A stretch of DNA of 60,000 nucleotides, from assembly GCF_026151205.1 (NCBI RefSeq), contig NC_087084.1:1838312-1898311 (forward strand). Reading direction: 5' to 3'. This document shows, one piece after another, positions 1 through 60,000 of this stretch. The notes under the pieces are model-generated. The model saw nothing but the letters and a program-made list of their open reading frames with translations, was not told the DNA's origin and did not search any database. Made by a program: the position numbers and the translations under genes. Position 1 is the stretch's first letter, and the number at the start of each line of letters is the position of its first letter. The stretch is from Bolinopsis microptera (Eukaryota > Ctenophora > Tentaculata > Lobata > Bolinopsidae).

Positions 1-225
1 AAAACAACAAATTTCAAGAAAACAACAAATTTTTATTGTTAGAGTGTCCTTTGGTTAACATCTAGTATAGAAGGATCAGTTCTCGCATGCAAGCAACAAG
101 TTATAATCGAGTGCAATGTAACAATTTTATTATTTACAGTTTACATACTTACTTAGTATATAGGGCGATCATTGATTGAAACCATTTAGACTTTTAATAT
201 TTTCCCCTCAAATTGTGATTTGCAG

Positions 226-1805
226 TTTCATTTAACCACATCGACCGCCTGAGAAACATCATCAAACAGGTGTGGTTTGCCGATGATAGTGCTGCTGGAG
301 GAAAATTGGAGGCAGTGTATAAGTGGTGGAAGGAGTTGCTCCAAGTTGGACCTAAGTATGGTTATTTTCCTAACCCATCTAAAAGCATTCTAGTAGTGAA
401 GGACCCTCAGATGATCGACCAGGCCAAGGCATTGTTTGGAGAGTTCAATATGCAAATAACATCAGGCACAAGGCATCTTGGTGCAGTACTTGGCAATACA
501 GGTGTCAAAGATCAGTACATTGCCGATAAGGTCCAAGGGTGGTGCGAAGACATCAAGATGCTAGCTGATATTGCAGAATCTGAGCCTCAAGCAGCCTATT
601 CAGCCTACATCTCTGGCATACAACACCGATGGAAGTTTGTTCAAAGGACTGTTCCTCATATCTCTGAAGCCATGGAGCCGCTAGAACATGAAATAAGACA
701 AAAGCTTCTGCCAAAGATGCTGGGCAGGGAGATTTCAGACTTAGAGAGGGACGTGTTAAGTCTACCAATAAGATTGGGAGGATTGGGCATTGGTAAACCC
801 CACGAGGAATGCCAGTCTGAGTACACAGCTTCCAAGCTACTCACCACCGAGCTTACAAAGGCAATAGTGGACCAACAGGAAGTTTACACTGCATCCAGTA
901 ACCTCACCAAATCAGGGAAAGAAATGATAAAAAATTTGAAGAATTCCGAGCTCCAAGCCAAGTTTAACGCTATAGCTGAAAGATGTGGCACCTCCTCTAA
1001 GAGAGCACTACTAACAGCAAGAGAAAAGGGAGCGTCCAGTTGGCTTAACACATTGCCACTTCAGCAGTATGGCTACACTCTGAACAAAGAGGAGTTTCGA
1101 GACAGTGTCTGCTTACGCTACAGTTGGTGGATACCAAACACTCCCATCACCTGTGGATGTGGGAAAACAAGTGATCTTGACCACCTTCTCACCTGTAAGC
1201 TAGGGGGCTACGTGATAATGACCCACAACAACATCAGAGACACAATGGCAAATCTACTTCGTGAGGTATGTCATGATGTAAAAGTTGAACCCCAGCTACA
1301 GAAGGTGAATGAGGGTGACTGCCTCAACCCCAAGACTATAACAGGTGACCAAGCTCGGCTTGATGTATCTGCTAGAGGAGTTTGGACTCCATTTGATAAG
1401 ACCTTTCTTGACATAAGGGTTTCACACCCCAATTGCTTATCAAACAGGACAAAAACTCTTCAAGAAGTATACGAAGAGAACGAGAAAGAGAAGAAAGACG
1501 AGTACTTGGAGAGAGTGTTGAATGTGGAGAAGGCTACCTTCACCCCGGCTGTATTCCTCACATCTGGAGGAATGTCTAAAGAGTGTAAGCAGTTCGTCAA
1601 CAGAGTAGCAGACCTCATTGCAAGAAAAAGGAAGGAAAGGTACTGCGATGTAGTAAGACACGTGAGAACTAGGATAAGATTTGCAATGTTGAGAACAACT
1701 CTTATTGCTCTACGAGGGTACCGAGGAAAGAAGGTGGACACCAAACGTGAGATCCAGCTATCAGAAGTTTCATACAACCTCATCCCTGCCCCTATAATGG
1801 AGTAG
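226..1805 (+). mobile_element. Retroelement 3' part: reverse transcriptase end, zinc motif, restriction-like endonuclease
   Basis: One frame is open from about 219 to the TAG at 1803-1805. It opens with the FADD catalytic box of a reverse transcriptase (about 276-287) followed by a thumb-like region. Near 1150-1200 is a C-x-C-x(8)-H-x(4)-C zinc motif. At about 1360-1420 comes a D...D-x-R block and a Lys/Glu-rich helix, resembling the restriction-like endonuclease end of site-specific non-LTR elements. Reverse transcriptase and such endonucleases nick DNA and prime reverse transcription from the nick. The fingers and palm before FADD are missing, so this is a 5'-truncated copy, or the frame continues beyond an intron: a plausible acceptor AG lies at 224-225. 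There is no ATG at the start. The long intact frame suggests recent insertion. The element family is not certain. Confidence 0.75.
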
Positions 1806-2091
1806 ATCATGTGTTTTGTTAAAATGTTTTTGAAAAAATTATTAGTAGCAATGAATTGTGCTCTGCCAATTGCAACACTTAAAATTTGATTGTGCTCTGC
1901 CAATTGCATCACTTGATTTAATTGAATGTATATATATACTGTTTGACATATTTTTCATATTGTCAAAATTGATTTTATATCCTTGAATGATTTGACATTT
2001 AACCACATGAATCAAATTTCATCTTATGTACAGATGTTGTAGTCGATGGTAAGAAAAAGAGGCTGTCATACAATTGGAGTTGACGAGCTAG
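1806..2091. other. Gap between retroelement and GALNT coding start
   Basis: AT-rich. It holds two imperfect copies of a motif of about 30 bp containing TGTGCTCTGCCAATTGCA (1857-1910). This should contain the promoter or 5'UTR of the GALNT gene, but no TATA box is convincing. An AG at 2031-2032 after a T-rich stretch could be a 5'UTR splice acceptor. An ATG at 2046 opens an out-of-frame upstream ORF that overlaps the real start at 2092. Confidence 0.4.
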
Positions 2092-3560
2092 ATGAGTCTT
2101 ATTCGTTTTCTAAGAAGATGGCACATTCTAGTAAAATTTGGATTGTTTGTCCTAATTTTTGCTTCATTTATGACTGTAACAGTACTCATCAACTCAACAG
2201 TGACTTCCAACACTCCACAGGTAAGATCAAGACTAATTTCAATTAGAAAAATATCTGTTTGTCCATTGAGCTGAATGATTTAATTTGTCATTGCAATTTT
2301 TTCAATCTTAATAACTTTTGTTTACCATGTACCCCAATTTACACCCTATAAATATGGGTTTATTGTAAATGAATAAATTACTATTAATCATTATGTTTAC
2401 CTCTGGTGATGGTTGTTATCAACTTGACTAGTCGGATCAATGTTACAATGCAGTTACAATGCATTGTAACTGAGATAAGACTCATCTTACCTTACAAGAC
2501 ATATTTATAACGTACGAAATGTGGCGGTTTTCCGAAAATTTCGCCATATTTTCGAACCGCCAAAATTTCGGTCGTCGTAATAGAATCCGCCGCATTATCT
2601 TTTAGCTTATTTCAATGACTGTGCCTTCACTGCTTTATTTTGTTTCTAAAAAGTAATATCAAGTAAAATGAATAAATAAATTCTGGCATCTTGGGACAAA
2701 TTATCACCACACCAATGACGAATTGAATGTCAAGCAATACAGTTTAAATTTGCATTAAAATACATGTATGTGCTAACATGAAAGTCTTACAGTCTTAATA
2801 CAGACTAAGTTTGAACATGATTTTACTGAATTTCAGAATTTTCCTTACTGCTTACTGTCACAAAAAATGATGAAAAATACCCTTATTTTCTGTGACGTCC
2901 GAAATTTGACGGTTTTTGTTCAATTTCGCCATATTTTCGGACTGCCAAAATTTCGGTCGTCGCAAATTAGGCCGCCATAAATATGTCTTGTAAGGTATTC
3001 AACTGCTCAGCAAGTGTAAACTTCCTCCATTTTCCAGAACAGATACTCCAAAGACTCTGACACTAACGAAAGGGGACATGATCCCCCAACTGATGATGTA
3101 AAGCCTACAGTGAAGGTGGAAAAAGAAGATTGGCAGCCGGTTAGTTTTTTCTAATAAAATTTTTGTTGTCCATGACTTTATTTTGCTAATCAACAATTGA
3201 TAACCATATTATACTTGAGTTCATAAAAAACATTTATCAGGCAGCTTGGAAGGAATCTGATGATATCAAAAGAGTTCGAGAACAGTTACAGAATCATCTT
3301 AAGCAGGTGTTTTATCTTGCCAGTAATCAGTATTCTAGTTATGAAAGCTTTCGTTTTGGTGCTATTCACTTCACATGTTTTATTGATATAAATTGACTTT
3401 ACTCACAGTATTTCCCTTTATAAGCAATAACCATGCAGTTACCTGCCGGGGAGACAGAAGAAGAGGCTAAGAAACGTGGGTTTAATACCCACGGCTACAA
3501 TGCTAGACTAGCTGATACGACACCCCTTAATAGACATGTGTCTGACATGAGACACCCTAT
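2092..3560 (+). CDS. GALNT: GALNT exons 1-4: signal anchor, stem and start of the catalytic region
   Basis: Exon 1 encodes a short basic cytoplasmic tail (RFLRRW) and a hydrophobic anchor of about 24 residues, the usual type II Golgi topology. The ATG at 2092 was chosen because it alone gives this tail-anchor arrangement in phase with exon 2. Exons 2 and 3 are charged and low in hydrophobicity, typical of a stem. Exon 4 contains [13 protein letters not shown] and a D-M-R-H-P end, matching the conserved motif where GALNT catalytic domains begin. The exon 4 donor GTTAGT splits the Met-140 codon. Confidence 0.85.
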
Positions 3561-6500
3561 GTTAGTAGTTGAGGATTATCATTTTGAAGTTGCAATATTT
3601 ATATAGTACTTTCTGGTTGTCGTCATTTTGAAGTTACAATATAAAGTAGAACCTCTCTAGATACCGTTTATATAATATAATATTATTGTGATTTTTATTT
3701 ATACTGATCAATTTGTACATTTTGCCACCTCAGCTTGGCATTGAATATCAGCTACAAATTGTTATTTTCAATTCAAATGTATACCGTTACATTGACATAT
3801 TGCTGATGCTAATTTAAGATAGCAAGATATTAAGAATCCTATGTTGGTCCCTAAAATCCCACATAGTCAGATAATAAATTATATTGAACTGAATATTAAT
3901 TTAAAAAGTAGCATAATTAGCAGTGACCACTATCTTGTCTATGAACATACATAATATTACCTTCCTCATCAACATCCATCTCTTGTTTTTGAAATATACT
4001 CTGTATAAGGTACCTATTCGGCAGAAGTTGATTGTATGGTGGGAATGCCCTGTGCCTCTTGTCCCAGTAACCCTCACCTTGCAGGTTCATATCACCCTTC
4101 GGGGGTACGTGATCTAACTTTACCATCTTGCACACTGCAAGCTTCAAACCTGATGCTTTCATCTTTATGAAGATATCCTTGTGCTCGAGAATTTTTAGGT
4201 CGGGATCCCAGCCGCCTGTTGCTCTGACAGGTTCAGTTTTACCCATGAACAGGTTTAAATTGAGATCACATTGAAAACAGGCTGGATAGTTTGGCACTGT
4301 TCTGTTTAGCTTCTCACACGTCCCTGGGAATAGGCCCAGTTTTCTCTTTGTACCGTTGAAATATCCAAATTTGAGTAGCCCAGCTATGTTACCCCTGTGA
4401 ATCAACCCTCCTCCAACCACTGTCACATCTGTGGTGTCTAGTATGTCCACCATAGTCTTCAGATCGGTGGTGCTCAACATCATCACATCATCGTCCATCA
4501 GGAGAAAATACTTCGTTTTAACCAGTGCCAGTGCTCTATTTCTACCCTCAGCTATCCCATAATCTTCATACTCACCAATAACATAGTTCAGTAAAGGGTA
4601 CTGAGCTATTTTACCCATAATTTCCTCTGAATATTCGTCAGGACCATCATCAAAGCAAGCTATAGGCAGGTCGTACCCAAAGCTATCCCTGACAGACTGA
4701 GCGAGGCGCAGTATCAGGTTGGGACGGCGCCCGGTCTTTACCACTAGCGTAACACATTCCCAGTGTTTAGCACAGTGTGTCACGTGATGAGACGGTAACA
4801 GTTGAATAGGTGGGGTCAGTTTGTTTATCCCGCACATCTTGAAGTCACATGTGTCATCCCCTGAGGGTACCACTAGGTTTCTGATTAGTCTTCTGTCCAG
4901 TTGGAAGGAGGATTCCTTTAATAAAACCATCTGAGATGCTCTGTTGTTACATGTTGTGATTCCAACTGGGTCGTTTAGACATGGGCTCTCACTTTCCTTT
5001 GCCATTGGTGTCATGCACAGATAATCCCCACCTTCTATAGCTATCAGATAGGAACTGTTTTGAAGATGGAACTCAAACCTTGCCTCTTTATCAGAACATT
5101 CCATCAGTTTAAGATCAGTGTTGTTGTGTACCTCCCTATACCCAACACAACTCCCTGTTCTATCATAGATAAGCTTGCCATCACCTGTTAAACTGAAACT
5201 CTGCATCAGATCCGGGTCACAGAATGTCACTACAAGATCGGAAGCGTCAGGCGCGTCCACACAGCGTCCCTCAAACAGTCTTATACGGTGCTGGTAGAAC
5301 TGGTAGTGAGTGGTGTAAGATGTTAGGTTAATGATGGTAGGACAGCCGCCAAACAGATAGAGTATGTTAGTGTCGGGAGTAAGATAATCAGGAAGGATCG
5401 TTTTCTCCAGAGACGGCCAGTGAAGAGACGTGGTGTAAGAACCATTGTACGGAACTGAAGGGGATTGTTTTACTAGCTTGCTGTTTAATTTTGTATTTGT
5501 TTATTATACCAGTTCTAGCAACCCAAATGAAAGGAAAACAATTAACCTATAAGGGGGTAATTAGGAAACAATTAGCAGCACTAAAGAAATTAAATGTCAA
5601 ACAGCAACTAATACGAAGACCAAACAATATTGAAAATTCTCAGTAGTATACAAATTTGAAACTCAAACGACAACCACACAAGAAGTTTGTCATGTTTGGT
5701 GCGTGTTTCATTCAACATGGAATGCTGGCTCTACTGTTTAGTATGTACTATTAATTTATTATATTATATAATAGTAACCTCTTTACTAATACAGGGTGGG
5801 CCAAAAGTCAGTGGACATACGTTGGCCTTAATAGCTCAGTCACTGAGTGACCAATTGAAATAATTCTTTCTGGTACGACTTACTACCACCACTGGTTCGA
5901 CAAAAAAGACAAAAAAGACAAAAAAGACAAAAAAAAGACGGGGACAAAAGGGACAAAATGGACAAAAAGACAGGGACAAAATGGACGAGATGGACAAAAA
6001 GGACAGGGACAAACGAGACAAATAGACAGGGACAAAATGGACAGTAAAGAAAATAAGGTCAATTATCCGTTGAAATGCAAAAAATAAGTTCAGGCACAGT
6101 TCCAACAAGCTAATAAGTTGGGTAAATTCAGACAGAACAGTAAAGTCAATCTTGGTTATATATCAGCCTTAGTGTACTCACTGTTCAAGACAACTTGGTC
6201 TAGTCCGATATGCCTGCTCACTGATTCACATTTGACGTTTGAGTTGAACTTGCATTGCAAACAACACTCAAAAAGCAAGACAACTAATATTGCACTGAGG
6301 GGATACAGAGGAAGAGATATAACTACTCTGTTTAGTTCTAGAGCTAGTTATTAGATTGAATATGGATTAAGGGCAGACATTGATGAGACTGATTATCGGG
6401 ATTATCTATTACAAAATCTTAAAATTCAGAATTATACATTGTTAACAATTTCGTTTTGCTAACAGCTCTCTTCGTCTAGAATATATACATTCTCTACATT

Positions 6501-9500
6501 TGAGCTTGTCTAATTTTTTGTCTCATTTGTCCAAAATTTTTGTCCCTTTTGTCCCGTTTGTCCCTAGTATTGTCCATTTTGTCCCCAAAACACTGTCCTT
6601 CACAAAAAAATGTAAAAAAAGACAAAATGGACAAAATGGACAGTGGTACCCCCCCCCCCCCCCCCATTAGTCTACAAAACAAAAGAAAATGATGTTTCAA
6701 GTACAATTTCATACTACAACTGACAACATTCATCCCCCCTAATAACACTTACCAACATCTTCCAATATACACATTGATTTCTCCGGCAACCTCCCCTAGG
6801 GCTGCCATACCCCAGAGGTAGGTAGAGCATCCTCATGCTATCCTCTCGTGGGCCACCCAGGCCCAGCCTCTCTTTAAAAAAGTTAAAAAGTTGAATTTAA
6901 AAAATACTACAATATAATACTTGGTCGTAAGAAAGAAGACCAATGTCCCCAACTAACACACCTTCTAGTGTACACTGTACCCCTGTAATCTGTATGCTTA
7001 AATGTACACCCTCCCTAAAGGCAAGGCGTGTAATGACAGGGTAACTCGGTAAAAGGGACCGTACCACCGTAGTGTCTAATACAATAGTATCCGGTCCAAA
7101 ACTGAGATTGAATTTAAATTCAAACAACAATAAGTTATGTACGATAAGAGCGAAGTATAATTTTCTAGATCATCAGGTGGACCTTTGATATAAAACCATT
7201 TTGAATGCTGTACCATTATAACGTGTCGGAGGATGGGCTACCCTAAAAACTTACCTAAAGCTAGTATTGTGATCTTAGTAAATTAGATAATTAGTTAATT
7301 AGTTAACTGGTTAATTAGTTAATTAGATAATTAGTTAATTATATGTGGATTCTATCAGGTGTCGGAGGATGGGCTACCCTAGAAACTTACCTAAAGCTAG
7401 TATTGTGATCTTAGTAAATTAGATAATTAGTTAATTAGTTAACTGGTTAATTAGTTAATTAGATAATTAGTTAATTATATGTGGATTCTATCAGGTGTCG
7501 GAGGATGGGCTACCCTAGAAACTTACCTAAAGCTAGTATTGTGATCTTAGTAAATTAGATAATTAGTTAATTAGTTAACTGGTTAATTAGTTATTTAGAT
7601 AATTAGTTAATTATATGTGGATTCTATCAGGTGTCGGAGGATGGGCTACCCTAGAAACTTACCTAAAGCTAGTATTGTAATCTGCTTATTTAGTAAATTA
7701 TATAATTAGTTTATTATCTGATAATTAGTTAATTAGTTAATTATATGCTGATTCTGTCAGGTGCCGGAGGTTGGGCTACCCTAGAAACTTACCTAAAGCT
7801 AGTATTGTGATCTGCTTATTTAGTAAATTACTTAATTAGATAATTAGTTAATTAGATAATTAGTTAATTAGATAATTAGTTAATTAGATAATTAGCTAAT
7901 TATATGTGGATTCTGTCAGGTGCCGGAGGATGGGCTACCCTAGAAACTTACCTAAAGCTAGTATTGTGATCTGCTTCCACAACGAGGCACTATCTTCCCT
8001 TCTGAGGTGAGTGCGCATCTTCCTGTAATTTTAATATTATAAAGCTGATTTGTTGTTATTTGGCTGAATAATTATTGGTATATAGATCGCTAATTCATAT
8101 AATTTGGTCTTCACGTTTTATTTTTCTTAAACTCATTTCCCTCTTTCTACTTTGAATTATATTGACGTGCCCCAATATTTGCACAGGGAATATTCTCTAC
8201 GTGAGAAATCAGAAATGCTCAGAAATTATATGTATGTTACATATTCTGAATGTATTTATAGCTGTGGGGCCCCTTTATATTATACCTTCTACAACTTGTG
8301 GCATTGTTAATCCCTGATTTAACAAACCCTATTACTTCAGATCAGTACACAGTATATTAAACCGCTCACCTCCTGAGCTGTTGGAGGAGATTATACTGGT
8401 GGATGATGCTAGTCACAGGGAAACACACCGTGAGTTAATATGATTACTAATTAGTTAATTACTAATAAGTTAATTACTAATTTGTTAATTACTAATTAGT
8501 TAATTACTCAATAAGTTAATAAGGTTAAATGATCAGTAATTCAAGTGTCGAGTAATTTATTGCAGATTTCAAAAGTAAGGTTTCAAATAACTGGAGTTCC
8601 TATCTTAAGTAGTAGAATGCAGTACTAAGCCAACTTATCTCAGTTCAACGTGTTTAGTTAGTTTGTATATTAAAGTCATTATTGTAACGTATTGTAACGT
8701 ATTGTAACGTATTGTAACATATTATATCTTGTAATTGATAATATATATGTGGATTCTGGTAAGGCATATATTTGTGTGACAGTTACTTTCGTATTTGATT
8801 CCAGTCGAAGCTGATATTTTGTCAAATGTGCCTCCCCGCCAGAAAGCACATGATCTATACTGACATCTCAATAATAATTAATAATTAATTAGAATTAATT
8901 TACCATTAATTAATAGTTTCTTATATCTAAATTGCCTCTCTCAGCGGACACGTTTGCACCGCTGGACGAGTATGTTAAGAACCTCCCCAAAGTAAAGATT
9001 CTCAGACAAGATGCGAGAATGGGGCTGATCAGGGCTAGGTTAGCTGGGGCTGCCTACAGCAAGGGCCAGGTTAGTAATTAGCTTAGTGTCTATTTAAATA
9101 GCCGAGTGTTATGTCACGTGTATTATGTCACGTGTATTATGTCACGTGTATTATGTCACGTGTGATATAGATGCGAGAATGGGACTGATCAGGGCTCGGT
9201 TAGCCGGGCAGGTTAGTTATTAGCTTAGTGTCTATTTAAATAGCCGAGTGTTATGTCACGTGTATTATGTCACGTGTATTATGTCACGTGTATTATGTCA
9301 CGTGTATTATGTCACGTGTGATATAGATGCGAGAATGGGGCTGATCAGGGCTCGGTTAGCCGGGGCAGGTTAGTAATTAGCTTAATAGTGTCTATTTAAA
9401 TAGCCGAAATAATATAGACCAGTGCTCTATATAACTAGTCGTTAACCAGATCACCAGGTTACCAGGTTACCAGGTCACCAGGTTCACCAGGTTAACCAGG

Positions 9501-12500
9501 TTACCAGATCACCAGGTTACCAGGTTACCAGGTCACCAGGTTCACCAGGTTAACCAGGTTACCAGGTTAATCAGGTCACCAGGTTAATCAGGTCACCAGG
9601 TTAACCAGGTTCACCAGGTTAACCAGGTTACCAGGTTAGTCAGGTCACCAGGTTAACCAGGTCTATAATTATAGAAAGAGCTTTTTTCAGAGCTTCATCT
9701 CTTTATATATACTTCTTCGATTGTAATATCCTATTATAATGTAAGTTAGGAGGCATTCACACCACATTATTTGTACTAATTGTACGGCACATAAAGCTAT
9801 TGATGGTATGATAAAATAACTGACTGCAGGAATGTACCTTGTCAAAATTATTAGAGATATGTTACATATGTTACAGATTTAAATGAAATATTCCTCGTAG
9901 AAATAACACGCTCCAAATTCTCTAAATATCTAAAAGTTCTACAACGTACCGTCTTAACCATGTATTGGAAGCAGTGAAACTAAATAATGTGAAGAGCGTT
10001 GTGGTGGAGGGCGGGGTTGCAATGTGTCACATTTTAACCACCATATTATTATATAATAAACCAGCTCATCAACAAATTAATAGATTATGTCATTCTTTTA
10101 TTAGCACTTTAAAGTGTGACCAGCACCTACTTGATACTCCACACTTTAGTAACATTGTGGTTTATATTATATCACGTGATATGTCACGTGTTATCTCCGG
10201 GTGTGACCTACTCTGGCACCCTGCTACTTTAGTAGTAGTGTGTCACTCTGCTGTTAGGGATGGTTACATTGTGGTTTAGAAAATAGAAATTGTAAAATTA
10301 CTGAACTTAATGAACTTAAAGTGATCAGTGTCTTGATAGAGAGGCTTAGTGTAACATTACCTTTATACCCGGCCACGTGTATTATGTCACGTGTTATCTC
10401 GGCAGTTTACAAGAAGCCCGACTGGTCCATGGACCACTGGTCTATGGACCACTCTAGGTGGTCCATGGACCACTGGTCCATGGACCACCTTATCACTGAA
10501 TAAGTGGTCCATGGACCACTTTAACAAGGTCCATGGTATCAGCAAGCACTTTAGCTTCCATTATCATATGATCCAATCATACGGTAGACTTCTTCGCTAA
10601 GATTGCAAGATGTCAGTATTAACTACGAAAAACGTCGCAGAGATATATAAGATGAATTGTGGTACACAGCCATCGTCGTTTTCGATATACAAGACAGATA
10701 CTTGTACACCACTACTGTGTTTTCAATATGAGCCACTCACTACACAACGAAATCCATCGGATTACAAATACCACACGGAGGAACATGGAAGCAGCAATCC
10801 ATCAACAATATCCTCTTGTTTTGGAGATGGAGAAGAGTGGGACGAGCGCAAGGCAGGCTATTCAGCAGATTCAGATGCCCAGATCAACGTTCTACAAGTG
10901 GCGTTTTGTTGCAGAAATGAAGCTTGTCGACTCCTCACACTATCATCACCTAGCTGATCAGTTCAAGGGAACCAAGCTGTGTGATCAATGTAAATACTGT
11001 TTATTTGAGGACTCTGCCTCTCTCAGAAAGACAGAGGAGATGAGGAAGAGCTCCGACCTTCTCCCTCTATCTATGTAAATTGTATGTTATTTACTTTTGT
11101 AATACTTATTATACATATTGCAATCATAAAGATGCCAATTTCAATTGATAATAAACAAGAAATGCGGCCGCTTTTCTTTTGTGGATGGCCGCTCAATTTC
11201 CCGATCCGTGATGGCGTATTTATCATATTCCATACAACCTGGGGACGGCCCAGTCTTTACTGTTTATATAAACATGCAAATATGGCGAAGTGACATGCCG
11301 ACTGCCGAGCGCCGCCCAGTTAATATAATTCTATATTGAATTTGAAAATCGTGTATACTTCTAAGCTATGTAACCATATGTTTATTGTTTATGCAACCTG
11401 ACACGGATCTGTGCAAAATAGTAATACTAACTCAAAATAATAATAATATGCTATCAATTAGTGCCTAGTGGGATACGTACATGATGAAATTAATAATGTA
11501 CTTGGTTGGTTCAGCGCCGCGCGCCAACAATTATATAATTCAGATTATTACGCAAAATAACTTTGCGCAGGTAGTCACGTGGGCGATAACAGTGCTCGCA
11601 GGCTGAGGCACGTACGCACGCACGCACGCACGCACGCACGCTCGCAGGCACGGTCGCAAAGCTACCATATACCAAAAAAAACCTCGATCGCTAACCCTTG
11701 TCCTTGACTCTTTTGTGCCTTCGGCACGAGTCATGGATCGGGAAAAAATTAGATATAATCTTCATGAGTTGACTTATGGTGGTCCATGGACCACTGTACC
11801 TTGGTGAAGTGGTCCATGGACCACCTATAGTGGTCCATGGACCACTGGTCCATGGACCAGTCGAGCTTCTTGGAGACTGCCGTTATCTCCAGGGTGTAAC
11901 ATGTAAATTTGTTTTAAAGAAGGGGAAGCTTTGTGCTTGCTGGAGTATTAGAGTATACTGTATTATATGCTGTATATACTCTATATACTTGTATATACTG
12001 GAGTATACTGTATATACTGGAGTATACTGTATATACTTTATATACTGTATATACTGGAGTATACTGTATATACTGGAGTATACTGTATATACTGGAGTAT
12101 ACTGTATATACTGTATATACTGTATATACTGTATATACTGGAGTATACTGTATATACTGTATATACTGTATATACTGGAGTATACTGTATATACTGGAGT
12201 ATACTAACTTATTTACTACACGTATTACCCACGTACCTACAACTCTTAATACCATGTCACAGTGTCCAGTGTATTATATGTCACAGTATTTGAAGAGTGA
12301 AAATGTAACTCAGCACGTTTAATACTGTAATTTCTAAAAGTTAACCTACACGTGCTATAATATTATATAGCCTATATTCAATAACACGTGATCAATAACA
12401 CCTTGATAGTCTACACAGTCCACACATTCTAACACGTGATCAATAACACCTTAACAGTCTACACAGTCTACACATTGTAACACGTGATCAATAACACCTT

Positions 12501-13943
12501 AACAGTCTACACAGTCTACACATTGTAACACGTGATCAATAACACCTTAACAGTCTACACAGTCCACACATTGTAACACGTGATCAATAACACCTTAACA
12601 GTCTACACAGTCCACACATTGTAACACGTGATCAATAACACCTTGACAGTCTACACAGTCCACACATTGTAACACTAGTTTAGCAGGTGTCTTTAAAACA
12701 ATAGGCTTCTGTTCCCTTAACTTTATTAGATCTTACCTCTTATAACTGAGTTATCTTTCGTTTTATAACTGCGTTTAATTTAATTTTGTTAAATTTCTTT
12801 AAGTTAATGCTCCGCGGAATGTGTTACTAAAACGCGGGTTTAATTCATTTGGGGGGGGGGGTGCCACCCCCTCTTACATTCTACAGAGAATGTACAGAGG
12901 AAGAGCTGAAAATCTTACGCGTGAAATAGTTTAATTTGGATCAGGTGTTAAACTTTATTAATTCTATAAATCATATTAACTTTGTAGTAGTTAAAACAAC
13001 CCAGCAGTGAAAATGTTACATGTTTAGTGTTTACATGAGTGTATTCTTATATTGAGTAATGATTATTCAAGTTACGTAAATCTAATCGGAACTGCACTAT
13101 TGAATAGTCTCTAGTCGGCGCGGTATTGCAAACGGGGAATCATTACAATGGTCGCTTTCTGATTCCAATAATTTGTAGCGAGTCCTACTGAGAGTATGTG
13201 CTGTCATCACGGCTTTGTCGCACTTTGTCGCATCGTGTCTATGATGTAGGTTTAATTGTTAAGTCTCCTGTAATAGCTAGGTTTCTGTTCATTGGCTTCT
13301 AGCGGATCTAGGCTATACAATAAAACTTGCTGAAACTTAGAGAATTGTAGACTTCTAGAAAACACTCAGAACGGAGTTATGTTTGAAGAATTTTAACACC
13401 ACTGTTAAGTGTAAACCGTGTTCAATGTAATTGTTCTATGAAAAAGTTATGATGATAACCTAGTTGCTATTTATCAACAAATATTTATCACAACGAAAGT
13501 TACTCATATTTTCCTTTTTTTCTTCATATTTTCCTTTTTTTCTTGGACAGTTCTATTATTCTAATGACACGGCTGAGAAGTTTTAAGATCTTAGCAAATG
13601 TTTCCAATGTATAGTTCATCATCATCACATACGAGGGGAAGAATGTTTAACACACAATTTAATGTAATACAATATAAATTCCAGTCTGTTGATGAAGTAT
13701 AAACTGAGCCGGAGAACCTGTTTGTTTGAAAATGTGCCCCTCCCTTCTCCCCCAAATACAAAACTTGCTGAAACTTACAAACTATAAAATGGAGCACTCC
13801 TCTAATTAGTAAGTACAGCTATGGTAAAGTATGGTATCAGCAATATTTATTTTTCTATCTTAGATTTTTGCCGAAAATTGATGAAAATTATGCTAATTTT
13901 GCCCATTCATTCCTCAACTTTTAGTCAGATGGGTATCGAAAGG

Positions 13944-13982
<39 letters not shown>

Positions 13983-16900
13983 TTGAGGTGCACAAACAAT
14001 TTACTCTAATCTGTATTATCTATATTTCACCCGAGTAATATTAGTTACACCTTTATTTCAGTGCACTTGCAAACTTTCTGCAAATTTACTCGGCATTTCA
14101 TTTCCTTTGTGAATGCTCCTGCAAATATTTCCTACAATCGGTAGTAGAATTCCTGGTAGATTCCAATCGGTTTCGCTCTGTAATCTAGAAAATTAATGTT
14201 CCGCCCTTGCAAGGAACTCAGAAAGTTACAAATTTTTGCAAGTTTTCCGAACAAATTTGTACAGTGAGTAGGGCTGGAGGTCCAAAACTTGCATGGTTCG
14301 TGGGACTTACTATAACTGTTCATCAATTTCATGATATCGAGTTACCATTTCAAACCATTTTAAATTTACCTCGTGAATTACAATCAGCATAATATTCAAT
14401 ATTCTAACAGTAAACGTAACCAGATAATGACAGGAAGTGTAAACGTCTAGCTGCGGTTGATTTTGTACGAGCTTATTGTTAATGGGCTACATTTTCATAC
14501 ATTATCCCCTGACTAAGCTATCAAATCATATGTAGGAACATTCAAATAATGTAGCGGTTTCAAATCATATGTAGGAATATTCAAATAATGTAGCGGTTTC
14601 AAATCATATGTAGGAATATTCAAATAATGTAGCGGTTTCAAATCATATGTAGGAATATTCAAATAATGTAGCGGTTTCAAATCATGTGTAGGAACATTCA
14701 AATAATGTAGCGGTTTCAAATCATGTGTAGGAATATTCAAATAATGTAGCGGTTTCAAATCATGTGTAGGAATATTCAAATAATGTAGCGGTTTCAAATC
14801 ATATGTAGGAATATTCAAATAATGTAGCGGTTTCAAATCATGTGTAGAAATATTCAAATAATGTAGCGGTTTCAAATCATATGTAGGAACATTCAAATAA
14901 TGTAGCGGTTTCAAATCATGTGTAGGAACATTCAAATAATGTAGCGGTTTCAAATCATATGTAGGAACATTCAAATAATGTAGCGGTTTCAAATCATGTG
15001 TAGAAATATTCAAATAATGTAGCGGTTTCAAATCATATGTAGGAATATTCAAATAATGTAGCGGTTTCAAATCATGTGTAGAAATATTCAAATAATGTAG
15101 CGGTTTCAAATCATGTGTAGGAACATTCAAATAATGTAGCGGTTTCAAATCATATGTAGGAACATTCAAATAATGTAGCGGTTTCAAATCATGTGTAGAA
15201 ATATTCAAATAATGTAGCGGTTTCAAATCATATGTAGGAACATTCAAATAATGTAGCGGTTTCAAATCATGTGTAGAAATATTCAAATAATGTAGCGGTT
15301 TCAAATCATATGTAGGAACATTCAAATAATGTAGCGGTTTCAAATCATGTGTAGAAATATTCAAATAATGTAGCGGTTTCAAATCATGTGTAGGAACATT
15401 CAAATAATGTAGCGGTTTCAAATCATGTGTAGAAATATTCAAATAATGTAGCGGTTTCAAATCATGTGTAGAAATATTCAAATAATGTAGCGGTTTCAAA
15501 TCATGTGTAGGAACATTCAAATAATGTAGCGGTTTCAAATCATATGTAGGAATATTCAAATAATGTAGCGGTTTCAAATCATATGTAGGAACATTCAAAT
15601 AATGTAGCGGTTTCAAATCATATGTAGGAACATTCAAATAATGTAGCGGTTTCAAATCATGTGTAGAAATATTCAAATAATGTAGCGGTTTCAAATCATG
15701 TGTAGAAATATTCAAATAATGTAGCGGTTTCAAATCATGTGTAGGAACATTCAAATAATGTAGCGGTTTCAAATCATATGTAGGAATATTCAAATAATGT
15801 AGCGGTTTCAAATCATATGTAGGAACATTCAAATAATGTAGCGGTTTCAAATCATGTGTAGAAATATTCAAATAATGTAGCGGTTTCAAATCATGTGTAG
15901 AAATATTCAAATAATGTAGCGGTTTCAAATCATATGTAGGAACATTCAAATAATGTAGCGGTTTCAAATCATGTGTAGAAATATTCAAATAATGTAGCGG
16001 TTTCAAATCATATGTAGGAACATTCAAATAATGTAGCGGTTTCAAATCATGTGTAGAAATATTCAAATAATGTAGCGGTTTCAAATCATGTGTAGGAACA
16101 TTCAAATAATGTAGCGGTTTCAAATCATGTGTAGAAATATTCAAATAATGTAGCGGTTTCAAATCATGTGTAGAAATATTCAAATAATGTAGCGGTTTCA
16201 AATCATGTGTAGGAACATTCAAATAATGTAGCGGTTTCAAATCATATGTAGGAATATTCAAATAATGTAGCGGTTTCAAATCATATGTAGGAATATTCAA
16301 ATAATGTAGCGGTTTCAAATCATATGTAGGAATATTCAAATAATGTAGCGGTTTCAAATCATGTGTAGGAATATTCAAATAATGTAGTGGTTTCCTAAGG
16401 TGTTCAGGAGAGACATATTTGTGGCACGGCTTGCCCCCATTAATTGTGACACAGCTTGCCCCCATTTGTGGCACGCTTGCCCATATCTACATCTGACCTA
16501 ATTACTTGCTCATTTCTCGATAATTGATTTCAATCTTAGTTTGTAATAGTCATAATAATATTGAATTATACTGGTAATAGCTCGATAATAGGCTAATTAC
16601 AAGACGGCGGCCACAAAATCCGAGAATACACCCTCTGGAAGAGACTACGTCAGGTCTACATAAAATCAGTGTCGGAACACGCATCTTCGGGTATTTACAA
16701 GTCTCGGCGCGCGAATCTAAATTTGTAAATATAATTTAATCTGCGCGCGTTTGTAAATCTAGCTAAAATTAAGGGAGTGATCAACATTGGTTCAAAATTT
16801 ACATATTTTGTAAGTTTGCTACGGCTTCATTCGTGCATAATTGAACACGTACTAATTCATAGATTTATCTCTCCTTGACACTGGTATCGGCTTTCACCCT

Positions 16901-19900
16901 GTCTCCCATAGACTAGTATTTCACTGAAAGGTTTGTAAAGACACACCTCCACACGTCACTGCAATAGTTTGCGTGTACTGTTACATTAACAGACTTTGTA
17001 ACCAACTCTACATACACCCGTACAATTCCCTAGTCTAGGTTCACTGTTCCTTTGTTTAATTGGTAAGTTGCTCACCAAATTATGCACATCTCTCATTGAA
17101 ATGCGAAATATTCAAACTATTTTATCTCTCGCAGGTTTTAGTGTTTCTAGACTCGCACATTGAAGCAACAGAGGGCTGGTTAGAATCGCTGCTACAAAGA
17201 ATCCACACAAACAGACTCATTGTTCCTGCTCCTGCTATTGATAATATCAACTATGAAACGTACGGACCTTTGTAAAAATTCTATTTATAGGTTTTATTAA
17301 GGCTTTGTTTGAAGGTCCAACCTTTGGAGGCTTCTTTTCCGGGATCCCTTGAATTTTACGCGCCTTTTTGAAGGATTCAAGTACCAATTGATTGAATTAA
17401 AACGGCTTACAATTTTCAACTTAAACCATCCAACTTTACATTCAGAATTATTCAAGTTATAAAACAGATTGACCAATCAGAGCACAGTATTCACACCACG
17501 TGACACAAACCAACCAATTAGAGCACAGTATACACACCACGTGACACTATAAAACAGATTGACTGACGCTAACTTAACAGTATTCACACCACGTGACACA
17601 AACCAACCAATTAGAGCACAGTATCCACACCACGTGACACAAACCAACCAATTAGAGCACAGTATACACACCACGTGACACTATAAAACAGATTGACTGA
17701 CGCTAACTTAACAGTATTCAAACCACGTGACACAAACCAACCAATTAGAGCACAGTATCCACACCACGTGACACAAACCAACCAATTAAAGCACAGTATA
17801 CACACCACGTGACACTATAAAACAGATTGACTGACGCTAACTTAACAGTATTCACACCACGTGACACAAACCAACCAATTAGAGCACAGTATCCACACCA
17901 CGTGACACAAACCAACCAATTAGAGCACAGTATACACACCACGTGACACTAAAACAGATTGACTGACGATAACTTAACAGTATTCACACCACGTGACACA
18001 AACCAACCAATCAGAGCACAGTATTCACACCACGTGTCACTAAAACAGATTGACTGACGATAACTTAACAGTATTCACACCACGTGACACAAACCAACCA
18101 ATTAGAGCACAGTATACACACCACGTGACACTAAAACAGATTGACTGACGATAACTTAACAGTATTCACACCACGTGACACAAACCAACCAATCAGAGCA
18201 CAGTATTCACACCACGTGACACAAACCAACCAATTAGAGCACAGTATTCACACCACGTGACACAAACCAACCAATTAGAGCACAGTATACACACCACGTG
18301 ACACAAACCAACCAATTAGAGCACAGTATACACACCACGTGACACTAAAACAGATTGACTGACGATAACTTAACAGTATTCACACCACGTGACACAAACC
18401 AACCAATCAGAGCACAGTATTCACACCACGTGACACAAACCAACCAATTAGAGCACAGTATTCACACCACGTGACACAAACCAACCAATTAGAGCACAGT
18501 ATACACACCACGTGACACAAACCAACCAATTAGAGCACAGTATACACACCACGTGACACTAAAACAGATTGACTGACGATAACTTAACAGTATTCACACC
18601 ACGTGACACAAACCAACCAATCAGAGCACAGTATTCACACCACGTGACACAAACCAACCAATTAGAGCACAGTATACACACCACGTGACACTATAAAACA
18701 GATTGACTGACGCTAACTTAACAGTATTCAAACCACGTGACACAAACTAACCAATTAGAGCACAGTATCCACACCACGTGACACAAACCAACCAATTAAA
18801 GCACAGTATACACACCACGTGACACTATAAAACAGATTGACTGACGCTAACTTAACAGTATTCACACCACGTGACACAAACCAACCAATTAGAGCACAGT
18901 ATCCACACCACGTGACACAAACCAACCAATTAGAGCACAGTATACACACCACGTGACACTAAAACAGATTGACTGACGATAACTTAACAGTATTCACACC
19001 ACGTGACACAAACCAACCAATCAGAGCACAGTATTCACACCACGTGACACTAAAACAGATTGACTGACGATAACTTAACAGTATTCACACCACGTGACAC
19101 AAACCAACCAATTAGAGCACAGTATACACACCACGTGACACTAAAACAGATTGACTGACGATAACTTAACAGTATTCACACCACGTGACACAAACCAACC
19201 AATCAGAGCACAGTATTCACACCACGTGACACAAACCAGCCAATTAGAGCACAGTATTCACACCACGTGACACAAACCAACCAATTAGAGCACAGTATAC
19301 ACACCACGTGACACAAACCAACCAATTAGAGCACAGTATACACACCACGTGACACTAAAACAGATTGACTGACGATAACTTAACAGTATTCACACCACGT
19401 GACACAAACCAACCAATCAGAGCACAGTATTCACACCACGTGTCACTAAAACAGATTGACTGACGATAACTTAACAGTATTCACACCACGTGACACAAAC
19501 CAACCAATTAGAGCACAGTATACACACCACGTGACACTAAAACAGATTGACTGACGATAACTTAACAGTATTCACACCACGTGACACAAACCAACCAATC
19601 AGAGCACAGTATTCACACCACGTGACACAAACCAACCAATTAGAGCACAGTATTCACACCACGTGACACAAACCAACCAATTAGAGCACAGTATACACAC
19701 CACGTGACACAAACCAACCAATTAGAGCACAGTATACACACCACGTGACACTAAAACAGATTGACTGACGATAACTTAACAGTATTCACACCACGTGACA
19801 CAAACCAACCAATCAGAGCACAGTATTCACACCACGTGACACAAACCAACCAATTAGAGCACAGTATTCACACCACGTGACACAAACCAACCAATTAGAG

Positions 19901-22900
19901 CACAGTATACACACCACGTGACACAAACCAACCAATTAGAGCACAGTATACACACCACGTGACACTAAAACAGATTGACTGACGATAACTTAACAGTATT
20001 CACACCACGTGACACAAACCAACCAATCAGAGCACAGTATTCACACCACGTGACACAAACCAACCAATTAGAGCACAGTATACACACCACGTGACACTAT
20101 AAAACAGATTGACTGACGCTAACTTAACAGTATTCAAACCACGTGACACAAACCAACCAATTAGAGCACAGTATCCACACCACGTGACACAAACCAACCA
20201 ATTAAAGCACAGTATACACACCACGTGACACTATAAAACAGATTGACTGACGCTAACTTAACAGTATTCACACCACGTGACACAAACCAACCAATTAGAG
20301 CACAGTATCCACACCACGTGACACAAACCAACCAATTAGAGCACAGTATACACACCACGTGACACTAAAACAGATTGACTGACGATAACTTAACAGTATT
20401 CACACCACGTGACACAAACCAACCAATCAGAGCACAGTATTCACACCACGTGACACTAAAACAGATTGACTGACGATAACTTAACAGTATTCACACCACG
20501 TGACACAAACCAACCAATTAGAGCACAGTATACACACCACGTGACACTAAAACAGATTGACTGACGATAACTTAACAGTATTCACACCACGTGACACAAA
20601 CCAACCAATCAGAGCACAGTATTCACACCACGTGACACAAACCAGCCAATTAGAGCACAGTATTCACACCACGTGACACAAACCAACCAATTAGAGCACA
20701 GTATACACACCACGTGACACAAACCAACCAATTAGAGCACAGTATACACACCACGTGACACTAAAACAGATTGACTGACGATAACTTAACAGTATTCACA
20801 CCACGTGACACAAACCAACCAATCAGAGCACAGTATTCACACCACGTGACACAAACCAACCAATTAGAGCACAGTATTCACACCACGTGACACAAACCAA
20901 CCAATTAGAGCACAGTATACACACCACGTGACACAAACCAACCAATTAGAGCACAGTATACACACCACGTGACACTAAAACAGATTGACTGACGATAACT
21001 TAACAATATTCACACCACGTGACACAAACCAACCAATCAGAGCACAGTATTCACACCACGTGACACAAACCAACCAATTAGAGCACAGTATACACACCAC
21101 GTGACACAAACCAACCAATTAGAGCACAGTATACACACCACGTGACACTAAAACAGATTGACTGACGCTAACTTAACCCAGGCTAGATTACACCAAGACA
21201 GATGGTAGCAAGGGTGGTATACACACCACGTGACACTAAAACAGATTGACTGACGCTAACTTAACCCAGGCTAGATTACACCAAGACAGATGGTATATTG
21301 ACTGACGCTAGCTTAACCCAGGCTAGATTACACCAAGACAGATGGTAGTAAGGGTGGTATCCACACCACGTGACACTAAAACAGATTGACTGACGCTAAC
21401 TTAACCCAGGCTAGATTACACCAAGACAGATGGTATATTGACTGACGCTAACTTAACCCAGGCTAGATTACACCAAGACAGATGGTAGCAAGGGTGGAGC
21501 ACAGTATTCACACCACGTGACACTAAAACAGATTGACTGACGCTAACTTAACCCAGGCTAGATTACACCAAGACAGATGGTAGCAAGGGTGGTATACACA
21601 CCACGTGACACTAAAACAGATTGACTGACGCTAACTTAACCCAGGCTAGATTACACCAAGACAGATGGTATATTGACTGACGCTAGCTTAACCCAGGCTA
21701 GATTACACCAAGACAGATGGTAGTAAGGGTGGTATCCACACCACGTGACACTAAAACAGATTGACTGACGCTAACTTAACCCAGGCTAGATTACACCAAG
21801 ACAGATGGTATATTGACTGACGCTAACTTAACCCAGGCTAGATTACACCAAGACAGATGGTAGCAAGGGTGGTATACACACCACGTGACACTATAAAACA
21901 GATTGACTGACGCTAACTTAACCCAGGCTAGATTACACCAAGACAGATGGTATATTGACTGACGCTAACTTAACCCAGGCTAGATTACACCAAGACAGAT
22001 GGTAGCAAGGGTGGTATACACACCACGTGACACTATAAAACATATTGACTGACGCTAACTTAACCCAGGCTAGATTACACCAAGACAGATGGTAGCAAGG
22101 GTGGTATACACACCACGTGACACTATAAAACATATTGACTGACGCTAACTTAACCCAGGCTAGATTACACCAAGACAGATGGTAGCAAGGGTGGAGCACA
22201 GTATACACACCACGTGACACTAAAACAGATTGACTGACGCTAACTTAACCCAGGCTAGATTACACCAAGACAGATGGTAGCAAGGGTGGTATCCACACCA
22301 CGTGACACTAAAACATATTGACTGACGCTAGCTTAACCCAGGCTAGATTACACCAAGACAGATGGTAGCAAGGGTGGTATACACACCACGTGACACTATA
22401 AAACAGATTGACTGACGCTAACTTAACCCAGGCTAGATTACACCAAGACAGATGGTAGCAAGGGTGGTATTCACACCACGTGACACTATAAAACAGATTG
22501 ACTGACGCTAACTTAACCCAGGCTAGATTACACCAAGACAGATGGTAGCAAGGGTGGTATTCACACCACGTGACACTATAAAACAGATTGACTGACGCTA
22601 ACTTAACCCAGGCTAGATTACACCAAGACAGATGGTAGTAAGGGTGGTATACACACCACGTGACACTATAAAACAGATTGACTGACGCTAACTTAACCCA
22701 GGCTAGATTACACCAAGACAGATGGTAGCAAGGGTGGTATACACACCACGTGACACTATAAAACAGATTGACTGACGCTAACTTAACCCAGGCTAGATTA
22801 CACCAAGACAGATGGTATATTGACTGACGCTAGCTTAACCCAGGCTAGATTACACCAAGACAGATGGTAGCAAGGGTGGTATACACACCACGTGACACTA

Positions 22901-25900
22901 TAAAACAGATTGACTGACGCTAACTTAACCCAGGCTAGATTACACCAAGACAGATGGTAGCAAGGGTGGTATACACACCACGTGACACTAAAACATATTG
23001 ACTGACGCTAACTTAACCCAGGCTAGATTACACCAAGACAGATGGTAGCAAGGGTGGTATACACACCACGTGACACTATAAAACAGATTGACTGACGCTA
23101 ACTTAACCCAGGCTAGATTACACCAAGACAGATGGTAGTAAGGGTGGTATACACACCACGTGACACTAAAACAGATTGACTGACGCTAACTTAACCCAGG
23201 CTAGATTACACCAAGACAGATGGTAGTAAGGGTGGTATTCACACCACGTGACACTAAAACAGATTGACTGACGCTAACTTAACCCAGGCTAGATTACACC
23301 AAGACAGATGGTAGCAAGGGTGGTTTACACACCACGTGACACTAAAACATATTGACTGACGCTAACTTAACCCAGGCTAGATTACACCAAGACAGATGGT
23401 AGCAAGGGTGGTTTCAACAGTATCCACACCACGTGACACTAAAACAGATTGACTGACGCTAACTTAACCCAGGCTAGATTACACCAAGACAGATGGTAGC
23501 AAGGGTGGTTTTAATTGGGCTCTGGTCTTTAAATGGGTACCAATGAACGAGACAGAGCGCTCCAAGTACTACAACTGGGATCCTTTCGAGTGAGTTAAAC
23601 TTACTTTTGGGTTGTTTTTGTAACGCTTTACTTCTTGAGATCGTTTACTTAACAATATAACAATTTCCCAGGAGGTTTATTTTCCGTTTCCTCAGATCTC
23701 CCACCATGGCAGGAGGTTAATTTTCCGTTTCCTCAGATCGCCCACCATGGCAGGAGGTTTATTTTCCGTTTCCTCAGATCGCCCACCATGGCAGGAGGTT
23801 AATTTTCCGTTTCCTCAGATCTCCCACCATGGCAGGAGATTAATTTTCCGTTTCCTCAGATCGCCCACCATGGCAGGAGGTTAATTGTCCGTTTCCTCAG
23901 ATCTCCCACCATGGCAGGAGGTTAATTTTCCGTTTCCTCAGATCGCCCACCATGGCAGGAGGTTAATTTTCCTTTTCCTCAGATCGCCCACCATGGCAGG
24001 AGGTTAATTGTCCGTTTCCTCAGATCGCCCACAATGGCAGGAGATTAATTTTCTGTTTCCTCAGATCGCCCACCATGGCAGGAGGTTAATTTTCCGTTTC
24101 CTCAGATCGCCCACCATGGCAGGAGGTTTATTTTCCGTTTCCTCAGATCGCCCACCATGGCAGGAGGTTAATTTTCCGTTTCCTCAGATCTCCCACCATG
24201 GCAGGAGATTAATTTTCCGTTTCCTCAGATCGCCCACCATGGCAGGAGGTTAATTGTCCGTTTCCTCAGATCTCCCACCATGGCAGGAGGTTAATTTTCC
24301 GTTACCTCAGATCGCCCACCATGGCAGGAGGTTAATTTTCCGTTTCCTCAGATCGCCCACCATGGCAGGAGGTTAATTGTCCGTTTCCTCAGATCGCCCA
24401 CAATGGCAGGAGATTAATTTTCTGTTTCCTCAGATCGCCCACAATGGCAGGAGGTTAATTGTCCGTTTCCTCAGATCGCCCACCATGGCAGGAGATTAAT
24501 TTTCCGTTTCCTCAGATCGCCCACAATGGCAGGAGATTAATTTTCTGTTTCCTCAGATCGCCCACCATGGCAGGAGGTTAATTTTCCGTTTCCTCAGATC
24601 GCCCACCATGGCAGGAGGTTAATTGTCCGTTTCCTCAGATCTCCCACCATGGCAGGAGGTTAATTTTCCGTTTCCTCAGATCTCCCACCATGGCAGGAGG
24701 TTAATTTTCCGTTTCCTCAGATCTCCCACCATGGCAGGAGGTTAATTTTCCGTTTCCTCAGATCTCCCACCATGGCAGGAGGTTAATTTTCCGTTTCCTC
24801 AGATCTCCCACCATGGCAGGAGGTTAATTGTCCGTTTCCTCAGATCTCCCACCATGGCAGGAGGTTAATTTTCCGTTTCCTCAGATCTCCCACCATGGCA
24901 GGAGGTTAATTGTCCGTTTCCTCAGATCTCCCACCATGGCAGGAGGTTAATTTTCCGTTTCCTCAGATCTCCCACCATGGCAGGAGGTTAATTTTCCGTT
25001 TCCTCAGATCTCCCACCATGGCAGGAGGTTAATTTTCCGTTTCCTCAGATCTCCCACCATGGCAGGAGGTTAATTTTCCGTTTCCTCAGATCTCCCACCA
25101 TGGCAGGATGTTAATTGTCCGTTTCCTCAGATCTCCCACCATGGCAGGAGGTTAATTTTCTGTTTCCTCAGATCGCCCACCATGGCAGGAGGTTAATTTT
25201 CCGTTTCCTCAGATCGCCCACCATGGCAGGAGGTTAATTGTCCGTTTCCTCAGATCTCCCACCATGGCAGGAGGTTAATTGTCCGTTTCCTCAGATCTCC
25301 CACCATGGCAGGAGGTTAATTTTCCGTTTCCTCAGATCTCCCACCATGGCAGGAGGTTAATTTTCCGTTTCCTCAGATCTCCCACCATGGCAGGAGGTTA
25401 ATTTTCCGTTTCCTCAGATCTCCCACCATGGCAGGAGGTTAATTTTCCGTTTCCTCAGATCTCCCACCATGGCAGGAGGTTAATTGTCCGTTTCCTCAGA
25501 TCTCCCACCATGGCAGGAGGTTAATTTTCCGTTTCCTCAGATCGCCCACCATGGCAGGAGGTTAATTGTCCGTTTCCTCAGATCTCCCACCATGGCAGGA
25601 GGTTAATTGTCCGTTTCCTCAGATCTCCCACCATGGCAGGAGGTTAATTGTCCGTTTCCTCAGATCTCCCACCATGGCAGGAGGTTAATTTTCCGTTTCC
25701 TCAGATCTCCCACCATGGCAGGAGATTAATTTTCCGTTTCCTCAGATCGCCCACCATGGCAGGAGGTTAATTGTCCGTTTCCTCAGATCTCCCACCATGG
25801 CAGGAGGTTAATTTTCCGTTTCCTCAGATCGCCCACCATGGCAGGAGGACTATTCGCAATTCACCGTGACACATTCTACGAATACGGAACATACGATGAT

Positions 25901-28900
25901 GAAATGAGTATTTGGGGCGGGGAAAACCTCGAGATGAGCTTCCGGGTAACTACATATAATAAAATACTAGTGCAATTCTGTAATTATGTAATTATGTAAT
26001 TATGTAATTATGTAATTATGTAATTATATCCTCGTCAGTAAACAGCGTTAAACAGTACTATAAAGTATACAGTCCAAGTAACGATGTAGTGCCAGTGTAA
26101 CTAGTGTGTTACAGTTGTTGCTGTGCTTATTATTATACTAGTGTAACCCGTGCCTACGGCCGGGACTTCACTAACGCAGTTAAAATGCAAAAGTATAAAC
26201 CCGCCTATTATATTCGAAAACACGCATTACATTTTCGTAGTTAAAATGGTGCGAAAGTATGAACTCGCTCAGTCCAAACAGACCGCAATTTAATTCTGAA
26301 TGCCCCTCACGTATCTGATAGTAATACTTGAAAGTCAATCTTGAGGTCCCCTGCCAAATTACCTAATTATATAGCAATCTATTATGAGGGGAGAGCGAGA
26401 GAGCTGGGAGAGTACACACACACACACACACACACTAGTATCACATTTGGGTCACAAAATGATCAATTAAACCACTTACCGCCGACCGATTTAAAAAACC
26501 TTTATCATTTGGCTTCGTCAGAGTTTTCTCGGCACTACCGAAAAAACCAGCCCCGTAACTCTTGACAATATTCTTGATTAAGCCGTTAGGAAATTACACG
26601 CGAACGAACGAACATGCATCTTGAGATTATTAGTATAGATTTAACTTGTAGTACATTTTGTATTACTATACAACTTACTATTTAACTTCATGTTGTTGAG
26701 CACCACATTGAATAACATGAATGTTGTCAATAGTTATAAATTAGTGTACTTTCCGTCTGGAGCATCGGCTTCATGGCTTAGTTGGTTAAAGCGCCTGTCT
26801 AGTAAACAGGAGATCCCGAGTTCGAATCTCGGTGAAGCCTTTTGTTACTTTTTTTTCTATAATAATGTTTCATAAATTTTACTTTACACCATATTCCACA
26901 ATCATGACTGCAGGTAATCGGCTTAGTAATTATTAGTCTCTAATTTCACACAAGTTCTTGGTATCAAGTTACACACATTACATAGCGCACATTAGATAGC
27001 GCACATTACATAGCGCACATCAGATAGCGCACATTACATAGCGCACATTAGATGACCCATTGGACTGCAGCGAGTATGTGTGATACAATAACTTTTCAAT
27101 CTAGAACGATACGTTTACAATTCACATGACACGATGTTAAACATACGCTTTTACATAATTATACATTATTCTCGTAATTACTTCCTAGATTACGTCACTA
27201 TGAGTTACTCAATGCTGGTTGTTTTATTCTAATTGATACACGTTATTTCCAACATCAGCAGTGTATATCAAATCAATTAACAAACAAGTCACATTATTAT
27301 TGATTAACTACTCAACTAACTACATAATTGGTAGATAATTACCCAGATAATTAAATAATTAATTAATTAACAACAATTAATTATCAGCTGTGGATGTGTG
27401 GAGCTAAGTTGGAGATAGTGCCCTGTTCCCGTGTTGGACACATATTCCGGCTAAAGAACCCTGTATCATTTCCAGGGGGAACTAGTAACACTGTCAACCG
27501 GAACAACAAACGTTTAGCCGAGGTTTGTTGTACTGTGTTCTGATTGGTTAGTTTGTGTCACGTGGTGTGAATACTGTGCTCTGATTGGTTAGTTTGTTGT
27601 CTTGTTGATTTTAAGGAGATTGAACCTCATTTTCTTTAGAACTTTGTAACTTTCCTTGAATATTAAGACAAATGTTTACCCCGGCACAGAAGAACTAATT
27701 ACTTGATTAATCCCACTAATTAATTATACTAATTACCCACTAATCAATTACCAGGTCTGGATGGACGAGTTTAAGGAGATATTCTACTGGTACAGCCCGG
27801 GAATGGACACACGCGACGCGGGGGACGTTTCAGGTTATTAGTTACTTACTGTTAACTGTTAGTCTTGCTTATTTAAGTATTTATAATTAATTAAATAATT
27901 TAAATACTTTAAATATTTCAGCTTGTTCATTAACTAGTTGAACTATTTAAAACCCTGGCCCCAAAACCCCCCTGGCCCCCCCCCCCCCCCATCACTCCTC
28001 ATGCTCCCACCCAGGACGATTGAATCTGAGAGGAAGACTTCAATGTAAGAGTTTTAAGTGGTTCCTTGACACAGTGTATCCTGACTTATTTGTTCCTTCC
28101 CTCCATTACTACGCCAGAGGAGCTGTTAGTGTTTTATTTGTTGTTTTAATTATTATTTAGTAGTTCAAGTTTTAAATATAAGTAATACGCACATTTTTGG
28201 GTTTGTTTGCGCTAATTTTAAGAAGTCTATTTGTTCTTCTTCACGATAAATGATCAAGCAGGGATATTTGTCTTTCCTAAGGAAAGTATTATTCTGACTA
28301 GACCATCAACAAGTAATTTACTAATATTAGTAATACTAGTAATATTACTAATATTACTAATATTACTAATATTACTAATACTACTAATATTACTAATATT
28401 ACTAATACTACTAATAATACTAATATTACTAATATTACTAATATTACTAATATTACTAATATTACTAATATTACTAATACTACTAATAATACTAATATTA
28501 CTAATATTACTAATATTACTAATATTACTAATATTACTAATATTACTAATATTACTAATATTACTAATATTACTAATATTACTAATATTACTAATATTAC
28601 TAATATTACTAATATATTACTAATATTACTAATATTACTAATATTACTAATATTACTAGTAATAACATTACAACAGGTGTCTAACCCAGCCTCTAACTTG
28701 TGTTTGGACACTTTTGGAGCAGCAGACCATTACCACACTGTAAAGGCGGGACTTTATTACTGCCACAATCAGGGTGGCAATCAAGTAAGTTAATTAGTTG
28801 ATATTGTTAATGTTATTAAATATTTAATGAGGATACAGCGTTTTCAAAGATAGGTACAGATACGTGCAGGTATGGTGTATTGAATGGTAAGTTGATTAAT

Positions 28901-31900
28901 TACATAATTAACTAATTACCTAATTACATAATTAACTTATTACATAATTACATAATTAACTAATTACATAATTAACTAATTACATAATTAACTAATTACA
29001 TAATTAACTAATTACATAATTAACTAATTACATAATTAACTAATTACAGGTGTGGTTATTCACGCCAGATTGCAGGATTCTACAAGGAGACTTCTGTCTA
29101 GAGTTAACAGGTTCTCGTAAAGGAGAACCTGTACTGGGGCTCTGCAAGAAGAAGACCCTGTACCAGTCTTGGAAATATGATGATACTGTTAGTTTAGTTC
29201 GTTAGTTAGTTTTAGTTACCTAATTAGTTATAGTTAAGTAATTTATTAATGGAAATATGATGATACTGTTAGTTTAGTTCGTTAGTTAGTTGTAATTACC
29301 TAATTAGTTATAGTTAAGTAATTTATTAATGGAAATATGATGATACTGTTAGTTTAGTTCGTTAGTTAGTTGTAATTACCTAATTAGTTATAGTTAAGTA
29401 ATTGATTAATGGAAATATGATGATACTGTTAGTTTTAGTTCGTTAGTTAGTTGTAGTAACCTAATTAGTTATAGTTAAGTAATTTATTAATGGAAATATG
29501 ATGATACTGTTAGTTTTAGTTCGTTAGTTAGTTGCAGTTACCTAATTAGTTATAGTTAAGTAATTGATTAATGTTTAGGATATGTTCTACTTTCTGATTC
29601 AGTTGTTGAAGCTTAAATACAGTTCATCGGTTCAACACCATTACAACTTTAATTAAGTTTAATAACGTTAAATAATAACTTATTAAGTTAAACTAAATCT
29701 CCCCCAGACAAAGCAGATACGACACGTAAACTCCGGCCTATGTCTGGACCGGGGCGTGAGGAAATCCGACGAGTTCGTGCTAACAAGCAAATGTAATGGT
29801 TCACCCGGACAGATTTGGGAGGTTTCCATTCTTAAGAGGTACGTTAGTAAGCAAATGTAATGGTTCACCCGGACAGATTTGGGAGGTATCCATTCTTAAG
29901 AGGTACGTTAGTGACCAAATGTAATGGTTCACCCGGACAGATTTGGGAGGTATCCATTCTTAAGAGGTACGTTAGTAATCAAATGTAATGGTTCACCCGG
30001 ACAGATTTGGGAGGTATCCATTCTTAAGAGGTACGTTAGTAAGCAAATGTAATGGTTCACCCGGACAGATTTGGGAGGTCTCCATTCTTAAGAGGCCAGG
30101 TACGTTAGTGACCAAATGTAATGGTTCACCCGGACAGATTTGGGAGGTTTCCATTCTTAAGAGGTACGTTAGTGACCAAATGTAATGTTTCACCCGGACA
30201 GATTTGGGAGGTTTCCATTCTTAAGAGGTACGTTAGTAAGCAAATGTAATGGTTCACCCGGACAGATTTGGGAGGTTTCCATTCTTAAGAGGTACGTTAG
30301 TAAGCAAATGTAATGGTTCACCCGGACAGATTTGGGAGGTTTCCATTCTTAAGAGGTACGTTAGTAAGCAAATGTAATGGTTCACCCGGACAGATTTGGG
30401 AGGTTTCCATTCTTAAGAGGTACGTTAGTAAGCAAATGTAATGGTTCACCCGGACAGATTTGGGAGGTTTCCATTCTTAAGAGGTACGTTAGTAAGCAAA
30501 TGTAATGGTTCACCCGGACAGATTTGGGAGGTTTCCATTCTTAAGAGGTACGTTAGTGACCAAATGTAATGGTTCACCCGGACAGATTTGGGAGGTTTCC
30601 ATTCTTAAGAGGTACGTTAGTAAGCAAATGTAATGGTTCACCCGGACAGATTTGGGAGGTTTCCATTCTTAAGAGGTACGTTAGTAAGCAAATGTAATGG
30701 TTCACCCGGACAGATTTGGGAGGTTTCCATTCTTAAGAGGTACGTTAGTAAGCAAATGTAATGGTTCACCCGGACAGATTTGGGAGGTTTCCATTCTTAA
30801 GAGGTACGTTAGTAAGCAAATGTAATGGTTCACCCGGACAGATTTGGGAGGTATCCATTCTTAAGAGGTACGTTAGTAAGCAAATGTAATGGTTCACCCG
30901 GACAGATTTGGGAGGTTTCCATTCTTAAGAGGTACGTTAGTAAGCAAATGTAATGGTTCACCCGGACAGATTTGGGAGGTTTCCATTCTTAAGAGGTACG
31001 TTAGTGACCAAATGTAATGGTTCACCCGGACAGATTTGGGAGGTATCCATTCTTAAGAGGTACGTTAGTAAGCAAATGTAATGGTTCACCCGGACAGATT
31101 TGGGAGGTTTCCATTCTTAAGAGGTACGTTAGTAAGCAAATGTAATGGTTCACCCGGACAGATTTGGGAGGTTTCCATTCTTAAGAGGTACGTTAGTAAG
31201 CAAATGTAATGGTTCACCCGGACAGATTTGGGAGGTTTCCATTCTTAAGAGGTACGTTAGTGACCAAATGTAATGGTTCACCCGGACAGATTTGGGAGGT
31301 TTCCATTCTTAAGAGGTACGTTAGTGACCAAATGTAATGGTTCACCCGGACAGATTTGGGAGGTTTCCATTCTTAAGAGGTACGTTAGTGACCAAATGTA
31401 ATGGTTCACCCGGACAGATTTGGGAGGTTTCCATTCTTAAGAGGTACGTTAGTGACCAAATGTAATGGTTCACCCGGACAGATTTGGGAGGTATCCGTTC
31501 TTAAGAGGTACGTTATTAAGCAAATGTAATGGTTCACCCGGACAGATTTGGGAGGTTTCCATTCTTAAGAGGTACGTTAGTGACCAAATGTAATGGTTCA
31601 CCCGGACAGATTTGGGAGGTTTCCATTCTTAAGAGGTATGTTAGTAAGCAAATGTAATGGTTCACCCGGACAGATTTGGGAGGTTTCCATTCTTAAGAGG
31701 TACGTTAGTAAGCAAATGTAATGGTTCACCCGGACAGATTTGGGAGGTTTCCATTCTTAAGAGGTACGTTAGTAAGCAAATGTAATGGTTCACCCGGACA
31801 GATTTGGGAGGTATCCATTCTTAAGAGGTACGTTAGTAAGCAAATGTAATGGTTCACCCGGACAGATTTGGGAGGTTTCCATTCTTAAGAGGTACGTTAG

Positions 31901-32894
31901 TAAGCAAATGTAATGGTTCACCCGGACAGATTTGGGAGGTTTCCATTCTTAAGAGGTACGTTAGTAAGCAAATGTAATGGTTCACCCGGACAGATTTGGG
32001 AGGTATCCATTCTTAAGAGGTACGTTAGTAAGCAAATGTAATGGTTCACCCGGACAGATTTGGGAGGTATCCATTCTTAAGAGGTACGTTAGTAAGCAAA
32101 TGTAATGGTTCACCCGGACAGATTTGGGAAGTATCCATTCTTAAGAGGTACGTTAGTGACCAAATGTAATGGTTCACCCGGACAGATTTGGGAGGTATCC
32201 ATTCTTAAGAGGTACGTTAGTGACCAAATGTAATGGTTCACCCGGACAGATTTGGGAGGTATCCATTCTTAAGAGGTACGTTAGTAAGCAAATGTAATGG
32301 TTCACCCGGACAGATTTGGGAGGTATCCATTCTTAAGAGGTACGTTAGTGAGCAAATGTAATGGTTCACCCGGACAGATTTGGGAGGTTTCCATTCTTAA
32401 GAGGTACGTTAGTAAGCAAATGTAATGGTTCACCCGGACAGATTTGGGAGGTTTCCATTCTTAAGAGGTACGTTAGTGAGCAAATGTAATGGTTCACCCG
32501 GACAGATTTGGGAGGTTTCCATTCTTAAGAGGTACGTTAGTGACCAAATGTAATGGTTCACCCGGACAGATTTGGGAGGTTTCCATTCTTAAGAGGTACG
32601 TTAGTGACCAAATGTAATGGTTCACCCGGACAGATTTGGGAGGTTTCCATTCTTAAGAGGTACGTTAGTGACCAAATGTAATGGTTCACCCGGACAGATT
32701 TGGGAGGTTTCCATTCTTAAGAGGTACGTTAGTAAGCAAATGTAATGGTTCACCCCAATCTGCGAGTTAATGTTATTTTTAAAACTTACGTCACTTTTTA
32801 ACTTATAGTACACAGAGTTTTGTGTCTTTACCACCAACTACCTAATCAATACTAATTTCCACCACATTACAGTGATGTGAAGCAAGTGTGCTGA
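2092..32894 (+). CDS. GALNT: Polypeptide N-acetylgalactosaminyltransferase (GT27), 17 exons, 600 aa
   Basis: Transfers GalNAc from UDP-GalNAc to Ser/Thr of proteins in the Golgi, the first step of mucin-type O-glycosylation. Exons: 2092-2220, 3038-3139, 3241-3306, 3439-3560, 7920-8006, 8341-8429, 8945-9069, 17135-17259, 23473-23589, 25828-25945, 27388-27522, 27755-27833, 28015-28124, 28677-28784, 29050-29187, 29708-29838, 32873-32894. Lengths sum to 1,803 nt and every junction keeps phase with GT-AG ends. The protein has a signal anchor (about 9-33), HNEA (160-163), VDD (189-191), the D-S-H metal motif (246-248), WGGEN (350-354), a metal-binding His (378) and a C-terminal ricin-type lectin domain. 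The length is normal for the family. I built this model by hand from splice sites and family motifs. The subfamily is not assigned. Confidence 0.93.
2490..2995. mobile_element. MITE with TA target duplication, in GALNT intron 1
   Basis: The ends are inverted repeats beginning CCTTACAAGACATATTTAT. Both ends are flanked by TA (2488-2489 and 2996-2997), as expected of Tc1/mariner-type insertion. Inner sequence near each end is also inverted and shares the words AATTTCG and GGTCGTCG. No transposase frame is present, so it is non-autonomous. The element stops only about 40 bp before exon 2. Confidence 0.75.
3917..5718 (-). CDS. GT12-like beta-1,4-N-acetylgalactosaminyltransferase with N-terminal beta-trefoil; nested in GALNT intron 4
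   Basis: The main exon (5480 to stop 3917) is open for 520 codons. Its first part carries three ricin-type beta-trefoil repeats, visible as C-V/L-x plus Q/F-x-F spacing (for example [15 protein letters not shown]). The second half resembles the B4GALNT (GM2/GD2 synthase) family: [13 protein letters not shown], then [20 protein letters not shown] with the metal-binding DDD, then [15 protein letters not shown], and a conserved ILEHKD block. Such enzymes add GalNAc in beta-1,4 linkage to glycans or glycolipids in the Golgi. The main exon has no upstream ATG. A candidate first exon at 5718-5615 (ATG, 34 codons, hydrophobic anchor-like) joins it in phase through a 134-nt GT-AG intron, but this acceptor is weak. 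Substrate and true 5' end are unknown. Confidence 0.8.
5792..5901 (+). mobile_element. 5' end fragment of a mariner-type element
   Basis: Begins right after TA with CAGGGTGGGCCAAAAGTCAG and continues with the same TAGCTCAGTCACTGAGTG word as the complete element at 51671-52437. Homology stops at about 5901, where a GACAAAA simple repeat begins. No 3' end is seen nearby. Confidence 0.7.
5900..6050. repeat. GACAAAA/GGGACAAAATGG low-complexity array
   Basis: Degenerate repeats of GACAAAA and GGGACAAAATGG. The reverse-complement motif recurs at 6505-6640, so the two blocks face each other around a 450-bp core. Confidence 0.8.
6280..6354 (+). pseudogene. Remnant of the C terminus of the retroelement ORF
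   Basis: Encodes [13 protein letters not shown], which matches [13 protein letters not shown] near the end of the 226-1805 ORF. The remainder is not recognisable. It is a short decayed copy of the same family inside GALNT intron 4, flanked by the opposed GACAAAA and TTTGTCC arrays. Confidence 0.6.
6505..6665. repeat. TTTGTCC array plus 15-C tract
   Basis: TTTGTCC/ATTTTGTCC repeats are the inverted counterpart of 5900-6050. They are followed by GGTACC and a run of about 15 C that could be an assembly weak point. Confidence 0.8.
6666..7222. other. Intron 4 stretch with no gene recognised
   Basis: AT-rich spacer. I see no conserved frame, splice-compatible exon or transposon end. Confidence 0.4.
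7223..7919 (+). repeat. Tandem array of exon 5 splice acceptors with truncated exon 5
   Basis: Copies of the first 53 or so nt of exon 5 begin at 7223, 7359, 7495, 7631 and 7761, before the real exon at 7920. Spacings are 136, 136, 136, 130 and 159 bp. All but the first keep the CAG acceptor after GGATTCTRTCAG. Each copy departs from exon 5 after GTGATCT and runs into AT-rich TTAGTTAATTAG DNA, where the GALNT frame meets a stop. None has the exon 5 donor. Confidence 0.9.
7920..9069 (+). CDS. GALNT: GALNT exons 5-7: first half of the catalytic GT-A fold
   Basis: Exon 5 (7920-8006) encodes [20 protein letters not shown]. Exon 6 (8341-8429) encodes the [10 protein letters not shown] strand. Exon 7 (8945-9069) encodes [20 protein letters not shown] and ends KGQ. 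These are the conserved UDP-GalNAc-binding blocks of GT27 enzymes. Introns 5 and 6 are short; intron 6 carries small TTAATTACTAA repeats (8445-8520) and GTATTGTAAC repeats (8690-8720). Confidence 0.92.
9070..9420 (+). repeat. Exon 7 donor duplications with CACGTG subrepeats
   Basis: Two truncated copies of the exon 7 end (9170-9211 and 9326-9368) retain GCGAGAATGGG...CTGATCAGGGCT and a CAG|GTTAG donor. They lack the AAY-SKG codons present in the real exon. Between them lie TATTATGTCACGTG repeats. Both copies would offer a 5' splice site downstream of the real one at 9070. Confidence 0.85.
9440..9665. repeat. CCAGGTTAACCAGGTCACCAGG satellite
   Basis: About 18 imperfect copies of a 9-13 bp unit built on CCAGGTTA and CCAGGTCA. 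GGTCA/GGTTCA words resemble nuclear-receptor half sites, but simple-repeat origin explains them as well. Confidence 0.85.
9666..10392. other. Intron 7 spacer before the 8-bp-TSD transposon
   Basis: No supported gene. At 10171-10197 two CACGTG-containing words are followed by GTTATCTCCGGGTGTGACC. This is a paralogue of the site into which the next element inserted, so it serves as an empty-site control. Confidence 0.5.
10659..11078 (+). CDS. Small helix-turn-helix protein inside the 10401-11881 transposon
   Basis: 139 codons from the first ATG; an ATG at 10728 would give 116. The centre reads [23 protein letters not shown], shown here as two parts: [13 protein letters not shown] then [10 protein letters not shown]. 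This is a classic homeodomain-like or Psq/transposase-type helix-turn-helix with the P-R-S-T-F-Y recognition helix. [16 protein letters not shown] follows, then two C-x-x-C-like cysteines. It could bind the palindromes at the element ends. No catalytic DDE triad is visible. A frame-shifted overlapping ORF at 10610-10957 is probably a shadow. Confidence 0.55.
   Translation: MVHSHRRFRYTRQILVHHYCVFNMSHSLHNEIHRITNTTRRNMEAAIHQQYPLVLEMEKSGTSARQAIQQIQMPRSTFYKWRFVAEMKLVDSSHYHHLADQFKGTKLCDQCKYCLFEDSASLRKTEEMRKSSDLLPLSM
11604..11652. repeat. ACGC/CGCA microsatellite
   Basis: About ten ACGC units inside the transposon, followed by GCTCGCAGGCACGG. Confidence 0.85.
11940..12210. repeat. GTATACTGTATATACTGGA satellite
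   Basis: Palindromic GTATAC words alternate in 12-bp and 18-bp spacing for about 270 bp. Several frames stay open through it by arithmetic alone. The transcribed strand could form many small hairpins. Confidence 0.9.
12383..12671. repeat. 48-bp tandem repeat with an E-box
   Basis: Six copies, each starting AACACGTGATCAATAACACC. The 48-bp period is exact between starts at 12383, 12431 and 12479. Each unit has one CACGTG and one TGATCA palindrome. Confidence 0.9.
12672..13945. other. Intron 7 stretch without recognised features
   Basis: No convincing gene or transposon end. Contains a G10 run at 12851 and a duplicated CATATTTTCCTTTTTTTCTT (13507-13544). Confidence 0.4.
13946..13982. repeat. 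37-nt poly-C tract
   Basis: Uninterrupted C run. It could form an i-motif, with a G-quadruplex on the other strand. Its true length is uncertain because such runs are often misassembled. Confidence 0.9.
14518..16390. repeat. 39-bp satellite, about 48 units
   Basis: Unit TTCAAATCATRTGTAGRAAY... with exactly constant 39-bp period. Variation is limited to three transition positions (A/G in CATRTG, and GGAAC, GGAAT or GAAAT). On the minus strand a 653-codon frame (16474-14513) reads the unit as a 13-residue repeat, [13 protein letters not shown] and variants. Because 39 is divisible by 3, an open frame follows automatically if one unit lacks a stop, so coding is not shown. It lies within GALNT intron 7. 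Confidence 0.9.
16391..17134. other. End of intron 7
   Basis: Three short copies of GTGGCACGGCTTGCCCCCAT and variants (16421-16478). Otherwise no feature is recognised until the exon 8 acceptor, a good polypyrimidine tract ending CTCTCGCAG. Confidence 0.5.
17135..17259 (+). CDS. GALNT: GALNT exon 8: DxH metal-binding exon
   Basis: Encodes [20 protein letters not shown], with Asp-246 and His-248 of the Mn2+-binding D-x-H motif, and then [12 protein letters not shown]. Most GALNTs have C-E-C or similar after the D-S-H; here it is I-E-A, which is unusual but keeps the metal residues. It is isolated between an 8.1-kb and a 6.2-kb satellite intron. Confidence 0.93.
17462..21170. repeat. Satellite of CCAAT-box and CACGTG modules in intron 8
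   Basis: Two modules alternate: CACACCACGTGACACAAACC with CAACCAATYAGAGCACAGTA, and CACCACGTGACACTAAAACAG with ATTGACTGACGATAACTTAACAG. Longer blocks repeat too; for example identical stretches start near 17745, 18755 and 20161, a higher-order structure. The words CCAATCAG and CACGTGAC are good NF-Y and USF/MITF-type sites. The CTAAC/GATAAC...AACAG part resembles the exon 9 branch site and acceptor. Six 65-codon frames on the minus strand are by-products of the period. Confidence 0.92.
21171..23472 (+). repeat. Tandem array of exon 9 splice acceptors with truncated exon 9
   Basis: 28 decoy copies of CTTAACCCAG|GCTAGATTAC plus the next 25 or so nt of exon 9 precede the real exon at 23473. Each is preceded by TGACTGACGCTAAC, a good branch-point context, and most by the CCACGTGACACTATAAAACAG module. 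Spacing alternates between about 50 and 90 bp. After the copied exon tip each unit returns to satellite, where the GALNT frame reaches TGA. Confidence 0.93.
23473..23589 (+). CDS. GALNT: GALNT exon 9
   Basis: Encodes [20 protein letters not shown] followed by [18 protein letters not shown]. The GGFNW...FKW block is a GT27 signature. It is bounded by the exon 9 array upstream and the exon 10 array downstream. The donor is GTGAGT at 23590. Confidence 0.93.
23670..25827 (+). repeat. 41-bp array of exon 10 splice acceptors with truncated exon 10
   Basis: The first decoy exon start is 23696 and the real exon 10 starts at 25828. The difference, 2,132 bp, is exactly 52 x 41. Each unit is a polypyrimidine tract (TTTTCCGTTTCCTCAG) plus the first 21 nt of exon 10 (ATCGCCCACCATGGCAGGAGG). 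The copied exon tip is then followed by TTAA, which puts TAA in the GALNT frame. Variants (TCTCCC/TCGCCC, TTTTCC/TTGTCC, AGATTAA) are shuffled along the array. This fills nearly all of intron 9. Confidence 0.95.
25828..25945 (+). CDS. GALNT: GALNT exon 10: WGGEN catalytic loop
   Basis: Encodes [20 protein letters not shown] and [19 protein letters not shown]. The AGGLF and WGGEN-x-E blocks are the most conserved part of GT27 and bind donor and acceptor. The donor is GTAACT. Confidence 0.95.
25975..26030. repeat. AATTATGT microsatellite
   Basis: Six to seven units of TAATTATG in intron 10. Confidence 0.85.
26138..26639 (-). mobile_element. Non-autonomous Helitron relative, minus strand
   Basis: On the minus strand it ends with a near-perfect hairpin CCCGGCCGTAGGCACGGG then TTACACTAG|T, a Helitron 3' terminus. 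The inside carries an AC microsatellite and matches the 52978-53746 Helitron in the ACCACTTACCGCC...GATTTAAAAAA and CCGAAAAAACCAG words. The 5' TC end is placed at 26639 by position only. Confidence 0.7.
26767..26840 (+). tRNA. tRNA-Thr (anticodon AGT)
   Basis: Acceptor stem GGCTTCA/TGAAGCC, D arm with TGGCTTAGTTGG (A box), anticodon stem CCTGT/ACAGG with loop CTAGTAA giving anticodon AGT, and T arm with GGTTCGA-like AGTTCGAATCTCG (B box). No intron. The discriminator base is T. A T4 run directly follows and T8 lies at 26849, serving as Pol III terminators. The body closely matches animal tRNA-Thr(AGT). It lies on the sense strand of GALNT intron 10. Confidence 0.97.
26978..27052. repeat. 16-bp repeat TAGCGCACATTASATA
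   Basis: Five imperfect copies of TAGCGCACATTA in intron 10. Confidence 0.8.
27388..27833 (+). CDS. GALNT: GALNT exons 11-12: end of the catalytic domain
   Basis: Exon 11 (27388-27522) encodes [20 protein letters not shown] with the metal-binding His-378, then [11 protein letters not shown]. Exon 12 (27755-27833) encodes [19 protein letters not shown]. These match the W-x-C-G, S-R-V-G-H and W-x-D-E-x-K/F blocks of GT27. Confidence 0.94.
27541..27595 (-). repeat. Single inverted copy of the intron 8 satellite, in intron 11
   Basis: The reverse complement reads ACCAATCAGAGCACAGTATT then CACACCACGTGACACAAACT. It matches the 17.5-21 kb satellite with only C/T differences. In the pre-mRNA this segment could pair with any of the many sense copies in intron 8. 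Confidence 0.9.
28015..28784 (+). CDS. GALNT: GALNT exons 13-14: linker and first lectin repeat
   Basis: Exon 13 (28015-28124) encodes [20 protein letters not shown], the conserved linker between catalytic and lectin domains. Its acceptor follows a C14 tract at 27977. Exon 14 (28677-28784) begins the ricin-type domain, with NLCLDT and CHNQGGNQ, the C-L-D and Q-G-G-N-Q features of repeat alpha. Confidence 0.92.
28318..28662. repeat. AATATTACT satellite in intron 13
   Basis: About 38 copies of a 9-bp unit, ACTAATATT, with a few ACTACTAATA variants. Divisible by 3, so it opens long Leu/Ile frames on both strands. Confidence 0.93.
28895..29049. repeat. AATTAACTAATTACAT repeat up to the exon 15 acceptor
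   Basis: About nine units of 16 bp. The last unit, TAATTACAG, is the real acceptor of exon 15, so the acceptor is a one-base variant of the repeat word TAATTACAT. Here the repeat contains no exon sequence. Confidence 0.88.
29050..29187 (+). CDS. GALNT: GALNT exon 15: second lectin repeat
   Basis: Encodes [20 protein letters not shown] and [22 protein letters not shown] and Q-S-W are the ricin-type repeat features. The donor is GTTAGT at 29188. Confidence 0.92.
29171..29575 (+). repeat. 80-bp array of exon 15 splice donors
   Basis: The exon 15 tip GGAAATATGATGATACT with its GTTAGT donor recurs four more times. Donors are at 29188 (real), 29268, 29348, 29428 and 29509, so the period is 80-81 bp. 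Confidence 0.93.
29708..29838 (+). CDS. GALNT: GALNT exon 16: third lectin repeat
   Basis: Encodes [16 protein letters not shown] and [20 protein letters not shown] and Q-I-W complete the lectin domain. It is the first unit of a 46-copy array, and the first donor (29839) is the only one that follows the exon directly. Confidence 0.92.
29788..32752 (+). repeat. 64-bp array of exon 16 splice donors
   Basis: Unit: the last 54 or so nt of exon 16 (from AAGCAAATGTAATGGTTCAC to CCATTCTTAAGAG) plus GTACGTTAGT. Donors run from 29839 to 32724, giving 45 extra copies; one unit has a 5-bp insertion (CCAGG, near 30092). Units differ mainly in AAGCA versus GACCA and GTTTCC versus GTATCC. Reading through the first donor reaches TAA within the second unit. 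Confidence 0.95.
32873..32894 (+). CDS. GALNT: GALNT exon 17: terminal exon and stop
   Basis: After the acceptor ACATTACAG the split Ser codon is completed, then DVKQVC and TGA (32892-32894). A Cys near the C terminus is common in this family. Confidence 0.85.
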
Positions 32895-33059
32895 CAAACT
32901 GTGTACATACCTTGATATCAGAAAAATGCGTAACCATGACAACAGTGAATCACTCCTGTCACCATATCAACATTCCTGTTACCATAGCAACACTCCTGTT
33001 ACCATATCAACAACGATACACATCTTGTGTTGCTGCAATTTGTTTACGGATCTCAATTT

Positions 33060-33065
33060 AATAAA
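33060..33065 (+). promoter_or_regulatory. Candidate AATAAA polyadenylation signal of GALNT
   Basis: First AATAAA after the stop, giving a 3'UTR of about 180 nt. Confidence 0.6.
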
Positions 33066-34439
33066 ATATTTGATTCTTTTGATTGGGTTTAGGATCTACA
33101 TCAAGATTTGTTAATAATTATTTAGTTATTAGTAAATTATCAATTTTTAAAACGCTATTACTAGAGACTAGAAAGGTTGCTTTATTAATTGAATTAAGTT
33201 ATTTCGTCACGTTTCTTTAAGATACTCTGCACTAGTAATCTAGTAATCTTAAATAATGTCACAATTTAGTTCACATTGCACAGTACGGTTAAAATTAATA
33301 TTTTAAAATCGATAAATTAATTTGTAAATGTAAATAAACACTGCATATATCGTAGCAAATCCATTTTTCATCTGTAAAATATCAAGGTGCCAGTTAAATT
33401 ACTCAATAAGCTTGAGTTTTAAAAAGTGGTAAATTATGAAAAATTTAAGGGTCATCAATGAACATTTAGTCACATATTTATATCTTTATATGGATATTGT
33501 GTGCCTAAATTAGAAGGTACTAGGAATTTATATGACTTCTACTGTACTGGTGTTACATTTTTTATTGTATTTATTTGGTGTGCAGTTGTTTTTCATGTTT
33601 ATCATGTTTGCAGTTTTTTAATCTAGCTGATTTTAACGATTCAACTTAAAATTATCTTTAGGTCGAGTCCCTGGCTGAATTAGTAACGGGCCAGTTTCAT
33701 GCTAGCGACAGCACAATGGTATTAAACACTTGATTTTGGACCAATTTTTGGGTGATATTTTGATTGATTTGTTTTAAACTTTAAGGTTTAGGTATTTAAA
33801 AACGTTTTGGTAATTAATTAACTCCGGTAATTAGTTAATTATTTAATTATTCAAGTTTAACCAAGACTGGCCAATGTTGCACTGTATTGTTGGTTCAAAG
33901 TAATACAGCTGTTAAATGCATCCTGGGGGATTTATAATTTGACTGAAATACTGACGCTATTGTTATTTTAAACATTAGCTATTTGTAAACTTACACGTTA
34001 TACGGAATTTTCATGTCACCTGTTTTTCCTCGCGTTATACAAGGTTTTCATGATGTTATACAAGGTTTTCATGATGTGCTGTAACTTCAATTGAGCATTA
34101 CTGACTACAAACAATGTTGAATGTTAAACTTACAGCTTAAACTTACTGATTGAAGCAGTTTTTTAAGTTACTATTTGTTCTCAAATCATAGTAAAGTAGT
34201 ACCTTCTTGCCATTTGGATGGCGAAAATGGTCATGATCCCATCTCCTCCTCCTCCCCTCCCCCCACCTAAGCCTTGGACGTAACCTATCTAATTCTCCTG
34301 AAATTTTATCACAAAAGAAGTAGTCACTGAAAAGTTCAATTTCAGAATATAACACCCCATGTAATCGTCTGTTTTGTGTTTCATTTTATACGGTTTGCTA
34401 TCAAATTTCTGTGATTTTCAGTAGATAATTTATTTACAG
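33066..34439. other. Intergenic stretch, no gene recognised
   Basis: AT-rich. Small duplications (TTATACAAGGTTTTCATGAT at 34035-34075). No conserved frame is seen. Confidence 0.45.
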
Positions 34440-34447
34440 AGTCTATC

Positions 34448-35783
34448 GGGGGGGGGCCAATGGCATAAATGGAGAAAATGGAGAATTACTCATAGGTTTT
34501 TCCATTTTCTCCATAGAAATAGTCTCCATTTTATGCCATTTTATGCCATTTTATGCCATTGAAAACCTGAAAAATTTAGAATTTCGAGAAAGATTATTTA
34601 AAAAAAGATATTTTCGGCCAATAATGAACAGAGTATCATGAAACATGGAGAAAAGTGGTTTCAGAAAAAACTTTGAAAAATGTTGACTTAGAAAATGTTC
34701 GGTCCGAGTCATTTTCGATACGTACCTCCCGTATCGAGAGCTCCCGATTCCGAGCTCGTGTTGCAAAGGGGAGGCCTGCCTTCCGAGATCGCATTACTTC
34801 GAGTCCAAAATTGTGTATCGAGGGCCAGGGGAAGGTGTGGACTTCGAAAAACCGAAAAAATATTTTCGGCAAATAATGAACAGAGTAGCATGAACAATGA
34901 AACGTGGAGAAAAGCGGTTTTCGGAAAAAATTTGAAAAATTTTGACCGAAAAAATATTTTCGGCTTATAATGAACAAGGTAGCATGAAACGTGGAGAAAA
35001 GTGTTTTTCAGAAAAACTTTGAAAAATTTTGACTTAGAAAATTACCCCTCGGTACACAATTTTGGACTCGAGGCTTCCCCCTGGTAATGCGATCTCGGAA
35101 GGAAGGCCTCCCCTTTGCAACACGAGCTCGGAATCGGGAGCTCTCGATACGAGAGGTACGTATCGAGAATGAATTCGGGCCGAAAATTTTCTAAGTCAAA
35201 ATTTTTCAAAGTTTTTCTAAAAACCACTTTTCTCCACGTTTCATGCTACCCTCTTCATTATTAGCCGAAAATATCTTTTTGGTTTTTCGGTTTATCGAAG
35301 TCTGCACCTACCCCTCGATACACAAATTTGGACTCGAGGCTTCCCCCTGGTAATGCGATCTCGGAAGGCAGGCCTCCCCTTTGCAGTGCGAGCTTGTTTT
35401 GACTGTCGAGGATGTAGGTCTCACTTCTCAGTGCCTATTATTCTCCCCTATTACTCACTCCTGCTGTAGCCTGTAGAAATAACTTTACACTAGGCTTGAG
35501 TAATTATGAGTTTGCCTTAAGTGTGCCTCTACTAACCTAGTATAACCATCTAGTAGCCTACTATGAGCTTTCATAAGCTTGTTACGCCCCTCGTAAGCGT
35601 AAATAAACATGTTAGGATGTCCAATTTAGGTGTTAAATGGTGTTAAAGATGAAATTTCGAAGACAAAATTCATGGCATAAAATGGAGAAAATGGAGAATT
35701 ACTCATGGGTTTTTCCATTTTCTCCATAGAAAAAGTCTCCATTTTATGCCATTTTATGCCATTTTATGCCATTGGCCCCCCCC
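34448..35783. mobile_element. Foldback DNA transposon, 1,336 bp, 8-bp target duplication
   Basis: Both ends start GGGGGGGCCAATGGCATAAA in inverted orientation. The flanks are the exact duplication AGTCTATC at 34440-34447 and 35784-35791. Each terminal 110 bp is itself nearly palindromic, with ATGGAGAAAATGGAGAATTA opposite CCATTTTCTCCAT. The interior holds a second layer of inverted repeats around 34640-34880 and 35045-35390 (GGGGAGGCCTGCCTTCCGAG and its complement). No transposase frame. An 8-bp duplication suggests hAT-type mobilisation. Confidence 0.8.
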
Positions 35784-35871
35784 AGTCTATCAAAAAGTGG
35801 TTTTATTTCTCCTTTTACATATATTTGATTAACCCGCACCTGCATCGATTTTATATCACGTCGTTACCCCA

Positions 35872-36600
35872 TTTTCATTTTACTAAGTCGAAACCAGTGT
35901 ATGGGCTAATATAAAACTAGTCGCACTCTCGTGCGCGGCGGGCCTATAACATACAATTACAATTACAACGTGTGGCATTGGCAACAAATACATTGATTTT
36001 ATTTAGAGTACGAAATGTGGCGGTTTTTAGGTTAAAAACCAATATTTTCGTTCCTAAAGTTTCCAAATGACTAGCTAGCTTTGGAATTTTGACACAATGT
36101 CAATAGCTTTGTGTAAAGTCGAAACCCTAGTGTCTGGGCTAAAGCCTAGTGATAGTCGCAGTCAGCAGTCAGTGAGCAGCAGTTAGTAGCAGTGAGCAGC
36201 AGTGAGCAGCAGTTTCTTTGCACTTAGCCCCGCCTGTGGTGATAGTCGCACTGATCGCGTGCGCGGCGGGCCTATAACATACAATTACGATTACAACGTG
36301 CGTCATTTGCAACAGATACCATGATTTAATTTGGAGTACGAAATGTGGCGGTTTTTAGGGGGAAAACCCATATTTTCGTTCCTAAATCATATTATATCAC
36401 TGAAATTTATATGTCGAACATAAAAATATCTTGTATAAGTATTACTATTAGTAAGGTATTTATTTTAATAATTACGTTTTATTTATGGGTCGTTTACATA
36501 ATATTATTATTACTATTAGTATTACGCAATCAGCCAAGAGGTGAGAAAAGTTTCCAAATGACTAGCTAGCTTTGGAATTTTGATAAAATGTCAATAGCTT
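35872..36600 (+). repeat. Tandem duplication, GCGCGGCGGGCCTATAACAT family
   Basis: Copy 1 at about 35925-36130 and copy 2 at 36240-36600 share GTGCGCGGCGGGCCTATAAC and GTACGAAATGTGGCGGTTTT, and later AAATGACTAGCTAGCTTTGG. Copy 2 has an extra 160 bp or so (36387-36548). Related GAAATGTGGCGG words occur in the 2490-2995 MITE. Confidence 0.75.
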
Positions 36601-38190
36601 TGTGTAAAACGGGCACGGCCAAGGAGGAGGGGGTTACAAATTGTCCAAAAAGTGATTACGTGTTAAAACTAAAGAAACGTTATATTAGATTTAGACACAG
36701 GTTTTAAAAAATAAAAATAGAACAGTACAAAACATTATTGCAATTAATTTAAAACTAAGTTTCAAAACTCCTTCAATATGCTACACAAAATATGAAAACA
36801 GAATTATGTCTCACAAAAATCAGCACGAACAGCACGTGATGCTATTAGTATTTATATCTTAAATAAAGCATATTTAAATACTTTTTTCATTCGCCCAAAA
36901 CGTTTTAGCTGCTAAAGTAATTAACTAACTCTTTGGGCTTTGAGAAAGTTATCAAATGTTTGAATCAAATATTTTCCACCAAGATAAAATTACAAATTAT
37001 TTCAAGTTGCTATATTGGTGCAATATAGCAGTATTTATTAATAAAATTTTCCGCAGTCCATTTATCCTCGCCATTAGAAGCTCCATAGTTTTTATTTCTG
37101 ATCTGCGGTTGATTTGATGAATTTATGATCTCACTTGATCAATTAACGTTCGTAATCGTGGCTTTGCATTCCCCCTCCACGTTGTTTAGATAAAGGAAAA
37201 TCGATCTGAAAATGTGGAATAGTGAAGATTTTTACGAGAAAAATTTGCAACTTGTAAATTATAACTTTAATTTTATAACAATGTAATTTTAATTACACTT
37301 TGACTTGGACTATAGAACGACAAATAAAGACCATGTACCTTTATAATAGATGTTGGATTTATGAGAAACGTTGGTTTACCACGTAGGTCGTAGATCTATC
37401 TAAAAATAAAGAAAAGTAGTTGAAATAGTTTGCAAATACATCCTATTTTGTTATTCTTTCCAATTTTAGCACATAATGTGTTTGATTCGTTTAGCCCATT
37501 CTATTCGCGTTATTTTGATTGGATTAAAAACGCTTGAATTTTTGATTTGTATTTAAACCACTTTACGGCCACGTTGATAATCATAAATAGTTTGTCTCCC
37601 TTCAAATACGAAATTTTAAAAAATGTTTTTAAAAACTCACATATAATAACCGAATAGTACACCCCAGTTTTGATCTGAAATGTACAAAAACCGTGTGAGC
37701 GTTATTTTTATTGGATCAAATAGCTATAATTGATGATTATTTTTAAATCATGCAGCAAAAATGCTGATCGACAACCACCTTGTTTCCAATTAATAATATA
37801 AATTCAAGATGTAAATTGTTTGAAAACTGTTACCAACAAACCTGAATATTAGTGTAGAGTTAGAAGGTTAAAGGACAAAGGTAGTACTAGTATGAGCGAG
37901 CAGCCTTCAGTTGAAAAGATTAAAGATCTTTCCAAGTTTAGTTCTGAAATTTATGAAAAACCATGTGAGCGTTATTTCTTTACCCTTTTCATATTTGAAA
38001 GTCGGGTGCCGCGCATTTTGGATTGGATTAAAAACACTTGAATTTTTGATTTGTATTTAAACCACTCTACACCCACGTAACATTGATAATCACTAGCAGG
38101 AACCCGTCTTACTCTAAAGTGGTGTCAAGTCTGCAAGGGACTAAAAATAAGTATTACCTATTTAATTCGCGTTTTTGACATCACTTGGGG
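36601..38190. other. Intergenic stretch, no gene recognised
   Basis: AT-rich. One word of about 45 bp (GAATTTTTGATTTGTATTTA) occurs at 37536 and again at 38040, each followed by AACCACT and a short C-rich tail, so a decayed duplication is likely. Confidence 0.45.
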
Positions 38191-38199
38191 CCTCCCTGT

Positions 38200-38366
38200 T
38201 CTTACAGCAATTTAGCTAACTCTACACTCTTAAGTCTCTTATTACTTGCAGCATCATTGTTCTTAGTGTTCACCTCCACACCGTGTTCTAACAGCAATTT
38301 AGCTACCTCTACACTGTTATCACGTACAGGTACATGTAACGGTGTGACCCCATTACTGTTCTTAGG
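38200..38366 (-). pseudogene. Detached ankyrin repeats, degenerate
   Basis: On the minus strand it reads KNSNGVTPLHVPVRDNSVEV then AKLLLEHGVEVNTKN, and the next repeat breaks at a TAA near 38210. The same DNA family as 38717-39430, from which it is separated by 350 bp containing three GAATTAAACAG units. It may be a further exon, but no in-phase GT-AG pair restores a full repeat, so decay is more likely. Confidence 0.55.
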
Positions 38367-38716
38367 AATTAAACAGGAATTAAACAGGAATTAAACAAAA
38401 TTGGGTCAAACGGCAGATGCCGTGTCTGACCAATATAGGAATAGAAGGTTTAATATTCAATACTACTCTAATGTTAAGAATAAACAAACAAGGTGGTAAA
38501 AGTAGATAGCCATGTAAAAGAATTAGCACAGATAGCACAGTCGTATGCAGAAAAAAACTCAGCCAAGAGCACTCAACAATGACAAAGAAAGTATCATACA
38601 ATGTCCACACACTTATCAAATACGTGATGCCTCGATGGTTTCTTGCATCTGCTCGAGAGTGGAGAACCAGCTCAGGTTTAGGGTCGCCTGCTCTTCGAAA
38701 GCATGTCTAGCAAAGC

Positions 38717-39430
38717 TTAGAAGTTCACCTCCGCTCCGTGTTCTAACAGCAATTTTACTAACTCTATACTGTTATCACTTTCAGCATCATGTAACGGTGT
38801 TTCCCCATCATTGTTCTTAGTGTTCACCTCAGCACCGTGTTCTAACAGCAATTTAACTAACTCTATACTGTTATCACGTACAGCATCATGTAACGGTGTT
38901 TCCCCATCACTGTTCTTAATGTTCACCTCCGCTCCCTGTTCTAACAGCAATTTAACTAACTCTATACTGTTATCACTTTCAGCATAATGTAACGGTGTTC
39001 TCCCACTACTGTTCTTAGTGTTCACATCAGCACCGTGTTCTAACAGCACTTTAGCAAACTCTACACTGTTATTACTTGCAGCTTCACGTAACAGGTTTTC
39101 CCCATACTTGTCCTTAATGTTCACATCCGCTCCATGTTGTAACAGCAATTTAGCTACCTCTACACTGTTATTACGTGCAGCTACATGTAACGGTGTTAAC
39201 CCACTACTGTCCTTTATGTCCACCTCCGCTCCGTGTTGTATAAGATAACCTGCAATCTCTTGTTTATCTTTTTCTGCTGCTACATGAAGTACTGTACTCT
39301 TGTAATTCCCACCTTTAGCATTGTAGTCCAAGTTGTTTACAGTGTAAACATCCAACAATTCAGTCACGTTTCCTTCTTTTACTTTTTCTTGTATAGTTCT
39401 CCATATCGGGTCACTGATTACGTATGACAT
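38717..39430 (-). CDS. Ankyrin-repeat protein, 237 aa
   Basis: Six ankyrin repeats of 33 residues follow an N-terminal cap of about 42 residues (MSYVISDPIWRTIQEKV). Repeats carry the TPLHxA turn, LLLEHGA and VN-x-K signatures, at about residues 43-75, 76-108, 109-141, 142-174, 175-207 and 208-237. Ankyrin repeats mediate protein binding; the partner is unknown. The last three repeats are nearly identical at DNA level, indicating recent 99-bp expansion. A good acceptor (TTTTCCTTTCAG at about 39433) precedes the ATG by two bases, so a 5'UTR or upstream exon is likely. The frame ends in the middle of a repeat at E-V-N-F-stop, so the 3' end may be truncated or spliced. Confidence 0.75.
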   Translation of the reverse strand: MSYVISDPIWRTIQEKVKEGNVTELLDVYTVNNLDYNAKGGNYKSTVLHVAAEKDKQEIAGYLIQHGAEVDIKDSSGLTPLHVAARNNSVEVAKLLLQHGADVNIKDKYGENLLREAASNNSVEFAKVLLEHGADVNTKNSSGRTPLHYAESDNSIELVKLLLEQGAEVNIKNSDGETPLHDAVRDNSIELVKLLLEHGAEVNTKNNDGETPLHDAESDNSIELVKLLLEHGAEVNF

Positions 39431-39539
39431 GTCTGAAAGGAAAATACATTTATAATGTTTAAGGATGATAACTCGTCAAAAATATGTGGTAGACATTAGG
39501 TTGCATTTAAATTGAGAGAGAGGACCGCGCTTACAATTA

Positions 39540-39665
39540 TTAAATAGTTTTTAACGATCAAAATTTTCTAATTTTGGCGACAAAATCCTTGATTGAATAG
39601 TTACGACAGTATGCCATCTGCAAAGTTACAGGTCTCCAAAATGAAAACGTTTTCACACAGATTTA
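39540..39665 (+). mobile_element. Mariner-family interior fragment
   Basis: The word CAGTATGCCATCTGCAAAG and its TTTTGGCGACAAAATCCT context match 52300-52375 inside the complete element. Ends are lost. Confidence 0.55.
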
Positions 39666-40036
39666 TTTCTTGCGAATAAAAATAGACCATTGACCTCATA
39701 ATATTGTTGTCGTTTTGAAACTCAGAGATCTATTATATTCTCGGCTCATATGGGCCACTTCGGCCTGCCCCAGAACTTTCTGCGTGCCCCAGGGATTCTA
39801 TATTAATTCTAACTCTAAACTGTCACGACTTAGTCATGCCCCTGTTAAGTTAGACTGCTGCATGGAGTTCTGGGTAGAATGTTCTGAGTACAACATGACC
39901 GAGGGAATGACGACGGTTATCAATTCCTTTTCATTCTTGGTGTTCAATCTCTTAATTAACAGAAAATTATTATTATAATTCGGAATATTATTTTTGTATA
40001 TCTATATTTGACCATATATATTCGTATATATATATT
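39666..40036. other. No gene recognised
   Basis: Nothing supported beyond a TATATA-rich stretch just before the foldback element. Confidence 0.4.
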
Positions 40037-43000
40037 ACGAATTGTAATAGGTTTCGATAAATTACATCGATCACATGCTGTAATAATCTCTTTGGGTTGC
40101 GTTCGGGTCGATACCTAGTATTTCGGGATAAGGGTGGTAGTTAGTGAATTAGCTGAAGTTTATTGAATCTTTATTGCCGAGTACAGCTGTCTTCGGGTAT
40201 GGTAGTTCTTCTTAATCTATTACAATTGTAAATGAATGGGAAAAGCGAGCGACCGATTTCATTCTCGGTATCATTTTGCATTTGAAAACGGTCAATCAAA
40301 TTAATATCATTTCCTTTTGTTTGGGAAAGAGAGACACTGGCAGCGGTCCACTCTACCCATGATTATGGGTTTTGGTCTAATATCATCTCTTTTTGATTAT
40401 AATGTCAGGGTACTTTATGAAGTCGAAATATAAACTGATATCTTCATTAATAAGGAGGAAGTTTCAACGATTTCGAAATTTTTCCTTTAAAAACATTTCC
40501 TTGTGTTTAGGTAAGCATATCGGTCGATCACTGGACACTGACTGAATATGCCACTTAATACTTATTCAAGTTGGCATTAAATTCATATATAATGACATTA
40601 AACTGTCGTGGCAAAGCAGAATTTGTTGGAAATCACGAATGAGCAAAATTCTCGCCTTTCGCACGTGCAAACTTTGAGCGGACGTTGCGTGCGCATCCAA
40701 TATTGAATCGCCGTAAATTTTTGCATGTAATTGTTTTATATATAGTTTAATAAGCATGCAAAGTTTGAAAGTATTTCAAGAAGAACTGTAATCACAATGG
40801 CACTCTAAAGTTGACAGAAAATGACGAAAACAGCAATTTTCAGTGATTTTAGCGATTTTCTATCAATTTGGGCGTGTCCCCACGTGTGCAACTTTTCGAT
40901 TTTCAACTTTAAAACTAGCCTAATGCACAATTTATACCTATAGGAAGCAGAACTGAGCTCCACAACCCAAGGCATGGCCCAACACCAGAGAATACTAAAT
41001 CGCAAAATTGACGTTTTTATAAAATAATTCTTCAAAAAAGTACAAACTTCAATGACGAATATCTTTATGAAGGAGCAAGCTAGAAAAACTTTCCGGTAGA
41101 TTTTCAGAATGCTTGAACAATTATCTAAGGTGAAAATGTCCTCAGATTTTGAATACAATTACTTTTTAATGGTGTAAAATCATTTTTAAAAGTTATTACT
41201 TTGTCAAAAATCAAGTTTTAAAAACGGTTAACTTAATGACGTCATCAAGGGGTGTTCATGACGTCAAATAATTTGTTTATACAATGTAAACTAAAGTGTA
41301 AATAATTATTCTCAAGACCTTTGGTCGGAAATGGCTGTATCTTTTATACTTTTGAATCTATGGACAATTAAATACAGGCTACAATTGACTGGCAAAGCGT
41401 CTATCCCTGAATATCACAATGCTGGCAAGCGTGACCGTGCCTTTTATACTCACAATACTATTTACCCCCTTTACTATTTACCCCCTTTACTATTTACCCC
41501 CTTTACTATTTACCACCTTTACTATTTACCCCCATTACTATTTACACCCTTCACTATTTACCCCCTTTACTATTTACCCCCGTTACTTTTATACCCCCTT
41601 TACTATTATACCCCTCTATTGTTTTTCAGGCATTAAGACTCATCGAAAATAGTTCAGCAGGTATATTTAAGTTCAAAACATTCTAATTTAATGTAATATG
41701 ACAGGAATAAGAAATAGTTATGTGAAGGTTTTTAATTTTAATAAATTTGCGCAAAATACGCGCCAGCATGTTATACGAAATAAGGTAAAAAACCCAAAAT
41801 CGCCATATTTAGCTGCCTTAAAAACCATGTTAAAATTGAGTTAGAGATCTGAAACTTTGCAGGGCGTCTAGATGTTGACCAAATCAACTGTTAAAAAAAT
41901 TTCGTGTTTCAGGAGTATCGGGAAATGGGTTTTCTGGAACCCCTGTTTTACGATAGATTGTCGTGATACATATATTCAGGGATAGACGCTTTGCCAGTCA
42001 ATTATAGGCTACATTCAGGTGTCTGTAGATTTGTACCTATAAAAGATACAGCAATTTCCGACCACAGGTCTTAAAGATAATTGTTTACACTTCAGTTTCA
42101 ATTATATCAAAAAATAATTTAACCTCATCATCACCACTTGATGACGTAATCAAATTAAGTGTTTTTAAAACTTGATTTTTGACAAAAAAAACAACTTTTC
42201 AAACTGATTTTACACCATTAAGAAGTAATTTTATTCAAAATCTGAGGACATTTTCACCTTAGATAATTGTTCAAGCATTCTGAAAATCTACCGGAAAGTT
42301 TCCCTACCTTGTTCCTTCATAAAGATATTTGCCATTGAAGTTAGTGCTTTTTTGAAGAATTATTTTATAAAAACGTAAATTTTGCGATTTAGTATTCTCT
42401 GGTGTTGGGCTATCCCTTGGGTTGTAGAGCTCAGTTTTGCTTCCTATAGGTATAAATTGTGTATTAGGCTAGTTTTAAAGTTAAAAATCTAAAAGTTGCA
42501 CACGTGGGGACACGCCCAAATTGATAGAAAATCGCTAAAATCACTGAAAATTGCTGTTTTCGTCATTTTCTGTCAACTTTAGAGTGCCGTTGTGATTACA
42601 GTTCTTCTTGAAATACTTTGAAACTTTGCATGCTTATCAAACTATATATAAAACACCAACACGCAAAAATTTACGGCGATTCAATATTGGATGCGCACTC
42701 AACGTCCGCTCATAGTTTGCACGTGCGAAAGGTGATAATTTTGCTCATTCGTGATTTCGAACAAATTCTGCTTTACCACGACAGTTCAATGTATATAAAT
42801 TTAATGCCAACTTGAATGAGTATAAAGTAGCAAATTCAGTCAGTGATCGACCGATATGCTTACCCAAACACAAGGAAATGTCTAATTTCTAATTAATCAA
42901 AAAGAGATGATATTTTACCAAAACCCATAATCATGGGTAGAGTGGACCGCTGCCATGAGTGTCTCTCTTTCCCAAACAAAAGGAAATGATATTAATTTGA

Positions 43001-43248
43001 TTGACCGTTTTCAAATGCAAAATGATACCGAGAATGAAATCGGTCGCTCGCTTTTCCCATTCATTTACAAATGTAATAGATTAAGAAGAACTACCACACC
43101 CGAAGACATCTGTACTCGGCAATAAAGATTCAATAAACTTCAGCTAATTTACTAACTACCACCCTTATCCCGAAATACTAGGTATCGACCCAAAGAGATT
43201 ATTACAGCATGTGATCGATGTAATTTATCGAAACCTATTACAATTCGT
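40037..43248. mobile_element. 3.2-kb foldback element with arms of about 1.3 kb
   Basis: The left arm (40037-41414) and right arm (41982-43248) are inverted copies over almost their whole length. For example, CACTGGCAGCGGTCCACTCT at about 40336 has its complement at about 42930-42960. Arms differ by small indels, the largest about 110 bp near 40385-40520. The 560-bp loop holds TTTACTATTTACCCCC repeats (41455-41620) and unrelated sequence. There is no coding frame. Half copies recur at 43249-43720, 48700-50270 and 52440-55190. Confidence 0.85.
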
Positions 43249-43900
43249 ATAAGCCGTGAATGAATGGGAAAAGCGAGCGACCGATTTCATTCTCGGTATC
43301 ATTTTGCATTTGAAAACGGTCAATCAAATTAATATCATTTCCTTTTGTTTGGGAAAGAGAGACACTGGCAGCGGTCCACTCTACCCATGATTATGGGTTT
43401 TGGTAAAATATATATATATGTATATATATATAGATATCACGACAATCTGTCGTAAAACAGGGGTTCTAGAAAACCCACTTTCCGATGTTCCTGAAACCTG
43501 AAACTTTTTATGCAGTCGATTTGGTCAACGTCTAGACGCCCTGAAAAATTTCAGATCTCTAATTTCAGACCGAATTTCGTATAACAGTGCTGGCGAGTAT
43601 TTTATGCAAATTTCTTAAAAATCTCAACATAACTATTTTTTATTCCTGTCATCTTTGACATCAAATTAGAATGTTTTGAACTAAAAATAAATCTGCTGAA
43701 CGACTTCCGATGAGTCTTAATGCCTGAAAAACTCCTGCCGGAGGCGGCGGCCTTCGGCCGCCGCCTCCGGCCGGAGTGCACGCTTCGCGTGCACGAAAGA
43801 GGCTTGTAACGTGTATCAAAGGGGGTATAATAGTAAAGGGGGTATAATAGTAAAAGGGGTATAATAGTAAAGGAGGTACATAGTATACCCACAATAAATG
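43249..43900. mobile_element. Partial copy of the foldback element with GC-rich hairpins
   Basis: Starts with the arm word GAATGGGAAAAGCGAGCGAC and passes through TGATTATGGGTTTTGG into loop-derived sequence. At 43737-43769 is a perfect hairpin with a 15-bp stem (CCGGAGGCGGCGGCC, loop TTC). At 43775-43793 is a second, GTGCACGC-TTC-GCGTGCAC. GGGGTATAATAGTAAA repeats follow (43815-43880). Confidence 0.75.
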
Positions 43901-43924
43901 CACCGGTCGTGCTTGCCAGCACTG

Positions 43925-44585
43925 TGATGTACGACCGTCCACGTACAAATTAGATGAGAAATAGGAAGTTAGGTGAAACCCAGAAGGTTGCATAGCAACC
44001 GGCATCGGTGTTGAAATGCACGCGTTCACGTGCTAAGATTATTGGAACGGCATTTTAATTGGCTTGTGGTAATTAAAAGTGTTTCAAATTTAAATCGGCT
44101 GTATCTTCGGTTTCTTTCAAAGAACACTATTAACTTCATCCCTGTCACCACGGACTTTCAATATTATAATTCAAAGAATTATGTTTGTTTGTCTGTCTGT
44201 ACTGTACGACGGCCCACGTGCAAATTAGGTAACAAGCAAAAAGTTACAAAGTAACCATGGTAACGAGGGTTGTTACACGCATGTGCACGTGCAAAGAACG
44301 GCATTTTTATCGGTTTTGTTGATATTACGTTGTGTTTAGTGCGAGCAACATTTTAATCGGCTGTATCTTCGGTTGTGAAGGATATTTTTTGACGCGATTT
44401 AAACTTAATAACAAAAAATACTATTAGCTTCCTCCCTGTAACCACGGGTTTTCTAGTCTTACTTATAATTCAAAAGATTATGTTTGTATGTACAACCGCC
44501 CACGTGCAAATTAGATGAAAATAGGAAGTTTCATAGTAACCATGGTAACAGTGTTGAATATGTAACCCAATTAATCACTAACAAT
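43925..44585 (+). repeat. Three degenerate copies of a 285-bp repeat
   Basis: Starts at about 43925, 44205 and 44490, each with ACGRCCGYCCACGTRCAAAT then a palindrome (GGTTGCATAGCAACC, GTAACCATGGTAAC). The palindromes fit the RFX X-box pattern and CACGTG words recur. Confidence 0.7.
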
Positions 44586-45084
44586 TAAATAACTAGGTTA
44601 ATTACTTATCATAATTGGAAAATATTTCACTTAACTTCATGCCTTGATTGAGGCATTAAAACTTTATGTAGGCTTATTTTTGTTGCGGGCAACGATTTCC
44701 TAGAGACTAGTGAAAAGTAATATAGTACAGACAGAGCCGTCTAAAAATCGAACTATTGACACAAGAAGCTTCCTTAGGATTTTTGACGTTTTTGAGTCCC
44801 ATTGGCATTAGATGCCCTTTAGGCCTTTATGGCTGACCAACTTTTCCTAACTTTTCCACGTGTTTGTCAAATATCTTTAGTTATGAACATCGTAGAAGGT
44901 TGCAGATTAATCGAGGGTGTTAATCTTATCAGGGAGAAATTTTGTAAGACAAATTTTACGTCAGATGATCAGTTAGTTGGATAATTACCAATTGATATGG
45001 GACAGGATATTTGGGGGCCATGATGATCAGCTCGGGATAAGTGTTGTACGGATCGAATATCATTGAAAAGAGGGAGTTCACATT
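44586..45084. other. No gene recognised
   Basis: May contain the 3' end of the LINE fragment that follows on the minus strand; no tail is visible. Confidence 0.35.
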
Positions 45085-45805
45085 TTAGACTTCCAGGTCT
45101 AGCGCGATCATGTTAGAAATACCGGGAAGATCGTTGATGTATATGACGAAAAGTAAGGGACCTAGTATGCTCCCTTGTGGAACACCATGCACAATAGGCT
45201 TGTGGGACGAATGTGAATTGTTTATTGCTACATATTGGCTTCTATCACTTAGGTACGACTCAAACCACTTTAGAGCTATTCCCCGGATGCCGTAGTGCTG
45301 TAATTTATTTAGCAGTGTAGCATGATCCAGGACGTCAAACGCTTTACTGTAATCTAATAATAGCAGTAGTGAAATTTGGTTTTTGCTAAGAGAGTGTATA
45401 ATTGTACTTTGTGCATTAAGAAGAGCATGTTCACAGGACCTTCCTGCGGTCGTATGGATTGAAAAGAGCAGTGATTCGGCTGCTACAGTCCATAAAAAGA
45501 TCATAAGATGTCACATAATAACCTGGGATTAACGACTCACAGCACTTTATGCAGCCTAAATTATCTCTAAAGCACTTTTTATGAATGTACTCATCGCACC
45601 ATGGACAAAACCTAATGTTTAATCTAGAATAACAAAACCCGTTACAGGCCATGCACTTTGTTTTAAAATTAGTCTTGTTAACACTACTTTTTTTATTCGT
45701 CGGGACATCAGAGGCATTGATTGGGAGAATTGAGCTTATGCATTCATAGCAGAACCATGGGTTCCCAGAATTTATAATGTGCCGGGCATCGTTTTTTGAT
45801 AACAA
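45085..45805 (-). pseudogene. LINE fragment: zinc finger fused by deletion to reverse transcriptase
   Basis: On the minus strand 45805-45440 encodes a PHD-like Cys-rich finger (NPWFCYECISSILPINA, then CMACNGFCY and CPWCDEYIHKKC), typical of ORFs in CR1/Jockey-like elements. A different frame, 45504-45085, encodes reverse-transcriptase blocks SKAFDVLDHATLLNKL and GVPQGSILGPLLFVIYINDL. The endonuclease and the start of the transcriptase are missing, and the two frames meet near 45440-45480 in a frameshift. The F/Y-A-D-D box is also missing, so the copy is dead. Confidence 0.85.
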
Positions 45806-45809
45806 ATTA

Positions 45810-46560
45810 AAAAACTACCTTATGCATGTAGAAATGTTGTCACAAATAAACCAGCGTGATGCTGCTAAAAGATTAGTCACTGCTGTTTACAGCTGCAGTT
45901 AGTGACTATTCATATGTAATTGCTCTCCTCCAAATATGTACTTGGGTTTATAAACGCGCGACAATTTCATCATCAGACGAAAGTTAAGCGCTTTTGAGTT
46001 GTGGAGTTATTTGAAAAATTCCGGTCCTCGATATATTGCGGTGACCTTGATCTGCTTTATATTATAATCGAATTTATTCTGCTCGAGATCAATGATTTGA
46101 AGAACCGACAAAGTTTTCCGATATTATTTTGCAGAAACTTTATAATTACATAGAGCCACCCAGACGCTACCACGATCTAATTAGTCAAAATAACATAGTT
46201 AACAAAATGCAGTGGGAAACCTGTGACAGCACCACAACTTGATTATTTGCATATCTTTTAACAAGGCCGGGGCATTATTTAAATTCCACTGTTAATATAA
46301 AACACTACCCTAATAACGAGAGGTCCCCAATATACAAACGAATTTAGAGTAGGTACCCACTACCCATGTTGGTAGAATGCGTTACTAAATAAAACAGCGC
46401 GATGTTGCTTAAAAATCAGTCATATTTCTGTAGATCATCGAATAGTTAGGTTACTAGACTGGCAAAAAATGCAATAAACATTACAAAAACATTCCTGTTG
46501 TACATCATTAGCTATAAACAAAGACTAAAATATAACGAACTAATAACAGATTGAGAACTA
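45810..46560 (+). repeat. Degenerate third copy of the 'B' repeat
   Basis: Shares CTACCTTATGCATGTAGAAA, GATTAGTCACTGCTG and CGGTCCTCGATATATTGCGG with 47150-48300 and 50545-51340. Confidence 0.75.
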
Positions 46561-46872
46561 ACTATGCATTGTGATGAACAACAAGTTAAGAATACTCGCA
46601 AAATATGCATTTCAAGATTTTAAAGATAGATTTTTTGAAGAAATATCCGGCAAAATTTTTTGAAACCGGACCGGAACTGGATATTGAAGCCGGATATCCG
46701 GCCAGATCCGGATTCAGCCGGATATCCGGTCGGTTCCTATCCATATTCCTTAACATCCAGTTCGTGGCACTAATTGCAGCCAAATGTAAAACGACTACAG
46801 TACATACGTTATGTAAAAAGACTCCTGATTGTTCAAGTAACAAATTCGGCAGAGCAAGATATTGCCAATGAA
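46561..46872. other. CCGGATATCCGG-rich spacer
   Basis: Palindromes of CCGGATATCCGG and CCGGATCCGG variants are clustered at 46650-46735. No gene is seen. Confidence 0.5.
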
Positions 46873-47711
46873 AACAGACCGGATCATTGAACGGACCAAA
46901 TGTCTAATCGGCTCCCAGTTGGCTAATAGTTTGTAAACAACAGAATTATAAAAGAATAACAGGAAAATTAATTATTAATTTAAATATGAAATCTTACAAG
47001 GTAAATATAATTAAATATGAACGTCAAATTCATAAGCATGGCCAAACTATTATTAAACTATTGAATTCTGAATAAATGCATCCGAAAATGAGTAAAGCAA
47101 GATTTCTTAAAGTTAATTTAAGACACAACATTTCTCCTGATAACAAATTTAAAAAACTACCTTATGCATGTATAGAAATGTTGTGACAAATAAAACAGCG
47201 TGATGCTGCTAAAAGATTAGTCACTGCTGTCTACCTGCAGTTAGTGACTATTCATATGTTATGCGTAAGCTCTCCTCCAAATATGTACTTAGGTTTATAA
47301 ACGCGCAACAATTTCATCATCGAACGAAAGTTAAGAGCTTTCGAGTTGTGGAGTTATTTGAAAAATTCCGGTCCTCGATATATTGCGGTGACCTTGATCT
47401 GCTTTATATTATAATCGAATTTATTCTGCTCGAGATCAATGATTTGAAGAACCGACAAAGTTTTCCGATATTATTTTGCAGAAACTTTATAATTACATAG
47501 AGCCACCCAGACGCTACCACGATCTAATTAGTCAAAATAACATAGTTAACAAAATGCAGTGGGAAACCTGTGACATCACCACAACTTGATTATTTGCATA
47601 ACTTTAAACAAGGCCGGGGCATTATTTAAATTCCAATGTTAATATAAAACACTACCCTAATAACGAGAGGTCCCAAATATACAAACGAATTTAGAGTAGG
47701 TAGTAGGTACC

Positions 47712-48081
47712 AGGCACGTAACCAGCAATGAGGCAGGGCAGGCAATGCCTCCCCTGGCAGAGGCCTTGCCTGCCCTGGCGATCTTCAGAAGGCTTAACAT
47801 TTCCCGTGGATTTTTCCCCAATTTCCCTCAAATTTCTAAATTCTAAAAGGAGAGCCATTTGCGAAACTGGTTATTGGTTGGTAAATGGGGATAATAAGCT
47901 AACGAGAAGTAATTCCAGGATTGTTGTATAACTACTGGATATAATAGTAGTACACAATTGTTTGAATAGGCTAGTTTTCCTGGCTAAGGCAGGTAAAGAT
48001 GACAGGAAAATGCACCAAATATCCCTAATTTTCTCAAAAATTTTCCGGGGGGCTTCGCCCCCCTAGCCCCCCACAAGGGGC
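47712..48081. mobile_element. 370-bp insertion private to copy 1
   Basis: Present between GTAGGTACC and TGTGTTGG in copy 1 and absent from copy 2 (51100-51120) and the third copy (46350). Ends read CAGGCACGTAACC...GGGGCTG, a CAG/CTG pair. GC-rich palindromes occur near both ends, including GGGGGGC-TTC-GCCCCCC (48049-48065). No clear target duplication. Confidence 0.65.
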
Positions 48082-49850
48082 TGTGTTGGTAGAATGCGTT
48101 ACTAAATAAAACAGCGCGATGCTGCCTAAAGATTAGTTATATTTCTGTAGATCATCGAATAGTTAGGTTTCCAGACTGGCAAAAAATGCAATAAACATTA
48201 CAAAAACATCATCAGCTACAAATAAAGATTACAATATAACGAACAGATTTTGCTTACAGCTAACCACAGATTGAGAACAAACTAAGTATTGTGATGAACA
48301 ACATCAAGTTATGGGTTCTCGTATACACAAAAGAAACACACAATGATATTCGGCAACTCACGAGCGCACACACACATCACACTCACGCGCTTACCGGTAC
48401 CCCTTCAAAGATTCACGGTGGGGGACAACCTATTCCTCATCATTATCCAATATAATGAAGAATGTGAACTATTAAGATGATCAATCGAGTTAACAATGTT
48501 CCGGGAACTGATCGAGGGGTATGAAAAACGTGTTACACGCGATCATGATACCCGCGGATTGAAGCAAGTAGGTACTGGGGGTGTACCGGGCGTGATTTGT
48601 TGGTGAAATAGAATTGTCATTGCCGTATCTCGATTTTATCTACATTTTTCCATTCACACACTTTTGTAAAATAACATTATCATAAATATAAAATTATTAT
48701 TTTTACCCGGGTAAAAATAAAAATTTATATTACGTAATTTGACCAAAACCCATAATCATGGGTAGAGTGAACCGCTGCCAGTGTCTCTCTTTTCCAAACA
48801 AAAGGAAATGATATTAATTTGAGGAACCGTCCGCAAATGCAAATTGATACCGAGAATGAAATCGGTCGCTCGCTTTTCCCATTCAATAAGCTTCATTACA
48901 ATTCGTAAGCCGTGAAATATCATTTCCTTTTATTTAGAAAAGAGAGACACTGGCAGCGGTTCACTCTACCCATGATTATGGGTTTTGGTCAAAAATCATC
49001 TCTTTTTGATTATAATGTCAGGATAATTTACACAGTCGAAACTTCATGAATAACTATAAGGAGGTAATTTCAACGATTTCGAAATTTTACCTTTGAAAAC
49101 ATTTCCTTGTGTTTAGGTAGGTATATCTGTCGATAAAAGACTGAATATGGCACTTTTCGCTCATTCAAGTTGGCATTTAATTCATATATAATGCCATTTA
49201 AATATCGTGGGAAAGCAGAATATATTCGAAATCACGAATGAGCAAAATTCTCACCTTTCGCACGTGCAAACTTTGAGCGGACGTTGCGTGCGCATACAAT
49301 ATTGAATCACCGTAAATTGTTGCATAGTGGTATTTAATATATAGTTTGACAAGCACGCAAAGTTTCAAAAGATTTCAAATAGAACTTGAATCACAACGGG
49401 ACTCCAAAGTTGATAAACATCGTGAAAATAACAATTTTCAGTGATATAAGCTATTTTAAATCAATTTGGGAGTGTCCCCACGTGTGCAACTTTTCGATTT
49501 TCAACTTTAAAACTAGCCTATTACACAATTTAGACCTTTAAGAAGCAAAATTGAGGTCCACAACCCAAGGGATGGTCCAACACCAGAGAATACTAATTCA
49601 CAACTTTTGTGTTTTTATAAAATTATTCTTCAAAAAAGCACTAACTTCAATAGCGAATATCTTTATGAGGAGCAAGGTAGGAAACTTTTCCGGTAGATTT
49701 TCAGAATGCTTGAACAATTATCTAAGATAAAAAATGTCCTCAGATTTTGAATAAAATTACTTTTTCATGGTGTAAAATCGACTTGAAAAGTTGTTATTTT
49801 GTTAAAAATCAAGTTTTAAAAACACTTAAATTGATGACGTCATCAAGTGA

Positions 49851-50083
49851 TTTTTTTTTGTCGCGACACCCACTGACCACCGTCATATAGAGGTGGCGAC
49901 CCTCCACTTGAGGAGCGTCCTACTGGAGTCCATCCAGCTGCAATAAGCCCCTTCCCTGAGGGCCACTGGATGATAATACCTGTTAAGGTATCAGCCGAAT
50001 CGGGGTTGCACCTCCGGAGATTTACTAACTTGGTCCCTAGGGAAGTTCTGGGTGGTTACCCTGGCCGCTCAACACCATGAAAG
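49851..50083 (-). mobile_element. SINE-like insertion, 233 bp, 18-bp target duplication
   Basis: On the minus strand it ends in an A9 tail. It is flanked by GATGACGTCATCAAGTGA (49833-49850) and GATGACGCCATCAAGTGA (50084-50101), one mismatch in 18. The uninterrupted element at 41230 and 42130 shows the empty site. No A or B box is convincing, so the class is inferred from tail and duplication. Confidence 0.75.
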
Positions 50084-51670
50084 GATGACGCCATCAAGTG
50101 ATGATGATGACGATAAATTATTTTTCGGTATTATGTAAACTAAAGTATAAACAATTATCTTTAAAACCTGTGGTTCGAAATGACTGTATCTTTTATACTT
50201 TTGAATCTACGGACACTTAAATGTAGGCTACAATTGACTGCCAAAGCGTCTACATAATATATATAGCTTCCGGATCAGTGAACGGACCAAATGTCTAATC
50301 TGCTCCCAGTAGGCTCCTAGTTTGTATCCAACAGAATTAAAGAAGAAAAACTGGAAAATTAATTATTAATTTAAATATAAAATCTTACAAGGTAAATATA
50401 ATTAAATATGCACGTCAAATTCAAAAGCGTGACCAAACTATTATTAAACTATTGTATTCTGAATAAATGCGTCCGAAAATGAGTAAAGCAAGATTTCTTA
50501 AAGTTAATTTAAGACACAACATTTCTCCTGATAACAAATTTAAAAAACTACCTTATGCATGTATAGAAAATTTGAAATGTTGTGACAAATAAAACAGCGT
50601 GATGCTGCTAAAAGATTAGTCACCTGCAGTTAGTGACTATTCATATGTTAATGTTATGCGTAAGCTCTCCTCCAAATATGTACTTAGGTTTATAAACGCG
50701 CAACAATTTCACCATCGAACGAAAGTTAAGAGCTTTCGAGTTGTGGAGTTATTTGAAAAATTCCGGTCCTCGATATATTGCGGTGACCTTGATCTGCTTT
50801 ATATTATAATCGAATTTATTCTGCTCGAGATCAATAATTTGAAGAACCGACAAAGTTTTCTGATATTATTTTGCAGAAACTTTATAATTACATAGAGCCA
50901 CCCAGACGCTACCACGATCTAATTAGTCAAAATAACATAGTTAACAAAATGCAGTGGGAAACCTGTGACATCACCAACAACTTGATTATTTGCATAACTT
51001 TAAACAAGGCCGGGGCATTATTTAAATCCCAATGTTAATATAAAACACTACCCTAATAACGAGAGGTCCCAAATATACAAACGAATTTAGAGTAGGTAGT
51101 AGGTACCTGTGTTGGTAGAATGCGTTACTAAATAAAACAGCGCGATGCTGCCTAAAGATTAGTTATATTTCTGTAGATCATCGAATAGTTAGGTTTCCAG
51201 ACTGGCAAAAAATGCAATAAACATTACAAAAACATCATCAGCTACAAATAAAGATTAAAATATAACGAACAGATTTTGCTTACAGCTAACCACAGATTGA
51301 GAACAAACTAAGTATTGTGATGAACAACATCAAGTTATGGGTTCTCGATCGTATACACAAAAGAAACACACAATGAAATTCGGCAACTCACGAGCGCACA
51401 CACACACATCACACACACGCGCTTACCGGTACCCCTTCAAAGATTCACGGTGGGGGACAACCTATTCCTCATCATTATCCAATATAATGAAGAATGTGAA
51501 CTATTAAGATGATCAATCGAGTTAACAATGTTCCGGGAACTGATCGAGGGGTATGAAAAACGTGTTACACGCGATCATGATATCCGCGGATTGAAGCAAG
51601 TACTGGGGGTGTACCGGGCGTGATTTGTTGGTGAACTAGAATTGTCATTGCCGTATCTCGATTTTATCTA

Positions 51671-52437
51671 CAGGGTGGGCCAAAAGTCAGTGTGCAAACG
51701 TTGGCCTTAATAGCTCAGTCACTGAGTGCCCAATTGAAATACTTCCTTATGGTATGACTTAGTACCACCACTGGTTCGAGGAATTTGTCAACTCGAAAAA
51801 AATTCGCGTTCATTTTTTTCAAATGGAGGTTCATTTTCGCAGTTATTTGATAGTTTGGATAGTCGGATCAAGCTAAATGTTATTGAATTGTGTTTGGCCA
51901 TTCGAATTACGTTTGTCCTGAAAGAATTAGAACTGTAGCTTCTCAGATGACCGAGATATGAAGCATAACGAGTTTATTCATTACGTGTGATCAGGTGATT
52001 GGTTTACCTAATCACGTGATAAGGTGACCCCGTTAACTACCCCGTTAAACATTATGGGAATTGTTAAGGGTGCCCAATTAAGGTGTCGTGTCACGGTGTC
52101 ACATAATCACCCAGTCAATTTTGTTAACGAGATACACAAAATGCTTGTTAACTTCGTCATTTCTAATCCGTTTTGCCTCATGTTTTCAGATCATATGCAA
52201 CATTTGATAATCTACCGTCTCTGAAAAAATTAGGCGTTCAGGATGTTCAGAGAAAACAATATAGGTGTTTTAATATTGAATGGGCGTGGTCTAAAATATT
52301 CGAATTTTCAAATTTTGACGACGGAATCCTCGAACCAGTAAGTACAGTATGCCATCTGCAAAGCAACAGCTCTCAAATATAAAACACGGCGGAGGTATAA
52401 GACCCAACGTTTGCACACTGACTTTTGGCCCACCCTG
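51671..52437 (+). mobile_element. Non-autonomous mariner-type element, 767 bp
   Basis: Inverted ends CAGGGTGGGCCAAAAGTCAG continue TGTGCAAACGTTGG, about 34 bp. TA lies on both sides (51669-51670, 52438-52439). Copy 1 at 48640 has the empty site ATCTACATTTTTCC. Short frames inside do not resemble a transposase. Confidence 0.93.
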
Positions 52438-52977
52438 TACATTTTTCCATTCACACACTTTTATAAAATAACATTATCATAAATATAAAATTATTATTTT
52501 TACCCGGGTAAAAATAAAAATTTATATTACGTAATTTGACCAAAACCCATAATCATGGGTAGAGTGAACCGCTGCCAGTGTCTCTTTTTTCCAAACAAAA
52601 GGAAATGATATTAATTTGAGGAACCGTCTGCAAATGCAAATTGATACCGAGAATGAAATCGGTCGCTCGCTTTTCCCATTCAATAAGCTTTATTACAATT
52701 CGTAAGCCGCGAAATATCATTACCTTTTGTTTAGAAAAGAGAGACACTGGCAGCGGTTCACTCTACCCATGATTATGGGTTTTGGTCAAATATCATCTCT
52801 TTTTGATTATAATGTCAGGATAATTTACACAGTCGAAACTTCATGAATAACTATAAGGAGGTAATTTCAACGATTTCGAAATTTTACCTTTGAAAACATT
52901 TCCTTGTGTTTAGGTAGGTATATCTGTCGATAAAAGACTGAATATGGCACTTTTCGCTCATTCAAGTTGGCATTTAA

Positions 52978-53380
52978 TCAACTTAATAACACCAGAATGT
53001 GTGTGTGTCTGTGTGTCTGTGTGTCTGTCTGTGTGTAATTTCCGAACGGTTATACAAAAAAAAACGGTAATAGTTACGGGACTGGTTTTTTCGGTATAGT
53101 GCCGACAAAACTCTGATGAAGCCCATAGGAATTTTTTTTTAAATCGGCCGGTGGTAAGTGGTTTAATTGATGGTTTTGTACCACAAATGTTACATAAAAT
53201 TGCTTGAGCAGAACGGCAAGAGTTACGGGGCTTGCTCTCTCTCTCATTACTGTGTAATGTGTTATTATAGCTGCATTTAAGTAGCGTCATAATTGGATTA
53301 GCCCGGAAGATTCGCTGTAATGTTATACCTTAAGCTTATTAGGGGAGGGGGGACTGTTAGTGTTTGGGGTCTGTTTGGAC

Positions 53381-53414
<34 letters not shown>

Positions 53415-53746
53415 ATACGACAATGTTATGCGTGTTTTCAAATATAATATGCGGGTGTGGTGCGGAGTTAACAAGGGTTAATTTCTATAACGATTTAAAT
53501 AAAAATAGAAAGCGGTTCAAGACGGGAGTGATGAGGTGTAATACTCGGTGTTCAGACCTTATGATCATGGAGTGTGGTGCCTCATGGCTAATAATGACTT
53601 AATTATCCACAAGAAATAACTGATTATGAGATTATTGTTTAAGAAACTATTGGGTCACCTAATGCGGGTTTTGACTCAGCGGGTAATTACTCCTACCCTT
53701 TTTAACTGCGGCAGTGAAATCCCGGCCGTAGGCCGGGTTACACTAG
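52978..53746 (+). mobile_element. Non-autonomous Helitron, 769 bp
   Basis: Starts TC, ends CTAG, inserted between A and T. The empty site is TTTAA|TTCATATA in copy 1 at 49175. A perfect hairpin CCCGGCC-GTA-GGCCGGG (53721-53737) ends 9 nt before the terminus. Interior holds TGTG and GAGA microsatellites (53000-53035, 53385-53411). No Rep/helicase frame. Confidence 0.93.
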
Positions 53747-54392
53747 TTCATATATAATGCCATTTAAATATCGTGGGAAAGCAGAATATATTCGAAATAT
53801 CAAATGAGCAAAATTCTCACCTTTCGCACGTGCAAACTTTGAGCGGACGTTGCGTGCGCATACAATATTGAATCACCGTAAATTTTTGCATAGTGGTATT
53901 TAATATATAGTTTGACAAGCACGCAAAGTTTCAGAAGATTTCAAATAGAACTTGAATCACAACGGGACTCCAAAGTTGATAAACATCGTGAAAATAACAA
54001 TTTTCAGTGATATAAGCTATTTTAAATCAATTTGGGCGTGTCCCCACGTGTGCAACTTTTCGATTTTCAACTTTAAAACTAGCCTATTACACAATTTAGA
54101 CCTTTAAGAAGCAAAATTGAGCTCCACAACCCAAGGGATGGTCCAACACCAGAGAATACTAATTCACAACTTTTGTGTTTTTATAAAATTATTCTTCAAA
54201 AAGCACTAACTTCAATAGCGAATATCTTTATGAAGGAGCAAGGTAGGAAACTTTTCCGGTAGATTTTCAGAATGCTTGAACAATTATCTAAGATGAAATT
54301 GTCCTCAGATTTTGAATAAAATTACTTTTTAATGGTGTAAAATCGATTTGAAAAGTTTTAAAAACACTTAAATTGATGACGTCATCAAGTGA

Positions 54393-54624
54393 TTTTTTTT
54401 GTCGCGACACCCACTTACCACCGTCATATAGAGGTGGCGACCCTCCACTTGAGGAGCGTCCTACTGGAGTCCATCCAGCTGCAATAAGCCCCTTCCCTGA
54501 GGGCCACTGGATGATAATACCTGTTAAGGTATCAGCCGAATCGGGGTTGCACCTCCGGAGATTTACTAACTTGGTCCCTAGGGAAGTTCTGGGTGGTTAC
54601 CCTGGCCGCTCAACACCATGAAAG
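54393..54624 (-). mobile_element. Second copy of the SINE-like insertion
   Basis: Same site, orientation and flanks (54375-54392 and 54625-54642) as 49851-50083, with a T8 tract. It was copied by the segmental duplication rather than inserted again. Confidence 0.75.
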
Positions 54625-54815
54625 GATGACGCCATCAAGTGATGATGATGACGATAAATTATTTTTCGGTATTATGTAAACTAAAGTATAAACAATTATC
54701 TTTAAAACCTGTGGTTCGAAATGACTGTATCTTTTATACTTTTGAATCTACGGACACTTAAATGTAGGCTACAATTGACTGCCAAAGCGTCTACATAATA
54801 TATATAGCTTCACGA

Positions 54816-55200
54816 CAATCTGTTGTAAAACAGGGGTTCCAGAAAACCCACTTCCCAATTATACTCCTGAAACATGAAATTTTTTTACAGTCGATTTGGA
54901 CAAGGTCTAGACGCTCTGCAAAGTTTCAGATCTCTAACTCAATTTTAACATGGTTTTTAAGGCACCTGAATATGGCGATTTTGGGTTTTTTACCTAATTT
55001 CGTATAACATGCTGGCGCGTATTTTGCGCAAATTTCTTAAAAACCTCCACATACCTATTTCTTATTCTTGTCATCTTTAACATTGAATTATAATGTATTG
55101 AACTTAAATATACCTGCTGAACTACTTTCGATGAGTCTTAATGCCTGGAAAACAATAAAGGGGATATAATAGTATAGGGGGTACATAGTGTTGTGAATAT
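54816..55200. mobile_element. Loop end of the A foldback element
   Basis: CACGACAATCTGTTGTAAAA and AGGGGGTACATAGT match the loop region around 41940 and 43440-43870. Confidence 0.7.
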
Positions 55201-56030
55201 AAGGGCAACGGTTATGCTTGCAGGCATTGTGATCAACCTAGGATGATCATAATTAACCCATTAGGGACGATAGGGTCGTTTTTATGACCCACCTTTTCGA
55301 GACGAAAACCAAATTACTAAACGCTATAACGAATCTATAGCATATATGCTCAAAATTTATTGGGCTTCATTATTTTATATTACATATTTTTTAAACTAAT
55401 TACAACACTACAAATCTATTACATTTGTTGAGAAAATTATGTAATGTAACGTGATGGAGGTTCTTTAAGCGGGAAATTCCAGTCCAAACCCTGGAAACAT
55501 GACATAAAGGATTTGTTTTACTTGTTGCATGAAAAGCACTAATATATGAGATTTCTTAGAGACCTGATGAGTACCAAGCGGAAATCATGATTACCTGGTA
55601 AGCAGCGCACGGCCCATTTCGGACTTGCACGAGTTATAATTATATGAGATTTTTCTCGAATAATTTTCAAGACTTGATGTCAATTTATTATCGGAGAAAA
55701 ATACGATTCATGAAGGAGCAACCTGCCGATAAGTTTTATACTAAGTCAGTTTTATCGCAGCTTTGTTTTAATTTAACACCCGGAATCCATGAATTTTAAG
55801 AATTTTAAAGTTGCTTTTGTTTAAGAATGTCCGGCAATGTAACTAGATACTTAATTTATAGGATCGAGCATCGTTTAATAATTAATTTCCATATTCAGAA
55901 ATAATATTTTGGGGATTAATTGAATTAAAGTTATAATATGACGGGCGATAACTAAAAGATGGAACTTTTTTCGAATCCTTTTATTATATATTGCGTTAAT
56001 CAATAAACAGTGCTTATAAAATTTGGCCAT
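55201..56030. other. No gene recognised
   Basis: AT-rich. Nothing supported. Confidence 0.4.
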
Positions 56031-56034
56031 GACA

Positions 56035-57505
56035 CATGAGAGAACTCACGTAATGTGTTTAGAGGTCGTGAGAAGAATCCGTGGCAACTAGTACTAGTAG
56101 TCACGCCGCTCACAACTTCTTAAAGTTAGGTCATTTTTCACGTGGCATTTTAGTGGCATGTGTTCCTGACCGTGTTATGTAGCACTGGCTACAAATCATT
56201 CCTGCTCATATCGCTTCACAATCCGGTGAATAATAGTCTTAGCCATACTTTGTGCTATAAATTGTTGGCTGTGAAGCTTCGCCAGTCATCAGTCGTCACG
56301 TTGGATTTTTCAAATTTCTAAAGCCACGATCATTTGGCCATGCAAGCTTGTCCGTGGGCTGGCCAGATGCCACAGCGTACGAGTTACTTAAATGTTTAAC
56401 CAAATCCCTCGCGTTTGTAATTGTAGCAGCGCGAGCCCACGCCCCACCGAACGGCGGTACAGGAGGTGAAACAAGCTTGTCGCGCAGTACATGAAGACTC
56501 GTGGCTAGCTCTCACTAAATCGCTCGCCCAAAAATTTCACGTGACTTTGGTTTTTTTGGTTTTGCAGCCGTACAAAGAGGTTTTACATAAACCCTAATCC
56601 CAACCGTAACCCTAACCATAACCCCGAAGCTATCCGGGGATAATCTTAACCACAACCCTAACCCTAACCCGAGCCCTAAATAATCGAATTCACGTTTTAC
56701 TAGCCTAAACTAACAAGCCTACTAACAAAAATAGCAAACACTCTTGCAGTACTAGTACTAGTAGGCACAAAGCAATCTCTTTCTTATAGCCACTGAATTA
56801 AATGACTTGTACAGTTTGCTTGGGAATCTTCTTAATTCAAAATCTTATTATAAACATAATTCTGTGACGTATCCCTGACACCTGAGAACAGCCAAATCGT
56901 ACAGCCAGGGACCTCTGGGAGATGCCAGTCTTGTGGTCAACTGATCGTCTAAGGGTCGAAACAGACGGTGACAACTTGTTCCGTGACAACTGTCACGACT
57001 GAGTCACGTAGTGTGTTTCAAATTCAATAACAGCCATGAAACATGAGAGAACTCACGTAATGTGTTTAGAGGTCGTGAGAAGAATCCGTGGCAACTAGTA
57101 CTAGTAGTCACGCCGCTCACAACTTCTTAAAGTTAGGTCATTTTTCACGTGGCATTTTAGTGGCATGTATTCCTGACCGTGTTATGTAGCACTGGCTACA
57201 GATCCTTCCTGCTCATATCGCTTCACAATCCGGTGAATAATAGTCTTAGCCATACTTTGTGCTATAAATTGTTGGCTGTGAAGCTTCGCCAGTCATCAGT
57301 CGTCACGTTGGATTTTTCAAATTTCTAAAGCCACGATCATTTGGCCATGCAAGCCGTGGCCTGGCCAGTTGCCACAGCGTACGAGTTACTTAAATGTTTA
57401 ACCAAATCCCTTGCGTTCGTAATTGTAGCAGCGCGAGCCCACCGAACGGCGGTACAGGAGGTGAAACAAGCTTGTCGCGCAGTACATGAAGACTCGTGGC
57501 TATCT
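56035..57505 (+). repeat. Direct-repeat pair (56035-56520 and 57040-57505), promoter-like
   Basis: Two copies of about 470 bp, nearly identical from CATGAGAGAACTCACGTAAT to ATGAAGACTCGTGGCTA, separated by about 520 bp. Each has TGCTATAAATTG (56249 and 57260) and about 25-35 bp later CAGTCATCAGTCGTCACG, like a TATA box and initiator. In copy 2 an ATG at 57341 opens 80 codons, mostly Ala/Val-rich; copy 1 has a frameshift there. Could be LTR-like ends or a duplicated small gene. Confidence 0.6.
56585..56680 (-). repeat. Degenerate interstitial telomere-like repeats
   Basis: AACCCTAATCCCAACCGTAA and CAACCCTAACCCTAACCC: imperfect units of CCCTAA, the animal telomere repeat, between the two direct repeats. 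Confidence 0.7.
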
Positions 57506-57599
57506 GATCGAACATACTATATACGGCCGGGCAACGGAAACCTTAATTGTTATATTTGCGTTTGTAACTCACCTAGGCACTAACACGCCCTCATGACTC

Positions 57600-58065
57600 G
57601 AACTTTTACATAGCCATGTGTATACGCGTACTGCGTGACGCGCTTTTTTCACAAGCGGTCGCGCGCTACTGCAAGCGAGAGGGCTCTGGTTAGAGCAAAC
57701 TCGAACTTGTCGACATCCGTTAATGGTTAAACTTGCTGGGCGGTGCTCAGCTGCAGCCTGTCATTCCGCCGAATCTATATTTTATATTTATGAACATAAT
57801 AGCCTGTGGTCCCCTTGTAAAGCGATGTTTACCTAACCTGTTAATCATGTGATTTTAACGGGTGATACTTATACTCGTAAAATGTTTGTTCCATATATAT
57901 ATACCCAGGAAACCCTACCGGCTGGGGTATATCTTTAAAAGTAAAATAAATAGAACCTTCCGGTTTGCTCTAACCAGAGCCCTCTCGCTTGCAGTAGCGC
58001 GCGACCGCCGTACGCGTAGACACATGGCTATGTGAACCTTCCGGTTTTCAACGCGCGCCGAGTTG
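57600..58065. repeat. Inverted repeat pair, about 110-bp arms
   Basis: The left arm (57600-57715) and right arm (57955-58062) share GCGGTCGCGCGCTACTGCAA and GAGAGGGCTCTGGTTAGAGC in opposite orientation, and ACATAGCCATGTG at the outer ends. The spacer is about 240 bp. MITE-like, but no clear target duplication is visible. Confidence 0.75.
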
Positions 58066-59660
58066 GACTCGTCGACGGTCTAATATATGGAACAGATATT
58101 TTACAAATATCACCCGTTAACAAAATTTTCGTCTCGTAAATTTAAAGTTAGCTCCCCAGGAGCCAAATTTGGGACAACTTAGATTCTGAAATAAACCGAA
58201 AAGTTCGATTTTGGGCTAAATAAAAGATCACAGCTTTTAAACTTTGCAAAGTAATGTCGTTGTCATGACTACTAGGCTCAATGCAGCGTGCGAAAGGTAA
58301 ACTTGACGTGACGCGCGACGACAAACGTGCTGTTGAAAATCTATCACCTCTAGCATTAATGTAGAGATTCGTCGGAATGACAGGCTGAGCGCGGCCCAGT
58401 AATCTCGTCAACGATTTTTGATGCGAATGAAAAATGATAGTCTTTGATTGACGATGTCAATCCATAAAAATCGTTGCTCTGCTTCGCAAAGCAACGATCG
58501 ACGATGCGAAGCAAGAATGCTAGTTTGCGCGGCGCGCCGAAGCGGCGAAGTCCTCCAATGATAGTCTGCGCTGCAGGTCAGTATTTCTCTAAATACTGTC
58601 AACTGTCAACGATGTCGTCTACGATTTCGTCAATTAGAACTGTCAACATTATTCTAGAAGAGAGTTATCTTCGATACAAATCAAGAATTATAGGAAAAAT
58701 AGTATACGCTGTAATTTTGATATTTTATAAAAGGGACTCCTGCAGGCCAGGTAAAATAAATTCGTATTGTATTTTCAATTTTGTATATACAATTTCAAGG
58801 GACTCCCTACCCACTACACTGCTTCATCGGGTAGTTGATGTACCGTTCACAAGCAAGAACCACTTTGGTCTACTTGCTGTGAGGTGTCATAGCTACATTA
58901 CATGTGTTGAGGGTTTCTTTTTATTCCTTTTTTTATATTTTGAACGCTAGTTCTAAATCAACCCACATTTATGAATAGAATTATACATTTAGGTGTCTAT
59001 CATTATAGTCAGACAACTACCATCTCTAAATTTATTTACATTGTTTGAATGAATCTTCCTTTGTGTCCTATTGTTCTTTCTCAAAAAAATTGTCTTTTCT
59101 CAGCAAGTACCCACATAACAAAGCTTCATGAGAATGTTCTGCTTGATACATTAAGGACCCCAAATACAATGCCCTAGACTAATTTTGATTAAAATTGTCA
59201 AGTCCAATGAAGACATTTTCCTAGCTCATAGATGTGTTTAGCATCTGATGGATGTATGGCATCCAGTAGCAGTCAATAGAAACAGACATTCTAAGATTGT
59301 GTTTAACAGGGATATATTCAGCTTGTAGTTGATAACTTCAAACTTGGTTCCATTAAACTGAATGTTATTTTGTAGGGCCCAATGGCATAACGAAGGGCTC
59401 CGCCGACCCCGCTATTTGATCAGAGCTGCTAGAGATGAACAAGTAGAAAAAAAATGCATAAAAACCTGGCCTTGAGTTGCTGAGATATTGCACGCCAAAA
59501 TTTGAGGTTTACCTGTAATTACATGTAAAACTTTAGCCCTTAACACCTGTGCCAAGTTTCAGGTCCTGGGTGCGGCTAGTCTTTTCCAAAAGTTGAGCTC
59601 TATCTGGAAAACAGAAATTAAGAGATAATTTAACTTAAAATTGGAAAAATGATAATTTAC
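58066..59660. other. No gene recognised
   Basis: A GGGCCCAATGGCATAACG word at 59377 resembles the ends of the 34448-35783 element. ORFs of 64-158 codons here lack recognisable domains. Confidence 0.4.
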
Positions 59661-59674
59661 CCCACCCCCCCCTC

Positions 59675-59845
59675 TGGCCTTATTAGCTCAGTCACTGAGT
59701 GCCCAATTGAAATAAATCTTTCTGGTATGACTTACTACCGCCAATGTTTCGAGGAATGTGTCAAATATAAACATTTTCGTAGTTCATTTTTTGTCAACCA
59801 TTCCGCTCTACTACTAAAACAATTATTTACTAAATGAATTATTTA
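59675..59845 (+). mobile_element. Mariner-family fragment
   Basis: TTAGCTCAGTCACTGAGTGC and GGTATGACTTACTACCRCCA match the left part of 51671-52437; the inverted end is lost behind a C-rich run. Confidence 0.7.
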
Positions 59846-60000
59846 TTTTTATATCACAATCAAACAATATCAATGATATATAAATCGGTGGAGGCGTGAG
59901 AAGGTTTTAAGTGCTAAAGGCCACTGCTTATCTTTGGATTTGAGAGTGATCTATGCTTGAACCTCCCTCAACCATCCTCTATGTCAATATACTTATTATA

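Follow-up and report, generated by a model that had tools for sequence, protein, structure and literature searches.

Minisatellite-like duplications of intron-exon boundaries have been described in the amphioxus globin genes BflGb6 and BflGb9 (PMC3087553), and the term "mirages" for such structures comes from the amphioxus Adh3 locus (Canestro et al. 2002, as cited in PMC3087553). Both kinds of boundary are hit in amphioxus, RT-PCR suggests regular splicing, and mirages have been put forward as a route to intron gain (PMC3087553). Human genes located in segmental duplications carry internal tandem repeats (minisatellites) at exon-intron boundaries (PMC2812944). In the Rogers model, a new intron arises when an AGGT proto-splice site is duplicated in tandem (PMC3087553, PMC2891723), and G-quadruplex motifs are reported to be about 3-fold enriched near splice junctions (PMC9065059). 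In the open-access literature, covered mostly through titles and abstracts, we found no report of boundary arrays in ctenophores or of minisatellite enrichment at exon edges.

Here we analyze a 60,000-nucleotide stretch of contig NC_087084.1 of the ctenophore Bolinopsis microptera (the window), in which a GALNT gene carries tandem arrays across several of its splice sites. A preliminary description of the window had described these arrays in one gene and as a kind not known to its author. They are in fact of a known kind, the mirages of amphioxus as portrayed in PMC3087553, and are found in many genes of this genome. We consider it probable that they are junction-spanning minisatellites, each started by a microhomology-joined tandem duplication that included a splice site, then expanded, and removed together with the intron.

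The GALNT Gene and the Arrays at Its Splice Sites

Exons 2-17 of the GALNT gene (n = 16) were placed by hand and then recovered with a purpose-written spliced protein-to-DNA aligner, which corrected the exon 13 end (by 4 bp) and filled in the rest of exon 17. Exon 1 was not located, so that 30 boundaries were tested rather than 32. The joined exons encode 561 residues with no internal stop, and the product matches GALNT1 in a PDB search (E 9.5e-145, residues 62-549) and the Pfam families PF00535 (GT2), PF02709 (Glyco_transf_7C), and PF00652 (ricin-type lectin); the coding sequence is intact, as had been claimed. Coordinates of the exons and arrays are collected in Table 1.

Table 1. Exons and tandem arrays of the GALNT gene in the window, and boundary-crossing arrays of other genes
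Feature	Window position	Strand	Description
GALNT gene, exons 2-17	3038..32893	+	spliced alignment, PDB GALNT1, Pfam
GALNT exons 2-5	3038-3139, 3241-3306, 3439-3560, 7920-8006	+	
GALNT exons 6-9	8341-8429, 8945-9069, 17135-17271, 23473-23589	+	
GALNT exons 10-13	25828-25945, 27388-27522, 27755-27833, 28015-28124	+	
GALNT exons 14-17	28677-28784, 29050-29187, 29708-29838, 32873-32893	+	exon 17 = coding part
Exon 5 acceptor array	7223..7972	+	unit 136 bp; real site 7920 = last copy; TRF
Exon 7 donor array	9009..9407	+	real donor 9069; limits by eye
Intron 8 array	17472..21148	+	41-bp satellite mixed with pieces of exon 9 3' splice region
Exon 9 acceptor array	21160..23511	+	unit 88-90 bp (52 bp variant); 28 extra sites; real site 23473
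Exon 10 acceptor array	23669..25848	+	41 bp x 53; 52 extra sites; real site 25828
Edge-abutting array, non-crossing	28314..28658	+	9 bp x 38; stops 18 bp before exon 14
Edge-abutting array, non-crossing	28897..29048	+	16 bp x 9.5; stops one base before intron 14 end, beside exon 15
Exon 15 donor array	29170..29573	+	80-81 bp x 5; real site 29187
Exon 16 donor array	29785..32755	+	64 bp x 46; real site 29838
Myosin L008			donor array; TRF
AP-1 gamma L015			donor array; 45 bp x 5.3; TRF
GALNT paralog L019			acceptor array; TRF
GALNT paralog L020			donor array; TRF
GALNT paralog L021			donor array; TRF
Kinesin L033			acceptor array; by eye
Kinesin L037			donor array and acceptor array; TRF
Kinesin L038			donor array; TRF
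Kinesin L039			donor array; 33 bp x 52; TRF
Kinesin L042			donor array; TRF

Combining TRF with the exon map, we found that tandem arrays cross six of the 30 mapped exon edges, namely the acceptors of exons 5, 9, and 10 and the donors of exons 7, 15, and 16. All six arrays of the preliminary description exist, out of 30 tested boundaries and not the 32 it gave, and its copy numbers agree with ours to within one. An extra copy was scored as a site if it kept the AG or GT and an exon tip with at most one mismatch in 8. By this test the arrays of exons 5, 7, 9, 10, 15, and 16 hold 4, 0, 28, 52, 4, and 44 extra sites, respectively, a total of 132 decoys. The 28, 52, and 4 extra copies reported for exons 9, 10, and 15 all keep both site and tip. 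Exon 5 has five extra units as described, the fifth without its AG, and of the 45 at exon 16 one fails the test; the two copies reported for exon 7 were found, both without 16 bp of the exon tip. It had also been remarked that the real site lies at the exon-body end of each array; this holds, and it is plain geometry, since the remainder of the exon is next to the terminal copy alone.

The two downstream copies of the exon 7 donor lie at approximately 9170 and 9326, with a spacing of about 156-160 bp, and the array contains an internal 14-bp repeat, TTATGTCACGTGTA. At exon 9, a composite array (17472-23511) ends at the acceptor. Its acceptor-bearing unit consists of a satellite piece, CTAAC, CCCAG, and 36-37 bp of exon tip, and is a fusion of these splice-region elements with part of a 41-bp satellite, the unit of the intron 8 array, which is dispersed over several chromosomes (among the matches listed, on C2, C4, C9, C10, C12, and C13). 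The 64-bp unit of exon 16 comprises 54 bp of exon and 10 bp of intron. The units of exons 10 and 16, the two tested, each match a single locus in the genome, the GALNT gene of the window; a dispersed mobile unit was accordingly rejected as the source of these two arrays.

Several other features of the window were noted. The dispersed 41-bp satellite unit contains CACGTG, and what by eye is a short reverse copy of it lies at about 27524-27600, a few bases past the exon 11 donor. Within intron 4 of the GALNT gene, a 527-codon open frame on the opposite strand (3917-5500, -) has a GT2 domain and weakly matches the ricin-type lectin domain; it appears to be a glycosyltransferase gene without introns that sits inside the multi-exon one. 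Intron 10 holds a tRNA-Thr gene (anticodon AGT; 26767-26840, +). A 528-codon open frame (219-1805, +) looks by eye like a piece of a reverse-transcriptase-type element, and an ankyrin-repeat open frame of 252 codons (38717-39475, -) contains a 99-bp coding tandem repeat.

Boundary Arrays and Edge Clustering in Other Genes

Other genes of the genome were chosen by Pfam or GALNT protein matches with several exons in a compact region; repeats played no part in the choice. The first set comprised 22 models (five GALNT paralogs, eight myosins, four CCT chaperonins, and five adaptin or coatomer genes) and the second 19 (16 kinesins and three G-alpha genes), giving a sample of 41 homology-based gene models from six families, with 549 boundaries, or 579 with the window gene. 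Exons shorter than 40 bp were dropped before counting, except in the window gene, as were parts of the GALNT paralogs P4 and P5a; P5b (L026) was aligned and left out of the counts. Four adaptin models were built with PDB segments, the acceptor position of GALNT paralog P1 was set by eye, and the true donor of kinesin L038 is, by eye, probably 6 bp before the modelled one.

TRF detected 10 boundary-crossing arrays in nine of the 41 genes (Table 1), which provides a rate for this genome of 10 per 549 boundaries. By eye the count is 12-13, in 10 of the 41 genes, the additions being an interrupted acceptor array in L033, a 112-unit acceptor array in L039 that is borderline, and, in L020, the decayed copy of a donor. 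The idea that such arrays are confined to one gene is therefore contradicted by nine other genes, or 10 if L033 is included. Comparison of exon tips with the adjacent intron gave scores of at least 13 at 10 of 354 boundaries (19 genes, window gene included); five of these lie in the window gene and the remaining five are, by eye, duplicated exon tips. Such scores were reached by one of 305 inner-exon 30-mers and by none of 354 tips compared with another intron. For the kinesin and G-alpha set, five of 214 tips scored at least 12, against one of 193 inner controls (score 12).

The preliminary description had held that satellite growth at random should not prefer splice junctions. In our null model, a unit of the array's length is placed randomly in the same intron, with the array collapsed to one unit and crossing allowed. 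Among arrays with a period of at least 20 in the other 41 genes, 10 of 60 cross a boundary versus 8.46 expected (P 0.33), close to the area-based expectation and without clear excess; for periods of at least 30 there is a mild excess (10 of 30 versus 5.72 expected, P 0.035). For the window gene, with the same minimum period of 20, the count is 6 crossing among 14 versus 1.97 expected, and the P of 0.0007 is descriptive only, the gene having been picked for this feature; the limits of the exon 7 array, with 8990 taken as its start, and the unit of exon 9 were set by hand for this test. An earlier gene-level null gave 5 of 17 versus 2.64 for the window gene (P 0.09) and 5 of 40 versus 4.62 for the other 22 genes; with the exon 7 array missed by TRF and the exon 9 composite split, it was replaced by the intron-conditioned null. 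For the kinesin and G-alpha set (19 genes), 4 of 25 arrays crossed versus 3.82 expected.

Arrays that either cross a boundary or lie within 20 bp of one number 30 of 60 in the other genes versus 16.8 expected, and an edge-clustering test was therefore run. The 41 genes have 50 non-crossing intron arrays with a period of at least 20; 20 of these are no more than 20 bp from a splice site, versus 8.05 expected. The same counts are obtained with 40 genes (P 5e-7), L030 being left out. This kinesin model, whose exon layout is a near-copy of that of L029, was also left out of the counts by distance, by identity, and at periods of at least 8, and of the displaced-boundary, coverage, and 12-mer tests. 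What stands of the claimed junction preference is mainly the crowding of intron arrays at exon edges, crossing in the other genes showing no clear excess.

The L029 (1393-2454) and L030 (1279-1400) pair is itself worth recording: one intron differs by about 940 bp, and the longer version has arrays towards both ends whose units, TAAGACAACATT and TTGTCTTAATG, look complementary and resemble the inverted, repeat-rich ends of an inserted element.

The edge excess persists at scores of at least 100, with one array per intron, in introns up to 400 bp, and in introns longer than 400 bp, and it is seen in each of three gene groups, at only P 0.03 in the GALNT paralogs alone. With periods of at least 8 and introns without an open frame (which excluded one array), 43 of 121 arrays lie within 20 bp versus 15.9 expected in 40 genes. 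The observed-to-expected ratio is 2.3-3.2 in the first 20 bp, 1.1 at 20-30 bp, below 1 at 30-120 bp, and 1.5 at 120-200 bp. The excess is greatest among the youngest arrays, those of at least 95% identity (20 of 50 versus 4.9), an argument against the mere persistence of old arrays. When boundaries were displaced inward by 25-100 bp, TRF arrays gave no significant excess. A 12-mer detector found 36 of 113 versus 13.4 at true boundaries, no excess at displacements of 40 or 60 bp, and a weak one at 25 bp (12 of 75 versus 5.55, P 0.005). In the window gene, clustering at edges is seen for arrays of period 8-19 (5 of 22 versus 1.1) but not for non-crossing arrays whose period is 20 or more (0 of 9 versus 0.08 expected). 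These counts support an association between arrays and the exon edges of this genome, chiefly on the intron side.

One explanation of this pattern is that exon edges are mutational hot spots for array birth, for example through breaks linked to transcription or splicing, with mirages as the part that reaches into the exon. The crowding of array ends within 20 bp of splice sites and its sharp fall beyond, its strength among arrays of high identity, its loss with TRF at displaced boundaries, and the agreement of the 12-mer detector all speak for it. Against it, the crossing arrays themselves show no clear excess, the 12-mer detector retains its weak signal at 25 bp, and the gene models are homology-based and drawn from 41 genes in six families. 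Moreover, arrays cover 3% of positions at the boundary, about 11% at 25 bp, and 11-12% from there to 100 bp (more deep in long introns), and 10 arrays cross true boundaries versus 54 crossing boundaries displaced by 25 bp. Because coverage and crossing drop at the boundary, the pile-up may in part mark the place at which arrays are made to end; selection appears to remove some of the crossing, and the intron side next to the exon is array-rich. We regard this explanation as possible and distinctly less probable than the one we prefer. The same tentative standing applies to its broadest form, in which exon edges genome-wide would be birth hot spots, enriched two- to threefold within 20 bp, sharply limited to the splice site, and more so for the youngest arrays, with about 2% of edges bearing duplicated splice sites. 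If it were true, a process tied to splicing or transcription would set the start sites of minisatellites and furnish a steady supply of spare splice sites.

Origin of the Arrays and Choice among Splice Sites

For the birth of junction-spanning minisatellites and the choice among their splice sites, we infer the following course. Tandem duplications in this genome would arise all along introns, more densely in the last 20 bp beside exons; a short one, joined at a few base pairs of microhomology, would by chance take in an exon tip and splice site, and would then expand, by slippage or by unequal exchange, up to 53 units. The copy beside the exon body would stay intact and be picked by the spliceosome, and the array would leave with the intron. 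The exon 9 array is a fusion of part of the dispersed 41-bp satellite with the acceptor.

Microhomology at the joint, measured as array length minus whole units and by eye, is 1-7 bp in the six arrays that can be read cleanly: 7 bp at exon 10 (CAGGAGG), 4 in myosin L008, 2 at exon 15, 2 in GALNT paralog P2, and 1 in each of the kinesins L037 and L042. These excess lengths are consistent with simple tandem duplication and subsequent expansion. No clean duplication joint shows in the exon 5, 9, and 16 arrays, which counts against the duplication model, as do the six crossings of the window gene, more than its own arrays predict, and the mild excess of crossing at periods of at least 30 elsewhere; random duplication also leaves the clustering at edges unexplained.

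Four of the six array-bearing introns have a position and phase common to at least one of five GALNT paralog models. Intron 8, which carries the exon 9 array, has a counterpart in none of the four paralogs that cover the region, a further point against this course, and intron 16 is covered by none. Because position and phase are shared with paralogs, at least four introns predate their arrays; intron gain by tandem duplication was rejected as an account of the locus, the array-bearing intron not being new in four of six cases.

Provided that the spliceosome uses the exon-body copy, the coding sequence is unharmed because that copy is intact. The exon-adjacent sites yield the intact GALNT frame. 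On the gene models, use of any of the 132 decoys would bring a premature stop into the product (132 of 132), and 47 of the 132 change its length by a multiple of three; the harm from the exon 16 decoys may be small because the last exon has only a few codons. It is therefore probably the exon-adjacent site that is used, to judge from the reading frame, with the whole array leaving with the intron. The splicing machinery can recognize an exon as a unit, a process termed exon definition, and the choice may be made in this way. These arrays offer a natural test of how the spliceosome chooses among up to 53 near-identical sites, of which one alone gives an uninterrupted frame.

Selection for the extra splice sites, as backups or regulators of splicing, was among the causes proposed earlier. 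Of six large arrays, two from the window gene and four from other genes, five have unchanged splice dinucleotides (0 of 546 cells), as would be expected if these were maintained; in the sixth (L019), 4 of 60 cells differ. This apparent conservation by cell count is gone once columns are counted, variable columns numbering 2 of 12 for splice dinucleotides (both in L019) versus 38 of 254 for other positions (P 0.70). The decoys are neither visibly destroyed nor specially kept, each leads to a premature stop, and the tested paralogs have no such arrays at the shared intron positions, all of which makes selection for them very improbable.

That the arrays are artefacts of assembly is, if anything, slightly harder still to credit: long, near-identical arrays are difficult to assemble, but variants are distributed among the copies, and there are short two-copy cases that an assembly should resolve easily. 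Gene conversion or re-insertion from cDNA, another of the causes proposed earlier, would account for the exon tips in the units and is contradicted by the intron sequence they also contain, which is absent from cDNA, so that we give it practically no credence.

Comparison with Mirages and Related Systems

As junction-spanning minisatellites that probably began as tandem duplications, the GALNT arrays belong beside the amphioxus mirages and extend these from amphioxus to a ctenophore. As in the amphioxus cases set out in PMC3087553, the units span the exon-intron boundary, 5' and 3' boundaries are both hit (here three acceptors and three donors), and many copies of AG or GT are present (here 132 decoys). 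In both systems units measure 10 to 160 bp and the gene is a working one, putatively so for GALNT to judge from its intact frame. The differences are of scale and scope. BflGb6 has 3 and 6 units in two haplotypes, whereas the ctenophore genome has up to six arrays per gene and up to about 50 extra sites; here, too, a rate has been estimated over 549 boundaries, in a host that is not an amphioxus. If the clustering at edges holds genome-wide, the birth of minisatellites would be tied to exon boundaries and to the origin of new splice sites.

The human repeats described in PMC2812944 are likewise minisatellites at exon-intron boundaries. According to that report, they change how recent paralogs are spliced and give rise to new introns in them; in GALNT, by contrast, four of the six introns sit at positions that paralogs share, and the frame stays open only with the original site. 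With the Rogers model, as outlined in the sources cited above, the GALNT arrays share a tandem duplication involving a splice motif, but no new intron has formed in GALNT, and the units carry existing intron sequence.
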